64,000 nucleotides of DNA from assembly GCF_037975245.1 (NCBI RefSeq), contig NC_092568.1, forward strand, positions 3,917,001-3,981,000. The letters are read 5' to 3'. Below the pieces are notes generated by a model. It was not told the origin of the DNA and did not search any database. It saw nothing but the letters and a program-made list of their open reading frames with translations. The translations under genes and the position numbers were made by a program. This stretch comes from Apostichopus japonicus (Eukaryota > Echinodermata > Holothuroidea > Aspidochirotida > Stichopodidae). Numbering within the stretch: position 1 is the first letter of the stretch; every line of letters starts with the position of its first letter. Of this stretch, positions 1 to 64,000 are shown piece after piece.

Positions 1-481
1 ATTTGATATTTTTGTTATCTTTCAAAACCCTACTGATATATATTATCTCCAAACAGTTTCTAAAGTCCATTGATTTGTCGATCGGTTTGCAGTAGTAATA
101 TTATATCTAGTGAAGTATTATATAAAGTAATGGAGCAATTTGTGAATCATTTGACAGAAGATTTCCTACTATCGCTTTCCGCATGTGATTAATTCTGTTT
201 TCATAAAACTTGTATCGACGATGAAAATGTTGTGAACTGACTTTAGTAACCACTCGTGCATTAACAATTACTTCTAATATAATTGAATTACAGTGTCTTA
301 CTTTGTTCAGTTTAACCTTTAAGTAATCATTAAATTTGTTGATCAAACGCCAACTCAAAGGTATACAGAATCACAATACATTCGAAGGTCTATATTGACT
401 GAGATGAGAAAATCTGAGCATATCTCCTCAGCTCTATATCACCTTCATTAGCTTCCAATTTAACAAAGAGGCAACTACAAA
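1..481. other. No recognisable gene
   Basis: AT-rich non-coding sequence. I see no splice-bounded reading frame, RNA gene or repeat structure before the LINE tail that begins near 482. Confidence 0.5.
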
Positions 482-772
482 CTTCTTTTGCTAACATGGA
501 AGGCCCTTCATGGGCAAACACTTCAATATGTGTGTGATCTCATCTCCCCCTTACAGCCAAGTCGTTGTCTCCGCTCTCAATATGCTAATCTCCTTATTGA
601 GCCTCGCTTCAAATTGACCCTAGATTATGGAATTCCATGCCACATAAAAACAGACATGGCCACTCACTGAGTAGTTTCAATAAACAGCTTAAAACCTTTC
701 TCTTTCAAGGCGCTTTGGAAGTGTTCCACGATATCAGCGCTATATAAATACTGATTGATGATGATGATGATA
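482..772 (+). mobile_element. 3' relic of a CR1/L2-like LINE
   Basis: The plus-strand frame from 488 reads LLTWKALHGQTLQYVCDLI and continues through PSRCLRSQ and LLIEPRF. This is the layout of the C-terminal segment shared by many metazoan CR1/L2/Crack-type reverse-transcriptase proteins (K-A-L-x-G, Y-x-x-D-L-I, R-x-L-R-S, P-R-x-x). The usual A-P-x-L-W-N part is missing. A frame-shifted remnant with an F-K-x-x-L-K-x-x-L-F-like pattern follows at about 680-715. The segment ends in GCGCTATATAAATACTG and a TGA/GAT microsatellite, as LINE 3' ends often do. It is 5'-truncated and dead. Family assignment is from pattern memory only. Confidence 0.7.
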
Positions 773-1450
773 TGATTACGCGATGATTACCATGCTGTTA
801 GATCTACCAACTAGTCAATTATTATGGACGTACTGTGAATATAGAATGACCATTATGTAAATAAACTATATTATTTTGATCAGTGTATAAGTTCATTCTT
901 CGGATTGTCTTTTAATTTATAAAAATATATCTTTTCTATATGAAATTAAAAACATATTTATAAAGTTTTAAAAAGGACAATAATAGCGTCGGAGGTTCAA
1001 AATGGATTGAAAATCTGATCCTATCAACAGTCACTTTCGCAATGATTATTAAAACTAATTTGATATTCCAATTACAGATCATTCCGTGCCAAATAGTGAT
1101 AATGAATTCATACTCTGGTCCCCTTCAAAATTGAAGTCACAAATAAACTGTAAAATCCAAGAAATTTCAAGATTCGCAAGAGTTCTCTTCGCGGCTAAAC
1201 CGGTGACATTCTTGTTAATTGTAACACTGGACAATTAAACCAGGGACATTTAGATATTCGTCTGATTTTCATCCATATATATTATATCTGGATGTGACAA
1301 ATTTACAACAAAAACTGATTTAATTCAACAATTAAAAGGACTTCTATGCAAATATGCAAATACTCGAAGTATCAAAACGTAAAATATGATAAATATTTCC
1401 ATCTTTAGAGGTTTTTTTTTTCTTCTAAATTTGATATGTCAGGAAAATAT
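773..1450. other. No recognisable gene
   Basis: AT-rich non-coding sequence between a LINE tail and a MITE. No feature recognised. Confidence 0.5.
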
Positions 1451-1457
1451 TCAGTTC

Positions 1458-1934
1458 CAGCCGATACTCATAGCTGGTTCAGTGACCACTGGTGCCACCT
1501 GCAACACATGTTACCGTGTTACGAATTTTAAGTAGTAATTACTAATGCACGGTTGTGGGACATGAACAGTAGTAACAGGTGTTGCAGGTGGCACCAGTAG
1601 TTACTATACTAGATATATGTTTGAATAAAGGAGATACGGTATACGCTTGATTCCAGTTCACACCTGTCTTTAAATTACGTCAAATCTTCATGCCGAGAAC
1701 GAAGAAAGGCCATGTTCGGGTATCACCATAGGCCTACTTATAGCATAAAACGACTAGATACGACTTCATATAAGAATCGCGTATTAATAAACTCGCACTC
1801 AATGGTTGGTACAGCAACTACTGTTCATGTCCCACAACCGTGCATCAGTCATTACTACTTTGTGTTCGTAACATGTGTAACATGTGTTACAGGACATGAA
1901 CTGTAGTTACTGTACGAGCCATGAGTATCGGCTG
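1458..1934. mobile_element. MITE with about 120-bp terminal inverted repeats
   Basis: The left end starts CAGCCGATACTCAT and the right end is its reverse complement, ATGAGTATCGGCTG. Imperfect inverted similarity extends about 120 bp inward, including a shared block GCACGGTTGTGGGACATGAA. TCAGTTC lies at both edges (1451-1457 and 1935-1941) as a 7-bp target duplication. A second perfect 20-bp inverted repeat lies inside the left arm (1488-1507 with 1579-1598). There is no transposase frame, so it is non-autonomous; the superfamily is unclear. Confidence 0.8.
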
Positions 1935-1941
1935 TCAGTTC

Positions 1942-2604
1942 ACTCTCAATAACTAGCCCACGCATTTAAAGTTATCATTTCTAAAAGGCGAAGATATAAG
2001 TCTTTCATCGAAATAAATTCTACAAGTTCCACACTACAATCTCTCACCAGGTCCGAATTAACCTATTGTCCAATAAAACTATACAGCATTATAGGCCCTC
2101 GGTGTGTTGTCGGTCCTTCAATGTTCAGATTCGTTCACGCATGACATTGAGACTTGAGAATGTTGCCCATGTATGGTCTCTATATTTTCATTTTCTGATG
2201 TGTAAAATACCAGTATCAAAACTTTAATCTGAATGATACCGTGCGGGCAACTACAAATTATGTACATTTAGAGGATTTACATTGAAAATTTTCACTGCCA
2301 TCTGCCAAGAGAGGCCTTGAAATTCATTTCTCGTTGTATCTAAAACACCAAAAACAATAGGTAATGACATCTGAAGGAAACTTTAGTTCTTTCCGTTAGC
2401 TTTAGGTCCTCCAAGCGCTTATTGTTACAAATTGGGCTATTGCAGCATGTTGACAGAGAGTAATTAAGGTTACATTCCATCCTAAAATATAATATGTCAT
2501 AATTATTTGCAAATCAACTCGAATACAAACAAATACACATAAGCGAGAATACCAAGACACATGAGAATTGTATTGCACAAAACAATATTAAATGACTATT
2601 CTTG
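1942..2604. other. No recognisable gene
   Basis: Non-coding sequence without a supported gene or repeat before the isolated tRNA-satellite unit. Confidence 0.5.
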
Positions 2605-2657
2605 TTACTAAGCAGGGATTAGAAGTGCGTCATCTCCTAAATAAATTCAAAACTCTC

Positions 2658-2896
2658 TTCTCTTTTGAAAGTTCACTTTATTCTTCCAAATCAAAATGTA
2701 CATGTAAAGCAAGTGCATTCTGTGCATTCATTGGTATTTATTAATCTTAATATAATTCATTTATTTTAATGACAATTTAATTTTACAAGATTGTAAATAA
2801 AATATACTAATAACAAAAATGAATCGTATTAAAAAACTGGAAGGTAAAAAAAAAGGAAATACACATTTATCGCCATTTCAAAAAAAATCTCGCTTC
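2658..2896 (-). mobile_element. 5'-truncated Tx1-like LINE 3' end
   Basis: About 75 bp (roughly 2665-2740) align with the 3' end of the nearly complete LINE at 21115-21190. Shared strings are CACTTTATTC, ATCAAAATGTACA and CAAGTGC, including the minus-strand AATAAA signal. Beyond this the two sequences no longer match clearly, so the right boundary is approximate and is set by where the satellite-like sequence resumes. It lies in the same spacer segment of the tRNA unit as the full-length LINE and in the same orientation. Confidence 0.65.
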
Positions 2897-2943
2897 TACT
2901 CAAATTAAAGGGAAAATTTAAGTAAAAAGAAAGAAAATGTACT

Positions 2944-3007
2944 AGCAGAAACCCGGGATAGTTCAGAACTCGTTCTCCCAACGCTCTCCCAACTGAGCTA
3001 TTTCGGC
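2944..3007 (-). pseudogene. Deleted tRNA-Phe-like pseudogene
   Basis: Minus strand: the acceptor 5' strand GCCGAAA and an intact D arm with A box (TAGCTCAGTTGGG) are present. The anticodon arm, variable loop and 5' T stem are deleted. The sequence resumes in the second half of the hairpin insert (GAGTTCTGAAC) and ends CCCGGGTTTCTGC. The presence of part of the hairpin insert shows that the insert is older than the split between this unit and the array. Confidence 0.75.
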
Positions 3008-3165
3008 AGATAGGAAAAGATAGTAAAGATGCCATTAAATAATAAACAATTATTTTGATGATGCATAAATTTAAATCTAAAGTGACTTCTCTTAAAAGGA
3101 TTGTCTGGTGGCCCAAAGAAGTTACCTTAAAAAATAGTAAATAATTTTCCAAACATGTTGTCAAA

Positions 3166-3354
3166 GTATGAGAACGCTAATGTTGCGTTTGACAGAGAAA
3201 CGATTTTTTAATCGTTATGGATAGACATTTCAAATATGATTTGAACAGTACAATACGTGACGTCAGCTCTGCCATAGCAGATTGCGTCATAACCCACCCT
3301 CCGCACAGTACCTATACGGTAATCACAACAAAAACAGCGTTTGTATACAGATAA
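3166..3354. other. Non-coding; contains a palindromic TGACGTCA
   Basis: A full palindromic cAMP-response-type site TGACGTCA lies at 3258-3265. No gene start could be tied to it. Confidence 0.3.
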
Positions 3355-3660
3355 ATTTCTTCCTTAATTTCTGGTGAAATTTCTTTAAAATTAGATATGT
3401 TTTCAAAAACTCCTTAAGCCGCCATCTACTTGATCGGTGGTTCCGTGGTCTTTGTGTAACACAAGGTAAATTTTAACAGCAGACTCTGAGTTGTTCAGGC
3501 TATACATCGCGCTATCCAGCTCTCCAACGCGATAAATGTTCGCATGCACTACGACGTTGTCACAGAGTGTTAGCACCAATCAAAATAGATCTCAGAAAAG
3601 ATTTAGGGTTTCAGCCAATCGCAGGCATTTCCTGGATAAACAACATGTCTGCGCCATTGT
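3355..3660 (+). repeat. Dispersed promoter-like module, copy 1
   Basis: The part at about 3385-3545 (starting CTCCTTAAGCCGCCAT) matches 18750-18895 in the same orientation. The part at about 3565-3650 matches 18520-18605 in inverted orientation. The second part holds two CCAAT words (CACCAATCAAAATAGATCT and CAGCCAATCGC) followed by ATGTCTGCGCC, an arrangement like an animal promoter plus start codon. The reading frame after this ATG is short here, so I call it a repeat, not a gene. Confidence 0.6.
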
Positions 3661-4084
3661 GTAAACTTATGCCGATCCCGGTTTCAGTAGTGTACATGGA
3701 ATTACGTACTAATAGCCAAGGCCTATACTAGTTACAGTCACTTTATTACGCTGAACAACCAAAGTGAAGGCTTCAGTTCCTATTTTTGATATGAACGCAA
3801 TGCATGTGTGCCCTGTGACTGTGCTGAGGACTAGCAGGTAAAAGTGGTCGGATTTTCACAAAATAACGTTATTGCGTTATATTGACAAATTGACAATTCG
3901 TCCATATGAGTCAGTTACACACTGAGACGTGAGACTGGAGTAGGCTAGGCCCTAATAATTAAATAGGCAAAGGCCTAACGTTTACAGCTCGTATGGCACC
4001 TGTACCTATTTATCTGAAAACCAAACTCATGATGAGGGACGTGTTGAAGATTCATGTGGATCTTCCAGGCAGGTAGGTCTAGGC

Positions 4085-4569
4085 CAGGGTTGTCCAACCT
4101 TTTGCAGAGGAGGGCCACATGGAATGATTATGATGAAGGAGGGGGCCGCATGAACCCTAGCCTACGCTCGATTTTTTGCCCGAAGCCCAAGGCAACAAAA
4201 TGTGAGCACTGCGAGCAGAGCGCACTGATTATACAGTTGTTATTCCGCCGATTTGAAGTAAGCTTTCACATTCATATGGTACGGATTCTAAAGTCAGGCC
4301 CTAATGGTACTGATTTATTTTCCGTCCTGATAAAACGGATGAACGGACCGTCCGCCCCTCCTCCCTCCTCCACTGAGAGAGTGTCACAAAAACTGACCTG
4401 TATGCAGTTTTTTGGACGCAGAAGGTTCGGATGATGATTATATAGCTTCAAATTGTTATCAATATATCTGCTCACTAAAATTTCGCACCGTAGATAATCT
4501 CTGGCGGGCCGGACGCAGCCTTGAGGTGGGTCGGACTGTGGCCCGCGGGCCGTAGGTTGGACAACCCTG
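4085..4569. mobile_element. hAT-type MITE, 485 bp
   Basis: The ends are CAGGGTTGTCCAACCT and its exact reverse complement AGGTTGGACAACCCTG. They are flanked by a perfect 8-bp duplication GTCTAGGC at 4077-4084 and 4570-4577. CAGGG ends and 8-bp duplications are the hallmark of hAT elements. No transposase frame survives. The minus strand at about 4272-4296 carries CTTTAGAATCCGTACCAT, which is also the end of the small element at 55267. Confidence 0.9.
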
Positions 4570-4577
4570 GTCTAGGC

Positions 4578-7440
4578 TATATAATGTTTCTTCTCCAGTC
4601 CTACATTTTGTTCAAACAAGAAGATATTATTCCTACTTCCCCATGATATTTCAGAAATATGATAGATTTGAAGACAAACAAAGTTCTGATTGAGATATTG
4701 AAATGCAATGGTCTCCAACTGTGTAAACTCATTGAACTTCAATAGGCCTGTACATGTTATGATATTCGTTGTAAATTGATTGTGCCATTAATAACATTGT
4801 CTGCAAAAAAAAACATTTTTACAGGTTGCACAAGATTATTCTTCCCCTGATGAAGTCTTCTCAAAATAGGTGGGCTGTGTGGAATGCAATGTATTTTCCA
4901 TATAGTGGAGACTTACTCCACATCCATGACTTACTCCACATTCATCATATTCATACATTCATCTGCTGATGGTTCTCCAAAGTTTCATTCCCTACAGTAT
5001 GTGTGGCAATTGTATTGAGGTATGATTTGTTCTTTGACATTCAACTCCAAAATTGGACTTCAGTTTTAAAGTTCCAGGTGCTAGAAACATAGACCAAATT
5101 GATTTTTTTCTTTTTGGAACTTGTTAGGCCATTATATAATCTGTTCTGGTGATGCAGAATTCATTCAGCAGATGGTTCAATTCCATCAACAGATATCATA
5201 CAGCCATACAGTTTCCAAAAAGAAGGTCAAGTATTCGGCACCATCATGAGACTTGTAACAAAAGGAATTACAGGATTTTTCAATGGCAAAGCTCTCGTTG
5301 AATTTCCTCACATTGTCTACATAGGAATTTTCTCTGTGATAATCTAGCTTTCTAGTGTCAATCACTCTACATAGCAAATGCGAACAGTAGGGGTTATTTT
5401 AAAGTTATCATGACTTCATTATAGACCATCCACTGGTGTTCCAATGAAAGGCTCAAAATGAGTTGTTAGCTCGGCAGCTAACTTCAGATTAAACAACAAC
5501 AAAAACTGTTTAAAGAAAATGTGTTTGGATGGTGCCATCTCAGACTTTGGAACTACTGGAACAGATAACTATTATAGAGAAGAACAGCTCTCAGCAAACT
5601 GGTTATCCAACATAAGCCATGTGTATGGAAATGTCTGTAGTTAGTGGACCTGAAGTTTCCCACCGGGATGCTCTGTAGGCTAGTGTAGGCCCATATGTTT
5701 AAACAAAAGAAATTTTTATTACACACATAGGCATACATTTCTCATCAGCGAAACAAATTGTTGAACTATGCAAATATTACAGCATGTTGGCATGGCTGAG
5801 CTAACATTGGATGATTTTGAGCACCTCTTGTAAAGCCAATGTGTTCATAAGCACCATTAGATGACTGGAAAAAAACCCGATATTTTCACTTGTATGTAAT
5901 CCATTTGTGCTTAACTTTGCACCTAATCACCCCAGATAAAGTTATCATGAACAATGTTCATCTTGTATAGTGTTCTCCATAAATTCTCCCTTCGTATTTG
6001 CTATTCTGTGTTCCCCAGTTTTCCATTAAGGACATGCATTAGTCACTGAATCACATATATTATCTGTCTAGTTTTTGTCCATTTTAGGGCACTGTACCAC
6101 CCCAGAAGTGTTTAATACTGAAACTGGTAAATGGAAAGTGGTGGACACAGCATACATAAGCCTATGGAGAATTGGGGACAGCATAATGAACACATAAATT
6201 GGTGTCACTGTTCCTGTGGCTATGTAAAGGTCTCTTGTAATTTCTTTATATTCTTGCAAGGAAAAAGTTAATGAGTAAAATGTTTTGTGCAGCATAGAGG
6301 CCCGGTAAAGAAAGTAGATATGCATTGAGAGTGTTTCAAGTAAATCACTAATTCCAGGTGGGGTTCCTCTTAAAGGTGTACTTTATTGGCTAACTATGCT
6401 AGATATTCAAATATGGTCACCTTTGGTCAATATTCTTAAACTTTTTTTTTATTACAAACTTTGAAGAAAATTCCTAACTGGGACATTTAGTCATCTTGTG
6501 TGTTCCTTAAAATTTCTGAGAACAGTTTGTATAGTAAAGACCTCCAGGAAAGTACTTTTGAAAACTTCTAGCAGTTATAGCATGCTAGAATTTGGGGCCT
6601 ATACTGACTACCTTTAAAGCCAAAAGTTCGACTAATCTCTGTTCCAAAATACCCCCAAAAAGTATGAACAAGTATTGTTATTCTATAGTGGCTGACACTG
6701 GGAACCACCACCTGCCAGTAAGCACTTTGTAGTACTTTAGGGTGGAGGTTGAGGGGCTGGAGGTATCTGACTAAAACTGAGAGGTGTTGCCAATTAGAAG
6801 CATAAACACAGTATGTCTTCAGGGAAACAATATTCTTGATAGGATTACAAGCAAATCACTTATAACAAAGAAGAAATGGAAAAATAGAGGCTTAACTTTA
6901 AACATGAAAGTAACCTATGGGTTTTCTCTCCTGACCAATGCAGTAAGTACAAGGCACCTTTCAGTATGTGAAATGATTGTGTTTATCCTATGGTTTTAAT
7001 TTGTTCTATACTTCTAGAAATAATTAAAAATTCATTGAATTCAATGCATCATACTCATGGTTTCGTGGGCAATGACTTTGTTTAATACCCTGTAATAACA
7101 AGGACACCTTGAAGCAGGAGCCACGACAAAGCAAAAACATGAGAAATGATCTGCAGAAAGTTATGAACAGTTGTTAATTTTGTTTTCTTAACTTCCTGAA
7201 ATCTACGAAATATATTGTATTGCTTCCTAACTATTCGTTTATTTTACTACATTTTATTCATGAAGGCACCAATTCAATGCAAAGTGTGTTACTCGAGATG
7301 CCTCGACGATGGAAACAGTTGCTGACAACATCTGAAGTACGGTGGTTTGGAGCACTCAATGTTTCTGTGGTCCAAGCATGTTGCAGCATTTGTTGAGTGA
7401 AATAGTGAACCATGATAACTTACACCCATCCATTAAGAAA
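4578..7440. other. Long non-coding stretch
   Basis: AT-rich sequence with only short, unsupported reading frames. No domain, splice-joined exon pair, RNA gene or element end was recognised on either strand. Confidence 0.45.
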
Positions 7441-7456
7441 AGCGGAGGGGTGAGGT

Positions 7457-7473
7457 GGGGGAGGGTGGGCGGG
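7457..7473 (+). other. Potential G-quadruplex
   Basis: The run is GGGGGAGGGTGGGCGGG: four G tracts of at least three with single-base loops, the most stable predicted geometry. It sits about 60 bp before the trinucleotide microsatellite. Confidence 0.6.
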
Positions 7474-7518
7474 TCGAGAGTTTCAGGTACACCAATCCAT
7501 GGGCAACTTAATGTATAA

Positions 7519-7770
7519 ATGCCTTTTATTATTATTAATCATCGTCATTCTTATTGTTGTTATTATTATTATTGTTGTTGTTTTTACTATTATTACTTTT
7601 ATTATGATTATCGTCATTGTCATCCTCATCATTCTTATTGCTATTATTATTTTTGTTGTTGTTACTATGATTACTATTGTTATCTTTATCATCATCATTC
7701 TTATTATTATTGTTGTTGTTACTATTATTGTCGTCATTATCATCATTATCATCATTATTTCTATTATTAA
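7519..7770. repeat. Compound ATT/GTT/ATC trinucleotide microsatellite
   Basis: About 250 bp of imperfect trinucleotide repeats dominated by ATT, GTT and ATC on the plus strand. Because there are few stops in any frame, it produces several artificial low-complexity reading frames. Confidence 0.95.
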
Positions 7771-8082
7771 GTCTTCGGAGGGGGTGGAGTGGTATAGGTA
7801 ACTGGGATTGTAATGACGTTTACAGTACATTTACAGTACAGTTTATTTCAAGCTCCTTATCACATCTTTTCTCTTACCCTATATATTCATATTTTGTGTA
7901 CCTCGTGTATTTTTACATTTATACTATATTTTTGGTTTGAAATAAAAAGAATAAAATAGAAAAGTCTGAGTCATTGTATTTCAGTTGCTGTAGTTCTCTG
8001 GGGCATTATATCCAGAAAGAGACCTCTTTTGATTCCTTGACAAAGACTAAAGAAATCAATGCGATGGTGATTGTGTGGGATG

Positions 8083-8110
8083 GTGCGTGTGCGTGTGTGT
8101 GTGTGTGTGT
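8083..8110. repeat. (GT)n microsatellite
   Basis: Alternating GTGC/GT passing into a pure GT run on the plus strand. Confidence 0.9.
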
Positions 8111-8222
8111 ATGAGAACCTTTCTTGTAAACACGATATCTCAACAATTGAAGCTTGTATGTAACTCATACTCTTCATATGGGTAACCCATATTAGGAAAA
8201 AGACTACTATTGTTTTTGGTGG

Positions 8223-8255
8223 AGGTCAAAGGTCATTTGAGGTCACCAGAGGTCA
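8223..8255 (+). promoter_or_regulatory. Cluster of four AGGTCA half-sites
   Basis: AGGTCA occurs at 8223, 8230, 8240 and 8250, all in the same direction. The first pair has a 1-bp spacer (DR1) and the next two have 4-bp spacers. AGGTCA direct repeats are nuclear-receptor binding sites. No gene start is visible nearby, and the surrounding 8.2-8.9 kb looks like a dispersed repeat, so function is uncertain. Confidence 0.35.
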
Positions 8256-10468
8256 AACTAAAAAACCTCTTAAACTGCTTATAAACACAATATCTTGTAG
8301 GAAGGGGTAACTTGGAAGGATTTCATACTTAGTATGTAGATGGCCCATATTGTGTAGGAGATCCCTATTATATTGGACGCGGGTCAACAGTTATGTGAGG
8401 TCAGCAGATCTGAGGTGAAAGTCTGAAAATCTTGTGAGAAATTACTCTAAAAGTGAAATTGCGTTAAGGTACAAACAAAGCACGTAGATTGCCTTTGGTG
8501 AGAACAAAATCGCTGTGGAATTTCATGCGTGTCAAATTTCCTTTGAGGTCAAGAGAAGTAGTTTTCAGAAAACCCAATCTACGGTACCCAACATCGACCA
8601 TACTGTCATCACATACATGTTTCTGCATTACGATCATGATGCACAAGCCTATATCATTTCGTCGTCCGGAGCAGGCATCCGTACAAAACTGTCGCAACGA
8701 AACCGGTGTACGAGCTGCATTTCGCGTAAGTTGCTGGGTTCCTGTAGGTTCTCTCTGGCCAGTATCTTTGTAGTAAGCAATAAGATTTTGATATGTACTT
8801 GGTATGTCGATGATCCATATCAATTAAATAACCCTATTGTTTTGGTGAAGGTCAATACAGCCCAAACTGTGAATAACCTACAAACATGGTATATCCAAAT
8901 CTCTAGTTGAAATCAAAGCCCTAACAAAACTTCTCCTATGGGCCCGGCAAGGAATCACTAAATCTTTGACTTTCTGGTTTCTTATTTGTTCATTACTAGG
9001 CTGCTCATTGCCCTTTTGTAAATGATGTTCTTATCCTTTAAGAAAAGTGGATAATAAAGAAAAATACCACAGCAGCACGGCTAATAAATGAGCAGTGATG
9101 TAAGATGTTTGAATAGCTAACCACCGGACCAAAGTTCAGCAGGCTGATTCGAAATATACCAATAACAGATGAGAACAATTTGCGGAAGGAAGGAGTGCTT
9201 CTAAATAAACCTTCACATGATCAGCTATACACAATAATGCACATGTTTTGTAGCATATATAGTCCAATACACCTGTTTTCTCAAAGGTATTCCGTAAGAG
9301 TGGGGGGGGGGTCTTTAAAGGGGGTGGGGGTCCGATCTTCTAATTTTATGACTTAGTGGGTCACTATAGTTCCCAAACATATTCGAGACGGATGCTCATA
9401 CCATTTCTGGTTTAGAAGGTTAAAGGTTAAAGTGCTAAACTGGCCATATTTTCAAACTGAGGCTAAAAATCGAAAGAAACTTGCAGAACTAATAGTTTCT
9501 ATGGAAAACTTCCCCACCTTCCAAACGAGTGTGATAACGTCACAGAATCACAGGAGAATGGCATGTCCAAAATATTAAAGTCTTAAGAAAGTCAAAATCT
9601 TGGTTGGAACTAAAATTTATATGTGCGGCATTCAGTGGAAAGGATTTCGATTTCGAAAAGAATTTTCGAAACAATTATGGCGTTAACCCACACCCTATAG
9701 GTTTACCATTAGGATTAGCCTGATTAATTATGGTGTCTAAATGAAGAGGTCTATAGGAAGCTGAACCTCCGAATGCATATTATGGCAGACCATTGCTTTC
9801 ACGTGATATCCATGTACAAGCTCATTGGAAGTTGCTCTCCATGTGAGGGCGTTTCATAAGAATACTTTCTAAGGCAAACCCCACAGTACTGGAAAGATCT
9901 GTGAACCTGAAACTTATAATTACCTTGAAAGCTAATTGGAAAGGTACGTTTTGTAAATTAAATCCCGATTTTCCCGTCTTTTAACTCCAAGCGGATGTGA
10001 CGTATTCGTGTACGTCAATAAGTCGGAAATGCAACATTCAATGGCATAATAATTTGTGGCGTATATATACAGCATGACATTTTCTCTTACTTCTTAAGTT
10101 TCACATCTTTTCTTATACTTGAATAAAAGGCGGCATGTTAAAAAGACATACAAAAATTTAAAAAATATAATAAAAAAATTACCAGAGGTCGGAGGCAATG
10201 GATATGACATTGCAAAACTGAGCTTTGTCTTTATTATTTAAATATAGAATTTCAAGCCAGTCGGGCAAAGTTTACATTGGCGCAAAATACCGCTCCACAA
10301 TATAACGTCATAAAAATCGATAAAAATACTGTTTGTGATAGAATTGGACTCGCTGGGTCCATTGATGCAATGATCAGGACGATCAAATGCATTATTGTAG
10401 GGATTGAGAGGAGAATGAAAGGGTAGATAATTATGATATCATTCCGAGTCTATACAGCTAGGGGAGGC
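8256..10468. other. Non-coding stretch
   Basis: No supported gene. It contains G runs near 9301-9330 and a perfect 9-bp-stem hairpin at 9651-9671 (TTTCGAAAA, 3-nt loop, TTTTCGAAA). The frames around 8464-8910 have no recognisable domain. Confidence 0.45.
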
Positions 10469-11157
10469 CAGTGGCGTAGCCAGAGGGAGCCAGGTTCTTT
10501 TCTTCTTCAAATTTGCTTTGTGCTACAGTCTTGCCCCCCCCCCCCCCAAATGAGATCCAGTGATGTATTCAAAATTATACTTTTTTTTAAACATTTCTTC
10601 GAGTTCTGATCACAAGTATGATACCTCAGGGCTCATGTTCATACTTCATGTAAGGTCAGAACTTGGTAATCAGACCGAAATATTATACATTTTGGGCCTT
10701 CATCATACCCACATACGGAGACCGTTGATCAATATCGTCCTACAGAATAAGCGCCAATAATTTGGCCAGTTCTATAACCGTCACAAACTAACGCTAGCAA
10801 CCCATGTTTATTTTCAGCGACCAATGATGCCACTTGTGGAGAATATTCACTGCACGTATAGGTCCTATAGGCCTAGTGAAACTTGTTTCTGTGGGAATCT
10901 GGGCATGTTGTGAATTCGAGTAGCAAATTTATTCACTGTATCCTTTTCATATTTGCGGAATTATGCAGAAACCACGACGACTGTCTCCGCAATAGAGGTA
11001 AATTAAGTTAAAGTGTGTCATGTTCCACTGAACCATTAGATGTGTATTTGTGCAGACGAGGTTCCCGTTAATACATATATTTCTTGGTAATTCCTACCAT
11101 CAACCCCTCTTAAGAAAAATCTTGCCCCCTTACAATTGAATGTTGGCTACGCCACAG
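10469..11157. mobile_element. hAT-type MITE, 689 bp
   Basis: The left end CAGTGGCGTAGCCA mirrors the right end TGGCTACGCCACAG with one mismatch. The flanking 8-bp duplication is GGGGAGGC (10461-10468) and TGGGAGGC (11158-11165), 7 of 8 identical. A C run lies inside. There is no transposase frame. Confidence 0.85.
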
Positions 11158-11165
11158 TGGGAGGC

Positions 11166-14100
11166 CACGTTGACTTAGAACTTATGTTGTTGGTACAAGA
11201 CCACAGATGGGACTCACTATTGTTTATAGTCTTGCCCGATTTAAAATGTCCCGTGATTAAAATGGCATGCAAATGTGACCAAGGAACAAATAAATATTAG
11301 TAGAGGGCGCTCTTGTTAGCTTACATTTAGAGCTAATTTATGTTCTACTTACATTCAGAGCCATGTATACCTTTTTGTTTACATTAATGTAAGATACATA
11401 ACCTGTCATATTTCAAAGCTATAAGCCTTAAAGTGTTGAGATTCTTCATCCTATCAGACCAACCTATGAGAGGTTATTGATCCCCCCCCCCCCCACTCCC
11501 CTTGGCAGTAGTATACTGCATGATGTTGGTGCGAAGAAGAGTTTTGCCTGACCATTGCCTTTTCCAAACTTAATTGATCGGGCTGTTGTTAGCATTATAG
11601 TAGTGCTGTTGTAGGTGCAACTTTCCGAGTTTTCCCTACGAAAACACTTGGGTATGGGGGAGGGGGCAAAGTGGAAATGTTATAAATAAATCAGCCTCCC
11701 TAGAGAGTCATGTTTTTTGTGGTAACATTAAACATGGACCCTCACACTTGCAAAGTCATTCACATCCAGTGTGAGGGTATGACAGATAGGTGGGGGGGGG
11801 CCAGGGGAGACACACCCAAAATGTTCTGCTCAGTATCCCCAGGGGAGACACACCCAAAATGTTCTGCTCAGTATGTGCTGTAGACATGCTGACGGAGTTA
11901 GTGTGAAGGCTGGTTGCATGTGAGATAGTTGTCACAACATCAAATGATGTAGCATCACAGGCAATTGGGTTCATCTAATAATTTTAAATTATTTTATGCT
12001 AGAGAGCACCTTGACAAGATTTCAGTCCCTTCCGTAATAATAAAAATGTCAAGAATGTGGATTTTTATCCATCTGTCAATAATAGCTAATGAAATAAACA
12101 ACCAAATACCATTATCAATTGAGACTTGAGTTTATTGAAATCACCAAGTACAGTCCTCTTGTTGCAATGTCACCAGATTAAAGTATTGCCTTTATTCACC
12201 ACAAATATGCTTTGATATCACTTGAATAACAAAACAAATCGCTGCTTTTCCCAGCAACTAGATCGGAAGTAGAAATAAGCAAGCACAAAGCACACATACT
12301 TATTTACATATGAAACACAACCAGCTATGGTATTTCCAAGATACATTTGGCATGGCAAGGTACTGTCAACCAGTATGAAAACATTTCATGGTTCCTGCTG
12401 CTGCTCATTGATTAACAGGGAACACTCCAAGTATGTAATGATGAAGCAAGATCAATAATTGCCTTACAAAGCCACACCTCCTCATAAATACACACGTTAT
12501 CCATTGTAACACACATCGCCATGTGTAAGCTACCTATCAATAACACACTCACTTTTGATGGGACTGTGACTTATGGTTGTCTACTGTAGGTTTAACCCTG
12601 TGACCTCATTAATATTCATGATATGAGCACCAAAATCAATATTTTTATCAACAAATTATGGACCACCCACCCACCCACCAAATATAGCATTGATCAATCA
12701 TAGCCCTTGTTGAGTTATCGTGCATAAAAACTTAAGTGTCACACACATACACATATACACACACCCACACCGACCTGATTACAAAGGTTCCTTTGCTTTC
12801 AGCAAGGAACCAAAACTACAAAATGCCGTACACAAAATGCACATAAATTTAAGTTAACTGTTGTTTTTGATCCAGGCACAATGCAACATGATATTTCTTG
12901 TTAATTAAACAAAGAGGTAATTGCATACTACCTTGACAGCAAGGAAATGTTAATTGACTGAAAAGACTGACTGAAACCACAGAATGCTTAACATACAATG
13001 GGTGGGTTCATTTACTGCAATGTTCAGAAAATACCATAATATGAACCCTGCTGAAGGATAACTATTTCATGCCACAAAAAATACCTTTTCACAGTGAAAA
13101 GAACCTTTTTAGACTAAATAGATCTGTCAATAAAGGAACAGAACATATATCACCTGTGATTTGCAAAGGGCATATTTCTATAGCGTTTTAATGTTGAGAA
13201 TTGTTATTTATTTTAACATTGCTTACTAATTATTAGTCACTAGTATAAAATTCTTCTTGATTAACTGTATGATTAGGTGGCAGAAATATGATAATTATGA
13301 TAGTAACTTGAGCAAATATACCTACAAACCTTTTCTGCCACACCCCCTTTTTTATCATCACTGAACAACCATTCTAATTGTTATTCTGCTTGCATACAGT
13401 GCTTTCTCAATTGACTTGAATTGTGATCAATCATAGTTATTTGGATCATTTGCTTGATCCTATGAAGTTTTACAGTACCTAAATGAGTAAACATCTAAGA
13501 ATGTCTGCAAAGGTAAAATACTAACTGTATCCAGGGACAGTATTTAACTTATCACAATATGAGGTTCAACTGCATTATACCATACTGCAGCTTTAAACAA
13601 CTACATACACATAAACCTGCAAAACCAAGAAATATGCCTCCTCCCAACCCATTGCCTTTTCAGGTATGCACAGTATGCCTTCATTATTAGCAATCATGGC
13701 TGGTGAAAGACATAAAAATTGATAAAACATATGGAAAGGTGGCGATCATTTGATCCGTGCATAGTCGACCTCGGGCCTTAAGTGTGTGTTTTATACCTTC
13801 CAAAACGACCATATCGCGATCTTTTGAAAAAAATCAATGTACCGATATCATTTACTGATATCGGCTAAAACAAATTACAGTAGTTTAAACATTTCTCTTT
13901 CATAATCTTTTAACGAATCATCATTAATCTGAACTTTACTGTATGTCGTTTTCCGATTAAAAAAGTTTAAATTTTTAGTCCAGTCGGATTTATGTGCTTG
14001 CATATTCGTTTATTCTACAAGGACGCTAACTTCAAACTACTCGAATTCTCAGACCGTTTGATCAAACTGCATGGCTAAACTTGCGCAACTAACTTCAAAT

Positions 14101-14424
14101 TCTGTTCTTTCATATTATATAAGCCTATTTCTGATTGGTTAATGTTCACTGTATGTCTTTTTTCCATCGAATGAAAGTTTCCGTTAGAAATTTTTCTTCG
14201 AAAACCTCATTATAACGCCTCATTATTTATTCATGAGCTACGTCACGAATCAGCTTGTGTATCAACAACATTCCCACTGATGCTGCGTCCGACAATCGTA
14301 TTGTGATTTCTGAGGTGAATTTCGAGATTTGGGTGGTAATATGCAATGAAATAAGATGACGACATTGCAATAAACATAAATTAACAAGTTGAGAATCCTA
14401 TTTCATAGTTTCCTTTGAAATAGG
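11166..14424. other. Long non-coding stretch
   Basis: No supported gene. Small structures seen: a 10-bp inverted repeat CCCTCACACT/AGTGTGAGGG at 11739-11777, a two-copy 38-bp tandem repeat at 11801-11876, a short CCCA/CACC simple repeat near 12665, and a 9-bp-stem hairpin at 13842-13864. A minus-strand AATAAA near 12131-12136 could end a transcript, but I found no coding exon upstream of it. Confidence 0.4.
11801..11876 (+). repeat. Two-copy 38-bp tandem repeat
   Basis: The block beginning CCAGGGGAGACACACCCAAA occurs at 11801 and again at 11839, with near-identical continuation through TGTTCTGCTCAGTAT. Confidence 0.9.
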
Positions 14425-14429
14425 ATGAA

Positions 14430-15775
14430 CAGGGGAGTATCCAGGGGGGGCGCAACAGGCGCGCGCCCCCCCTATTGGCCGTCACCAAAAAATAAAAAAG
14501 TTTAGCAAAAAAAAAAAAAAAAAAAAAAATTGATGACGACCTTTATGTGAGATGTCGGTGATCGCTCAACCCCCCCCCCCCCCTCCCGTATGCTTTATTT
14601 TTTGTTTGCCAAAAAAAGGTTCTGGCGAAGTTCGGCGGCATAATAGTTTTAGAAACATAGATGGTAATTGTGTTTGTATTATCACTATAAACACTAAATG
14701 ACATGCCAGCCATACTAAATTGTGCATTTTGTGTCCATATTTACTGGAAATGTTGCTTATTATTAAGGTCGAAAAATGGATCACATATGGCCATGGGCGG
14801 CGATCCTGGGTGGAGGGGGGATATATCCCCCCATGAAAATGGGTGGAGGGGATGTAATGCACCATATCCCCCCCCCCCCCACCAAATGCCAGGGATAAGA
14901 ATATTTTCATGCCTACATTTATGCATCTTCGTTAATGTACGGCTCTTTTTTAGCTTCATTTCTCGCCTACCATAAACGCAGTGCGATCTTTTCAAATAAA
15001 GCGTCTTTATAAAGCAAAAATAGTTGACTGTAGGCTTCATTGGCCCTATTACAACAAAATGTATTATTGCGCCCACGGTATTGATATAGTACATATATGC
15101 ACCCTCATAGTATTCATATAGGCCCTATAGTAGGCCTACACACGTACATGTTCCCTCGAACAGCTGAGAATCTCATGTAACCAGGGTAAATTAATGCTTA
15201 ATACACGTTTCACCTGGATGCCCTAGCAATCGGTACCTAGGAATGTAACTATGTGTAATTGTGTATTGCATGTGTATAGGCCTATAATAGCATGCATGAG
15301 GCCATTTTCTTCATCGAATAATATAACAGAGCTCTCGAACATTCTAACGTTGCGCCTGAAACAAGATTGACAGGGGCAATTTTCCCAAAATAACACCCGA
15401 AATTAAGTATTTTGGATCCTGATTATGAGATATTTCGGACATGACATCCCTATTTTAAAGTTGGGTATATGCCGCTTGGAAACCTCGGGAAGTGCCGTTT
15501 CCGGCCATCTAGAGGGTTTGTTAATCCCAAAATTTTCTTGTACGCTTCGCGCCAACTCATGGTGGCGCTACGCTTAGATAGTCAACAAGGTCATATCCCC
15601 CCCCCCCCCCCCACTCGGAAGTACGGATCGCCGCCCATGCATATGACACCATTTTGCATTTCAGCCCTTCTTTGAAAGCAAAAATTGTACACCCCTCCCC
15701 TTAGACCCATCCCACAGGACGGCGATCATTCATGCCTGGCGCCCCCCCTATTGGAAAATCCTGGATACGCCCCTG
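14430..15775. mobile_element. hAT-like MITE interrupted by a nested MITE
   Basis: The left end CAGGGGAGTATCCAGG mirrors the right end CCTGGATACGCCCCTG with one mismatch. The direct repeat ATGAA lies at 14425-14429 and 15776-15780, a 5-bp duplication rather than the usual 8. Without the nested insert the element is about 498 bp. An A-rich run of about 25 bases lies near 14505. Confidence 0.75.
14792..15639. mobile_element. Nested hAT-type MITE, 848 bp
   Basis: The ends CATGGGCGGCGATCC and GGATCGCCGCCCATG are perfect inverted repeats. The flanks CATATGGC (14784-14791) and CATATGAC (15640-15647) form an 8-bp duplication with one mismatch. Its inner part at about 15483-15585 resembles 53398-53505 in the MITE at 53266 (shared strings TTCCGGCCATCT, AAAATTTTCTTGTACGCT and ATGGTGGCGCT). 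Confidence 0.85.
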
Positions 15776-15780
15776 ATGAA

Positions 15781-18440
15781 TATAGTGATATAAATTGCCC
15801 ACGTAAACGTTTGTAGCGAACGTACAGGCCTACCGTGCTTTATGTATTAATGCATATGGTTTAGTACAGTTAGGTTAACACTCGTATGTACGTAGGCTAA
15901 AGCTATCGCTAGGACTATCAATGGTTGTTTGTTTGGAAGATATCACTGTAAGTGGGTAACTCCATGTACCCCAGTTAATTAAGTCAAATACATGAGTTTG
16001 CCTAATAAATGTTATTTTCTCAAGTTCGATTAAAAGGTGTGCAGACAAATAAATGTATAAGCACAACGTCATGTCTCAGTGTTCGTTTACATTCACTGCT
16101 ATAATTATTTTAGCATCAGTTCATTTAGAAACAAATACAATCCCCATGCCGGTAATGGAACAGTCCGCCTGTCAATATGCATATTCATACCGGTGACTCA
16201 TAACATCGGCGGATTTTAGTCTGTGTGGCTTTGTAGAGCAAATGCTCTTTTATAGCCTAAACTTTTCCATATGCTAGTAGAACATATATTTTTCAGTTAT
16301 GTCCAGCCAAATCAGTCTCTATGTGATTACTGTCATGTCTTTCTGCTACTACTGCACTCATGAAACTTTCTCTATGAGGCATCTTATGCCCTTCAGCATG
16401 TCTCTTGACATAAATAGAATGAAAAGATAAAAAGTTTCAACATATTATGCATGAAAATATGAGTGTGATGTCTGGTATTTTGTGTAGAGTATTTGCCAGT
16501 TTTGCCCAGTTTTGGCAAAAGTTTTGCAAACTGCCATAGGTGAAATTATTGAATTTCTTTTCATTCAATGTCTGAAAATTTTGCCAACAGATGATTGAAC
16601 GAACACCGGCTCAGTGACTAAACTGAGAGGATGAACATTTCTAGTTGCCAGAGGAATGCTTGTGGTTGCAATTGTGACATTGCAGAGGAAATTGCATCCA
16701 ACTTTCACAAAAATCCATCACAAAGAGTTTCCAGAGCACTTAAACAACCATAGATAAATGTAATACCACACTCAAGTTGTGAAATTTTAACCCTAAATTT
16801 ATATAGCTTTTTTAATACTACTGATAAGTTACCAAATGCTGTAAACTGGTCATATGTACCAAAAGATTGAATGATTTGCAAACCCTGAAACTGGCATGTT
16901 GTATGATATGCTGCAGATTTCCTGTAAACAAGGCTCTACTTGATTCATAAATAAGTACTCGACCACATCGTGTGTCAACCTGAAAGAAATAGACATAATT
17001 TTTATAGAATTCCTAAATACAAACTGTAAATGATGACATCCTAGGCTGCTAGCACAGATATATGTATGGTGAACAAAATTACCACCTTGATGGTTATCTA
17101 TTACATGTTAATACAACTAGGAAGCTAATTGTATTTTGCCAATTTTGAGCTCTCTACATAACTTAATAGTTCAATCTTTTGTCAAGCAATCTCACTTGCC
17201 TCAAACACAAGACTGCACGGTTTAAAGTTGGTAAAGGATGGCTAAGCCAAAGGCTGTCATACAGTCCCAGTGCTATGAGGGGCTTTCACACCACCCATTC
17301 AGTAGTTACTTCAAAAAGGTACTCTAGAAAGATGAATAACAGATGGATAACAGCTAGATAGATTGACAGAGTGAAGATTCTGAGTCACAATAGTTCAAGT
17401 GGCATAGCTTGTTCGAGCTAAAAGTAACATTCCAATATGGGGGAGTCTTTCGAATATCCAGTTGCTCAGACTTACACCAGTATTTTACATACACTGTGCT
17501 TGATCTCCATTAACCAGGTGCCACTCCATTAAATATGGAATAACAACATTTTGCTCCAGAGTCTCCGTTCATACAATACCATGATGGCAACTTCCTAAGA
17601 CCAGTCATGGAACCATGCAAAATATTTTGTGTGTCTTTGAGTGCAGCTTAACTTTCCTTTCCAATGTTTTTTGGTTGTGCTTCTATACTGCTAGTACTAT
17701 CCTATTTTATCAGCATGTTAACGATCATTGACATCTGCTGCCAGGGTGTGTTGTCAGTAAACCATCTTTTGAAATTAAGGCCAGACTGTATAGTCATGCT
17801 TTTGAATGACATATCAGTTCTCTTGGATCTCATGCTGATCACCTGTCACAATTTTATTAAAATAGCTCAACACCTTGTCCAAACAGGGATCTCAATCACT
17901 GCAGTTTACAAAGTCATTACAAACTGAGGGCTTCCAATTTCATCCACAAAAGTCCACGAAATACGTACAGTATAGCCTAGTGCTGAAGAACATGTGGAGT
18001 GAGTACTTGGTAATATTATTATATTTTTCAAAATTGCAGACAATACGCTGCACATTGTTATACAGTGTACAAAGGACAAACAATGGGGCATTAGACATAT
18101 TGTGAATCGCCTTTGGGAAAGCACGACACCCCTCCCCTTGGATCCACCAGTACAAAGCTAAGTATTGATCCTAGGCCCTAGGGTACTAATAATTATTAAA
18201 ATTCCAGAGTGAATTGCCGTGCATGACACTGGCAGTACAGTTTGCAGGCCTAAGTAAGGCTAACACAGTTACATTCCTAAAATACAGTTACGCCTAGTAG
18301 TAGTAGTAACTACAGTAGTTAATACTATGCCTACTACTAGTTATAGGTAGGCTATATCGAAATTCGGACTTCTCCATCACTTCCAAAGCGCCCGAATCGA
18401 CCGCTCGCCATTTCTCTATTTCTATGCTCCTTCACCTTGA
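15781..18440. other. Long non-coding stretch
   Basis: No gene could be supported. A minus-strand stretch near 16935-16980 follows a good acceptor (TTTCTTTCAG) and stays open for about 50 codons, but it matches nothing I recognise and has no partner exon. Confidence 0.4.
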
Positions 18441-18900
18441 CTATACACGCTTGAAGTCGGGCTGGAAGTCGCCATTCTTCTCGTATACGCTTTGCACTTT
18501 GTTTACATCTATGGGCGCAGACATCTTGATTTGGGATGCTTGGCAGCGATTGGCTGAAACCCCAAACCTTCTTTAAGATCTATTTTGATTGGTGCTAACA
18601 TACTGTGACACCGTCACCCTCCATGTAGGCTATACTCAAACGTTGACAATCGGACAGTTCTGCAAAGCCTAAGCTTCTCAGTGCTACATTCTGCACTGAC
18701 AACGATTCGATCAATTTCTTCAATAATTTCCGGTATAAATTAGATATGATTTAAAAAACTCCTTAAGCCACCATATATGTAGTAGATCGGTGGTTTCGTG
18801 GTCTTTGTGTAACACAAGATAAGTTTTAACAGCAGGCTCTTCGTTGTTTATACATCGCGGTAATCCAGCTCCAGCGCGAAGAATGTTCGCGTGTGTAGGC
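18441..18900 (-). repeat. Dispersed promoter-like module, copy 2
   Basis: On the minus strand, CCAAT words (CACCAATCAAAATAGATCT and CAGCCAATCGC) precede an ATG at 18524. It opens a 27-residue frame beginning MSAPIDVNKVQSVYEKNGDF and stops at 18441. The CCAAT-ATG part is an inverted copy of 3565-3650; the part at 18750-18895 is a direct copy of 3385-3545. Two further direct repeats (ACAATCGGACAGTTCTGC near 18650 and 18915) lie in the same region. It may be a captured first exon and promoter or a mobile module; I do not recognise the peptide. Confidence 0.5.
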
Positions 18901-19413
18901 TACTCTAACGTTTACAATCGGACAGTTCTGCGATTAAATCGATTCCGCCAAGTTTCATCTTTCGGTTTAACGAATACTTTACAAGTTTCCTTTTACTGTT
19001 AATTTGATCCGTGAATTTTATTTCAGCGATTTCGAAGAACAGTTAATGAACTGTGGTTTGAGTGTGAGTGTACTGTGTGTAACGCTATACAAGTACACCA
19101 ACTGAGCATCGTAGTATATACGTTCGCGAGTATGTACGTTATATATATGAGGCAATCCAATGTGCTTACACGTGAGTTTATTTGCTGCGGAATTGGGAGT
19201 GCTAACTTCAAGTCGCCTGTTTTGCCTATCTGCAAGCACTACGTCAATCACCATATTGAAGCGTTCGAACAAACGGTACTTTTGGTGAGAAACTGGTGAA
19301 TTTGAAAACCAGATTTCTACAAGAAGAAAACGTCGAATGGGGACAATTTTTACATGGTTAGAAAGAGAAAAATAATAACTACAAGGACAATGTATCAAAA
19401 TCTTCCACCAGAC

Positions 19414-19703
19414 AATTCCTTTAATACTTAGAAGTGATTAAAAGTGCGTCGTCATCTTCATGAATTCAAAACCATCAAAGTAGGCTCAATTTAAATTAAA
19501 AGAAAGAAAATGTACTTGCCGAAACCCGGGAAAGTTCAGAACTCGTTTGAGTTCTCCTTAAATGATTTGAAGCAGGGACCTTTAGATCTTCAGTCTAACG
19601 CTCTCCCAACTGAGCTATTTCGGCAGTTAGGAAGAGATAGATGCAATTAAATAATAAACAATTATTTTGATAATATATAAATTTAAGTCTGAAGTGAATT
19701 CTC
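19414..19703 (-). repeat. First unit of the tRNA-Phe satellite array
   Basis: The array begins at about 19414 with the spacer words TTTAATACTTAGAAGTGATT and AAAAGTGCGTCGTC. It contains one tRNA-like gene (19517-19624) and ends at the 8-bp duplication GAATTCTC (19696-19703) of the inserted hAT MITE. Confidence 0.9.
19517..19624 (-). tRNA. tRNA-Phe(GAA)-like gene with T-loop hairpin insert
   Basis: 108 nt on the minus strand. The acceptor stem GCCGAAA/TTTCGGC, D arm GCTC/GAGC and anticodon arm TTAGA-CTGAAGA-TCTAA are intact, giving anticodon GAA. About 35 nt are inserted in the T loop, with the hairpin AGAACTC-AAAC-GAGTTCT. In this unit the T stem reads CCTGC rather than CCTGG, which breaks the invariant G53-C61 pair and the B-box GGTTC. 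It is probably not a source of mature tRNA. Confidence 0.75.
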
Positions 19704-20452
19704 CAAGGGCGGCGGAAGCACTTTTAATCTGGGGGGGCACCAACGTCGAAGGGCACTTTGCAGAAATTCGATTGGACTGATGCAGCCTGATATGTAGTAC
19801 CCTTTATAACTCTTATTGTATTATCTTATTTGCGTATACACATCACTCCATGAATGCCCCCCCGCCCCCGCCTCAAGTAAACAATGTATACTAGCACTGC
19901 AATATCTAATGTGCAAATTGGGAAATTGGAAAATCATTATAAAGTCCAAGTCCCTGCACACGCGTACGATACATGCATGAAAGCAAATGAAATATGTCAA
20001 AATACTGAAAGAAAAATAATTTTCTATGTGTTTTTCAATGGTTAAACTAATATTATTATGATCATTATTATTGTAACGACTTTGCCAATAATTCTAACCA
20101 ATTTGGAAGGGTTATAACACGGCAATGATTGTATGTTATTGGCATGCTATGTAATAACCAACGCATGCCTATATGATATGCACGTTAACATACATGTTGA
20201 ACGCGCGCGTAGCGCGCGAAAAATTTTGGTAATGTTTTTCGGGCAAGTCGTTACAGCCCCCCCCCCCCCCCTCCCCCCAAATCAAATTGGGCTCCTATAC
20301 GCCTGTGGTAGTAAACATTTAAAACTTCCGGGTTTCGCTTTGTAAACTCTTTATTTATTTAGAAATTTTTATGTAGAAAAAGGGCACATTTTTAACCTGA
20401 GGAAAAGTGGGGGGGCACGTGCCCCCTGTGCCCCCCGGTTCCGCCGCCCTTG
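19704..20452. mobile_element. hAT-type MITE inserted in the satellite, 749 bp
   Basis: Perfect inverted ends CAAGGGCGGCGGAA and TTCCGCCGCCCTTG are flanked by the 8-bp duplication GAATTCTC at 19696-19703 and 20453-20460. That word occurs once in the corresponding satellite spacer, so this is a clean insertion. The MITE at 53266-53922 has the same ends and matching subterminal sequence in the opposite orientation. It has G/C homopolymer runs and no transposase. Confidence 0.95.
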
Positions 20453-20556
20453 GAATTCTCTTAATACTTAGTAGTGATTAAAAGTGCGTCGTCTTCGTAA
20501 TAAATTCAAAACAATCAAAGTAGGCTCAATTAAAATTAAAAGAAAGAAAATGTACT

Positions 20557-20664
20557 TGCCGAAACCCGGGAAAGTTCAGAACTCGTTTGAGTTCTCCGGA
20601 AATGATTTGAAGCAGGGACCTTTAGATCTTCAGTCTAACGCTCTCCCAACTGAGCTATTTCGGC
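20557..20664 (-). tRNA. tRNA-Phe(GAA)-like gene with T-loop hairpin insert
   Basis: Same architecture as the unit at 19517. It carries the CCTGC T-stem/B-box variant. A TTTT Pol III terminator lies a few bases beyond the 3' end in the spacer (ACATTTTC). Confidence 0.75.
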
Positions 20665-20839
20665 AGTTAGGAAAAGATAGATGCAATTAAATAATAAACA
20701 ATTATTTTGATAATATATAAATTTAAGTCTGAAGTGAATTCTCTTAATACTTAGTAGTGATTAAAAGTGCGTCGTCTTCGTAATAAATTCAAAACAATCA
20801 AAGTAGGCTCAATTAAAATTAAAAGAAAGAAAATGTACT

Positions 20840-20947
20840 TGCCGAAACCCGGGAAAGTTCAGAACTCGTTTGAGTTCTCCGGAAATGATTTGAAGCAGGG
20901 ACCTTTAGATCTTCAGTCTAACGCTCTCCCAACTGAGCTATTTCGGC
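20840..20947 (-). tRNA. tRNA-Phe(GAA)-like gene with T-loop hairpin insert
   Basis: Nearly identical to the unit at 20557, 283 bp away, with the CCTGC T-stem variant. Its spacer hosts the full-length LINE. Confidence 0.75.
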
Positions 20948-21124
20948 AGTTAGGAAAAGATAGATGCAATTAAATAATAAACAATTATTTTGATAATATA
21001 TAAATTTAAGTCTGAAGTGAATTCTCTTAATACTTAGTAGTGATTAAAAGTGCGTCGTCTTCGTAATAAATTCAAAACAATCAAAGTAGGCTCAATTAAA
21101 ATTTTTTTTTTTTTAAAGTTTCAC

Positions 21125-21130
21125 TTTATT
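21125..21130 (-). terminator. LINE polyadenylation signal AATAAA
   Basis: AATAAA on the minus strand, about 10 nt before the A tail (21114-21102). A matching signal exists in the LINE relic near 2690. Confidence 0.8.
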
Positions 21131-21279
21131 CAACCAAAATCAAAATGTACAGATAAAACAAGTGCTCTTAGTGCACTTTTTGACAAGTACTAAACAGAAT
21201 TTAGTAAAATAATAATCCAAACAGTTAATGCAGAACAAAGGAAGTATATATTAAGACTTTAGAAATGAAAAACAAAACC

Positions 21280-24200
21280 TTAAGAGACATTTGTCTTGAG
21301 ATTAATATGAAGTTTGTCTTTTTTAATTTTAACAAAAGACGTTCCGGACGTCCAAAGTTTACTGAACTGATGTTTTGTAAGACGACTGAAGTCTGCTTCT
21401 ACTCGGGTTTTAATTTCCTTTGCAATAATCGAGAGAAGAGCAGTCCCAGTTTGGGCTTGGTCTTCAAAAATATGAAGGCACCTTGACTTCCAAATAGCAA
21501 ATTTCGTAATACAAAAGATAAACCAAATTCTGTTGAAAACTATCTGTGGAAAGTCGACACAAGGGAATCCAAACAAATACAGTTTCATGTTAAATGAGCT
21601 GTTATCACCAGCTAATCTGTGAAAAATTTTCTCTACCCAAATCAAAACTGTCTTGGCTTTTGGGCATTCCCAGAAAATGTGAGAAATGGTCTCAATTTCG
21701 TTACACTGCTCGCAAGGACAAATACCGTCACCCATTCCCCAGTCCTTTATCCTTTTACCGGTGTACAAAATGTGATGTGCTAGACGCCATTGAAAATCCA
21801 TTAATTTGTTGCCTAGCATGTTACTAAAGGCCAGCTTCCAGATGGTCTCCCAAGGGAAAGCTGGGTAATCTCTAACAGCAATTAAGTTGGCACCACTGGG
21901 TTGAAGGGATTTAGTAATAAGTTTGATACTCTTACTGGACTGAAAGAAAAGGCTGTCCATGGAATGTAACCTCCTAATGATATCACTTGCGTAAAGTAAC
22001 GAGGGTGGACAAACGGCAGAATTTGGCCGCGTATTGGACCATAACTGAGGGAAGACTCTACGTAGTGGCATGGCCAGAAAGAAACGAGCTATAATAAAAT
22101 GGATAGGCGGGTCTTGCATGCGAGTCAGCAAGGTAAATAAAGGTCTAATTAACAATGCATCCATCTTATTTCTAAAACTATCTAAACCTAAGCCGCCTTG
22201 TAGTCTGTCCAAGATGATGACTTTCCTAGACACAAGGTCGGGTTTGTTTTCACCCCAAATAAAGGAGAAAACGGCTTTGTTTACTTCCTTGACCACACTA
22301 TCAGGCACACGAAAAACGGGGGCCACAAAGTAAAACAGTGGATAAATAACAGTATTAGTAACCAGTACTTTGCCTAGGAGAGTCAAGTGTCTGCTGCTCC
22401 AAGATTTAGCAAGAAGAGTGGCAGATTTAACCTTTGTAGCCCAATTACAATGGACAGCCTCCTTTGAACCAAAAGTCACACCCGTGATTTTGATTGAAGA
22501 GGTACTCCAATGAATGTTGGTGGGTAACTGACGAGAGGCAAACGTACCCAACTTTAAGCCACAAGTCTTGCTCATGTTTACAGAAGCACCGGTAGCTTTT
22601 TGAAAAAGTTTAAACACATTAAAATACTGTGCGATATCACCAATATTGGTTGCAACACATGTGGCGTCATCCGCGTATTGAAGAAATTTAACACGTCTGC
22701 CACTCCCACCAGGGATGGGAAAGCCCCGGATGCTATTGCAACTGTTAATATATCTAGAAATTGGCTCAATAAATAACACATACAGAACCGGTGAAAGGGG
22801 GCAGCCCTGCCTCACCCCTCGAGCAATGGGTATGATATCAGAGAGATTTCCGTTGATAAGAATACGACTGTAAATATTGTTGTACAAAATAGTCACCCAT
22901 TTTCGAAAATTGCTACCAAACCGTAACTTCTCGAGAACTCTCATAAGAAATGACCAAGAAACTTTATCGAAAGCTTTGTGTTGGTCGATTGAGATGAGGG
23001 CACAATCAATTTTCTTCATGGCAGAATAATCAATTATATCTCTAATTATGAACATATTATCGTGAATAGATCTGCCAGGGACAGAACACGTTTGATGCTC
23101 GTTTACAATAGTGGGCAATACTTTAGACATTCTGATTTGTAGAACCTTCGAGATCAGTTTATAGTCTGTGTTAAGCAGACTGATTGGACGCCAATTGGTT
23201 GGGTCAGTCTTATCACCTTTCTTTGGGAGAAGTGTAACGATGCCTGTACGCTGAGACATTGACATAGTGCCAGTTTTGAAAATGTTGTTATAAACACCGA
23301 GGAGGTCTTCGCCCAACATATCTAGGAAGGAGGAATAGAATTCATATGGAAGACCATCAATACCCGGAGATTTGTTATTGGAAGCAAGCGACAGAGCAAT
23401 CTTTATCTCATCTAGAGTGATAGGTTTTTCAAGACTTTCAATGTCCTCATCATTTAACATGTTGTGCAAACTATTAATGAAAACATCTTGAGAACTCTCG
23501 TCAAACCCTTCGTGGTTGGAATAGAGATCACTAAAGAATTTGTGGAAAACCTCTATAATTTCCTTATTATTGCAGGTAATATTACCGTCCGGTTTGCGGA
23601 CTTGATGAACAACTTTCTGATCGGCTTGACGTTTTTCTTTTCTAAAGAAAAAGGCAGATGGTTTTTCCCCTTCTTCAAGAAATTGAGCTCTGGAACGAAT
23701 GTAAGCACCTCTTAACTCAGTGTTAATAATATCATCGATTTCCTGAGAATTTGAAGTCGCACAAAGCGTTTGAAGCTCTTTAAGCCGATTTCTCTTCTGA
23801 CGAGCAATGCGGGAGCTGTGCCGAACCGCAAGCGTTTTAATTCTAGACTTAACGTTCTCCCACCAATCAGATAAAGCATTAAAACCTGGCTTCAGAGTGG
23901 ACCAAAGCTTATAATAAACACGTAATTCTTTGCAGAATTCCTTATCATTGTTAAGAGACACATTGTACTTCCAATAACCTTTCCCCCGAGTAGCAGTGTG
24001 AGGAATTTTGATGTTGACCTGAATAGGCTTATGGTCAGAATAAGGGATCGGCGACGTAGTCGCTTTGTTGACAAAAAAATCTCTCGAAGAGTAGATTCGA
24101 TCAAGTCTAGAACTTTGACTGTTGTTAAAACGAAACCAGGTATGACCGGGTATGGTGGGGTGGATAACCCTATAACAATCAACAAGATTATAAGTGACAA

Positions 24201-24722
24201 TAAGATCGTTGATCTCATCCCGGCCTACAAAAGCAGAACGGTTGGACGAAATGTTTGAGCGATCGATGTCATCCATTACACAATTAAAATCGCCCCCCAA
24301 AATAATATGGTCGTAACCACGGGTGTAAGTGTAAATTTGCCTGAAAAACGCTTTCCTTTCACTCGGGGCGTTAGGCGCATAAATGTTACAAACCCGTACA
24401 GTACTGTTATGAATAGTGCAGAGGGCAGAAATGCAACGACCAGAGGTATCGTGTCTTACTTGCGAAATGACGCAACACAGTTTACTACTGAAAGCAATAC
24501 CCACCCCACAAGAGTGATTAGAAGAACTAGGGGAGAAAATGAAAGGACCACCCCATTGACGTCTGAAAAATTGAGAGTCGGCACTATCCGACAAATACAG
24601 TTCTTGCAGAGAATAATATCAAAATTGAATATCTTAGCCCATTGTAAAATCTTTGAACATTTTTTGTTGTCTCTTAGTCCATTAACGTTAAGTGAAGCAA
24701 TCGATAGGTTCATAGTAGCCAT
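21280..24722 (-). pseudogene. LINE ORF2: AP endonuclease-reverse transcriptase, one frameshift
   Basis: It starts at the ATG at 24722 (MATMNLSIASLNVNGLRDNK, the N of the first endonuclease motif visible) and ends at TAA 21280. A one-base loss near 24605, within the D-I-I-L/L-Q-E region, shifts the frame; the rest is open for 1,104 codons. Along this open part: LGGDFN (about residue 99), SRLDRIYSS (162) and SDHKP (186) of the APE-type endonuclease; RT blocks NWRPISLLNTDYK (467), the motif A aspartate in SIDQHKAFD (535), RQGCPLSP (595) and the catalytic YADD (640). A C-terminal zinc-binding-like CPCEQC...H...C segment follows near residue 970. It would nick target DNA and copy the element RNA in place. 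With the frameshift, no full endonuclease is made unless bypassed. Confidence 0.93.
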
Positions 24723-24779
24723 AGAGAGAGATAAAGTAAAGAACAGAACGAGATGTATACCACAATGAGATTCCGATGA

Positions 24780-26177
24780 TCAGGCATTCCTTAAAAAATA
24801 CCTGTCGAAAAATTCTATCTCCTTTTTACTGACAAATTCTGGGTGCTCGTCAGCCATATGTAAGATCCATTCCTGGGGGGATTTACACGTATTCTTGCAT
24901 GACTTCATAGCACATGGGTACTTTGACGGTTTCAGCTTTGGGTGGGCGTTTAACAGGTGCTCTTTCAAAACGTGATACTCAGAAAAAACTTCCGGGCATC
25001 CCTTTGCTTTACATGAGTGCCATGGCTCATCCTCTAGAAAAATTTGTGACATTTTCACACTATCTTTGGGGTCCTCGGCGGGGAAGCGAAGACTTGACCT
25101 GGATCTTTCTGGTCTTTTGACTGCTTCAGGTTGGGAGACACTTTTTCTCTTGGGTCTTAAGCTGGGACGAAATTTATTATCCCCAACGATGTCCTCTTGT
25201 GACGATATTTCAGGTGAAGGTTTAGACTGTCTTCTTTCGCTGTTCGATACTTCCCGATGTTCTGTTTGAGGGGTGGCCCAGCTACTTGATGCTAAAGACA
25301 TTGTCTCCATAACCTCTGTGTTTTCGAACAAATCTGTGTCGCTATCGTTGATTGTTTGACTTTCTTCTTTTTTCTCTAGGTCCTGTGTCATACCTTGTGT
25401 ATCGACCGTTTCGGCATTGGTGTTGCCGTCAGTTACTTTTGCCGTTGGCTCGTCAGTTTCTTCCGACATTGTTGCCTCTTGTTGCACGACAGCAGGACCC
25501 TTGACCCAGGCTCTGGCGGTAGGGCTGATTTTGTTCGCAAAGGAAATTGGGCAGCTACGAGAGGTGTGCCCCAACTTTTCGCATACGGTGCACTTAACTT
25601 CAGTCACACATTGCTTTGCTGTATGTCCAATTTCGTGACAGTTGTAGCACTTTATCTGGTCACAGTGTTTTGCTTCATGTCCGTTTGCTCCACATTTCAG
25701 GCAAGTTCTGGGCTGGCCTCTATATCGCACCCAACAGTTTCTTCCACCAAGTCTTAAGGATGAAGGGATGTCTTTGGTGATTTCAACCTGATACTGCCGA
25801 ATCCCATTAAACACCTGTGGGTAGTCGGAAAGTGTAAGGAAACGACCACTCACAACTTTACCGTAACGGCCTAGAATATACCTCACCACGTTGTCCCCCA
25901 ATTCATACGGTACATGCAAAACGGTAACTAGCGTCGTGCAACCGGTATATGTTGTTGCAGTGCAGCAATCTGCACTCGATAGAGCAGGCCAAAACTTCTT
26001 CTTCAAATCTACTGTTTTGAAAGTCACGTCCCATAGTCTACCGGGGAGTTCCTGAACCGCCGTTAGATGTTCTCCGGGATCTATGCACTTTTCCTTCAAA
26101 AGATTAAAAAGAACTGACTTCCCCTCACTACAATCTAGGTGAAGCTGTATGGACGTGTCTCGACTAAGAGCAGCCAT
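24780..26177 (-). CDS. LINE ORF1: zinc-knuckle/zinc-finger RNA-binding protein
   Basis: 465 residues, start ATG at 26177 (MAALSRDTSIQLHLDC), stop TGA at 24780. An upstream non-ATG extension of the frame to 26216 is not needed. After an N-terminal region that looks like an RNA-recognition fold, three CCHC zinc knuckles follow at about residues 165-220 (CLKCGANGHEAKHC, CYNCHEIGHTAKQC, CTVCEKLGHTSRSC). Then comes a charged, low-complexity middle, and near the C terminus two C2H2-like fingers (C-x4-C...H-x5-H, at about residues 390-450). ORF1 proteins bind element RNA. C-terminal fingers could bind DNA, but this is inference. The frame is intact. ORF2 begins 57 nt downstream in the same frame. 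Confidence 0.9.
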   Translation of the reverse strand: MAALSRDTSIQLHLDCSEGKSVLFNLLKEKCIDPGEHLTAVQELPGRLWDVTFKTVDLKKKFWPALSSADCCTATTYTGCTTLVTVLHVPYELGDNVVRYILGRYGKVVSGRFLTLSDYPQVFNGIRQYQVEITKDIPSSLRLGGRNCWVRYRGQPRTCLKCGANGHEAKHCDQIKCYNCHEIGHTAKQCVTEVKCTVCEKLGHTSRSCPISFANKISPTARAWVKGPAVVQQEATMSEETDEPTAKVTDGNTNAETVDTQGMTQDLEKKEESQTINDSDTDLFENTEVMETMSLASSSWATPQTEHREVSNSERRQSKPSPEISSQEDIVGDNKFRPSLRPKRKSVSQPEAVKRPERSRSSLRFPAEDPKDSVKMSQIFLEDEPWHSCKAKGCPEVFSEYHVLKEHLLNAHPKLKPSKYPCAMKSCKNTCKSPQEWILHMADEHPEFVSKKEIEFFDRYFLRNA

Positions 26178-26226
26178 ATTGATTCCTATGTTCGTTCTTG
26201 TTCTATTAAAGCTCAACTATATAAGG

Positions 26227-28832
26227 CTCAATTAAAATTAAAAGAAAGAAAATGTACTTGCCGAAACCCGGGAAAGTTCAGAACTCGTTTGAGTTCTCCG
26301 ATATGATTTGAACCAGGGACCTTTAGATCTTCAGTCTAACGCTCTCCCAACTGAGCTATTTCGGCAGATAGGAAAAGATAGATGCAATTAAATAATAAAC
26401 AATTATTTTGATGATGTATAAATTTAAGTCTGAAGTGACTTCTCTTCATACCAAGAAGGGATTAAAAGTGCGTCCTCTTTACTAATAAATTCAAAACAAT
26501 CAAGTACAGCTCAATTTAAGTCAAAAAGAAGAAGAAAGAAAATGTACTTGCCGAAACCCGGGAAAGTTCAGAACTCGTTTGAGTTCTCCGGAAGTGATTT
26601 GAAGCAGGGACCTTTAGATCTTCAGTCTAACGCTCTCCCAACTGAGCTATTTCGGCAGTTAGGAAAAGATAGATGCAATTAAATAATAAACAATTATTTT
26701 GATAATATATAAATTTAAGTCTGAAGTGAATTCTCTTAATACTTAGTAGTGATTAAAAGTGCGTCGTCTTCTTAATAAATTCAAAACAATCAAAGTAGGC
26801 TCAATTAAAAAGAAGAAGAAAGAAAATGTACTTGCCGAAACCCGGGAAAGTTCAGAACTCGCTTGAGTTCTCCGGAAGTGATTTGAAGCAGGGACCTTTA
26901 GATCTTCAGTCTAACGCTCTCCCAACTGAGCTATTTCGGCAGTTAGGAAAAGATAGATGCAATTAAATAATAAACAATTATTTTGATAATATATAAATTT
27001 AAGTCTGAAGTGAATTCTCTTAATACTTAGTAGTGATTAAAAGTGCGTCGTCTTCGTAATAAATTCAAAACAATCAAAGTAGGCTCAATTAAAATTAAAA
27101 GAAAGAAAATGTACTTGCCGAAACCCGGGAAAGTTCAGAACTCGTTTGAGTTCTCCGGATATGATTTGAACCAGGGACCTTTAGATCTTCAGTCTAACGC
27201 TCTCCCAACTGAGCTATTTCGGCAGATAGGAAAAGATAGATGCAATTAAATAATAAACAATTATTTTGATGATGTATAAATTTAAGTCTGAAGTGACTTC
27301 TCTTCATACCAAGAAGGGATTAAAAGTGCGTCCTCTTTACTAATAAATTCAAAACAATCAAGTACAGCTCAATTTAAGTCAAAAAGAAGAAGAAAGAAAA
27401 TGTACTTGCCGAAACCCGGGAAAGTTCAGAACTCGTTTGAGTTCTCCGGAAGTGATTTGAAGCAGGGACCTTTAGATCTTCAGTCTAACGCTCTCCCAAC
27501 TGAGCTATTTCGGCAGTTAGGAAAAGATAGATGCAATTAAATAATAAACAATTATTTTGATAATATATAAATTTAAGTCTGAAGTGAATTCTCTTAATAC
27601 TTAGTAGTGATTAAAAGTGCGTCGTCTTCTTAATAAATTCAAAACAATCAAAGTAGGCTCAATTAAAAAGAAGAAGAAAGAAAATGTACTTGCCGAAACC
27701 CGGGAAAGTTCAGAACTCGCTTGAGTTCTCCGGAAGTGATTTGAAGCAGGGACCTTTAGATCTTCAGTCTAACGCTCTCCCAACTGAGCTATTTCGGCAG
27801 TTAGGAAAAGATAGATGCAATTAAATAATAAACAATTATTTTGATAATATATAAATTTAAGTCTGAAGTGAATTCTCTTAATACTTAGTAGTGATTAAAA
27901 GTGCGTCGTCTTCGTAATAAATTCAAAACAATCAAAGTAGGCTCAATTAAAATTAAAAGAAAGAAAATGTACTTGCCGAAACCCGGGAAAGTTCAGAACT
28001 CGTTTGAGTTCTCCGGATATGATTTGAACCAGGGACCTTTAGATCTTCAGTCTAACGCTCTCCCAACTGAGCTATTTCGGCAGATAGGAAAAGATAGATG
28101 CAATTAAATAATAAACAATTATTTTGATGATGTATAAATTTAAGTCTGAAGTGACTTCTCTTCATACCAAGAAGGGATTAAAAGTGCGTCCTCTTTACTA
28201 ATAAATTCAAAACAATCAAGTACAGCTCAATTTAAGTCAAAAAGAAGAAGAAAGAAAATGTACTTGCCGAAACCCGGGAAAGTTCAGAACTCGTTTGAGT
28301 TCTCCGGAAGTGATTTGAAGCAGGGACCTTTAGATCTTCAGTCTAACGCTCTCCCAACTGAGCTATTTCGGCAGTTAGGAAAAGATAGATGCAATTAAAT
28401 AATAAACAATTATTTTGATAATATATAAATTTAAGTCTGAAGTGAATTCTCTTAATACTTAGTAGTGATTAAAAGTGCGTCGTCTTCTTAATAAATTCAA
28501 AACAATCAAAGTAGGCTCAATTAAAAAGAAGAAGAAAGAAAATGTACTTGCCGAAACCCGGGAAAGTTCAGAACTCGCTTGAGTTCTCCGGAAGTGACTT
28601 GAAGCAGGGACCTTTAGATCTTCAGTCTAACGCTCTCCCAACTGAGCTATTTCGGCAGTTAGGAAAAGATAGATGCAATTAAATAATAAACAATTATTTT
28701 GATAATATATAAATTTAAGTCTGAAGTGAATTCTCTTAATACTTAGTAGTGATTAAAAGTGCGTCGTCTTCGTAATAAATTCAAAACAATCAAAGTAGGC
28801 TCAATTAAAATTAAAAGAAAGAAAATGTACTT
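26227..28832 (-). repeat. Three-unit higher-order repeat, 858 bp, about three copies
   Basis: The spacing pattern 290/291-284-283 repeats from 26259, 27116 and 27974 to 28832. The same unit order recurs: a CCTGG unit, then two CCTGC units, one of them with the loop variant CTCGCTTGAG. Copies are nearly identical. Confidence 0.85.
27116..27223 (-). tRNA. Representative tRNA-Phe-like gene with intact B box
   Basis: Here the A box TAGCTCAGTTGG and B box GGTTCAAATC both look functional. All four stems can form if the roughly 35-nt insert is looped out of the T arm (T stem CCTGG with CCGGG). The insert carries a perfect 7-bp stem AGAACTC/GAGTTCT with loop AAAC. The 3' flank AAGTACATTTTCTTTC provides a Pol III T-run terminator. 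The gene could be transcribed, but whether its RNA is charged or processed cannot be told from sequence. Confidence 0.75.
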
Positions 28833-29112
28833 GCCGAAACCCGGGAAAGTTCAGAACTCGTTTGAGTTCTCCGGAAATGATTTGAACCAGGGACCTTTAG
28901 ATCTTCAGTCTAACGCTCTCCCAAACTGAGCTATTTCGGCAGATAGGAAAAGATAGATGCCATTAAATAATAAGCAATTATCTTTATAATGTATAAATTT
29001 AAGTCTGAAGTGACCTCTCTTAAAAGTAGTAATTAAAAGTGCGTCGTCTTCGTAATAAATTCAAAACAATCAAAGTAGGCTCAGTTTAAATTAAAAGAAA
29101 GAAAATGTACTT

Positions 29113-32100
29113 GCCGAAACCCGGGAAAGTTCAGAACTCGTTTGAGTTCTCCGGATATGATTTGAACCAGGGACCTTTAGATCTTCAGTCTAACGCTCTC
29201 CCAACTGAGCTATTTCGGCAGTTAGGAAAAGATAGATGCCATTAAATAATAAGCAATTAGTTAAATCATGTATAAATTTAAGTCTGAAGTGACTTCTCTT
29301 CATACCAAGAAGGGATTAAAAGTGCGTCCTCTTTACTAATAAATTCAAAACAATCAAGTACAGCTCAATTTAAGTCAAAAAGAAGAAGAAAGAAAATGTA
29401 CTTGCCGAAACCCGGGAAAGTTCAGAACTCGTTTGAGTTCTCCGGAAGTGATTTGAAGCAGGGACCTTTAGATCTTCAGTCTAACGCTCTCCCAACTGAG
29501 CTATTTCGGCAGCTAGGAAAGGATAGATGCAATTAAATAATAAGCAATTATTTTGATAAAGTATAAATTTAAGTCTGAAGTGACTTCTCTTAATACTTAG
29601 TAGTGATTAAAAGTGCGTCGTCTTCTTAATAAATTCAAAACAATCAAAGTAGGCTCAATTAAAATTAAAAGAAAGAAAATGTACTTGCCGAAACCCGGGA
29701 AAGTTCAGAACTCGTTTGAGTTCTCCGGAAGTGATTTGAACCAGGGACCTTTAGATCTTCAGTCTAACGCTCTCCCAACTGAGCTATTTCGGCAGTTAGG
29801 AAAAGATAGATGCCATTAAATAATAAGCAATTAGTTAAATCATGTATAAATTTAAGTCTGAAGTGACTTCTCTTAATACTTAGTAGTGATTAAAAGTGCG
29901 TCGTCTTCTTAATAAATTCAAAACCATCAAAGTAGGCTCAATTAAAATTAAAAGAAAGAAAATGTACTTGCCGAAACCCGGGAAAGTTCAGAACTCGTTT
30001 GAGTTCTCCGGAAGTGATTTGAACCAGGGACCTTTAGATCTTCAGTCTAACGCTCTCCCAACTGAGCTATTTCGGCAGCTAGGAAAGGATAGATGCAATT
30101 AAATAATAAGCAATTATTTTGATAAAGTATAAATTTAAGTCTGAAGTGACTTCTCTTAATACCAAAAAGGGATTAAAAGTGCGTCCTCTTTACTAATAAA
30201 TTCAAAAGACTCAAGTACAGCTCAAGTTAAGTCAAAAAGAAGTAGAAAGAAAATGTACTTGCCGAAACCCGGGAAAGTTCAGAACTCGTTTGAGTTCTCC
30301 GGATATGATTTGAACCAGGGACCTTTAGATCTTCAGTCTAACGCTCTCCCAACTGAGCTATTTCGGCAGATAGGAAAAGATAGATGCAATTAAATAATAA
30401 ACAATTATTTTGATAATATATAAATTTAAGTCTGAAGTGACTTCTCTGAATACTTAGTAGTGATTACAAGTGCGTCGTCTTCGTAATAAATTCAAAACAA
30501 TCAAAGTAGGCTCAATTAAAATTAAAAGAAAGAAAATGTACTTGCCGAAACCCGGGAAAGTTCAGAACTCGTTTGAGTTCTCCGGATATGATTTGAACCA
30601 GGGACCTTTAGATCTTCAGTCTAACGCTCTCCCAACTGAGCTATTTCGGCAGATAGGTAATAGATGCGATTAAATAATAAACAATTATTTTGATGATGTA
30701 TAAATTTAAGTCTGAAGTGACTTCTCTTCATACCAAAAAGGGATTAAAAGTGCGTCCTCTTTACTAATAAATTCAAAAGACTCAAGTACAGCTCAAGTTA
30801 AGTCAAAGAAGGAGAAAGAAAATGTACTTTCCGAAACCCGGGAAAGTTCAGAACTCGTTTGAGTTCTCCGGATATGATTTGAACCAGGGACCTTTAGATC
30901 TTCAGTCTAACGCTCTCCCAACTGAGCTATTTCGGCAGATAGGAAAAGATAGATGCAATTAAATAATAAACAATTATTTTGATAATATATAAATTTAAGT
31001 CTGAAGTGACTTCTCTGAATACTTAGTAGTGATTACAAGTGCGTCGTCTTCGTAATAAATTCAAAACAATCAAAGTAGGCTCAATTAAAATTAAAAGAAA
31101 GAAAATGTACTTGCCGAAACCCGGGAAAGTTCAGAACTCGTTTGAGTTCTCCGGATATGATTTGAACCAGGGACCTTTAGATCTTCAGTCTAACGCTCTC
31201 CCAACTGAGCTATTTCGGCAGATAGGAAAAGATAGATGCGATTAAATAATAAACAATTATTTTGATGATGTATAAATTTAAGTCTGAAGTGACTTCTCTT
31301 CATACCAAAAAGGGATTAAAAGTGCGTCCTCTTTACTAATAAATTCAAAAGACTCAAGTACAGCTCAAGTTAAGTCAAAGAAGGAGAAAGAAAATGTACT
31401 TTCCGAAACCCGGGAAAGTTCAGAACTCGTTTGAGTTCTCCTTAAATGATTTGAAGCAGGGACCTTTAGATCTTCAGTCTAACGCTCTCACAACTGAGCT
31501 ATTTCGGCAGTTAGGAAAAGATAGATGCAATTAAATAATAAACAATTATTTTGATAATATATAAATTTAAGTCTGAAGTGAATTCTCTGAATACTTAGTA
31601 GTGATTAAAAGTGCGTCGTCTTCTTAATAAATTCAAAACAATCAAAGTAGGCTCAATTTAAATTAAAAGAAAGAAAATGTACTTGCCGAAACCCGGGAAA
31701 GTTCAGAACTCGTTTGAGTTCTCCGGATATGATTTGAACCAGGGACCTTTAGATCTTCAGTCTAACGCTCTCCCAACTGAGCTATTTCGGCAGATAGGAA
31801 AAGATAGATGCAATTAAATAATAAGCAATTATTTTGATAATATATAAATTTAAGTCTGAAGTGACTTCTCTGAATACTTAGTAGTGTTTACAAGTGCGTC
31901 GTCTTCGTAATAAATTCAAAACAATCAAAGTAGGCTCAATTTAACTTAAAAGAAAGAAAATGTACTTGCCGAAACCCGGGAAAGTTCAGAACTCGTTTGA
32001 GTTCTCCGGAAGTGATTTGAAGCAGGGACCTTGAGATCTTCAGTCTAACGCTCTCCCAACTGAGCTATTTCGGCAGTTAGGAAAAGAAAGATGCCATTAA

Positions 32101-35100
32101 ATAATAAGCAATTATTTTGATGATGTATAAATTTAAGTCTGAAGTGACTTCTCTTCATACCAAGAAGGGATTAAAAGTGCGTCATCTTTACTAATAAATT
32201 CAAAACAATCAAGTACAGCTCAATTTAAGTCAAAAAGAAGAAGAAAGAAAATGTACTTGCCGAAACCCGGGAAAGTTCAGAACTCGTTTGAGTTCTCCGG
32301 AAGTGATTTGAAGCAGGGACCTTTAGATCTTCAGTCTAACGCTCTCCCAACTGAGCTATTTCGGCAGCTAGGAAAGGATAGATGCAATTAAATAATAAGC
32401 AATTATTTTGATAAAGTATAAATTTAAGTCTGAAGTGACTTCTCTTAATACTTAGTAGTGATTAAAAGTGCGTCGTCTTCTTAATAAATTCAAAACAATC
32501 AAAGTAGGCTCAATTAAAATTAAAAGAAAGAAAATGTACTTGCCGAAACCCGGGAAAGTTCAGAACTCGTTTGAGTTCTCCGGAAGTGATTTGAACCAGG
32601 GACCTTTAGATCTTCAGTCTAACGCTCTCCCAACTGAGCTATTTCGGCAGTTAGGAAAAGATAGATGCCATTAAATAATAAGCAATTAGTTAAATCATGT
32701 ATAAATTTAAGTCTGAAGTGACTTCTCTTCATACCAAGAAGGGATTAAAAGTGCGTCCTCTTTACTAATAAATTCAAAACAATCAAGTACAGCTCAATTT
32801 AAGTCAAAAAGAAGAAGAAAGAAAATGTACTTGCCGAAACCCGGGAAAGTTCAGAACTCGTTTGAGTTCTCCGGAAGTGATTTGAACCAGGGACCTTTAG
32901 ATCTTCAGTCTAACGCTCTCCCAACTGAGCTATTTCGGCAGCTAGGAAAGGATAGATGCAATTAAATAATAAGCAATTATTTTGATGATGTATAAATTTA
33001 AGTCTGAAGTGACTTCTCTTAATACTTAGTAGTGATTAAAAGTGCGTCGTCTTCTTAATAAATTCAAAACCATCAAAGTAGGCTCAATTAAAATTAAAAG
33101 AAAGAAAATGTACTTGCCGAAACCCGGGAAAGTTCAGAACTCGTTTCAGTTCTCCGGAAGTGATTTGAACCAGGGACCTTTAGATCTTCAGTCTAACGCT
33201 CTCCCAACTGAGCTATTTCGGCAGATAGGAAAAGATAGATGCAATTAAATAATAAACAATTATTTTGATGATGTATAAATTTAAGTCTTAAGTGACTTCT
33301 CTTCATACCAAGAAGGGATTAAAAGTGCGTCCTCTTTACTAATAAATTCAAAACAATCAAGTACAGCTCAATTCAAGTCAAAAAGAAGAAGAAAGAAAAT
33401 GTACTTGCCGAAACCTGGGAAAGTTCAGAACTCGTTTGAGTTCTCCGGAAGTGATTTGAACCAGGGACCTTTAGTTCTTCAGTCTAACGCTCTCCCAACT
33501 GAGCTATTTCGGCAGTTAGGAAAAGATAGATGCAATTAAATAATAAACTATTATTTTGATAATATATAAATTTAAGTCTGAAGTGAATTCTCTTAATACT
33601 TAGTAGTGATTAAAAGTGCCTCGTCTTCTTAATAAATTCAAAACAATCAAAGTAGGCTCAATTAAAATTAAAAGAAAGAAAATGTACTTGCCGAAACCCG
33701 GGAATGTTCAGAACTCGTTTGAGTTCTCCGGATATGATTTGAAGCAGGGACCTTTAGATCTTCAGTCTAACGCTCTCCCAACTGAGCTATTTCGGCAGAT
33801 AGGAAAAGACAGATGCGATTAAATAATAAACAATTATTTTGATGATGTATAAATTTAAGTCTGAAGTGACTTCTCTTCATACCAAAAAGGGATTAAAAGT
33901 GCGTCCTCTTTACTAATAAATTCAAAAGACTCAAGTACAGCTCAAGTTAAGTCAAAAAGAAGTAGAAAGAAAATGTACTTGCCGAAACCCGGGAAAGTTC
34001 AGAACTCGTTTGAGTTCTCCGGATATGATTTGAACCAGGGACCTTTAGATCTTCAGTCTAACGCTCTCCCAACTGAGCTATTTCGGCAGATAGGAAAAGA
34101 TAGATGCAATTAAATAATAAACAATTATTTTGATAATATATAAATTTAAGTCTGAAGTGACTTCTCTGAATACTTAGTAGTGATTACAAGTGCGTCGTCT
34201 TCGTAATAAATTCAAAACAATCAAAGTAGGCTCAATTAAAATTAAAAGAAAGAAAATGTACTTGCCGAAACCCGGGAAAGTTCAGAACTCGTTTGAGTTC
34301 TCCGGATATGATTTGAAGCAGGGACCTTTAGATCTTCAGTCTAACGCTCTCCCAACTGAGCTATTTCGGCAGATAGGAAAAGATAGATGCGATTAAATAA
34401 TAAACAATTATTTTGATGATGTATAAATTTAAGTCTGAAGTGACTTCTCTTCATACCAAAAAGGGATTAAAAGTGCGTCCTCTTTACTAATAAATTCAAA
34501 ACAATCAAGTACAGCTCAATTTAAGTCAAAAAGAAGAAGAAAGAAAATGTACTTGCCGAAACCCGGGAAAGTTCAGAACTCGTTTGAGTTCTCCGGATAT
34601 GATTTGAGCCAGGGACCTTTAGATCTTCAGTCTAACGCTCTCCCAACTGAGCTATTTCGGCAGATAGGAAAAGATAGATGCCATTAAATAATAAGCAATT
34701 ATTTTGATGATATATAAATTTAAGTCTGAAGTGACTTCTCTTCATACCAAGAAGGGATTAAAAGTGCGTCATCTTTACTAATAAATTCAAAACAATCAAG
34801 TACAGCTCAATTTAAGTCAAAAAGAAGGAGAAAGAAAATGTACTTGCCGAAACCCGGGAAAGTTCAGAACTCGTTTGAGTTCTCCGGAAGTGATTTGAAC
34901 CAGGGACCTTTAGATCTTCAGTCTAACGCTCTCCCAACTGAGCTATTTCGGCAGCTAGGAAAGGATAGATGCAATTAAATAATAAGCAATCATCTTTATA
35001 ATGTATAAATTTAAGTCTGAAGTGACCTCTCTTAAAAGTAGTAATTAAAAGTGCGTCGTCTTCGTAATAAATTCAAAACAATCAAAGTAGGCTCAGTTTA

Positions 35101-35124
35101 AATTAAAAGAAAGAAAATGTACTT
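29113..35124 (-). repeat. 6-kb higher-order repeat, copy 1 (21 units)
   Basis: The block between two units with the rare 279/280-bp spacer (29112 and 35124). Private variants shared with copy 2 include GTGTTTACAAGTGCG (31886), CCTTGAGATC (32032), TTTAGTTCTTCAG (33470), GTGCCTCGTC (33616) and GGGAATGTTCAG (33711). Confidence 0.85.
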
Positions 35125-38100
35125 GCCGAAACCCGGGAAAGTTCAGAACTCGTTTGAGTTCTCCGGATATGATTTGAACCAGGGACCTTTAGATCTTCAG
35201 TCTAACGCTCTCCCAACTGAGCTATTTCGGCAGTTAGGAAAAGATAGATGCCATTAAATAATAAGCAATTAGTTAAATCATGTATAAATTTAAGTCTGAA
35301 GTGACTTCTCTTCATACCAAGAAGGGATTAAAAGTGCGTCCTCTTTACTAATAAATTCAAAACAATCAAGTACAGCTCAATTTAAGTCAAAAAGAAGAAG
35401 AAAGAAAATGTACTTGCCGAAACCCGGGAAAGTTCAGAACTCGTTTGAGTTCTCCGGAAGTGATTTGAAGCAGGGACCTTTAGATCTTCAGTCTAACGCT
35501 CTCCCAACTGAGCTATTTCGGCAGCTAGGAAAGGATAGATGCCATTAAATAATAAGCAATTATTTTGATAAAGTATAAATTTAAGTCTGAAGTGACTTCT
35601 CTTAATACTTAGTAGTGATTAAAAGTGCGTCGTCTTCTTAATAAATTCAAAACAATCAAAGTAGGCTCAATTAAAATTAAAAGAAAGAAAATGTACTTTC
35701 CGAAACCCGGGAAAGTTCAGAACTCGTTTGAGTTCTCCGGAAGTGATTTGAACCAGGGACCTTTAGATCTTCAGTCTAACGCTCTCCCAACTGAGCTATT
35801 TCGGCAGTTAGGAAAAGATAGATGCCATTAAATAATAAGCAATTAGTTAAATCATGTATAAATTTAAGTCTGAAGTGAATTCTCTTAATACTTAGTAGTG
35901 ATTAAAAGTGCGTCGTCTTCTTAATAAATTCAAAACCATCAAAGTAGGCTCAATTAAAATTAAAAGAAAGAAAATGTACTTGCCGAAACCCGGGAAAGTT
36001 CAGAACTCGTTTGAGTTCTCCGGAAGTGATTTGAAGCAGGGACCTTTAGATCTTCAGTCTAACGCTCTCCCAACTGAGCTATTTCGGCAGCTAGGAAAGG
36101 ATAGATGCAATTAAATAATAAGCAATTATTTTGATAAAGTATAAATTTAAGTCTGAAGTGACTTCTCTTAATACCAAAAAGGGATTAAAAGTGCGTCCTC
36201 TTTACTAATAAATTCAAAAGACTCAAGTACAGCTCAAGTTAAGTCAAAAAGAAGTAGAAAGAAAATGTACTTGCCGAAACCCGGGAAAGTTCAGAACTCG
36301 TTTGAGTTCTCCGGATATGATTTGAACCAGGGACCTTTAGATCTTCAGTCTAACGCTCTCACAACTGAGCTATTTCGGCAGATAGGAAAAGATAGATGCA
36401 ATTAAATAATAAACAATTATTTTGATAATATATAAATTTAAGTCTGAAGTGACTTCTCTGAATACTTAGTTGTGATTACAAGTGCGTCGTCTTCGTAATA
36501 AATTCAAAACAATCAAAGTAGGCTCAATTAAAATTAAAAGAAAGAAAATGTACTTGCCGAAACCCGGGAAAGTTCAGAACTCGTTTGAGTTCTCCGGATA
36601 TGATTTGAAGCAGGGACCTTTAGATCTTCAGTCTAACGCTCTCCCAACTGAGCTATTTCGGCAGATAGGAAAAGATAGATGCGATTAAATAATAAACAAT
36701 TATTTTGATGATGTATAAATTTAAGTCTGAAGTGACTTCTCTTCATACCAAAAAGGGATTAAAAGTGCGTCCTCTTTACTAATAAATTCAAAAGACTCAA
36801 GTACAGCTCAAGTTAAGTCAAAGAAGGAGAAAGAAAATGTACTTTCCGAAACCCGGGAAAGTTCAGAACTCGTTTGAGTTCTCCGGATATGATTTGAACC
36901 AGGGACCTTTAGATCTTCAGTCTAACGCTCTCCCAACTGAGCTATTTCGGCAGATAGGAAAAGATAGATGCAATTAAATAATAAACAATTATTTTGATAA
37001 TATATAAATTTAAGTCTGAAGTGACTTCTCTGAATACTTAGTAGTGATTACAAGTGCGTCGTCTTCGTAATAAATTCAAAACAATCAAAGTAGGCTCAAT
37101 TAAAATTAAAAGAAAGAAAATGTACTTGCCGAAACCCGGGAAAGTTCAGAACTCGTTTGAGTTCTCCGGATATGATTTGAACCAGGGACCTTTAGATCTT
37201 CAGTCTAACGCTCTCCCAACTGAGCTATTTCGGCAGATAGGAAAAGATAGATGCGATTAAATAATAAACAATTATTTTGATGATGTATAAATTTAAGTCT
37301 GAAGTGACTTCTCTTCATACCAAAAAGGGATTAAAAGTGCGTCCTCTTTACTAATAAATTCAAAAGACTCAAGTACAGCTCAAGTTAAGTCAAAGAAGGA
37401 GAAAGAAAATGTACTTTCCGAAACCCGGGAAAGTTCAGAACTCGTTTGAGTTCTCCTTAAATGATTTGAAGCAGGGACCTTTAGATCTTCAGTCTAACGC
37501 TCTCACAACTGAGCTATTTCGGCAGTTAGGAAAAGATAGATGCAATTAAATAATAAACAATTATTTTGATAATATATAAATTTAAGTCTGAAGTGAATTC
37601 TCTGAATACTTAGTAGTGATTAAAAGTGCGTCGTCTTCTTAATAAATTCAAAACAATCAAAGTAGGCTCAATTTAAATTAAAAGAAAGAAAATGTACTTG
37701 CCGAAACCCGGGAAAGTTCAGAACTCGTTTGAGTTCTCCGGATATGATTTGAACCAGGGACCTTTAGATCTTCAGTCTAACGCTCTCCCAACTGAGCTAT
37801 TTCGGCAGATAGGAAAAGATAGATGCAATTAAATAATAAGCAATTATTTTGATAATATATAAATTTAAGTCTGAAGTGACTTCTCTGAATACTTAGTAGT
37901 GTTTACAAGTGCGTCGTCTTCGTAATAAATTCAAAACAATCAAAGTAGGCTCAATTTAACTTAAAAGAAAGAAAATGTACTTGCCGAAACCCGGGAAAGT
38001 TCAGAACTCGTTTGAGTTCTCCGGAAGTGATTTGAAGCAGGGACCTTGAGATCTTCAGTCTAACGCTCTCCCAACTGAGCTATTTCGGCAGTTAGGAAAA

Positions 38101-41100
38101 GAAAGATGCAATTAAATAATAAGCAATTATTTTGATGATGTATAAATTTAAGTCTGAAGTGACTTCTCTTCATACCAAAAAGGGATTAAAAGTGCGTCCT
38201 CTTTACTAATAAATTCAAAACAATCAAGTACAGCTCAATTTAAGTCAAAAAGAAGAAGAAAGAAAATGTACTTGCCGAAACCCGGGAAAGTTCAGAACTC
38301 GTTTGAGTTCTCCGGATATGATTTGAGCCAGGGACCTTTAGATCTTCAGTCTAACGCTCTCCCAACTGAGCTATTTCGGCAGATAGGAAAAGATAGATGC
38401 CATTAAATAATAAGCAATTATTTTGATGATGTATAAATTTAAGTCTGAAGTGACTTCTCTTCATACCAAGAAGGGATTAAAAGTGCGTCATCTTTACTAA
38501 TAAATTCAAAACAATCAAGTACAGCTCAATTTAAGTCAAAAAGAAGTAGAAAGAAAATGTACTTGCCGAAACCCGGGAAAGTTCAGAACTCGTTTGAGTT
38601 CTCCGGAAGTGATTTGAAGCAGGGACCTTTAGATCTTCAGTCTAACGCTCTCCCAACTGAGCTATTTCGGCAGCTAGGAAAGGATAGATGCAATTAAATA
38701 ATAAGCAATTATTTTGATAAAGTATAAATTTAAGTCTGAAGTGACTTCTCTTAATACTTAGTAGTGATTAAAAGTGCGTCGTCTTCTTAATAAATTCAAA
38801 ACAATCAAAGTAGGCTCAATTAAAATTAAAAGAAAGAAAATGTACTTGCCGAAACCCGGGAAAGTTCAGAACTCGTTTGAGTTCTCCGGAAGTGATTTGA
38901 ACCAGGGACCTTTAGATCTTCAGTCTAACGCTCTCCCAACTGAGCTATTTCGGCAGTTAGGAAAAGATAGATGCCATTAAATAATAAGCAATTAGTTAAA
39001 TCATGTATAAATTTAAGTCTGAAGTGACTTCTCTTCATACCAAGAAGGGATTAAAAGTGCGTCCTCTTTACTAATAAATTCAAAACAATCAAGTACAGCT
39101 CAATTTAAGTCAAAAAGAAGAAGAAAGAAAATGTACTTGCCGAAACCCGGGAAAGTTCAGAACTCGTTTGAGTTCTCCGGAAGTGATTTGAACCAGGGAC
39201 CTTTAGATCTTCAGTCTAACGCTCTCCCAACTGAGCTATTTCGGCAGCTAGGAAAGGATAGATGCAATTAAATAATAAGCAATTATTTTGATGATGTATA
39301 AATTTAAGTCTGAAGTGACTTCTCTTAATACTTAGTAGTGATTAAAAGTGCGTCGTCTTCTTAATAAATTCAAAACCATCAAAGTAGGCTCAATTAAAAT
39401 TAAAAGAAAGAAAATGTACTTGCCGAAACCCGGGAAAGTTCAGAACTCGTTTCAGTTCTCCGGAAGTGATTTGAACCAGGGACCTTTAGATCTTCAGTCT
39501 AACGCTCTCCCAACTGAGCTATTTCGGCAGATAGGAAAAGATAGATGCAATTAAATAATAAACAATTATTTTGATGATGTATAAATTTAAGTCTGAAGTG
39601 ACTTCTCTTCATACCAAGAAGGGATTAAAAGTGCGTCCTCTTTACTAATAAATTCAAAACAATCAAGTACAGCTCAATTTAAGTCAAAAAGAAGAAGAAA
39701 GAAAATGTACTTGCCGAAACCTGGGAAAGTTCAGAACTCGTTTGAGTTCTCCGGATATGATTTGAAGCAGGGACCTTTAGTTCTTCAGTCTAACGCTCTC
39801 CCAACTGAGCTATTTCGGCAGTTAGGAAAAGATAGATGCAATTAAATAATAAACTATTATTTTGATAATATATAAATTTAAGTCTGAAGTGAATTCTCTT
39901 AATACTTAGTAGTGATTAAAAGTGCCTCGTCTTCTTAATAAATTCAAAACAATCAAAGTAGGCTCAATTAAAATTAAAAGAAAGAAAATGTACTTGCCGA
40001 AACCCGGGAATGTTCAGAACTCGTTTGAGTTCTCCGGATATGATTTGAAGCAGGGACCTTTAGATCTTCAGTCTAACGCTCTCCCAACTGAGCTATTTCG
40101 GCAGATAGGAAAAGACAGATGCGATTAAATAATAAACAATTATTTTGATGATGTATAAATTTAAGTCTGAAGTGACTTCTCTTCATACCAAAAAGGGATT
40201 AAAAGTGCGTCCTCTTTACTAATAAATTCAAAAGACTCAAGTACAGCTCAAGTTAAGTCAAAAAGAAGTAGAAAGAAAATGTACTTGCCGAAACCCGGGA
40301 AAGTTCAGAACTCGTTTGAGTTCTCCGGATATGATTTGAACCAGGGACCTTTAGATCTTCAGTCTAACGCTCTCCCAACTGAGCTATTTCGGCAGATAGG
40401 AAAAGATAGATGCAATTAAATAATAAACAATTATTTTGATAATATATAAATTTAAGTCTGAAGTGACTTCTCTGAATACTTAGTAGTGATTACAAGTGCG
40501 TCGTCTTCGTAATAAATTCAAAACAATCAAAGTAGGCTCAATTAAAATTAAAAGAAAGAAAATGTACTTGCCGAAACCCGGGAAAGTTCAGAACTCGTTT
40601 GAGTTCTCCGGATATGATTTGAAGCAGGGACCTTTAGATCTTCAGTCTAACGCTCTCCCAACTGAGCTATTTCGGCAGATAGGAAAAGATAGATGCGATT
40701 AAATAATAAACAATTATTTTGATGATGTATAAATTTAAGTCTGAAGTGACTTCTCTTCATACCAAAAAGGGATTAAAAGTCCGTCCTCTTTACTAATAAA
40801 TTCAAAACAATCAAGTACAGCTCAATTTAAGTCAAAAAGAAGAAGAAAGAAAATGTACTTGCCGAAACCCGGGAAAGTTCAGAACTCGTTTGAGTTCTCC
40901 GGATATGATTTGAGCCAGGGACCTTTAGATCTTCAGTCTAACGCTCTCCCAACTGAGCTATTTCGGCAGATAGGAAAAGATAGATGCCATTAAATAATAA
41001 GCAATTATTTTGATGATATATAAATTTAAGTCTGAAGTGACTTCTCTTCATACCAAGAAGGGATTAAAAGTGCGTCATCTTTACTAATAAATTAAAAACA

Positions 41101-41430
41101 ATCAAGTACAGCTCAATTTAAGTCAAAAAGAAGGAGAAAGAAAATGTACTTGCCGAAACCCGGGAAAGTTCAGAACTCGTTTGAGTTCTCCGGAAGTGAT
41201 TTGAAGCAGGGACCTTTAGATCTTCAGTCTAACGCTCTCCCAACTGAGCTATTTCGGCAGCTAGGAAAGGATAGATGCAATTAAATAATAAGCAATCATC
41301 TTTATAATGTATAAATTTAAGTCTGAAGTGACCTCTCTTAAAAGTAGTAATTAAAAGTGCGTCGTCTTCGTAATAAATTCAAAACAATCAAAGTAGGCTC
41401 AGTTTAAATTAAAAGAAAGAAAATGTACTT
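35125..41430 (-). repeat. 6-kb higher-order repeat, copy 2 (22 units)
   Basis: It repeats copy 1 at an offset of 6,012 bp in its first half and 6,306 bp in its second half, because one extra 291-bp-spaced unit lies near 38.3 kb. The same private variants recur in order (37899, 38045, 39775, 39922, 40009). Confidence 0.85.
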
Positions 41431-44011
41431 GCCGAAACCCGGGAAAGTTCAGAACTCGTTTGAGTTCTCCGGAAGTGATTTGAACCAGGGACCTTTAGAT
41501 CTTCAGTCTAACGCTCTCCCAACTGAGCTATTTCGGCAGTTAGGAAAAGATAGATGCCATTAAATAATAAGCAATTAGTTAAATGATGTATAAATTTAAG
41601 TCTGAAGTGACTTCTCTTCATACCAAGAAAGGATTAAAAGTGCGTCCTCTTTACTAATAAATTCAAAACAATCAAGTACAGCTCAATTTAAGTCAAAAAG
41701 AAGAAGAAAGAAAATGTACTTGCCGAAACCCGGGAAAGTTCAGAACTCGTTTGAGTTCTCCGGAAGTGATTTGAAGCAGGGACCTTTAGATCTTCAGTCT
41801 AACGCTCTCCCAACTGAGCTATTTCGGCAGTTAGGAAAAGAAAGATGCAATTAAATAATAAGCAATTGTTTTGATGATGTATAAATTTAAGTCTGAAGTG
41901 ACTTCTCTTCATACCAAGAAGGGATTAAAAGTGCGTCGTCTTCTTAATAAATTCAAAACAATCAAGTACAGCTCAATTAAAATTAAAAGAAAGAAAATGT
42001 ACTTGCCGAAACCCGGGAAAGTTCAGAACTCGTTTGAGTTCTCCGGATATGATTTGAACCAGGGACCTTTAGATCTTCAGTCTAACGCTCTCCCAACTGA
42101 GCTATTTCGGCAGATAGGAAAAGATAGATGCCATTAAATAATAAGCAATTATTTTGATGATGTATAAATTTAAGTCTGAAGTGACTTCTCTTCACACCAA
42201 GAATTGATTAAAGTGCGTCCTCTTTACTAATAAATTCAAAACAATCAAGTACAGCTCAATTTAAGTCAAAAAGAAGAAGAAAGAAAATGTACTTGCCGAA
42301 ACCCGGGAAAGTTCAGAACTCGTTTGAGTTCTCCGGATATGATTTGAACCAGGGACCTTTAGAATTCAGTCTAACGCTCTCCCAACTGAGCTATTTCGGC
42401 AGATAGGAAAAGATAGATGCCATTAAATAATAAGCAATTATTTTAATGGTGTATAAATTTAAGTCTGAAGTGACTTCTCTTCATACCAAGAAGGGATTAA
42501 AAGTGCGTCGTCTTCTTAATAAATTCAAAACAATCAAGTACAGCTCAATTAAAATTAAAAGAAAGAAAATGTACTTGCCGAAACCCGGGAAAGTTCAGAA
42601 CTCGTTTGAGTTCTCCGGATATGATTTGAACCAGGGACCTTTAGATCTTCAGTCTAACGCTCTCCCAACTGAGCTATTTCGGCAGATAGGAAAAGATAGA
42701 TGCCATTAAATAATAAACAATTATTTTGATGATATATAAATTTAAGTCTGAAGTGACTTCTCTTCATACCAAGAAGGGATTAAAAGTGCGTCGTCCTCTT
42801 TACTAATAAATTCAAAACAATCAAGTAAAGCTCAATTTAAGTCAAAAAGAAGAAGAAAGAAAATGTACTTGCCGAAACCCGGGAAAGTTCAGAACTCGTT
42901 TGAGTTCTCCGGAAGTGATTTGAACCAGGGACCTTTAGATCTTCAGTCTAACGCTCTCCCAACTGAGCTATTTCGGCAGTTCGGAAAAGATAGATGCAAT
43001 TAAATAATAAGCAATTATTTTGATAATGTATAAATTTAAGTCTGAAGTGACTTCTCTTAATACTTAGTAGTGATTAAAAATGCGTCTTCTTAATGAATTC
43101 AAAACCATCAAAGTAGGCTCAATTAAAATTAAAAGAAAGAAAATGTACTTGCCGAAACCCGGGAAAGTTCAGAACTCGTTTGAGTTCTCCGGATATGATT
43201 TGAACCAGGGACCTTTAGATCTTCAGTCTAACGCTCTCCCAACTGAGCTATTTCGGCAGTTAGGAAAAGATAGATGCAATTAAATAATAAGCAATTATTT
43301 TGATGATGTATAAATTTAAGTCTGAAGTGACTTCTCTTCATACCAAGAAAGGATTAAAAGTGCGTCCTCTTTACTAATAAATTCAAAACAATCAAGTACA
43401 GCTCAATTTAAGTCAAAAAGAAGAAGAAAGAAAATGTACTTGCCGAAACCCGGGAAAGTTCAGAACTCGTTTGAGTTCTCCGGATATGATTTGAGCCAGG
43501 GACCTTTAGATCTTCAGTCTAACGCTCTCCCAACTGAGCTATTTCGGCAGATAGGAAAAGATAGATGCCATTAAATAATAAGCAATTATTTTGATGATGT
43601 ATAAATTTAAGTCTGAAGTGACTTCTCTTCATACCAAGAAGGGATTAAAAGTGCGTCATCTTTACTAATAAATTCAAAACAATCAAGTACAGCTCAATTT
43701 AAGTCAAAAAGAAGGAGAAAGAAAATGTACTTGCCGAAACCCGGGAAAGTTCAGAACTCGTTTGAGTTCTCCGGAAGGGATTTGAACCAGGGACCTTTAG
43801 ATCTTCAGTCTAACGCTCTCCCAACTGAGCTATTTCGGCAGCTAGGAAAGGATAGATGCAATTAACTAATAAGCAATCATCTTTATAATGTATAAATTTA
43901 AGTCTGAAGTGACCTCTCTTAAAAGTAGTAATTAAAAGTGCGTCGTCTTCGTAATAAATTCAAAACAATCAAAGTAGGCTCAGTTTAAATTAAAAGAAAG
44001 AAAATGTACTT

Positions 44012-47000
44012 GCCGAAACCCGGGAAAGTTCAGAACTCGTTTGAGTTCTCCGGAAGTGATTTGAACCAGGGACCTTGAGATCTTCAGTCTAACGCTCTCC
44101 CAACTGAGCTATTTCGGCAGTTAGGAAAAGATAGATGCCATTAAATAATAAGCAATTAGTTAAATGATGTATAAATTTAAGTCTGAAGTGACTTCTCTTC
44201 ATACCAAGAAAGGATTAAAAGTGCGTCCTCTTTACTAATAAATTCAAAACAATCAAGTACAGCTCAATTTAAGTCAAAAAGAAGAAGAAAGAAAATGTAC
44301 TTGCCGAAACCCGGGAAAGTTCAGAACTCGTTTGAGTTCTCCGGAAGTGATTTGAACCAGGGACCTTTAGATCTTCAGTCTAACGCTCTCCCAACTGAGC
44401 TATTTCGGCAGCTAGGAAAGGATAGATGCAATTAAATAATAAGCAATTATTTTGATAAAGTATAAATTTAAGTCTGAAGTGACTTCTCTTAATACTTAGT
44501 AGTGATTAAGTGCGTCGTCTTCTTAATAAATTCAAAACCATCAAAGTAGGCTCAATTAAAATTAAAAGAAAGAAAATGTACTTGCCGAAACCCGGGAAAG
44601 TTCAGAACTCGTTTGAGTTCTCCGGATATGATTTGAACCAGGGACCTTTAGATCTTCAGTCTAACGCTCTCCCAACTGAGCTATTTCGGCAGATAGGAAA
44701 AGATAGATGCCATTAAATAATAAGCAATTATTTTGATGATGTATAAATTTAAGTCTGAAGTGACTTCTCTTCACACCAAGAATTGATTAAAGTGCGGCCT
44801 TTTTTTCTAATAAATTCAAAACAATCAAGTACAGCTCAATTTAAGTCAAAAAGAAGAAGAAAGAAAATGTACTTGCCGAAACCCGGGAAAGTTCAGAACT
44901 CGTTTGAGTTCTCCGGATATGATTTGAACCAGGGACCTTTAGATCTTCAGTCTAACGCTCTCCCAACTGAGCTATTTCGGCAGTTCGGAAAAGATAGATG
45001 CAATTAAATAATAAACAATTATTTTGATGATGTATAAATTTAAGTCTGAAGTGACTTCTCTTCATACCAAGAAGGGATTAAAAGTGCGTCCTCTTTACTA
45101 ATAAATTCAAAACAATCAAGTACAGCTCAATTTAAGTCAAAAAGAAGAAGAAAGAAAATGTACTTGCCGAAACCCGGGAAAGTTCAGAACTCGTTTGAGT
45201 TCTCCGGAAGTGATTTGAAGCAGGGACCTTTAGTTCTTCAGTCTAACGCTCTCCCAACTGAGCTATTTCGGCAGTTAGGAAAAGATAGATGCAATTAAAT
45301 AATAAACAATTATTTTGATAATATATAAATTTAAGTCTGAAGTGAATTCTCTTAATACTTAGTAGTGATTAAAAGTGCCTCGTCTTCTTAATAAATTCAA
45401 AACAATCAAAGTAGGCTCAATTAAAATTAAAAGAAAGAAAATGTACTTGCCGAAACCCGGGAATGTTCAGAACTCGTTTGAGTTCTCCGGAAGTGATTTG
45501 AACCAGGGACCTTTAGATCTTCAGTCTAACGCTCTCCCAACTGAGCTATTTCGGCAGTTAGGAAAAGAAAGATGCAATTAAATAATAAGCAATTATTTTG
45601 ATGATGTATAAATTTAAGTCTGAAGTGACTTCTCTTCATACCAAGAAGGGATTAAAAGTGCGTCCTCTTTACTAATAAATTCAAAACAATCAAGTACATC
45701 TCAATTTAAGTCAAAAAGAAGAAGAAAGAAAATGTACTTGCCGAAACCCGGGAAAGTTCAGAACTCGTTTGAGTTCTCCGGATATGATTTGAGCCAGGGA
45801 CCTTTAGATCTTCAGTCTAACGCTCTCCCAACTGAGCTATTTCGGCAGATAGGAAAAGATAGATGCCATTAAATAATAAGCAATTATTTTGATGATGTAT
45901 AAATTTAAGTCTGAAGTGACTTCTCTTCATACCAAGAAGGGATTAAAAGTGCGTCATCTTTACTAATAAATTCAAAACAATCAAGTACAGCTCAATTTAA
46001 GTCAAAAAGAAGGAGAAAGAAAATGTACTTGCCGAAACCCGGGAAAGTTCAGAACTCGTTTGAGTTCTCCGGAAGTGATTTGAACCAGGGACCTTTAGAT
46101 CTTCAGTCTAACGCTCTCCCAACTGAGCTATTTCGGCAGCTAGGAAAGGATAGATGCAATTAAATAATAAGCAATCATCTTTATAATGTATAAATTTAAG
46201 TCTGAAGTGACCTCTCTTAAAAGTAGTAATTAAAAGTGCGTCGTCTTCGTAATAAATTCAAAACAATCAAAGTAGGCTCAGTTTAAATTAAAAGAAAGAA
46301 AATGTACTTGCCGAAACCCGGGAAAGTTCAGAACTCGTTTGAGTTCTCCGGATATGATTTGAACCAGGGACCTTTAGATCTTCAGTCTAACGCTCTCCCA
46401 ACTGAGCTATTTCGGCAGTTAGGAAAAGATAGATGCCATTAAATAATAAGCAATTAGTTAAATGATGTATAAATTTAAGTCTGAAGTGACTTCTCTTCAT
46501 ACCAAGAAAGGATTAAAAGTGCGTCCTCTTTACTAATAAATTCAAAACAATCAAGTACAGCTCAATTTAAGTCAAAAAGAAGAAGAAAGAAAATGTACTT
46601 GCCGAAACCCGGGAAAGTTCAGAACTCGTTTGAGTTCTCCGGAAGTGATTTGAAGCAGGGACCTTTAGATCTTCAGTCTAACGCTCTCCCAACTGAGCTA
46701 TTTCGGCAGCTAGGAAAGGATAGATGCAATTAAATAATAAGCAATTATTTTGATAAAGTATAAATTTAAGTCTGAAGTGACTTCTCTTAATACTTAGTAG
46801 TGATTAAAAGTGCGTCGTCTTCTTAATAAATTCAAAACAATCAAAGTAGGCTCAATTAAAATAAAGAAAATGTACTTGCCGAAACCCGGGAAAGTTCAGA
46901 ACTCGTTTGAGTTCTCCGGATATGATTTGAACCAGGGACCTTTAGATCTTCAGTCTAACGCTCTCCCAACTGAGCTATTTCGGCAGATAGGAAAAGATAG

Positions 47001-48603
47001 ATGCCATTAAATAATAAGCAATTATTTTGATGATGTATAAATTTAAGTCTGAAGTGACTTCTCTTCACACCAAGAATTGATTAAAGTGCGGCCTTTTTTT
47101 CTAATAAATTCAAAACAATCAAGTACAGCTCAATTTAAGTCAAAAAGAAGAAGAAAGAAAATGTACTTGCCGAAACCCGGGAAAGTTCAGAACTCGTTTG
47201 AGTTCTCCGGATATGATTTGAACCAGGGACCTTTAGATCTTCAGTCTAACGCTCTCCCAACTGAGCTATTTCGGCAGTTCGGAAAAGATAGATGCAATTA
47301 AATAATAAACAATTATTTTGATGATGTATAAATTTAAGTCTGAAGTGACTTCTCTTCATACCAAGAAGGGATTAAAAGTGCGTCCTCTTTACTAATAAAT
47401 TCAAAACAATCAAGTACAGCTCAATTTAAGTCAAAAAGAAGAAGAAAGAAAATGTACTTGCCGAAACCCGGGAAAGTTCAGAACTCGTTTGAGTTCTCCG
47501 GAAGTGATTTGAAGCAGGGACCTTTAGTTCTTCAGTCTAACGCTCTCCCAACTGAGCTATTTCGGCAGTTAGGAAAAGATAGATGCAATTAAATAATAAA
47601 CAATTATTTTGATAATATATAAATTTAAGTCTGAAGTGAATTCTCTTAATACTTAGTAGTGATTAAAAGTGCCTCGTCTTCTTAATAAATTCAAAACAAT
47701 CAAAGTAGGCTCAATTAAAATTAAAAGAAAGAAAATGTACTTGCCGAAACCCGGGAATGTTCAGAACTCGTTTGAGTTCTCCGGAAGTGATTTGAACCAG
47801 GGACCTTTAGATCTTCAGTCTAACGCTCTCCCAACTGAGCTATTTCGGCAGTTAGGAAAAGAAAGATGCAATTAAATAATAAGCAATTATTTTGATGATG
47901 TATAAATTTAAGTCTGAAGTGACTTCTCTTCATACCAAGAAGGGATTAAAAGTGCGTCCTCTTTACTAATAAATTCAAAACAATCAAGTACATCTCAATT
48001 TAAGTCAAAAAGAAGAAGAAAGAAAATGTACTTGCCGAAACCCGGGAAAGTTCAGAACTCGTTTGAGTTCTCCGGATATGATTTGAGCCAGGGACCTTTA
48101 GATCTTCAGTCTAACGCTCTCCCAACTGAGCTATTTCGGCAGATAGGAAAAGATAGATGCCATTAAATAATAAGCAATTATTTTGATGATGTATAAATTT
48201 AAGTCTGAAGTGACTTCTCTTCATACCAAGAAGGGATTAAAAGTGCGTCATCTTTACTAATAAATTCAAAACAATCAAGTACAGCTCAATTTAAGTCAAA
48301 AAGAAGGAGAAAGAAAATGTACTTGCCGAAACCCGGGAAAGTTCAGAACTCGTTTGAGTTCTCCGGAAGTGATTTGAACCAGGGACCTTTAGATCTTCAG
48401 TCTAACGCTCTCCCAACTGAGCTATTTCGGCAGCTAGGAAAGGATAGATGCAATTAAATAATAAGCAATCATCTTTATAATGTATAAATTTAAGTCTGAA
48501 GTGACCTCTCTTAAAAGTAGTAATTAAAAGTGCGTCGTCTTCGTAATAAATTCAAAACAATCAAAGTAGGCTCAGTTTAAATTAAAAGAAAGAAAATGTA
48601 CTT
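44012..48603 (-). repeat. Eight-unit higher-order repeat, 2.3 kb, two copies
   Basis: The 279-bp-spaced marker unit recurs at 44011, 46309 and 48603 (2,298 and 2,294 bp apart). Units with GTGCCTCGTC (45375, 47669) and with GTGCGGCCTTTTTTTC (44793, 47087) recur at 2,294 bp. Confidence 0.85.
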
Positions 48604-50618
48604 GCCGAAACCCGGGAAAGTTCAGAACTCGTTTGAGTTCTCCGGATATGATTTGAACCAGGGACCTTTAGATCTTCAGTCTAACGCTCTCCCAACTGAG
48701 CTATTTCGGCAGTTAGGAAAAGATAGATGCCATTAAATAATAAGCAATTAGTTAAATGATGTATAAATTTAAGTCTGAAGTGACTTCTCTTCATACCAAG
48801 AAAGGATTAAAAGTGCGTCCTCTTTACTAATAAATTCAAAACAATCAAGTACAGCTCAATTTAAGTCAAAAAGAAGAAGAAAGAAAATGTACTTGCCGAA
48901 ACCCGGGAAAGTTCAGAACTCGTTTGAGTTCTCCGGAAGTGATTTGAAGCAGGGACCTTTAGATCTTCAGTCTAACGCTCTCCCAACTGAGCTATTTCGG
49001 CAGCTAGGAAAGGATAGATGCAATTAAATAATAAGCAATTATTTTGATAAAGTATAAATTTAAGTCTGAAGTGACTTCTCTTAATACTTAGTAGTGATTA
49101 AAAGTGCGTCGTCTTCTTAATAAATTCAAAACAATCAAAGTAGGCTCAATTAAAATAAAGAAAATGTACTTGCCGAAACCCGGGAAAGTTCAGAACTCGT
49201 TTCAGTTCTCCGGATATGATTTGAACCAGGGACCTTTAGATCTTCAGTCTAACGCTCTCCCAACTGAGCTATTTCGGCAGATAGGAAAAGATAGATGCCA
49301 TTAAATAATAAGCAATTATTTTGATGATGTATAAATTTAAGTCTGAAGTGACTTCTCTTCACACCAAGAATTGATTAAAGTGCGTCCTCTTTACTAATAA
49401 ATTCAAAACAATCAAGTACAGCTCAATTTAAGTCAAAAAGAAGAAGAAAGAAAATGTACTTGCCGAAACCCGGGAAAGTTCAGAACTCGTTTGAGTTCTC
49501 CGGATATGATTTGAACCAGGGACCTTTAGAATTCAGTATAACGCTCTCCCAACTGAGCTATTTCGGCAGATAGGAAAAGATAGATGCCATTAAATAATAA
49601 GCAATTATTTTAATGGTGTATAAATTTAAGTCTGAAGTGACTTCTCTTCATACCAAGAAGGGATTAAAAGTGCGTCCTCTTTTTTTCAAATAAATTCAAA
49701 ACAATCAAGTACAGCTCAATTTAAGTCAAAAAGAAGAAGAAAGAAAATGTACTTGCCGAAACCCGGGAAAGTTCAGAACTCGTTTGAGTTCTCCGGATAT
49801 GATTTGAACCAGGGACCTTTAGATCTTCAGTCTAACGCTCTCCCAACTGAGCTATTTCGGCAGATAGGAAAAGATAGATGCCATTAAATAATAAACAATT
49901 ATTTTGATGATATATAAATTTAAGTCTGAAGTGACTTCTCTTCATACCAAGAAGGGATTAAAAGTGCGTCCTCTTTACTAATAAATTCAAAACAATCAAG
50001 TACAGCTCAATTTAAGTCAAAAAGAAGGAGAAAGAAAATGTACTTGCCGAAACCCGGGAAAGTTCAGAACTCGTTTGAGTTCTCCGGAAGTGATTTGAAC
50101 CAGGGACCTTTAGATCTTCAGTCTAACGCTCTCCCAACTGAGCTATTTCGGCAGTTCGGAAAAGATAGATGCAATTAAATAATAAGCAACTATTTTGATA
50201 ATGTATAAATTTAAGTCTGAAGTGACTTCTCTTAATACTTAGTAGTGATTAAAAATGCGTCGTCTTCTTAATGAATTCAAAACCATCAAAGTAGGCTCAA
50301 TTAAAATTAAAAGAAAGAAAATGTACTTGCCGAAACCCGGGAAAGTTCAGAACTCGTTTCAGTTCTCCGGATATGATTTGAACCAGGGACCTTTAGATCT
50401 TCAGTCTAACGCTCTCCCAACTGAGCTATTTCGGCAGATAGGAAAAGATAGATGCCATTAAATAATAAGCAATTATTTTGATGATGTATAAATTTAAGTC
50501 TGAAGTGACTTCTCTTCATACCAAGAAGGGATTAAAAGTGCGTCCTCTTTACTAATAAATTCAAAACAATCAAGTACAGCTCAATTTAAGTCAAAAAGAA
50601 GAAGAAAGAAAATGTACT

Positions 50619-50725
50619 TGCCGAAACCCGGGAAAGTTCAGAACTCGTTTAAGGCTCCGGAAGTGATTTGAACCAGGGACCTTTAGATCTTCAGTCTAAC
50701 GCTCTCCCAACTGAGCTATTTCGGC
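50619..50725 (-). tRNA. Last recognisable tRNA-Phe-like unit of the array
   Basis: The acceptor, D and anticodon arms are intact, but one hairpin arm of the insert is mutated (CTCGTTTAAGGCTCC on the plus strand), breaking most of its stem. The spacer beyond it is already decayed. Confidence 0.7.
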
Positions 50726-50760
50726 AGCTATAGGCAATGATAGATGCCAATTAAAATATA

Positions 50761-51010
50761 TGCAACTATTTTGACCTTTGAATTATTTTGACATTTAGAT
50801 CTTCAATCATATCGCTCTCCCTGCAACAAAGCTATTTTGGCTGCACAGAAAAGATGATGCAAAATGCATTGCATAACATAATATTATTCTGAAAGCGTTT
50901 TAATTTAAATCTGAAATGATTGTCTTAATACTAAGCAGGAATCAGCTAGATGCATGATCCAAAAGAAAATTCCAAAGTTACAATCGACTGCCGAAACAAT
51001 TGAAATTTCA
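50761..51010 (-). repeat. Decayed edge of the satellite
   Basis: Diverged pieces of one more unit can be followed: TTTAGATCTTCAATCATATC, CGCTCTCCCTGCAACAAAGC and TTTTGGCTGCA (tRNA part, about 50792-50843), then degraded spacer and ACTGCCGAAACA near 50989. Such decay at array ends is normal for satellites kept uniform by unequal exchange. Confidence 0.7.
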
Positions 51011-52119
51011 GATCACTTAAAAAAGTTCTCCTGATAAACCGAGTTCTACGATTTATCTTATATTATTCCATGAAAATAATAACAATAAACATTTACACAC
51101 AAGTACAACCAATTCGTCTACGAAAATCATTACTTGTTTTATGCTCTATTATGAAACATATTCACGCGAAGAAAGTTAACCGTGTAGTTTTAAATGTTTA
51201 TCAATAAACAATCAGAAGTAAACAAAAGAAGTATACATTACCAACTCTTTCGAGTTGACTCTTGGTACTCACCATGCATGGAGTGGTATAAATACAGTAT
51301 CACAAAGAGAAATATAAGAGGTTATTATATCCTACCCTATACCATACCCTCGCCCACCCCTTCCTCACTTCAGCCCATCCGAATTCGGCGCTTTCTTCTT
51401 TCAAAAAACTTCTGAATCAAGTGAGTTAGCTGATACTGTACGCGAATACAGACAGCCGACAACGGTTATCCAAAAGGTGATTACAACAAAGAAAAAACCC
51501 TTTGAATGAATTATTGGCTAGATTCGTGTCTCCAATGTCATTAAACATCAAATATCAGTTGTTTTAAGAACTAGTGGAATTAGTTACTTAAATTGTTGCT
51601 ACAGAAAGTTATAAAAATTAATATTCAGCAATGAGATTTAAATGTAATGATACCTGAAGGAACAACCCTCCCCTCCGCTTTTCCTAGCCCAAAGATTGGG
51701 GGGGGGGAAGCTACTAAAGTAAACGACTGTGCTTAAACCATACTGTTTTGAAGTAGATAAATAGTTTTGTGAACGGTTTCTCTCTCTTTAATTATGTTTC
51801 TAATGGCCATAATTAGTATGGCATCATTTTCTGCTTCCTTGCAGTCGAAAGCCAGAGCATACCATACTCCAAGACTAATATCATGTGAAGTCATATCCGC
51901 CATGACAGCACTGGAACTATTATAGTATCCATTATATAAGAAATCCGGAGTATCAGTTGATAGTCCTTGTTTATAAAAAAGGAAAAAAAGTCTAAGCAAA
52001 CTTTAAATTATTATTTTCATCTTTAATAAGGGTAGTCCTGCTCAGTGCAGAAGCACTGCTTTCCAGATAATCGTCCGATATGCGTATAGCGTCCGATATG
52101 CTTATCGTCCGATTATCCA

Positions 52120-52149
52120 GGTTTATCACCGATAAACCTATGGTTTATC
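52120..52149. repeat. Three-arm alternating hairpin
   Basis: GGTTTATC-ACC-GATAAACC-TAT-GGTTTATC: the middle arm can pair perfectly (8 bp) with either outer arm, giving two mutually exclusive hairpins. CGTCCGAT repeats three times just before it (about 52071-52112). Confidence 0.8.
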
Positions 52150-52490
52150 TAACTAAATATATATTGAGCATTCGACTGGCCACAACCATATTAAACATTG
52201 TATTCAAACTTTAATCAGCCTATAGACCAATTAAGCACAACGTACTTTCAGCGTTTGTAGTCGTTACAATCATAAGTGCTCAAAGTGCCTTAACGATGAC
52301 GAAGATTCTCACAAAGTAATACGTCACATGCGCATATATAAACGGCCTTCTGATTCCTCGTGTGATGTAGCATGAAAAGTTGAAGTGTGATTGGGAATTT
52401 CAGATGATACGACAAACTTTCAGCCAATCATGAAGAAGTGAAACTTGCCACACGTTCAAGGCATATATCTTCTCATCTCTTGTCTGTAAT

Positions 52491-52574
52491 ATGTATGTAT
52501 GTATGTAAGTATGTATGTATGTATAATGTATGTATGTATGTATAATATGTATGTATAATGTATGTATGTATGTA
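52491..52574. repeat. (GTAT)n microsatellite
   Basis: An imperfect ATGT/GTAT tetranucleotide run of about 84 bp. Confidence 0.95.
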
Positions 52575-53265
52575 AAATATTCCATCTTGGCCCATTAATT
52601 ATACAACATTTGACGGCAGCACTATCCAGCTTACAAAATCATAACATACTATAGGCTATAAAATCGAACTCGAAATAATATTAACTTCTGTTATTTCTTA
52701 TCATACTTGTCATTTTTTTCTATCGAGTTCAGCTAATTGAATTGGGGTACCGTTCCCCCAAAGTAGATACCAAGGTGTCATATCCTGGAAACGCTTACTT
52801 AAGTTTAAATGACAAGTTTGGCTGAATTATTTAGAGAATAAACTACGTCATTGTAAAATAAAATATCACATAATGCAGAAATTGTGACAGATTATAGCCT
52901 CAATGATATGAACAGCCAAATATTTAACGTAAAATATGCCTTATATGAGAGTGTAATGTATTTGAACTTGTACGAAAACATAACATATAAATAGGCTACG
53001 GTTATATGCCAATATACGCATACGCAGAAATAAAAAAATACACAAGGTAACACATATTGGGTGCAATGAAAAAACTGAGAACGAATACAGCAAAACCGTG
53101 TAGCGATAATCATTGTTATTTTACGGTTGGATTTGATAAACCATTTGACGTACCATTGTAAATCATTAACAGAGTTTGATTTCATTTCAAATAACGATAT
53201 AGGGCCTAGGCTAAAAGTAAAAATAATGAATTATTTTAGATTTGTTTGTTCACGGTACATGTGGT

Positions 53266-53922
53266 CAAGGGCGGCGGAACCGGGGGGCACAGGGGGCACG
53301 TGCCCCCCCCCACTTTTCCTCAGGTTAAAAATGTGCCCTTTTTCTACATAAAAATTGAGGTGTCTCAAGATAGCAAGAGGCCAGGGAACCAGAATGAACA
53401 CTCGGGAAGGGCCGCTTCCGGCCATCTGAGGGGTTTGTAAAACCAAAAATTTTCTTGTACGCTCCGCGCCAACCGATGGTGGCGCTCCGCTCAGATAGTC
53501 GTGCATATAACTTTGCAAATCCTGGCTACGCCCTTGACTTTTAATGAATTTCTGTGAGTCAAACTCAAAGCTATTTCGAATGGAAAAAATTTGTTAAGAT
53601 ATTAACAAGGAATAAACTCTAATTCGGAAGATTCCTACATTAGCAACTAGCATGATTTCACCTCATTTTGTCTCAAAAGAAAACTTGTTCCTTGTTTCCC
53701 AATTTGCACATTGGATATTGCAGTGCTAGTATGCATATTTTCCTTGGGGGGGGGGGGGGGCGTTGATGGAGTGATGTGTATACGCAAATAAGATAATACA
53801 ATAAGAGTTATAAAGGGTACTAAATATCAGGCTGCATCAGTCCAATCGAATTTCTGCAAAGTGCCCTTTGATGTCGGTGCCCCCCCCCCCCCCCCAGATT
53901 AAAAGTGCTTCCGCCGCCCTTG
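53266..53922. mobile_element. hAT-type MITE, 657 bp, same family as 19704
   Basis: The inverted ends CAAGGGCGGCGGAA and TTCCGCCGCCCTTG are flanked by a perfect 8-bp duplication CATGTGGT (53258-53265 and 53923-53930). The subterminal GGGGGGCACAGGGGGCACG matches the right end of the copy in the satellite, inverted. It differs by an internal module (53398-53505) shared with the nested MITE at 14792. Confidence 0.95.
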
Positions 53923-53930
53923 CATGTGGT

Positions 53931-54933
53931 AATATATAAGCATGATTTTAAAGGTTTTATTGCGATGATAGTTTGAGAATCGAATCGAACCATCATACCA
54001 AACAATGGAAGGAAAAGTGGCTGAAGTGAGCTTTCGATTGACCCAAAAAGGGGCATGCATGGACGGCTCTCTTCGGGAGCCGCCCAACAACCAGGAATGC
54101 TCACGTATGCGGGAAAGAGACCGTACCATTCGCAGTGCACCCGGCCTCTTTCTCCTTATTAAAGACCGAAGTAAGAAACTTAGGTACAAGAGTAAATATA
54201 CAATTATTAAGTGGGAAATCGTTTATGAATTGTGCAAGCCTCCAACACTGATTTGATGAGAATATCTGCATATGTACGCTATACCTTGAAGTGGGCCTTA
54301 TGCTATACTCTACCGACAGAATTAAAAGCCCCAAAACTAGTCCGAGTAGCCATCATGTTACTGTTCATAATGTTTCCCCCTTTGCAGAACATTATTAAAA
54401 AATGCATATTTGCAGAGGAATGCATTTTTGCGTCATAATTTGTCAGTCCACATAGTCCTCTATGCAAAAATACAAATAATATGTTTGCCGTTGTTTTTCA
54501 AAAGTGTTGTAATATGAAGCAAGGCACAATTAGCTTGTTGTTCAGGGAAAGCAACTACAATTTGGTATTAAGAAAATATATGGCCACACTGATTATTGTG
54601 CATTAAAAAAAATCAAATAAAAGGCAGTCTCAAACTCGGTTGATCTTCAAACAGTATGGTAAGGCTCGATCTCGATCCTTCAAAGTTCAAGTCAACTGAA
54701 GGCGCCCATACTATCAGTTAGAAATAGTATGGTAACATTAGTAGTGCAGTACGTCACATGCACTTCTGTTGCAAGGATGAAACACTAATTTTGATTGGAC
54801 AGCTTTGACTTTAGTTTCTCCTCATTACCAATAGCAGAGGCCGATAAGAAACACGTTGTTGCTATCAACAAATTCTTCTGCTTAGGCAGTTTTACTCTTA
54901 GACTGGGCTAAGCTTACTACGATTATCCCCAAC
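53931..54933. promoter_or_regulatory. Intergenic region and probable promoter of the downstream gene
   Basis: No coding sequence found. The last 250 bp before the ATG at 54934 contain CCAAT-like words (GATTGGACAG, ACCAATAGC) and no clear TATA box near the start. Transcription start not determined. Confidence 0.35.
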
Positions 54934-54972
54934 ATGGGAGACGAAGAAATGGAATTCACCTCAAAGAAAAGG
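54934..54972 (+). CDS. IFT43: IFT43-like gene, coding exon 1
   Basis: ATG at 54934 encodes MGDEEMEFTSKKR, then the donor GGTAAGAG (phase 0). Joined to the next exons it gives an acidic start, then a basic K-K-G-R-R-A motif, then P-P-R-P-P-R-R-Q-x-G-W. This is the order I associate with the N-terminal half of intraflagellar transport protein 43, a subunit of the IFT-A complex that carries cargo back along cilia. The rest of the gene lies beyond the window, so identity rests on 90 or so residues. Intron 1 is about 5 kb and full of mobile elements. Confidence 0.6.
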
Positions 54973-55266
54973 GTAAGAGTGTAGCACAACACTTACTGTG
55001 ATGTATATACAACACTCAGTATTCACAGTTTCTTTTGACAGGCCGTTACCCGTAACTAAAGCTAGCTATATGTCTCAACTATAGTTATTGTATTATCATG
55101 GGCTTAGGCTATAGTAAGTTACACCATAGTATGCTACTTAGTACTAGTAGGCTCCAGTAGCCTACTACTACTAGTAACAATATACATTCGGAATACAGTA
55201 AGTAAGACTAACTTTAGGCCTACATGAGCTAAAGGCCTTAGCTGTTATATGATAATGTGGCCTAAC

Positions 55267-55456
55267 TTTAGAATCCGTACCATATGAATGGGAAAGCTTA
55301 CTTCGAATCGGCAGAATAAGGTTAGGGGTTAGGAAGTAGGGTTAGGCTAGGCCAGGGTTAGGGGTTAGTAATTAGGGTTAGGAAGTAGGGTAGGGAGTAG
55401 GGTTAGGAAGTAGGGTTAGGGGTAAGGAAGTAGGGTCGAATGGTACAGATTCTAAA
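55267..55456. mobile_element. Small inverted-repeat element filled with telomere-like repeats
   Basis: The ends TTTAGAATCCGTACCAT and ATGGTACAGATTCTAAA are inverted with one mismatch. Between them, about 55319-55434 is an irregular array of GGTTAGG, GGGTTAGG and GGAAGTAGGG, resembling animal TTAGGG telomere repeats. It is inside intron 1 of the IFT43-like gene. Confidence 0.65.
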
Positions 55457-55699
55457 TTAGTACCGATAATGTTAGTCCTGCAGTTGCCTAGGCCACATAT
55501 TTCTTTAGACTTGAGCAGTTAATGGCTAGGCTAGGCCTAATTTTTGTTGTAAAGTGGTAAACAGTAATATTTGGTAAAGTTCTGCGTGCCCCTCAAAATC
55601 CTGTACAGTACTATTACACCTAGCTTTGTACTTTGAGACACTTTAAATAATCATAGAATATTCTTCCCTATTAGCAGAATTATACAGTAAACTTTGAAG

Positions 55700-56149
55700 C
55701 AGGGGTTCCCTAACTGGGGTGCATGAACCCCCAGGGGGTGCGTGAGTCCATCCCAGGGGGTTCGTGAGACATTTCTGAAAGTCAAAACTAGATTACTTTT
55801 TGTTAAACTAAATTCTGATATATCGTATAACTAAGTAATGTACAAAAGTCGTACCTAACGACAGTCTCTTTTCGCGTTCCATACGCATATGTTGCCATAG
55901 TAGTACCATACCTTGCATGTGATAAATAACTATATTATAAAACGACACAGTCCGCATGACTTTGGTGAAGTTGGTGTACGCATGACAGTATGTCGTGAAG
56001 ATAAAGACCTGAACTTGATCTTCACTGTTATGCGTATTACAGTATATAGTATAATAATGACTCAGATCGTATCTTGAAAAGTTGGGGGTTCGTGGACAAC
56101 TCTGACATCCACAGCGGGTTCGTGGGGGAATAAAGTTAGGGAAACCCTG
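55700..56149. mobile_element. hAT-type MITE, 450 bp
   Basis: The end CAGGGGTTCCCTAAC mirrors GTTAGGGAAACCCTG with one mismatch. The flanks CTTTGAAG (55692-55699) and CTTTTAAG (56150-56157) form an 8-bp duplication with one mismatch. It is intronic and carries no transposase. Confidence 0.85.
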
Positions 56150-56525
56150 CTTTTAAGCATGTGCGAAGTTACTTTGAGCAGTTTGACGCTACAAGTATTG
56201 GCCTAGCATTTTTGTTTCTGCTCAAAACCATGGATGAAGTCACATTGCTCAAACATTGATCAAACTCCAAAGGAAAACAAAAACAGAACTTGATACCCTA
56301 CAGTTGGGATATTTTGAAACACAAACTGCAAAATTTGCTGAATATACAAGTGTTATCCAAGAAACTGTTCAACACTTGTGGTTAAAACTAAATTATGTAT
56401 GACACATCAAACCCAGTTCCTGATTACTAATTTCTCCAAGAAAATGAATGGGCCTAACTCAACATTAATTTGCATGCTATTTACTGTATACACTATACAC
56501 TACACACATTATACACTACTGTAGG

Positions 56526-57569
56526 TGTCACGAACGACTTTATTCATTGTACGTGTATTCAGTATACGCTGGTCTGGGTGATAAGTAGGTCACTCGTCGT
56601 GACTGATAACCGTGTTTAATTTTTCTGGAAGCGACGAGAAATAATGGCGCTATTCGGTATTAGCGATTACAAATTTCCAGAACATACGGGAAGTAATTTT
56701 TAGCAGGTGACCGGATATCGTCGACCAATGAACGTTGAACTATCAGTCGTATCTTCGAGACATGGATGATTCTCGATGTTATTCCGTCAGGATTCCTGGA
56801 AAAGAACTTTCCGGAGATTAAACCCCAGTTATATAAGAAGAGATATTTTCGGTGATTTTGGGTTTTTTATCGATCTAATTATCCAGTCGAGTTAGAATTA
56901 ACATGTTTTCTCAATAAACCTACGGAGGAGAATTGTGAGAAGAAATTCATCTGAGATAAAAGATTAATTATCGAGGGGACGGACGGAGGAACCGGTGGGC
57001 TGTTTGTTTATAAGATTGGTGCGTCGTTTAACCGGGACAGGCGTGACTTCGGCAGAGTTTTTCGGAGTTCACCCAGGAGGAAGCCATCCTTGGGATACAA
57101 AAGTTGAGTCGAATTGGACCAGCGGGGAACGGTTTTGCTCCTGACCAAGTCACGGGATACCAGCCTATGAGGGATACTCCCAACATCGTTGTTGGTGACG
57201 CAAGGAGGTCAGCACAGCTACGAAAGGAACCGAAAGCCGGCACGCGCCGCGTAAGATAAGTTATGTTATCTTTTAAAAATTTAACGGTCGTATAATATTG
57301 TAAAATCTGTCTGTAATATTCCAAATTTCTAGTACCAATAATCCTTGTACAAATCAGTAGAGATCGTATCATTGTAAATATATCGTTTTTTTGTTAACTT
57401 TCAGAAACCTCTCAGTAGTCTGTACTGTCTGTTGGTCCTTTGAGTTTACTTCCCTGAAATCTATCTAAAATTGTATTTTATCGGCTTTGAAGGCCAAGGA
57501 AAACCCGGGGTTGCAACAGAGGGGGCGCTAGAGGGTGCCATTTTGTATCATCCCACGGAAGTTGTGACA
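56526..57569 (+). mobile_element. Solo LTR, 1,044 bp
   Basis: It starts TGTCAC and ends GTGACA (standard TG...CA with a 6-bp inverted tip). The 5-bp flanks GTAGG and CTAGG differ at one position. A TATATAAG box lies near 56830 and an AATAAA near 56913, as expected for U3 and R. No internal retroviral or retrotransposon genes are present, so it is the product of LTR-LTR recombination. The orientation is from the TATA box; the family is unknown. Confidence 0.7.
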
Positions 57570-60002
57570 CTAGGCCAAGGGCTTAAAAGCTTTTCAGAAA
57601 GAAAGGATACTGCATGTGCAGTCACGGTCTCTTTTTCTGTAAAGTAAATTCCCAGTTTCAGAAATTTGATACATTGGAAATACATGACAGGAATCTTAAC
57701 ACCACATATTGTACGACTTCGTGGCGATCACTCACCAATAAATATTCAGGCTATTCGCCCCACTTTATAAATACTGATGACGTATTGTTAAAATTACAGT
57801 TTAGCCTCTAAGCTACATATATCCTTAAATGTAACAGTAAAAAGAAGTACATCACAAAAATCTGATAATGTGTTACATTTTCTGGGCTACAACCTTTACA
57901 TTGACAGCTATTAATAATAACAGGTTAGGACCTAAGCCAAAAGTTTGCAATCATTTGATCTCATGGTAATTTCAGCTTTCACATAGAATTGAATCTTAGT
58001 GTTGAGTGTGGGAAACTGTTGTTCATTTCAGCTTCATGCTTGAAGTTATTTCAAAATGTCTAAAATATCATCTAAGAGTTGGGTGTTAATATCAGAACAA
58101 ATTTGTAAGGATTTTTCCTGGTTGTCTGAAACAATTGTTCCAAAGAAACAATGAATGATTGATAAGTCCTCTGTAGGAGATGTGTAGGTTTGGTGAATAG
58201 GACACCAGCTTTGGGCCATTAAAGCTCCCCAGTTTTTCAGTTAATTTCCAAAGTGATAGAAGGTGATAGTGATATTAATCATTTATCATTTTAACTTTTG
58301 GGGGTATTTAGTCACATTGTTATCTGAATTTGATGTAGAAAACTACTTGTCCTCCAGCAACCTACTGATTTTGGTTGTCCAAACAGAAGTTTGGTTGTCT
58401 CAGACAACTGGATAACCATGAGAAATTTGTTTGGATCTTTTCATTCATAACTGGTCTTCCTGGGAACATTTGAATCTGCCTCTTCATTAATGGTGTATAC
58501 TGTACTTTTCTTGATAATGCTATTCTTTGAAGTGTTCATTGATTACGCAGTGGGTGCAGCTTGCGTGGTTTTGACATTGTGGCTGTCACTTGAATCACAA
58601 AACAATAGATATTAAAAATAATTTTAAAAAATGCTTGAACTGGCAGGTATTTGCACTTTGCATAGTCAAAACATTTAATATTTATTTTTTGCCCTCTAGT
58701 CAGATTTTGATTTTAATTTCAGGAAGCATGCTGTGTATTATTTTATATTCATTTATTATATTAGTATATTTCATATCTTGAATCGGTACATTTTAATCAG
58801 ATTTGCTCAGAGTAAGATATTATAAAATAAGCAATGACATGTTAAGATAACTACTGCTAACTGGAATCCATATTGCAGTAGTGCAAGTCTAACACCAGAA
58901 TGACCTCTCAATGTTACTTACTGCTACTAATTGTTCTTTCCTAGTTGATTTTAATGTGACAAACTGGCACTTGGTTTGACAGCACAGACACTTGTAACGT
59001 TGTGTTAAGTTAGGTTGTGGTGGAATGTGGTAGATCAATGTAATATTTGTTGGCAAGAAATTATGACCTGCATTTTTTTCTCCTGATTCATTTCGCTTTA
59101 CACAAATGGAGCTTATGAAGCACATTGTCAAACTGCAATTGAAGCTACAGTAGTGGCATGGGTTCCTCTCTACTTGCGATCACTTTCTCTGTCAAAATCT
59201 CAACTATTCCAGAAAGGAATACATTAACCTTGCAGTGAAACACATGCTACAATATATTTGTCGAATTATCAAATTTCCGAAAGTAGGCCAAATAAAAGTA
59301 CAAAGCCACATAGCCTGCCAGTAGTTTACGAAACTTTGTGAAGCAAGCCTGCTTATATAATTTATAAGGAGAGAAATACTGCACAGATACCTTGGTGAAT
59401 CTCAGAGACCATGCAGAACATGGTCTTTTTATCTCTTTTTTTGTCCTCTGGAAGTTGTCAGCACCTGTCGACAAATCTGATATGTAACATCTTTACGTCA
59501 CTAGATATTTGTTACTGACAATGAACGTAGCATTTGCTTAGCCCCCTATCTGTACTTCTTTTATGCAATACTGCTTCGTTTCCATGTGGTGTACTTAATC
59601 GGTACAGTTTACTAATTACTTAAAAAAATCACTAAACAATATATATACAGTACTATACTAGTTTGGAGAGTCGGTAGAATAGTACTTTTGAAAACTTTTG
59701 GGCCACTAATTTTGGAGGTAACAACTGACGACCTTTTTCTACGAATGCATAGATTTTCTTCAGTTTTTCAGCTTTGCCGTTCTGTTCCCAATGTACTCTC
59801 TGCGGTATTAAGGAGGTTGATGGCAGATGCCATGGGAGGGGGAAGGGGGTGGATTCAATTAAGATTGCATAAATTAAGATTAGATTTCATATTAGGTCTA
59901 TTCTTGCTGCTTGTAGCATACTGGTAACAGATGTGAACCAGGTTAGGGGTAGCATTTATGTCTGTTCGACTGACTCATTCAGTTTTCTTTTGACTCTAAA
60001 AG
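57570..60002 (+). other. Rest of intron 1 of the IFT43-like gene
   Basis: Intronic sequence without a recognised element or coding frame, ending in the acceptor TGACTCTAAAAG at 60002. Confidence 0.5.
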
Positions 60003-60122
60003 GATGCCAAGAAGGGAAGACGGGCCAGGGCTATCCCAGAACATTCTGATAGCCAGCCGAATGGAGAACTGCCGAAGGAGAACGATGGAAGTGCAAGCAA
60101 TCCTGCTGAACAGATCCCTCAG
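60003..60122 (+). CDS. IFT43: IFT43-like gene, coding exon 2
   Basis: Forty codons in phase 0 on both sides, beginning DAKKGRRARAIPEH and ending NPAEQIPQ, between acceptor CTAAAAG and donor GTACAG. The basic KKGRRA block corresponds to the KMGRRA block near the N terminus of animal IFT43. The rest is the hydrophilic, probably disordered linker expected there. Confidence 0.6.
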
Positions 60123-62457
60123 GTACAGTTTTGTACATGATGTTAGCCAATTGTACACAGAGGCACAAGAGCTACAGTAAAGTGACACAGGCAGTTCAGT
60201 AAGGTCATCAAATTTGCTCTAAATTCCTCTCTTCGCCCCCTCCTCAAACCCCCTCCCCCAATCTTCCTATTCCCAATCCTGTGCCTTCCATTAGAAGCAG
60301 GGAAATATATTTAGAAAGGAAAACTGAGTTAATTTGGCAATGACAAATTGCTATTGAAGCACAACAAATGTGATTGGCTTCCATACAATTACAATGCATC
60401 TGGGAGACAAATCAATCAGCATTGATGATAATGTCTGGTTAGTGCAGTGATCTATTCAGTGAATTTGTTGCATGCAACTGCATTGCCTAGATGAAAACTA
60501 TTCATTAATACTGGTCAGTAATATTTTGTAGTCTTGCATGAACCAGATCCCATCATTTACTGTGCACATACGTATGGGGAGCACTGTAAAATGACTGGAC
60601 ATGAGTGATAATTTATCCTGTATTGCATCGCATAATGCTATGCAAAATGGGCACTTTGCTATTCAAGTGCCAAGATGCTTCGCTGTTATTGTACAGAGAA
60701 CCATAGTACTTTATAAGGGACAGTTCATAGCCTTCAAAACTGCTATGCTAAATGTTGACAGTAAATTATTCCCAGACTACACCCAAGTAATTGAAATGTC
60801 ATTGATACCTGTGTTTATAGAGCATTTCTTGGCATGTTTTTCTGTGGTACTGAAGATACATGTAACAACACAGCTACAGTACTCTCAAGTTGAATGTTTG
60901 CTCTCGAAATTTTAATCACCCAACCTAGTTTGTCTTATGGAAGGCATGTTGGTGTTTTATGTTGGTTGTCCAGCAGGAAGAAAGAGCCATATTTTTGGTT
61001 AAGTCTTATTCAAGAATGCTTTATGGAGGTTTTACTTAATTTAGTGATTGTTAGTCTCATACAGTACTGCAAACATGAACGCCTGTAAAGTTTGGATAAA
61101 CTCAATGTGGATGGCAATGTTGTTCGATGAAACTGTCACTCACACCTGAATTGGCAATGGTCGATAGTGTATAATTTAATAATAATTGGATGTACCTTTT
61201 TGATTTCCTTTGGAAGCCTTCCAAGGTAAGATGCTTCCATAAAATGGAAAAAGGCCTTGACCACATCCTTCAACTACAGGGTGATGTTGCAAATGTCAGG
61301 GGAGAGTTTTGCAATTAGCTTGTTGTTAAAGCAGTGTGCTACAACTTGGACATGTACTTATGCTCATTGCAAGTTGTTATTTGCAAGTTGGCTCTTTCTA
61401 ATCAGGTCACCTAAACTTTCTGTCATATATAGCAAGGTTTGTTGCATTCATGTCTGTCAAGGTAAGGATAGGGGTTTGCAGACTGGGATAGGGGGTTCTG
61501 TCAAACCCTCAATGGGGTCAGATATTGTAACCATTTATATACTGTACATTATCAAGCCATCTAGGAATTAACTGTAATCTGGTTATGCATATGATCCACA
61601 TTCCAAATAATTTGAAATCCCTCTCAATCACTCTTTCTTGTGAATAATTGAAACTGTAATTGTGTGTGTGTAACTGTGCATCTTTTACTATGGGGGAGGT
61701 GGGGGGGTCTTTCTTATATATTAGATATTTAGGTACATTTTCACATAAACTTCTAAATCTTGTATCATGTGTGTGTTTAACTGTGCATCTTTTTCTATGG
61801 GGGAGGGGAGGGGGTGGGGCCCTGCTTATATATTGGATATTTAGGTACATTTTCATTGTAAACTTCTAAATCGTATGTCAGGTCGTGCTACTTTGTTTTG
61901 CAGCCACCACACATATGAGCATTGGTGTAAATGTGTTGCAACAGATATTAAGTGTTATCATGTTAGAGCAGGTTTCTTGCCTCAACTGATATACTTTGAT
62001 GCCAAGAGAACTCAGCCTGCGGATATTCGAGGCCAAACATGATCATTACAGAGTCACGCACATAACTTCTGGCTTCTGACAGTCTGTGACTGCAATCCAC
62101 TTACAGAATGCCGTTTTAAATGACGCAGTATTTTGGCACAATCTGTGACTTTTGTGGAGAAATATGTTTACTTTGACACGTCTAAATACCATGTGCTGAC
62201 ATTCAAACCAAAGTGTTTTATCTTTTTTCTTTTTGCTCTTCATTCATTTGTTGAAAAAGAAACCTGGTTGATGTCGATTTATATTAGTCTTTGCATTTAA
62301 TGCAACTCACTTTTCGTTATATGTCTTAGGCGGGTTTGTAGATTTTTATCACATGTTTTCATCATGAATGCAATGCAATGGTTCATGTTAATTGTTATTG
62401 AATGTGTACAGAATAACATGATTTTATATTGTGATTTCATGTTGTATGTTGTCACAG
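60123..62457 (+). other. Intron 2 of the IFT43-like gene
   Basis: Non-coding. A two-copy tandem repeat of about 107 bp lies at 61661-61873. It ends in the acceptor TTGTCACAG. Confidence 0.5.
61661..61873 (+). repeat. Two-copy 107-bp tandem repeat
   Basis: TAACTGTGCATCTTTT, TATGGGGGAGG, GATATTTAGGTACATTTTC and AACTTCTAAATC occur in the same order twice. Confidence 0.85.
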
Positions 62458-62537
62458 GAACAAGGTGAAGCACCCCCAAGACCACCCAGGAGACAGATGG
62501 GGTGGGCCAACGACGCTCCACAGAGTAACAAAAAAGG
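62458..62537 (+). CDS. IFT43: IFT43-like gene, coding exon 3
   Basis: Twenty-six codons plus two bases (EQGEAPPRPPRRQMGWAND and PQSNKK), flanked by CACAG and GGTAGGT. The proline-rich run followed by R-R-Q-x-G-W is the most diagnostic part for IFT43. Phase 2 donor. Confidence 0.65.
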
Positions 62538-63385
62538 GTAGGTTCCATTTATGTGAATGTTTTGTTACAGAATGTTCACAGAACAAACAGTCAAAGTGAA
62601 CAGTCAAGCAGTCAAACCCACCCCAACCCACCCCAACCTTCATTCCTACTCCCACCTCAGCCCACCTTCCCCAATGCATGTGATATGACTATCATCCATG
62701 AAGGATATCTTGCATGAATTCATACTATTAATATTGCAGCCATAACTGTACCCTATTAATCCAGTATTTATCAATAATGGCAGCTGTGCTTAAAAGTGGA
62801 AACCACAGTTATTTTACCCAGAGAAAACATCGAGAAAATGTGGATCAAGATCGTTGAATTATCTGTACAGGAATGTACCCATTCATGAAGTTTTATCATT
62901 TCAGGACCGCAGCAATGCACTCTCTAAATTTGTGGTAATAATGATATGATATGGTAGATTATACAACAAATATCCTATAACCTTGCGAGTTTACCCTGCT
63001 GGTAAAATGTGCTCAAATTAGAGATATTTTTGCAGGACTGGTACTTCAAAGGCACTCTGCTGAGTGGTACAGTATGTAATGGTTATTCTTCTCCATGTAC
63101 CCCCATTCCCCATACAAATTTTCCGCCCAAAACTCTAGAAACTGTGAGTCCTCATTCCATCGTCGTAACTGCATATGCAATTTATGTTACTTTACAACAA
63201 ATGTACAATTGATATTAGATTATTTAAAACAATGCAATGTCTAATAGACATGCACAGTGCCTAACCTGAAATTTCTAGTACCAATCGTATTCCCCTGGGC
63301 AATTAATCGCATGTTCTCTATGTTATGCACGTATGTATGCTACACTAACATACTGTACTTATCAAACGTTTGTCATTTCCAAAAG

Positions 63386-63421
63386 GGATACAACAGTCAG
63401 TGGAGTGGACCGCTTTGAAGA
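63386..63421 (+). CDS. IFT43: IFT43-like gene, coding exon 4
   Basis: 36 nt joining the previous phase to give G-DTTVSGVDRFE, between acceptor CCAAAAG and donor AGTAAGTT. It is short but both splice sites are good and the phase fits. It could be alternatively spliced. Further exons lie outside the window. Confidence 0.5.
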
Positions 63422-63703
63422 GTAAGTTGACCTCAGTGTTTCTCATTTCTATGCTCAGTTCGGTCTTCTCTCAAACCTTGGTCAGACACGTATCTAGACC
63501 GTGTGATTAAGTCAACGCGTCATAGAAGCGAGAACCAGTCCATGCAAAGCTCAGGTCCTAGCACTTGCTACAGCAGCTGTGTGTCAAGACTTTTGATAAC
63601 TGGCAAGCCTTCCTACGTTCTATGCATACCAAGCCTGCATGTTTTACCATACTTTGTACGTGACTTTGTAAACAGACAGTGACATGAAGGAGACAGTGTT
63701 TTT

Positions 63704-63817
63704 ACAACACACCATTGTGTCCCCATAGGTAGTTCAATCACTCACTCTTATCATGTGTTAACAACACACCATTGTGTCCCCATAGGTATTTCAATCTCTG
63801 ACTGTTATCATCTCAGT
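63704..63817 (+). repeat. Two-copy 57-bp tandem repeat
   Basis: ACAACACACCATTGTGTCCC followed by CATAGGTA and TTCAATC occurs at 63704 and 63761, in the intron after exon 4. Confidence 0.85.
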
Positions 63818-64000
63818 GCTGCAGTGCTGGTATTTTAATATCCGACTTGAGTTGTGAGAAGAGTATATATGAATCTCTGATAAATGATCGTTTTGTGATA
63901 TAGATCATGGCACCCACGATGCTTCACGTTGTGAAATTTTACAGCTCTGTTTTACTTTATAATGTAACAAGATTTGGTTGTCATGGAAACCAATCTGCTT

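Follow-up and report, generated by a model that had tools for sequence, protein, structure and literature searches.

The window (the whole 64,000-nt stretch of DNA that was analysed) carries on its minus strand 89 full units of a single architecture, in which a 73-nt tRNA-Phe(GAA) is opened after T-loop position 58 by a 35-nt insert (34 nt in two units), confirming the initial annotation of a satellite of about 90 tRNA-Phe(GAA) copies with a hairpin in the T loop. Judged from its sequence, the array is on balance best described as a tRNA-derived satellite whose units could still recruit Pol III and whose RNA would probably not serve as a decoding tRNA.

Layout of the array and its units

The units were located by nhmmer using the 108-nt consensus as query, the match reaching consensus position 108 in 84 of the 89 and position 106 in the other five. 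The main array holds 86 of them, while three are set apart by two inserted elements. The features referred to below are the following:

26259..50725, minus strand: main array of 86 tandem units (nhmmer, unit lengths and TRF)
20557..20947, minus strand: two units, with a LINE inserted between them and the main array (nhmmer)
19517..19624, minus strand: single unit, cut off from the two-unit block by a smaller inserted element (nhmmer)
27116..27223, minus strand: example consensus unit, with tRNA at 1-58, insert at 59-93, tRNA at 94-108 and TTTT from 115
27131..27165, minus strand: 35-nt insert of the example unit, its hairpin formed by arms 70-76 and 81-87 (gene numbering)
2600..3095, minus strand: relic unit with a deletion of the anticodon arm and part of its insert
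50790..51012, minus strand: decayed edge units, with a diverged 5' half at 50790-50841
19405..19424, plus strand: left boundary of the array, CCACCAGACAATTCCT then TTAA, tentatively TIR-like and resembling the inverted relic flank
3092..3111, minus strand: 5' boundary of the relic, CCACCAGACAATCCTT then TTAA, the tentative TIR-like partner

A main-array unit consists of the 108-nt tRNA-Phe-like gene and a spacer of about 169-186 bp, with unit lengths ranging from 277 to 294 bp, and TRF reported a period of 291 and 85.6 copies at 26242-50774; with 86 units of near-constant length in one array, the locus has the form of a tandem satellite. The T run and then the AT-rich spacer directly follow the tRNA 3' end. 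The T-loop insert of 34-35 nt is present in 89/89 units and, as initially described, contains in most of them a perfect 7-bp hairpin (AGAACTC-AAAC-GAGTTCT, exact in 81/89); in the example unit its junction can be read equally well one base later. All full units fall inside the extent first assigned to the satellite (19414..50760), but the relic at about 2600-3095 and the decayed units from 50790 to about 51012 lie beyond it.

At the decayed edge, 50989-51012 resembles a unit's 3' end and would belong to an even older copy, and the spacer of the relic is broken by a short match to the 3' end of the LINE. The inverted flank common to the left end of the array and the 5' end of the relic has 15 identical letters in 16 columns, a similarity equalled by 5 of 20,000 random pairs for a flank that was picked only after it had been noticed; when up to 4 edits were allowed, 9 matches occurred in 220 kb, and no copy with both TIR-like ends was found. 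The relic is the one dispersed copy in the window, and no others appeared in twenty 10-kb samples plus 20 kb flanking the window, which amount to a very small fraction of the genome. A SINE was considered and set aside, as the unit has no recognisable body or tail of that kind and the window holds a single dispersed relic.

Automatic annotation places tRNA 3' ends inside the insert, Rfam calling 69 and ARAGORN 27 such tRNA genes in the window. The alternative 73-nt tRNA ending within the insert was rejected: its acceptor stem contains mismatches in all four models inspected, two Rfam alignments and two drawings from ARAGORN, versus a perfect 7-bp stem in the 108-nt form. An origin of the insert from duplicated tRNA sequence was not supported, since 669 of 5,000 shuffled inserts aligned to the tRNA equally well, and neither was a duplication relating the two T-arm-like stretches, whose similarity was matched by 352 of 5,000 shuffles. 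A search of the source genome (671,581,487 bp in 35 contigs) for an insert-free tRNA-Phe yielded 96 candidates, of which the 40 scored were all units of the window. A stretch of 24 bases of the insert region had no exact match in viral and genome contig collections, as expected for a eukaryotic repeat.

Transcription signals, variation and constraint

The unit contains a recognisable tRNA with the A box, B box and T run that a Pol III-recruiting satellite of tRNA origin would carry. The A box (8-19) is intact in most units, varying at a single position (G19T, 2/60 distinct units); one of the 89 has in addition a 1-nt insertion at 15. The B box is exact (GGTTCAAATCA) in 52/89 units, as counted from the variant list, and TTTT starts at position 114-116 in all 89, with none within the first 106 nt of any, in agreement with the initial annotation of an A box, a B box in part of the units and a downstream T run. 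No position of the trailer (109-120) is variable (0/12), and the B box (4/11) and the 20-nt leader (7/20) are as variable as the spacer; as the B box is needed for Pol III, this argues against the favoured reading, which the decayed units at one edge of the array support.

Textbook arms had been ascribed to every unit, but all tRNA positions agree with the consensus in only 44/89, the other 45 differing in at least one. G53C, which breaks the T stem, occurs in 30/89 units, followed by T54C (6), C107A (5), T39A (4), G19T (3) and A42C (3), all at stem or tertiary-contact positions. Positions 1-52 are identical to the consensus in 76/89 units and the anticodon loop CTGAAGA is exact in 87/89.

Within the same units, the tRNA is less variable than the spacer (9/73 versus 68/182 variable positions, p = 7e-5), also outside the promoter boxes (6/54, p = 1.9e-4), both p-values being optimistic because the units share history. 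For the whole insert, conservation does not clearly exceed that of the spacer (10/35, p = 0.34; p = 0.044 for variants in at least three haplotypes). Its hairpin varies at 3/18 positions, which is not significant (p = 0.12), and none of the variants is compensated; hairpin diversity (0.0126) is close to that of the tRNA (0.0149), with 0.0908 in the spacer. Exact internal repeats of 2,340, 1,440, 1,435 and 1,047 bp (offsets 2294, 858, 6015 and 6306) evidence recent homogenisation, so that the copies are not independent; this weakens the initial argument from the keeping of the insert across some 90 copies. Mean gene divergence is flat (0.020-0.025) at any spacer divergence, and localised gene conversion could therefore explain the low tRNA variation without selection.

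An inert satellite, in which unequal exchange multiplied a dead tRNA pseudogene that chromatin keeps silent and low tRNA variation is owed to recency and exchange rather than function, is a fairly unlikely alternative. It agrees with the strong recent homogenisation, with the 45 units that depart from the consensus and with an insert, B box and leader that are not clearly conserved; exchange alone, however, does not predict that, in the same set of units, the tRNA body and trailer vary less than the spacer. The conserved tRNA positions outside the promoter boxes, together with a T run in all 89 units and an insert hairpin that is predicted with pair probabilities of 0.94-1.0, is exact in most units and is as little diverse as the tRNA, are what a new functional Pol III ncRNA would show, a tRNA-shaped 108-nt product with an elbow hairpin, selected and made in bulk from the array. 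This is considered unlikely, as the low variability of the hairpin is not significant, its variants are uncompensated and the whole insert is not clearly below the spacer. Counting against the favoured reading, conserved non-promoter positions and low hairpin diversity give a hint of more constraint than a by-product needs. The more specific proposal that the array is the amplified gene of a selected, unspliced small RNA, with a tRNA-Phe scaffold, an added elbow arm at 59/60 and a non-decoding role (such as diverting tRNA enzymes as a decoy or yielding fragments), is quite unlikely.

Fate of a possible transcript

Both readings in which the units give a working tRNA-Phe are very improbable. 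If the insert were a noncanonical T-loop intron, its removal would restore the molecule: with the 35 nt taken out in silico, ARAGORN recognises a textbook tRNA-Phe, and eukaryotic tRNA introns are not confined to the vicinity of the anticodon, as the initial annotation held, since the available part of one account describes a T-arm intron at 53/54 in the red alga Cyanidioschyzon merolae (PMC9602550). However, a scan of one consensus unit under strict 3-4-3 geometry found no bulge-helix-bulge that would cut at 58/59 or 59/60, and G53C (30/89) and C107A (5/89) would leave mismatched stems. Of the readings first offered, satellite origin and Pol III signals are upheld by the sequence, and unconventional splicing is not.

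Alternatively, the hairpin might be retained and project from the elbow at 59/60, a site of bulged-out bases in ordinary tRNAs. T54 is kept in 83/89 units, C56 and A58 in all 89, and the acceptor stem is perfect in 84/89, the remaining five carrying C107A. Against this, G53C and T54C together touch 36/89 units, the T stem has a predicted probability of 0.0, and the cloverleaf with hairpin is 6.3 kcal/mol less stable than the predicted minimum versus 1.7 for the insert-free tRNA, in a comparison where RNAfold is not decisive, the predicted minimum being non-cloverleaf even without the insert. The uninterrupted cloverleaf of a functional tRNA-Phe is found in none of the units.

According to the satellite reading favoured here, a tRNA-Phe(GAA) gene would have acquired a hairpin-bearing insert of 35 nt between T-loop positions 58 and 59/60, and the gene with its flanks would have become the unit of a tandem satellite, in which variants may have spread by unequal exchange. 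Pol III could still transcribe many of the units, giving an RNA of very roughly 110-125 nt whose acceptor stem is perfect; as the insert would not be removed and many units have broken tRNA stems, such an RNA would probably not function in decoding. That the tRNA body is conserved beyond the spacer would then be a sign of constraint, ongoing or past, on a tRNA-shaped transcript.

If transcribed, the array would provide dozens of natural tRNA copies with an extra elbow hairpin and a test of its tolerance by RNase P, RNase Z, the CCA enzyme and tRNA modification enzymes. The array also illustrates a route from tRNA gene to satellite, and the mis-called units indicate that such families could inflate tRNA counts.

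Comparison with known systems

Related repeats derived from tRNA are known, but none carrying such a T-loop insert was found in the literature searched. As in the tRNA gene clusters and arrays of Entamoeba, Arabidopsis (Ser/Tyr), Nematostella and teleosts (clusters of at least 50 genes in the latter two), many tRNA genes lie close together (PMC2888827, which pools genes and pseudogenes in its counts; PMC2652664; PMC12308677); the available parts of those accounts mention no T-loop insert, whereas here every unit has one. The C. merolae intron likewise lengthens the T arm of a eukaryotic tRNA gene, but as far as its account is available it lies at 53/54 with a bulge-helix-bulge, unlike the present insert after position 58, which lacked the motif in the unit scanned (PMC9602550). 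The squamate SINE-derived satellites, in the available text, are similarly tandem repeats of Pol III-derived sequence, although the present unit has no recognised SINE body or tail (PMC10702118).

Tandem Pol III families related to tRNA have been described in amphibians (newt, Xenopus and Rana), and the portion of the account at hand lists four (PMC10702118): PolIII/TAN of the newt (about 360 nt, tRNA-Glu by the title of its reference, transcribable in vitro), OAX/satellite I of Xenopus (unit deemed too long for a proper satellite), Rana/polIII (about 250 nt, tRNA match of 64% over 64 nt) and Hy/polIII (about 200 nt, tRNA origin questionable, without box B). The present array resembles them, as there described, in its tandem tRNA-related units and shares a length of a few hundred bases with PolIII/TAN, Rana/polIII and Hy/polIII, but it differs in having a tRNA that is near-perfect from one acceptor strand to the other and whose T loop holds a fixed 35-nt hairpin insert.

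Anatomy of the interrupted tRNA-Phe(GAA) units

The window holds a real, unusual tRNA-derived satellite, with 89 full 108-nt units on the minus strand.

Satellite units and associated elements
26259-50725, minus strand: main array, 86 units matching the 108-nt consensus
20557-20947, minus strand: two outlying units matching the 108-nt consensus
19517-19624, minus strand: single outlying unit matching the 108-nt consensus
about 2600-3095, minus strand: relic unit in which positions 1-28 are exact but the anticodon arm is missing, as is some of the insert
21104-26224, minus strand: LINE with the 15-base repeat GGCTCAATTAAAATT at both flanks
19703-20453: element with inverted ends CCAAGGGCGGCGGAA, inserted inside a unit with what looks like an AATTCT target duplication

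The tRNA-Phe(GAA) is interrupted after T-loop position 58 by an insert of 35 nt (34 nt in two units), 3' of which follow, in order, the remaining T loop, the 3' T stem, the 3' acceptor strand and the discriminator A. The initial annotation had described a hairpin built into the T loop of 89 such genes, and this was borne out, the insert being present in every unit and the hairpin AGAACTC-AAAC-GAGTTCT exact in 81/89. The anticodon loop is exact in 87/89 units, positions 1-52 are intact in 76/89, and 44/89 carry the consensus at every tRNA position. The tRNA calls in the window (69 by the Rfam tRNA model, 27 by ARAGORN) have 3' ends that fall within the insert; a tRNA ending there was rejected because it leaves acceptor-stem mismatches in the two Rfam alignments and two ARAGORN drawings examined, whereas the 108-nt reading gives a perfect 7-bp acceptor stem in 84/89 units. 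ARAGORN yields a textbook tRNA-Phe once the 35 nt are taken out in silico.

Pol III signals, variation and processing

The A box of the units is TAGCTCAGTTGG and the B box GGTTCAAATCA, both assigned from the sequence by box consensus. GGTTCAAATCA is exact in 52/89 units (deviants G53C in 30, T54C in 6 and A62C in 1), and TTTT starts at position 114-116 in 89/89 units and occurs within the first 106 nt in 0/89. The earlier description of an A box, a B box in part of the units and a downstream T run agrees with these readings, and by sequence the satellite appears Pol III-competent.

Excluding three edge units, the 86 rows reduce to 60 distinct units, in which 9/73 tRNA, 10/35 insert, 3/18 hairpin and 68/182 spacer positions vary (diversity 0.0149, 0.0411, 0.0126 and 0.0908, respectively). 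The tRNA is less variable than the spacer (p = 7e-5), as is its part outside the promoter boxes (6/54 variable, p = 1.9e-4), and the trailer at 109-120, which is counted within the spacer too, is invariant (0/12, p = 0.009 vs spacer); the units share history, so that all these p-values are optimistic. No such clear difference from the spacer emerged for the insert (p = 0.34, or p = 0.044 when counting variants shared by at least three haplotypes) or its hairpin (p = 0.12), nor for the A box taken by itself (1/12 variable, p = 0.059), the B box (4/11) or the 20-nt leader (7/20). This counts against a conservation reading, and compensated hairpin variants were absent among the units.

The initial annotation also proposed an unconventionally processed tRNA. 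A bulge-helix-bulge scan of one consensus unit returned many candidates, none cutting at 58/59 or 59/60 and restoring the tRNA. The T-arm intron of C. merolae, as described in PMC9602550, lies at 53/54 and carries a bulge-helix-bulge motif, whereas the array insert follows position 58, with no matching motif in the scanned unit; on these grounds, an intron is not the reading with the most support. The predicted minimum is not a cloverleaf with or without the insert, the cloverleaf lying 6.3 (interrupted) and 1.7 kcal/mol (insert-free) above it. Predicted probabilities for the interrupted RNA are 0.0 for the T stem, 0.08 for the D stem and 0.94 to 1.0 for the insert hairpin. The units are unlikely to supply decoding tRNA.

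Array dynamics, dispersal and inserted elements

Exact repeats of 2,340, 1,440, 1,435 and 1,047 bp at offsets of 2294, 858, 6015 and 6306 bp indicate that blocks of units were recently copied. The spacers form two classes that lie mixed throughout the array. Gene divergence averages 0.020-0.025 at any spacer divergence, which would reflect either reassortment between gene and spacer variants or constraint on, or conversion of, the gene part. The high-coordinate edge holds decaying units (50790-50841) and an older trace (50989-51012). Opposite-strand frames of ~82 aa recur along the array (26434-50178, plus strand); these read the satellite in reverse and do not count as evidence of genes. A separate tandem repeat at 55320-55436 has the unit GGGTTAGGAAGTA, which includes the telomere-like word GGGTTAGG.

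The 10-kb flanks of the window held no units, and neither did twenty 10-kb samples from ten contigs (~0.03% of the genome). The window spans positions 3917001-3981000 of contig C8 in a 671,581,487-bp, 35-contig genome. When this genome was searched with the 108-nt query, 40 of 96 first-look candidates were scored and all 40 were units in the window. Genome size, the LINE and the tRNA-Phe sequence suggest an animal source.

The outlying units are split off by the LINE and by the smaller inverted-ended element. The LINE, whose insertion point is ~20-35 nt downstream of the gene in one unit, has an ORF1-like frame of 478 aa with a CCHC knuckle and a reverse-transcriptase frame of 1112 aa with endonuclease, RT and zf-RVT domains (Pfam). 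At 2663-2716 the relic spacer matches the 3' end of this LINE (56 columns, 86%, E 6e-10), in the same orientation and at nearly the same location as in the array; two insertions do not suffice for claiming a preference for targets downstream of tRNAs. The 5' flank of the relic and the left flank of the array have in common an inverted stretch adjoining TTAA (15/16 columns identical), its score being reached by 5/20,000 random 30-mer pairs for a flank chosen after being seen; looser matches (at most 4 edits) are common, numbering 9 in 220 kb. This stretch hints at an inverted-ended element, no more.

Relation to known tRNA-derived repeats

Among the matches listed in the open-access literature, none was a tRNA satellite carrying a T-loop insert, a negative that is weak evidence of novelty. 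Sequences of tRNA-related, Pol III type form tandem repeats in newt, Xenopus, Rana and Hydromantes (PMC10702118), and tRNA gene clusters of fifty and more occur in Nematostella and teleosts (PMC2888827). Unless transcripts show otherwise, the satellite is known in kind, with its T-loop insert as the apparently new feature.
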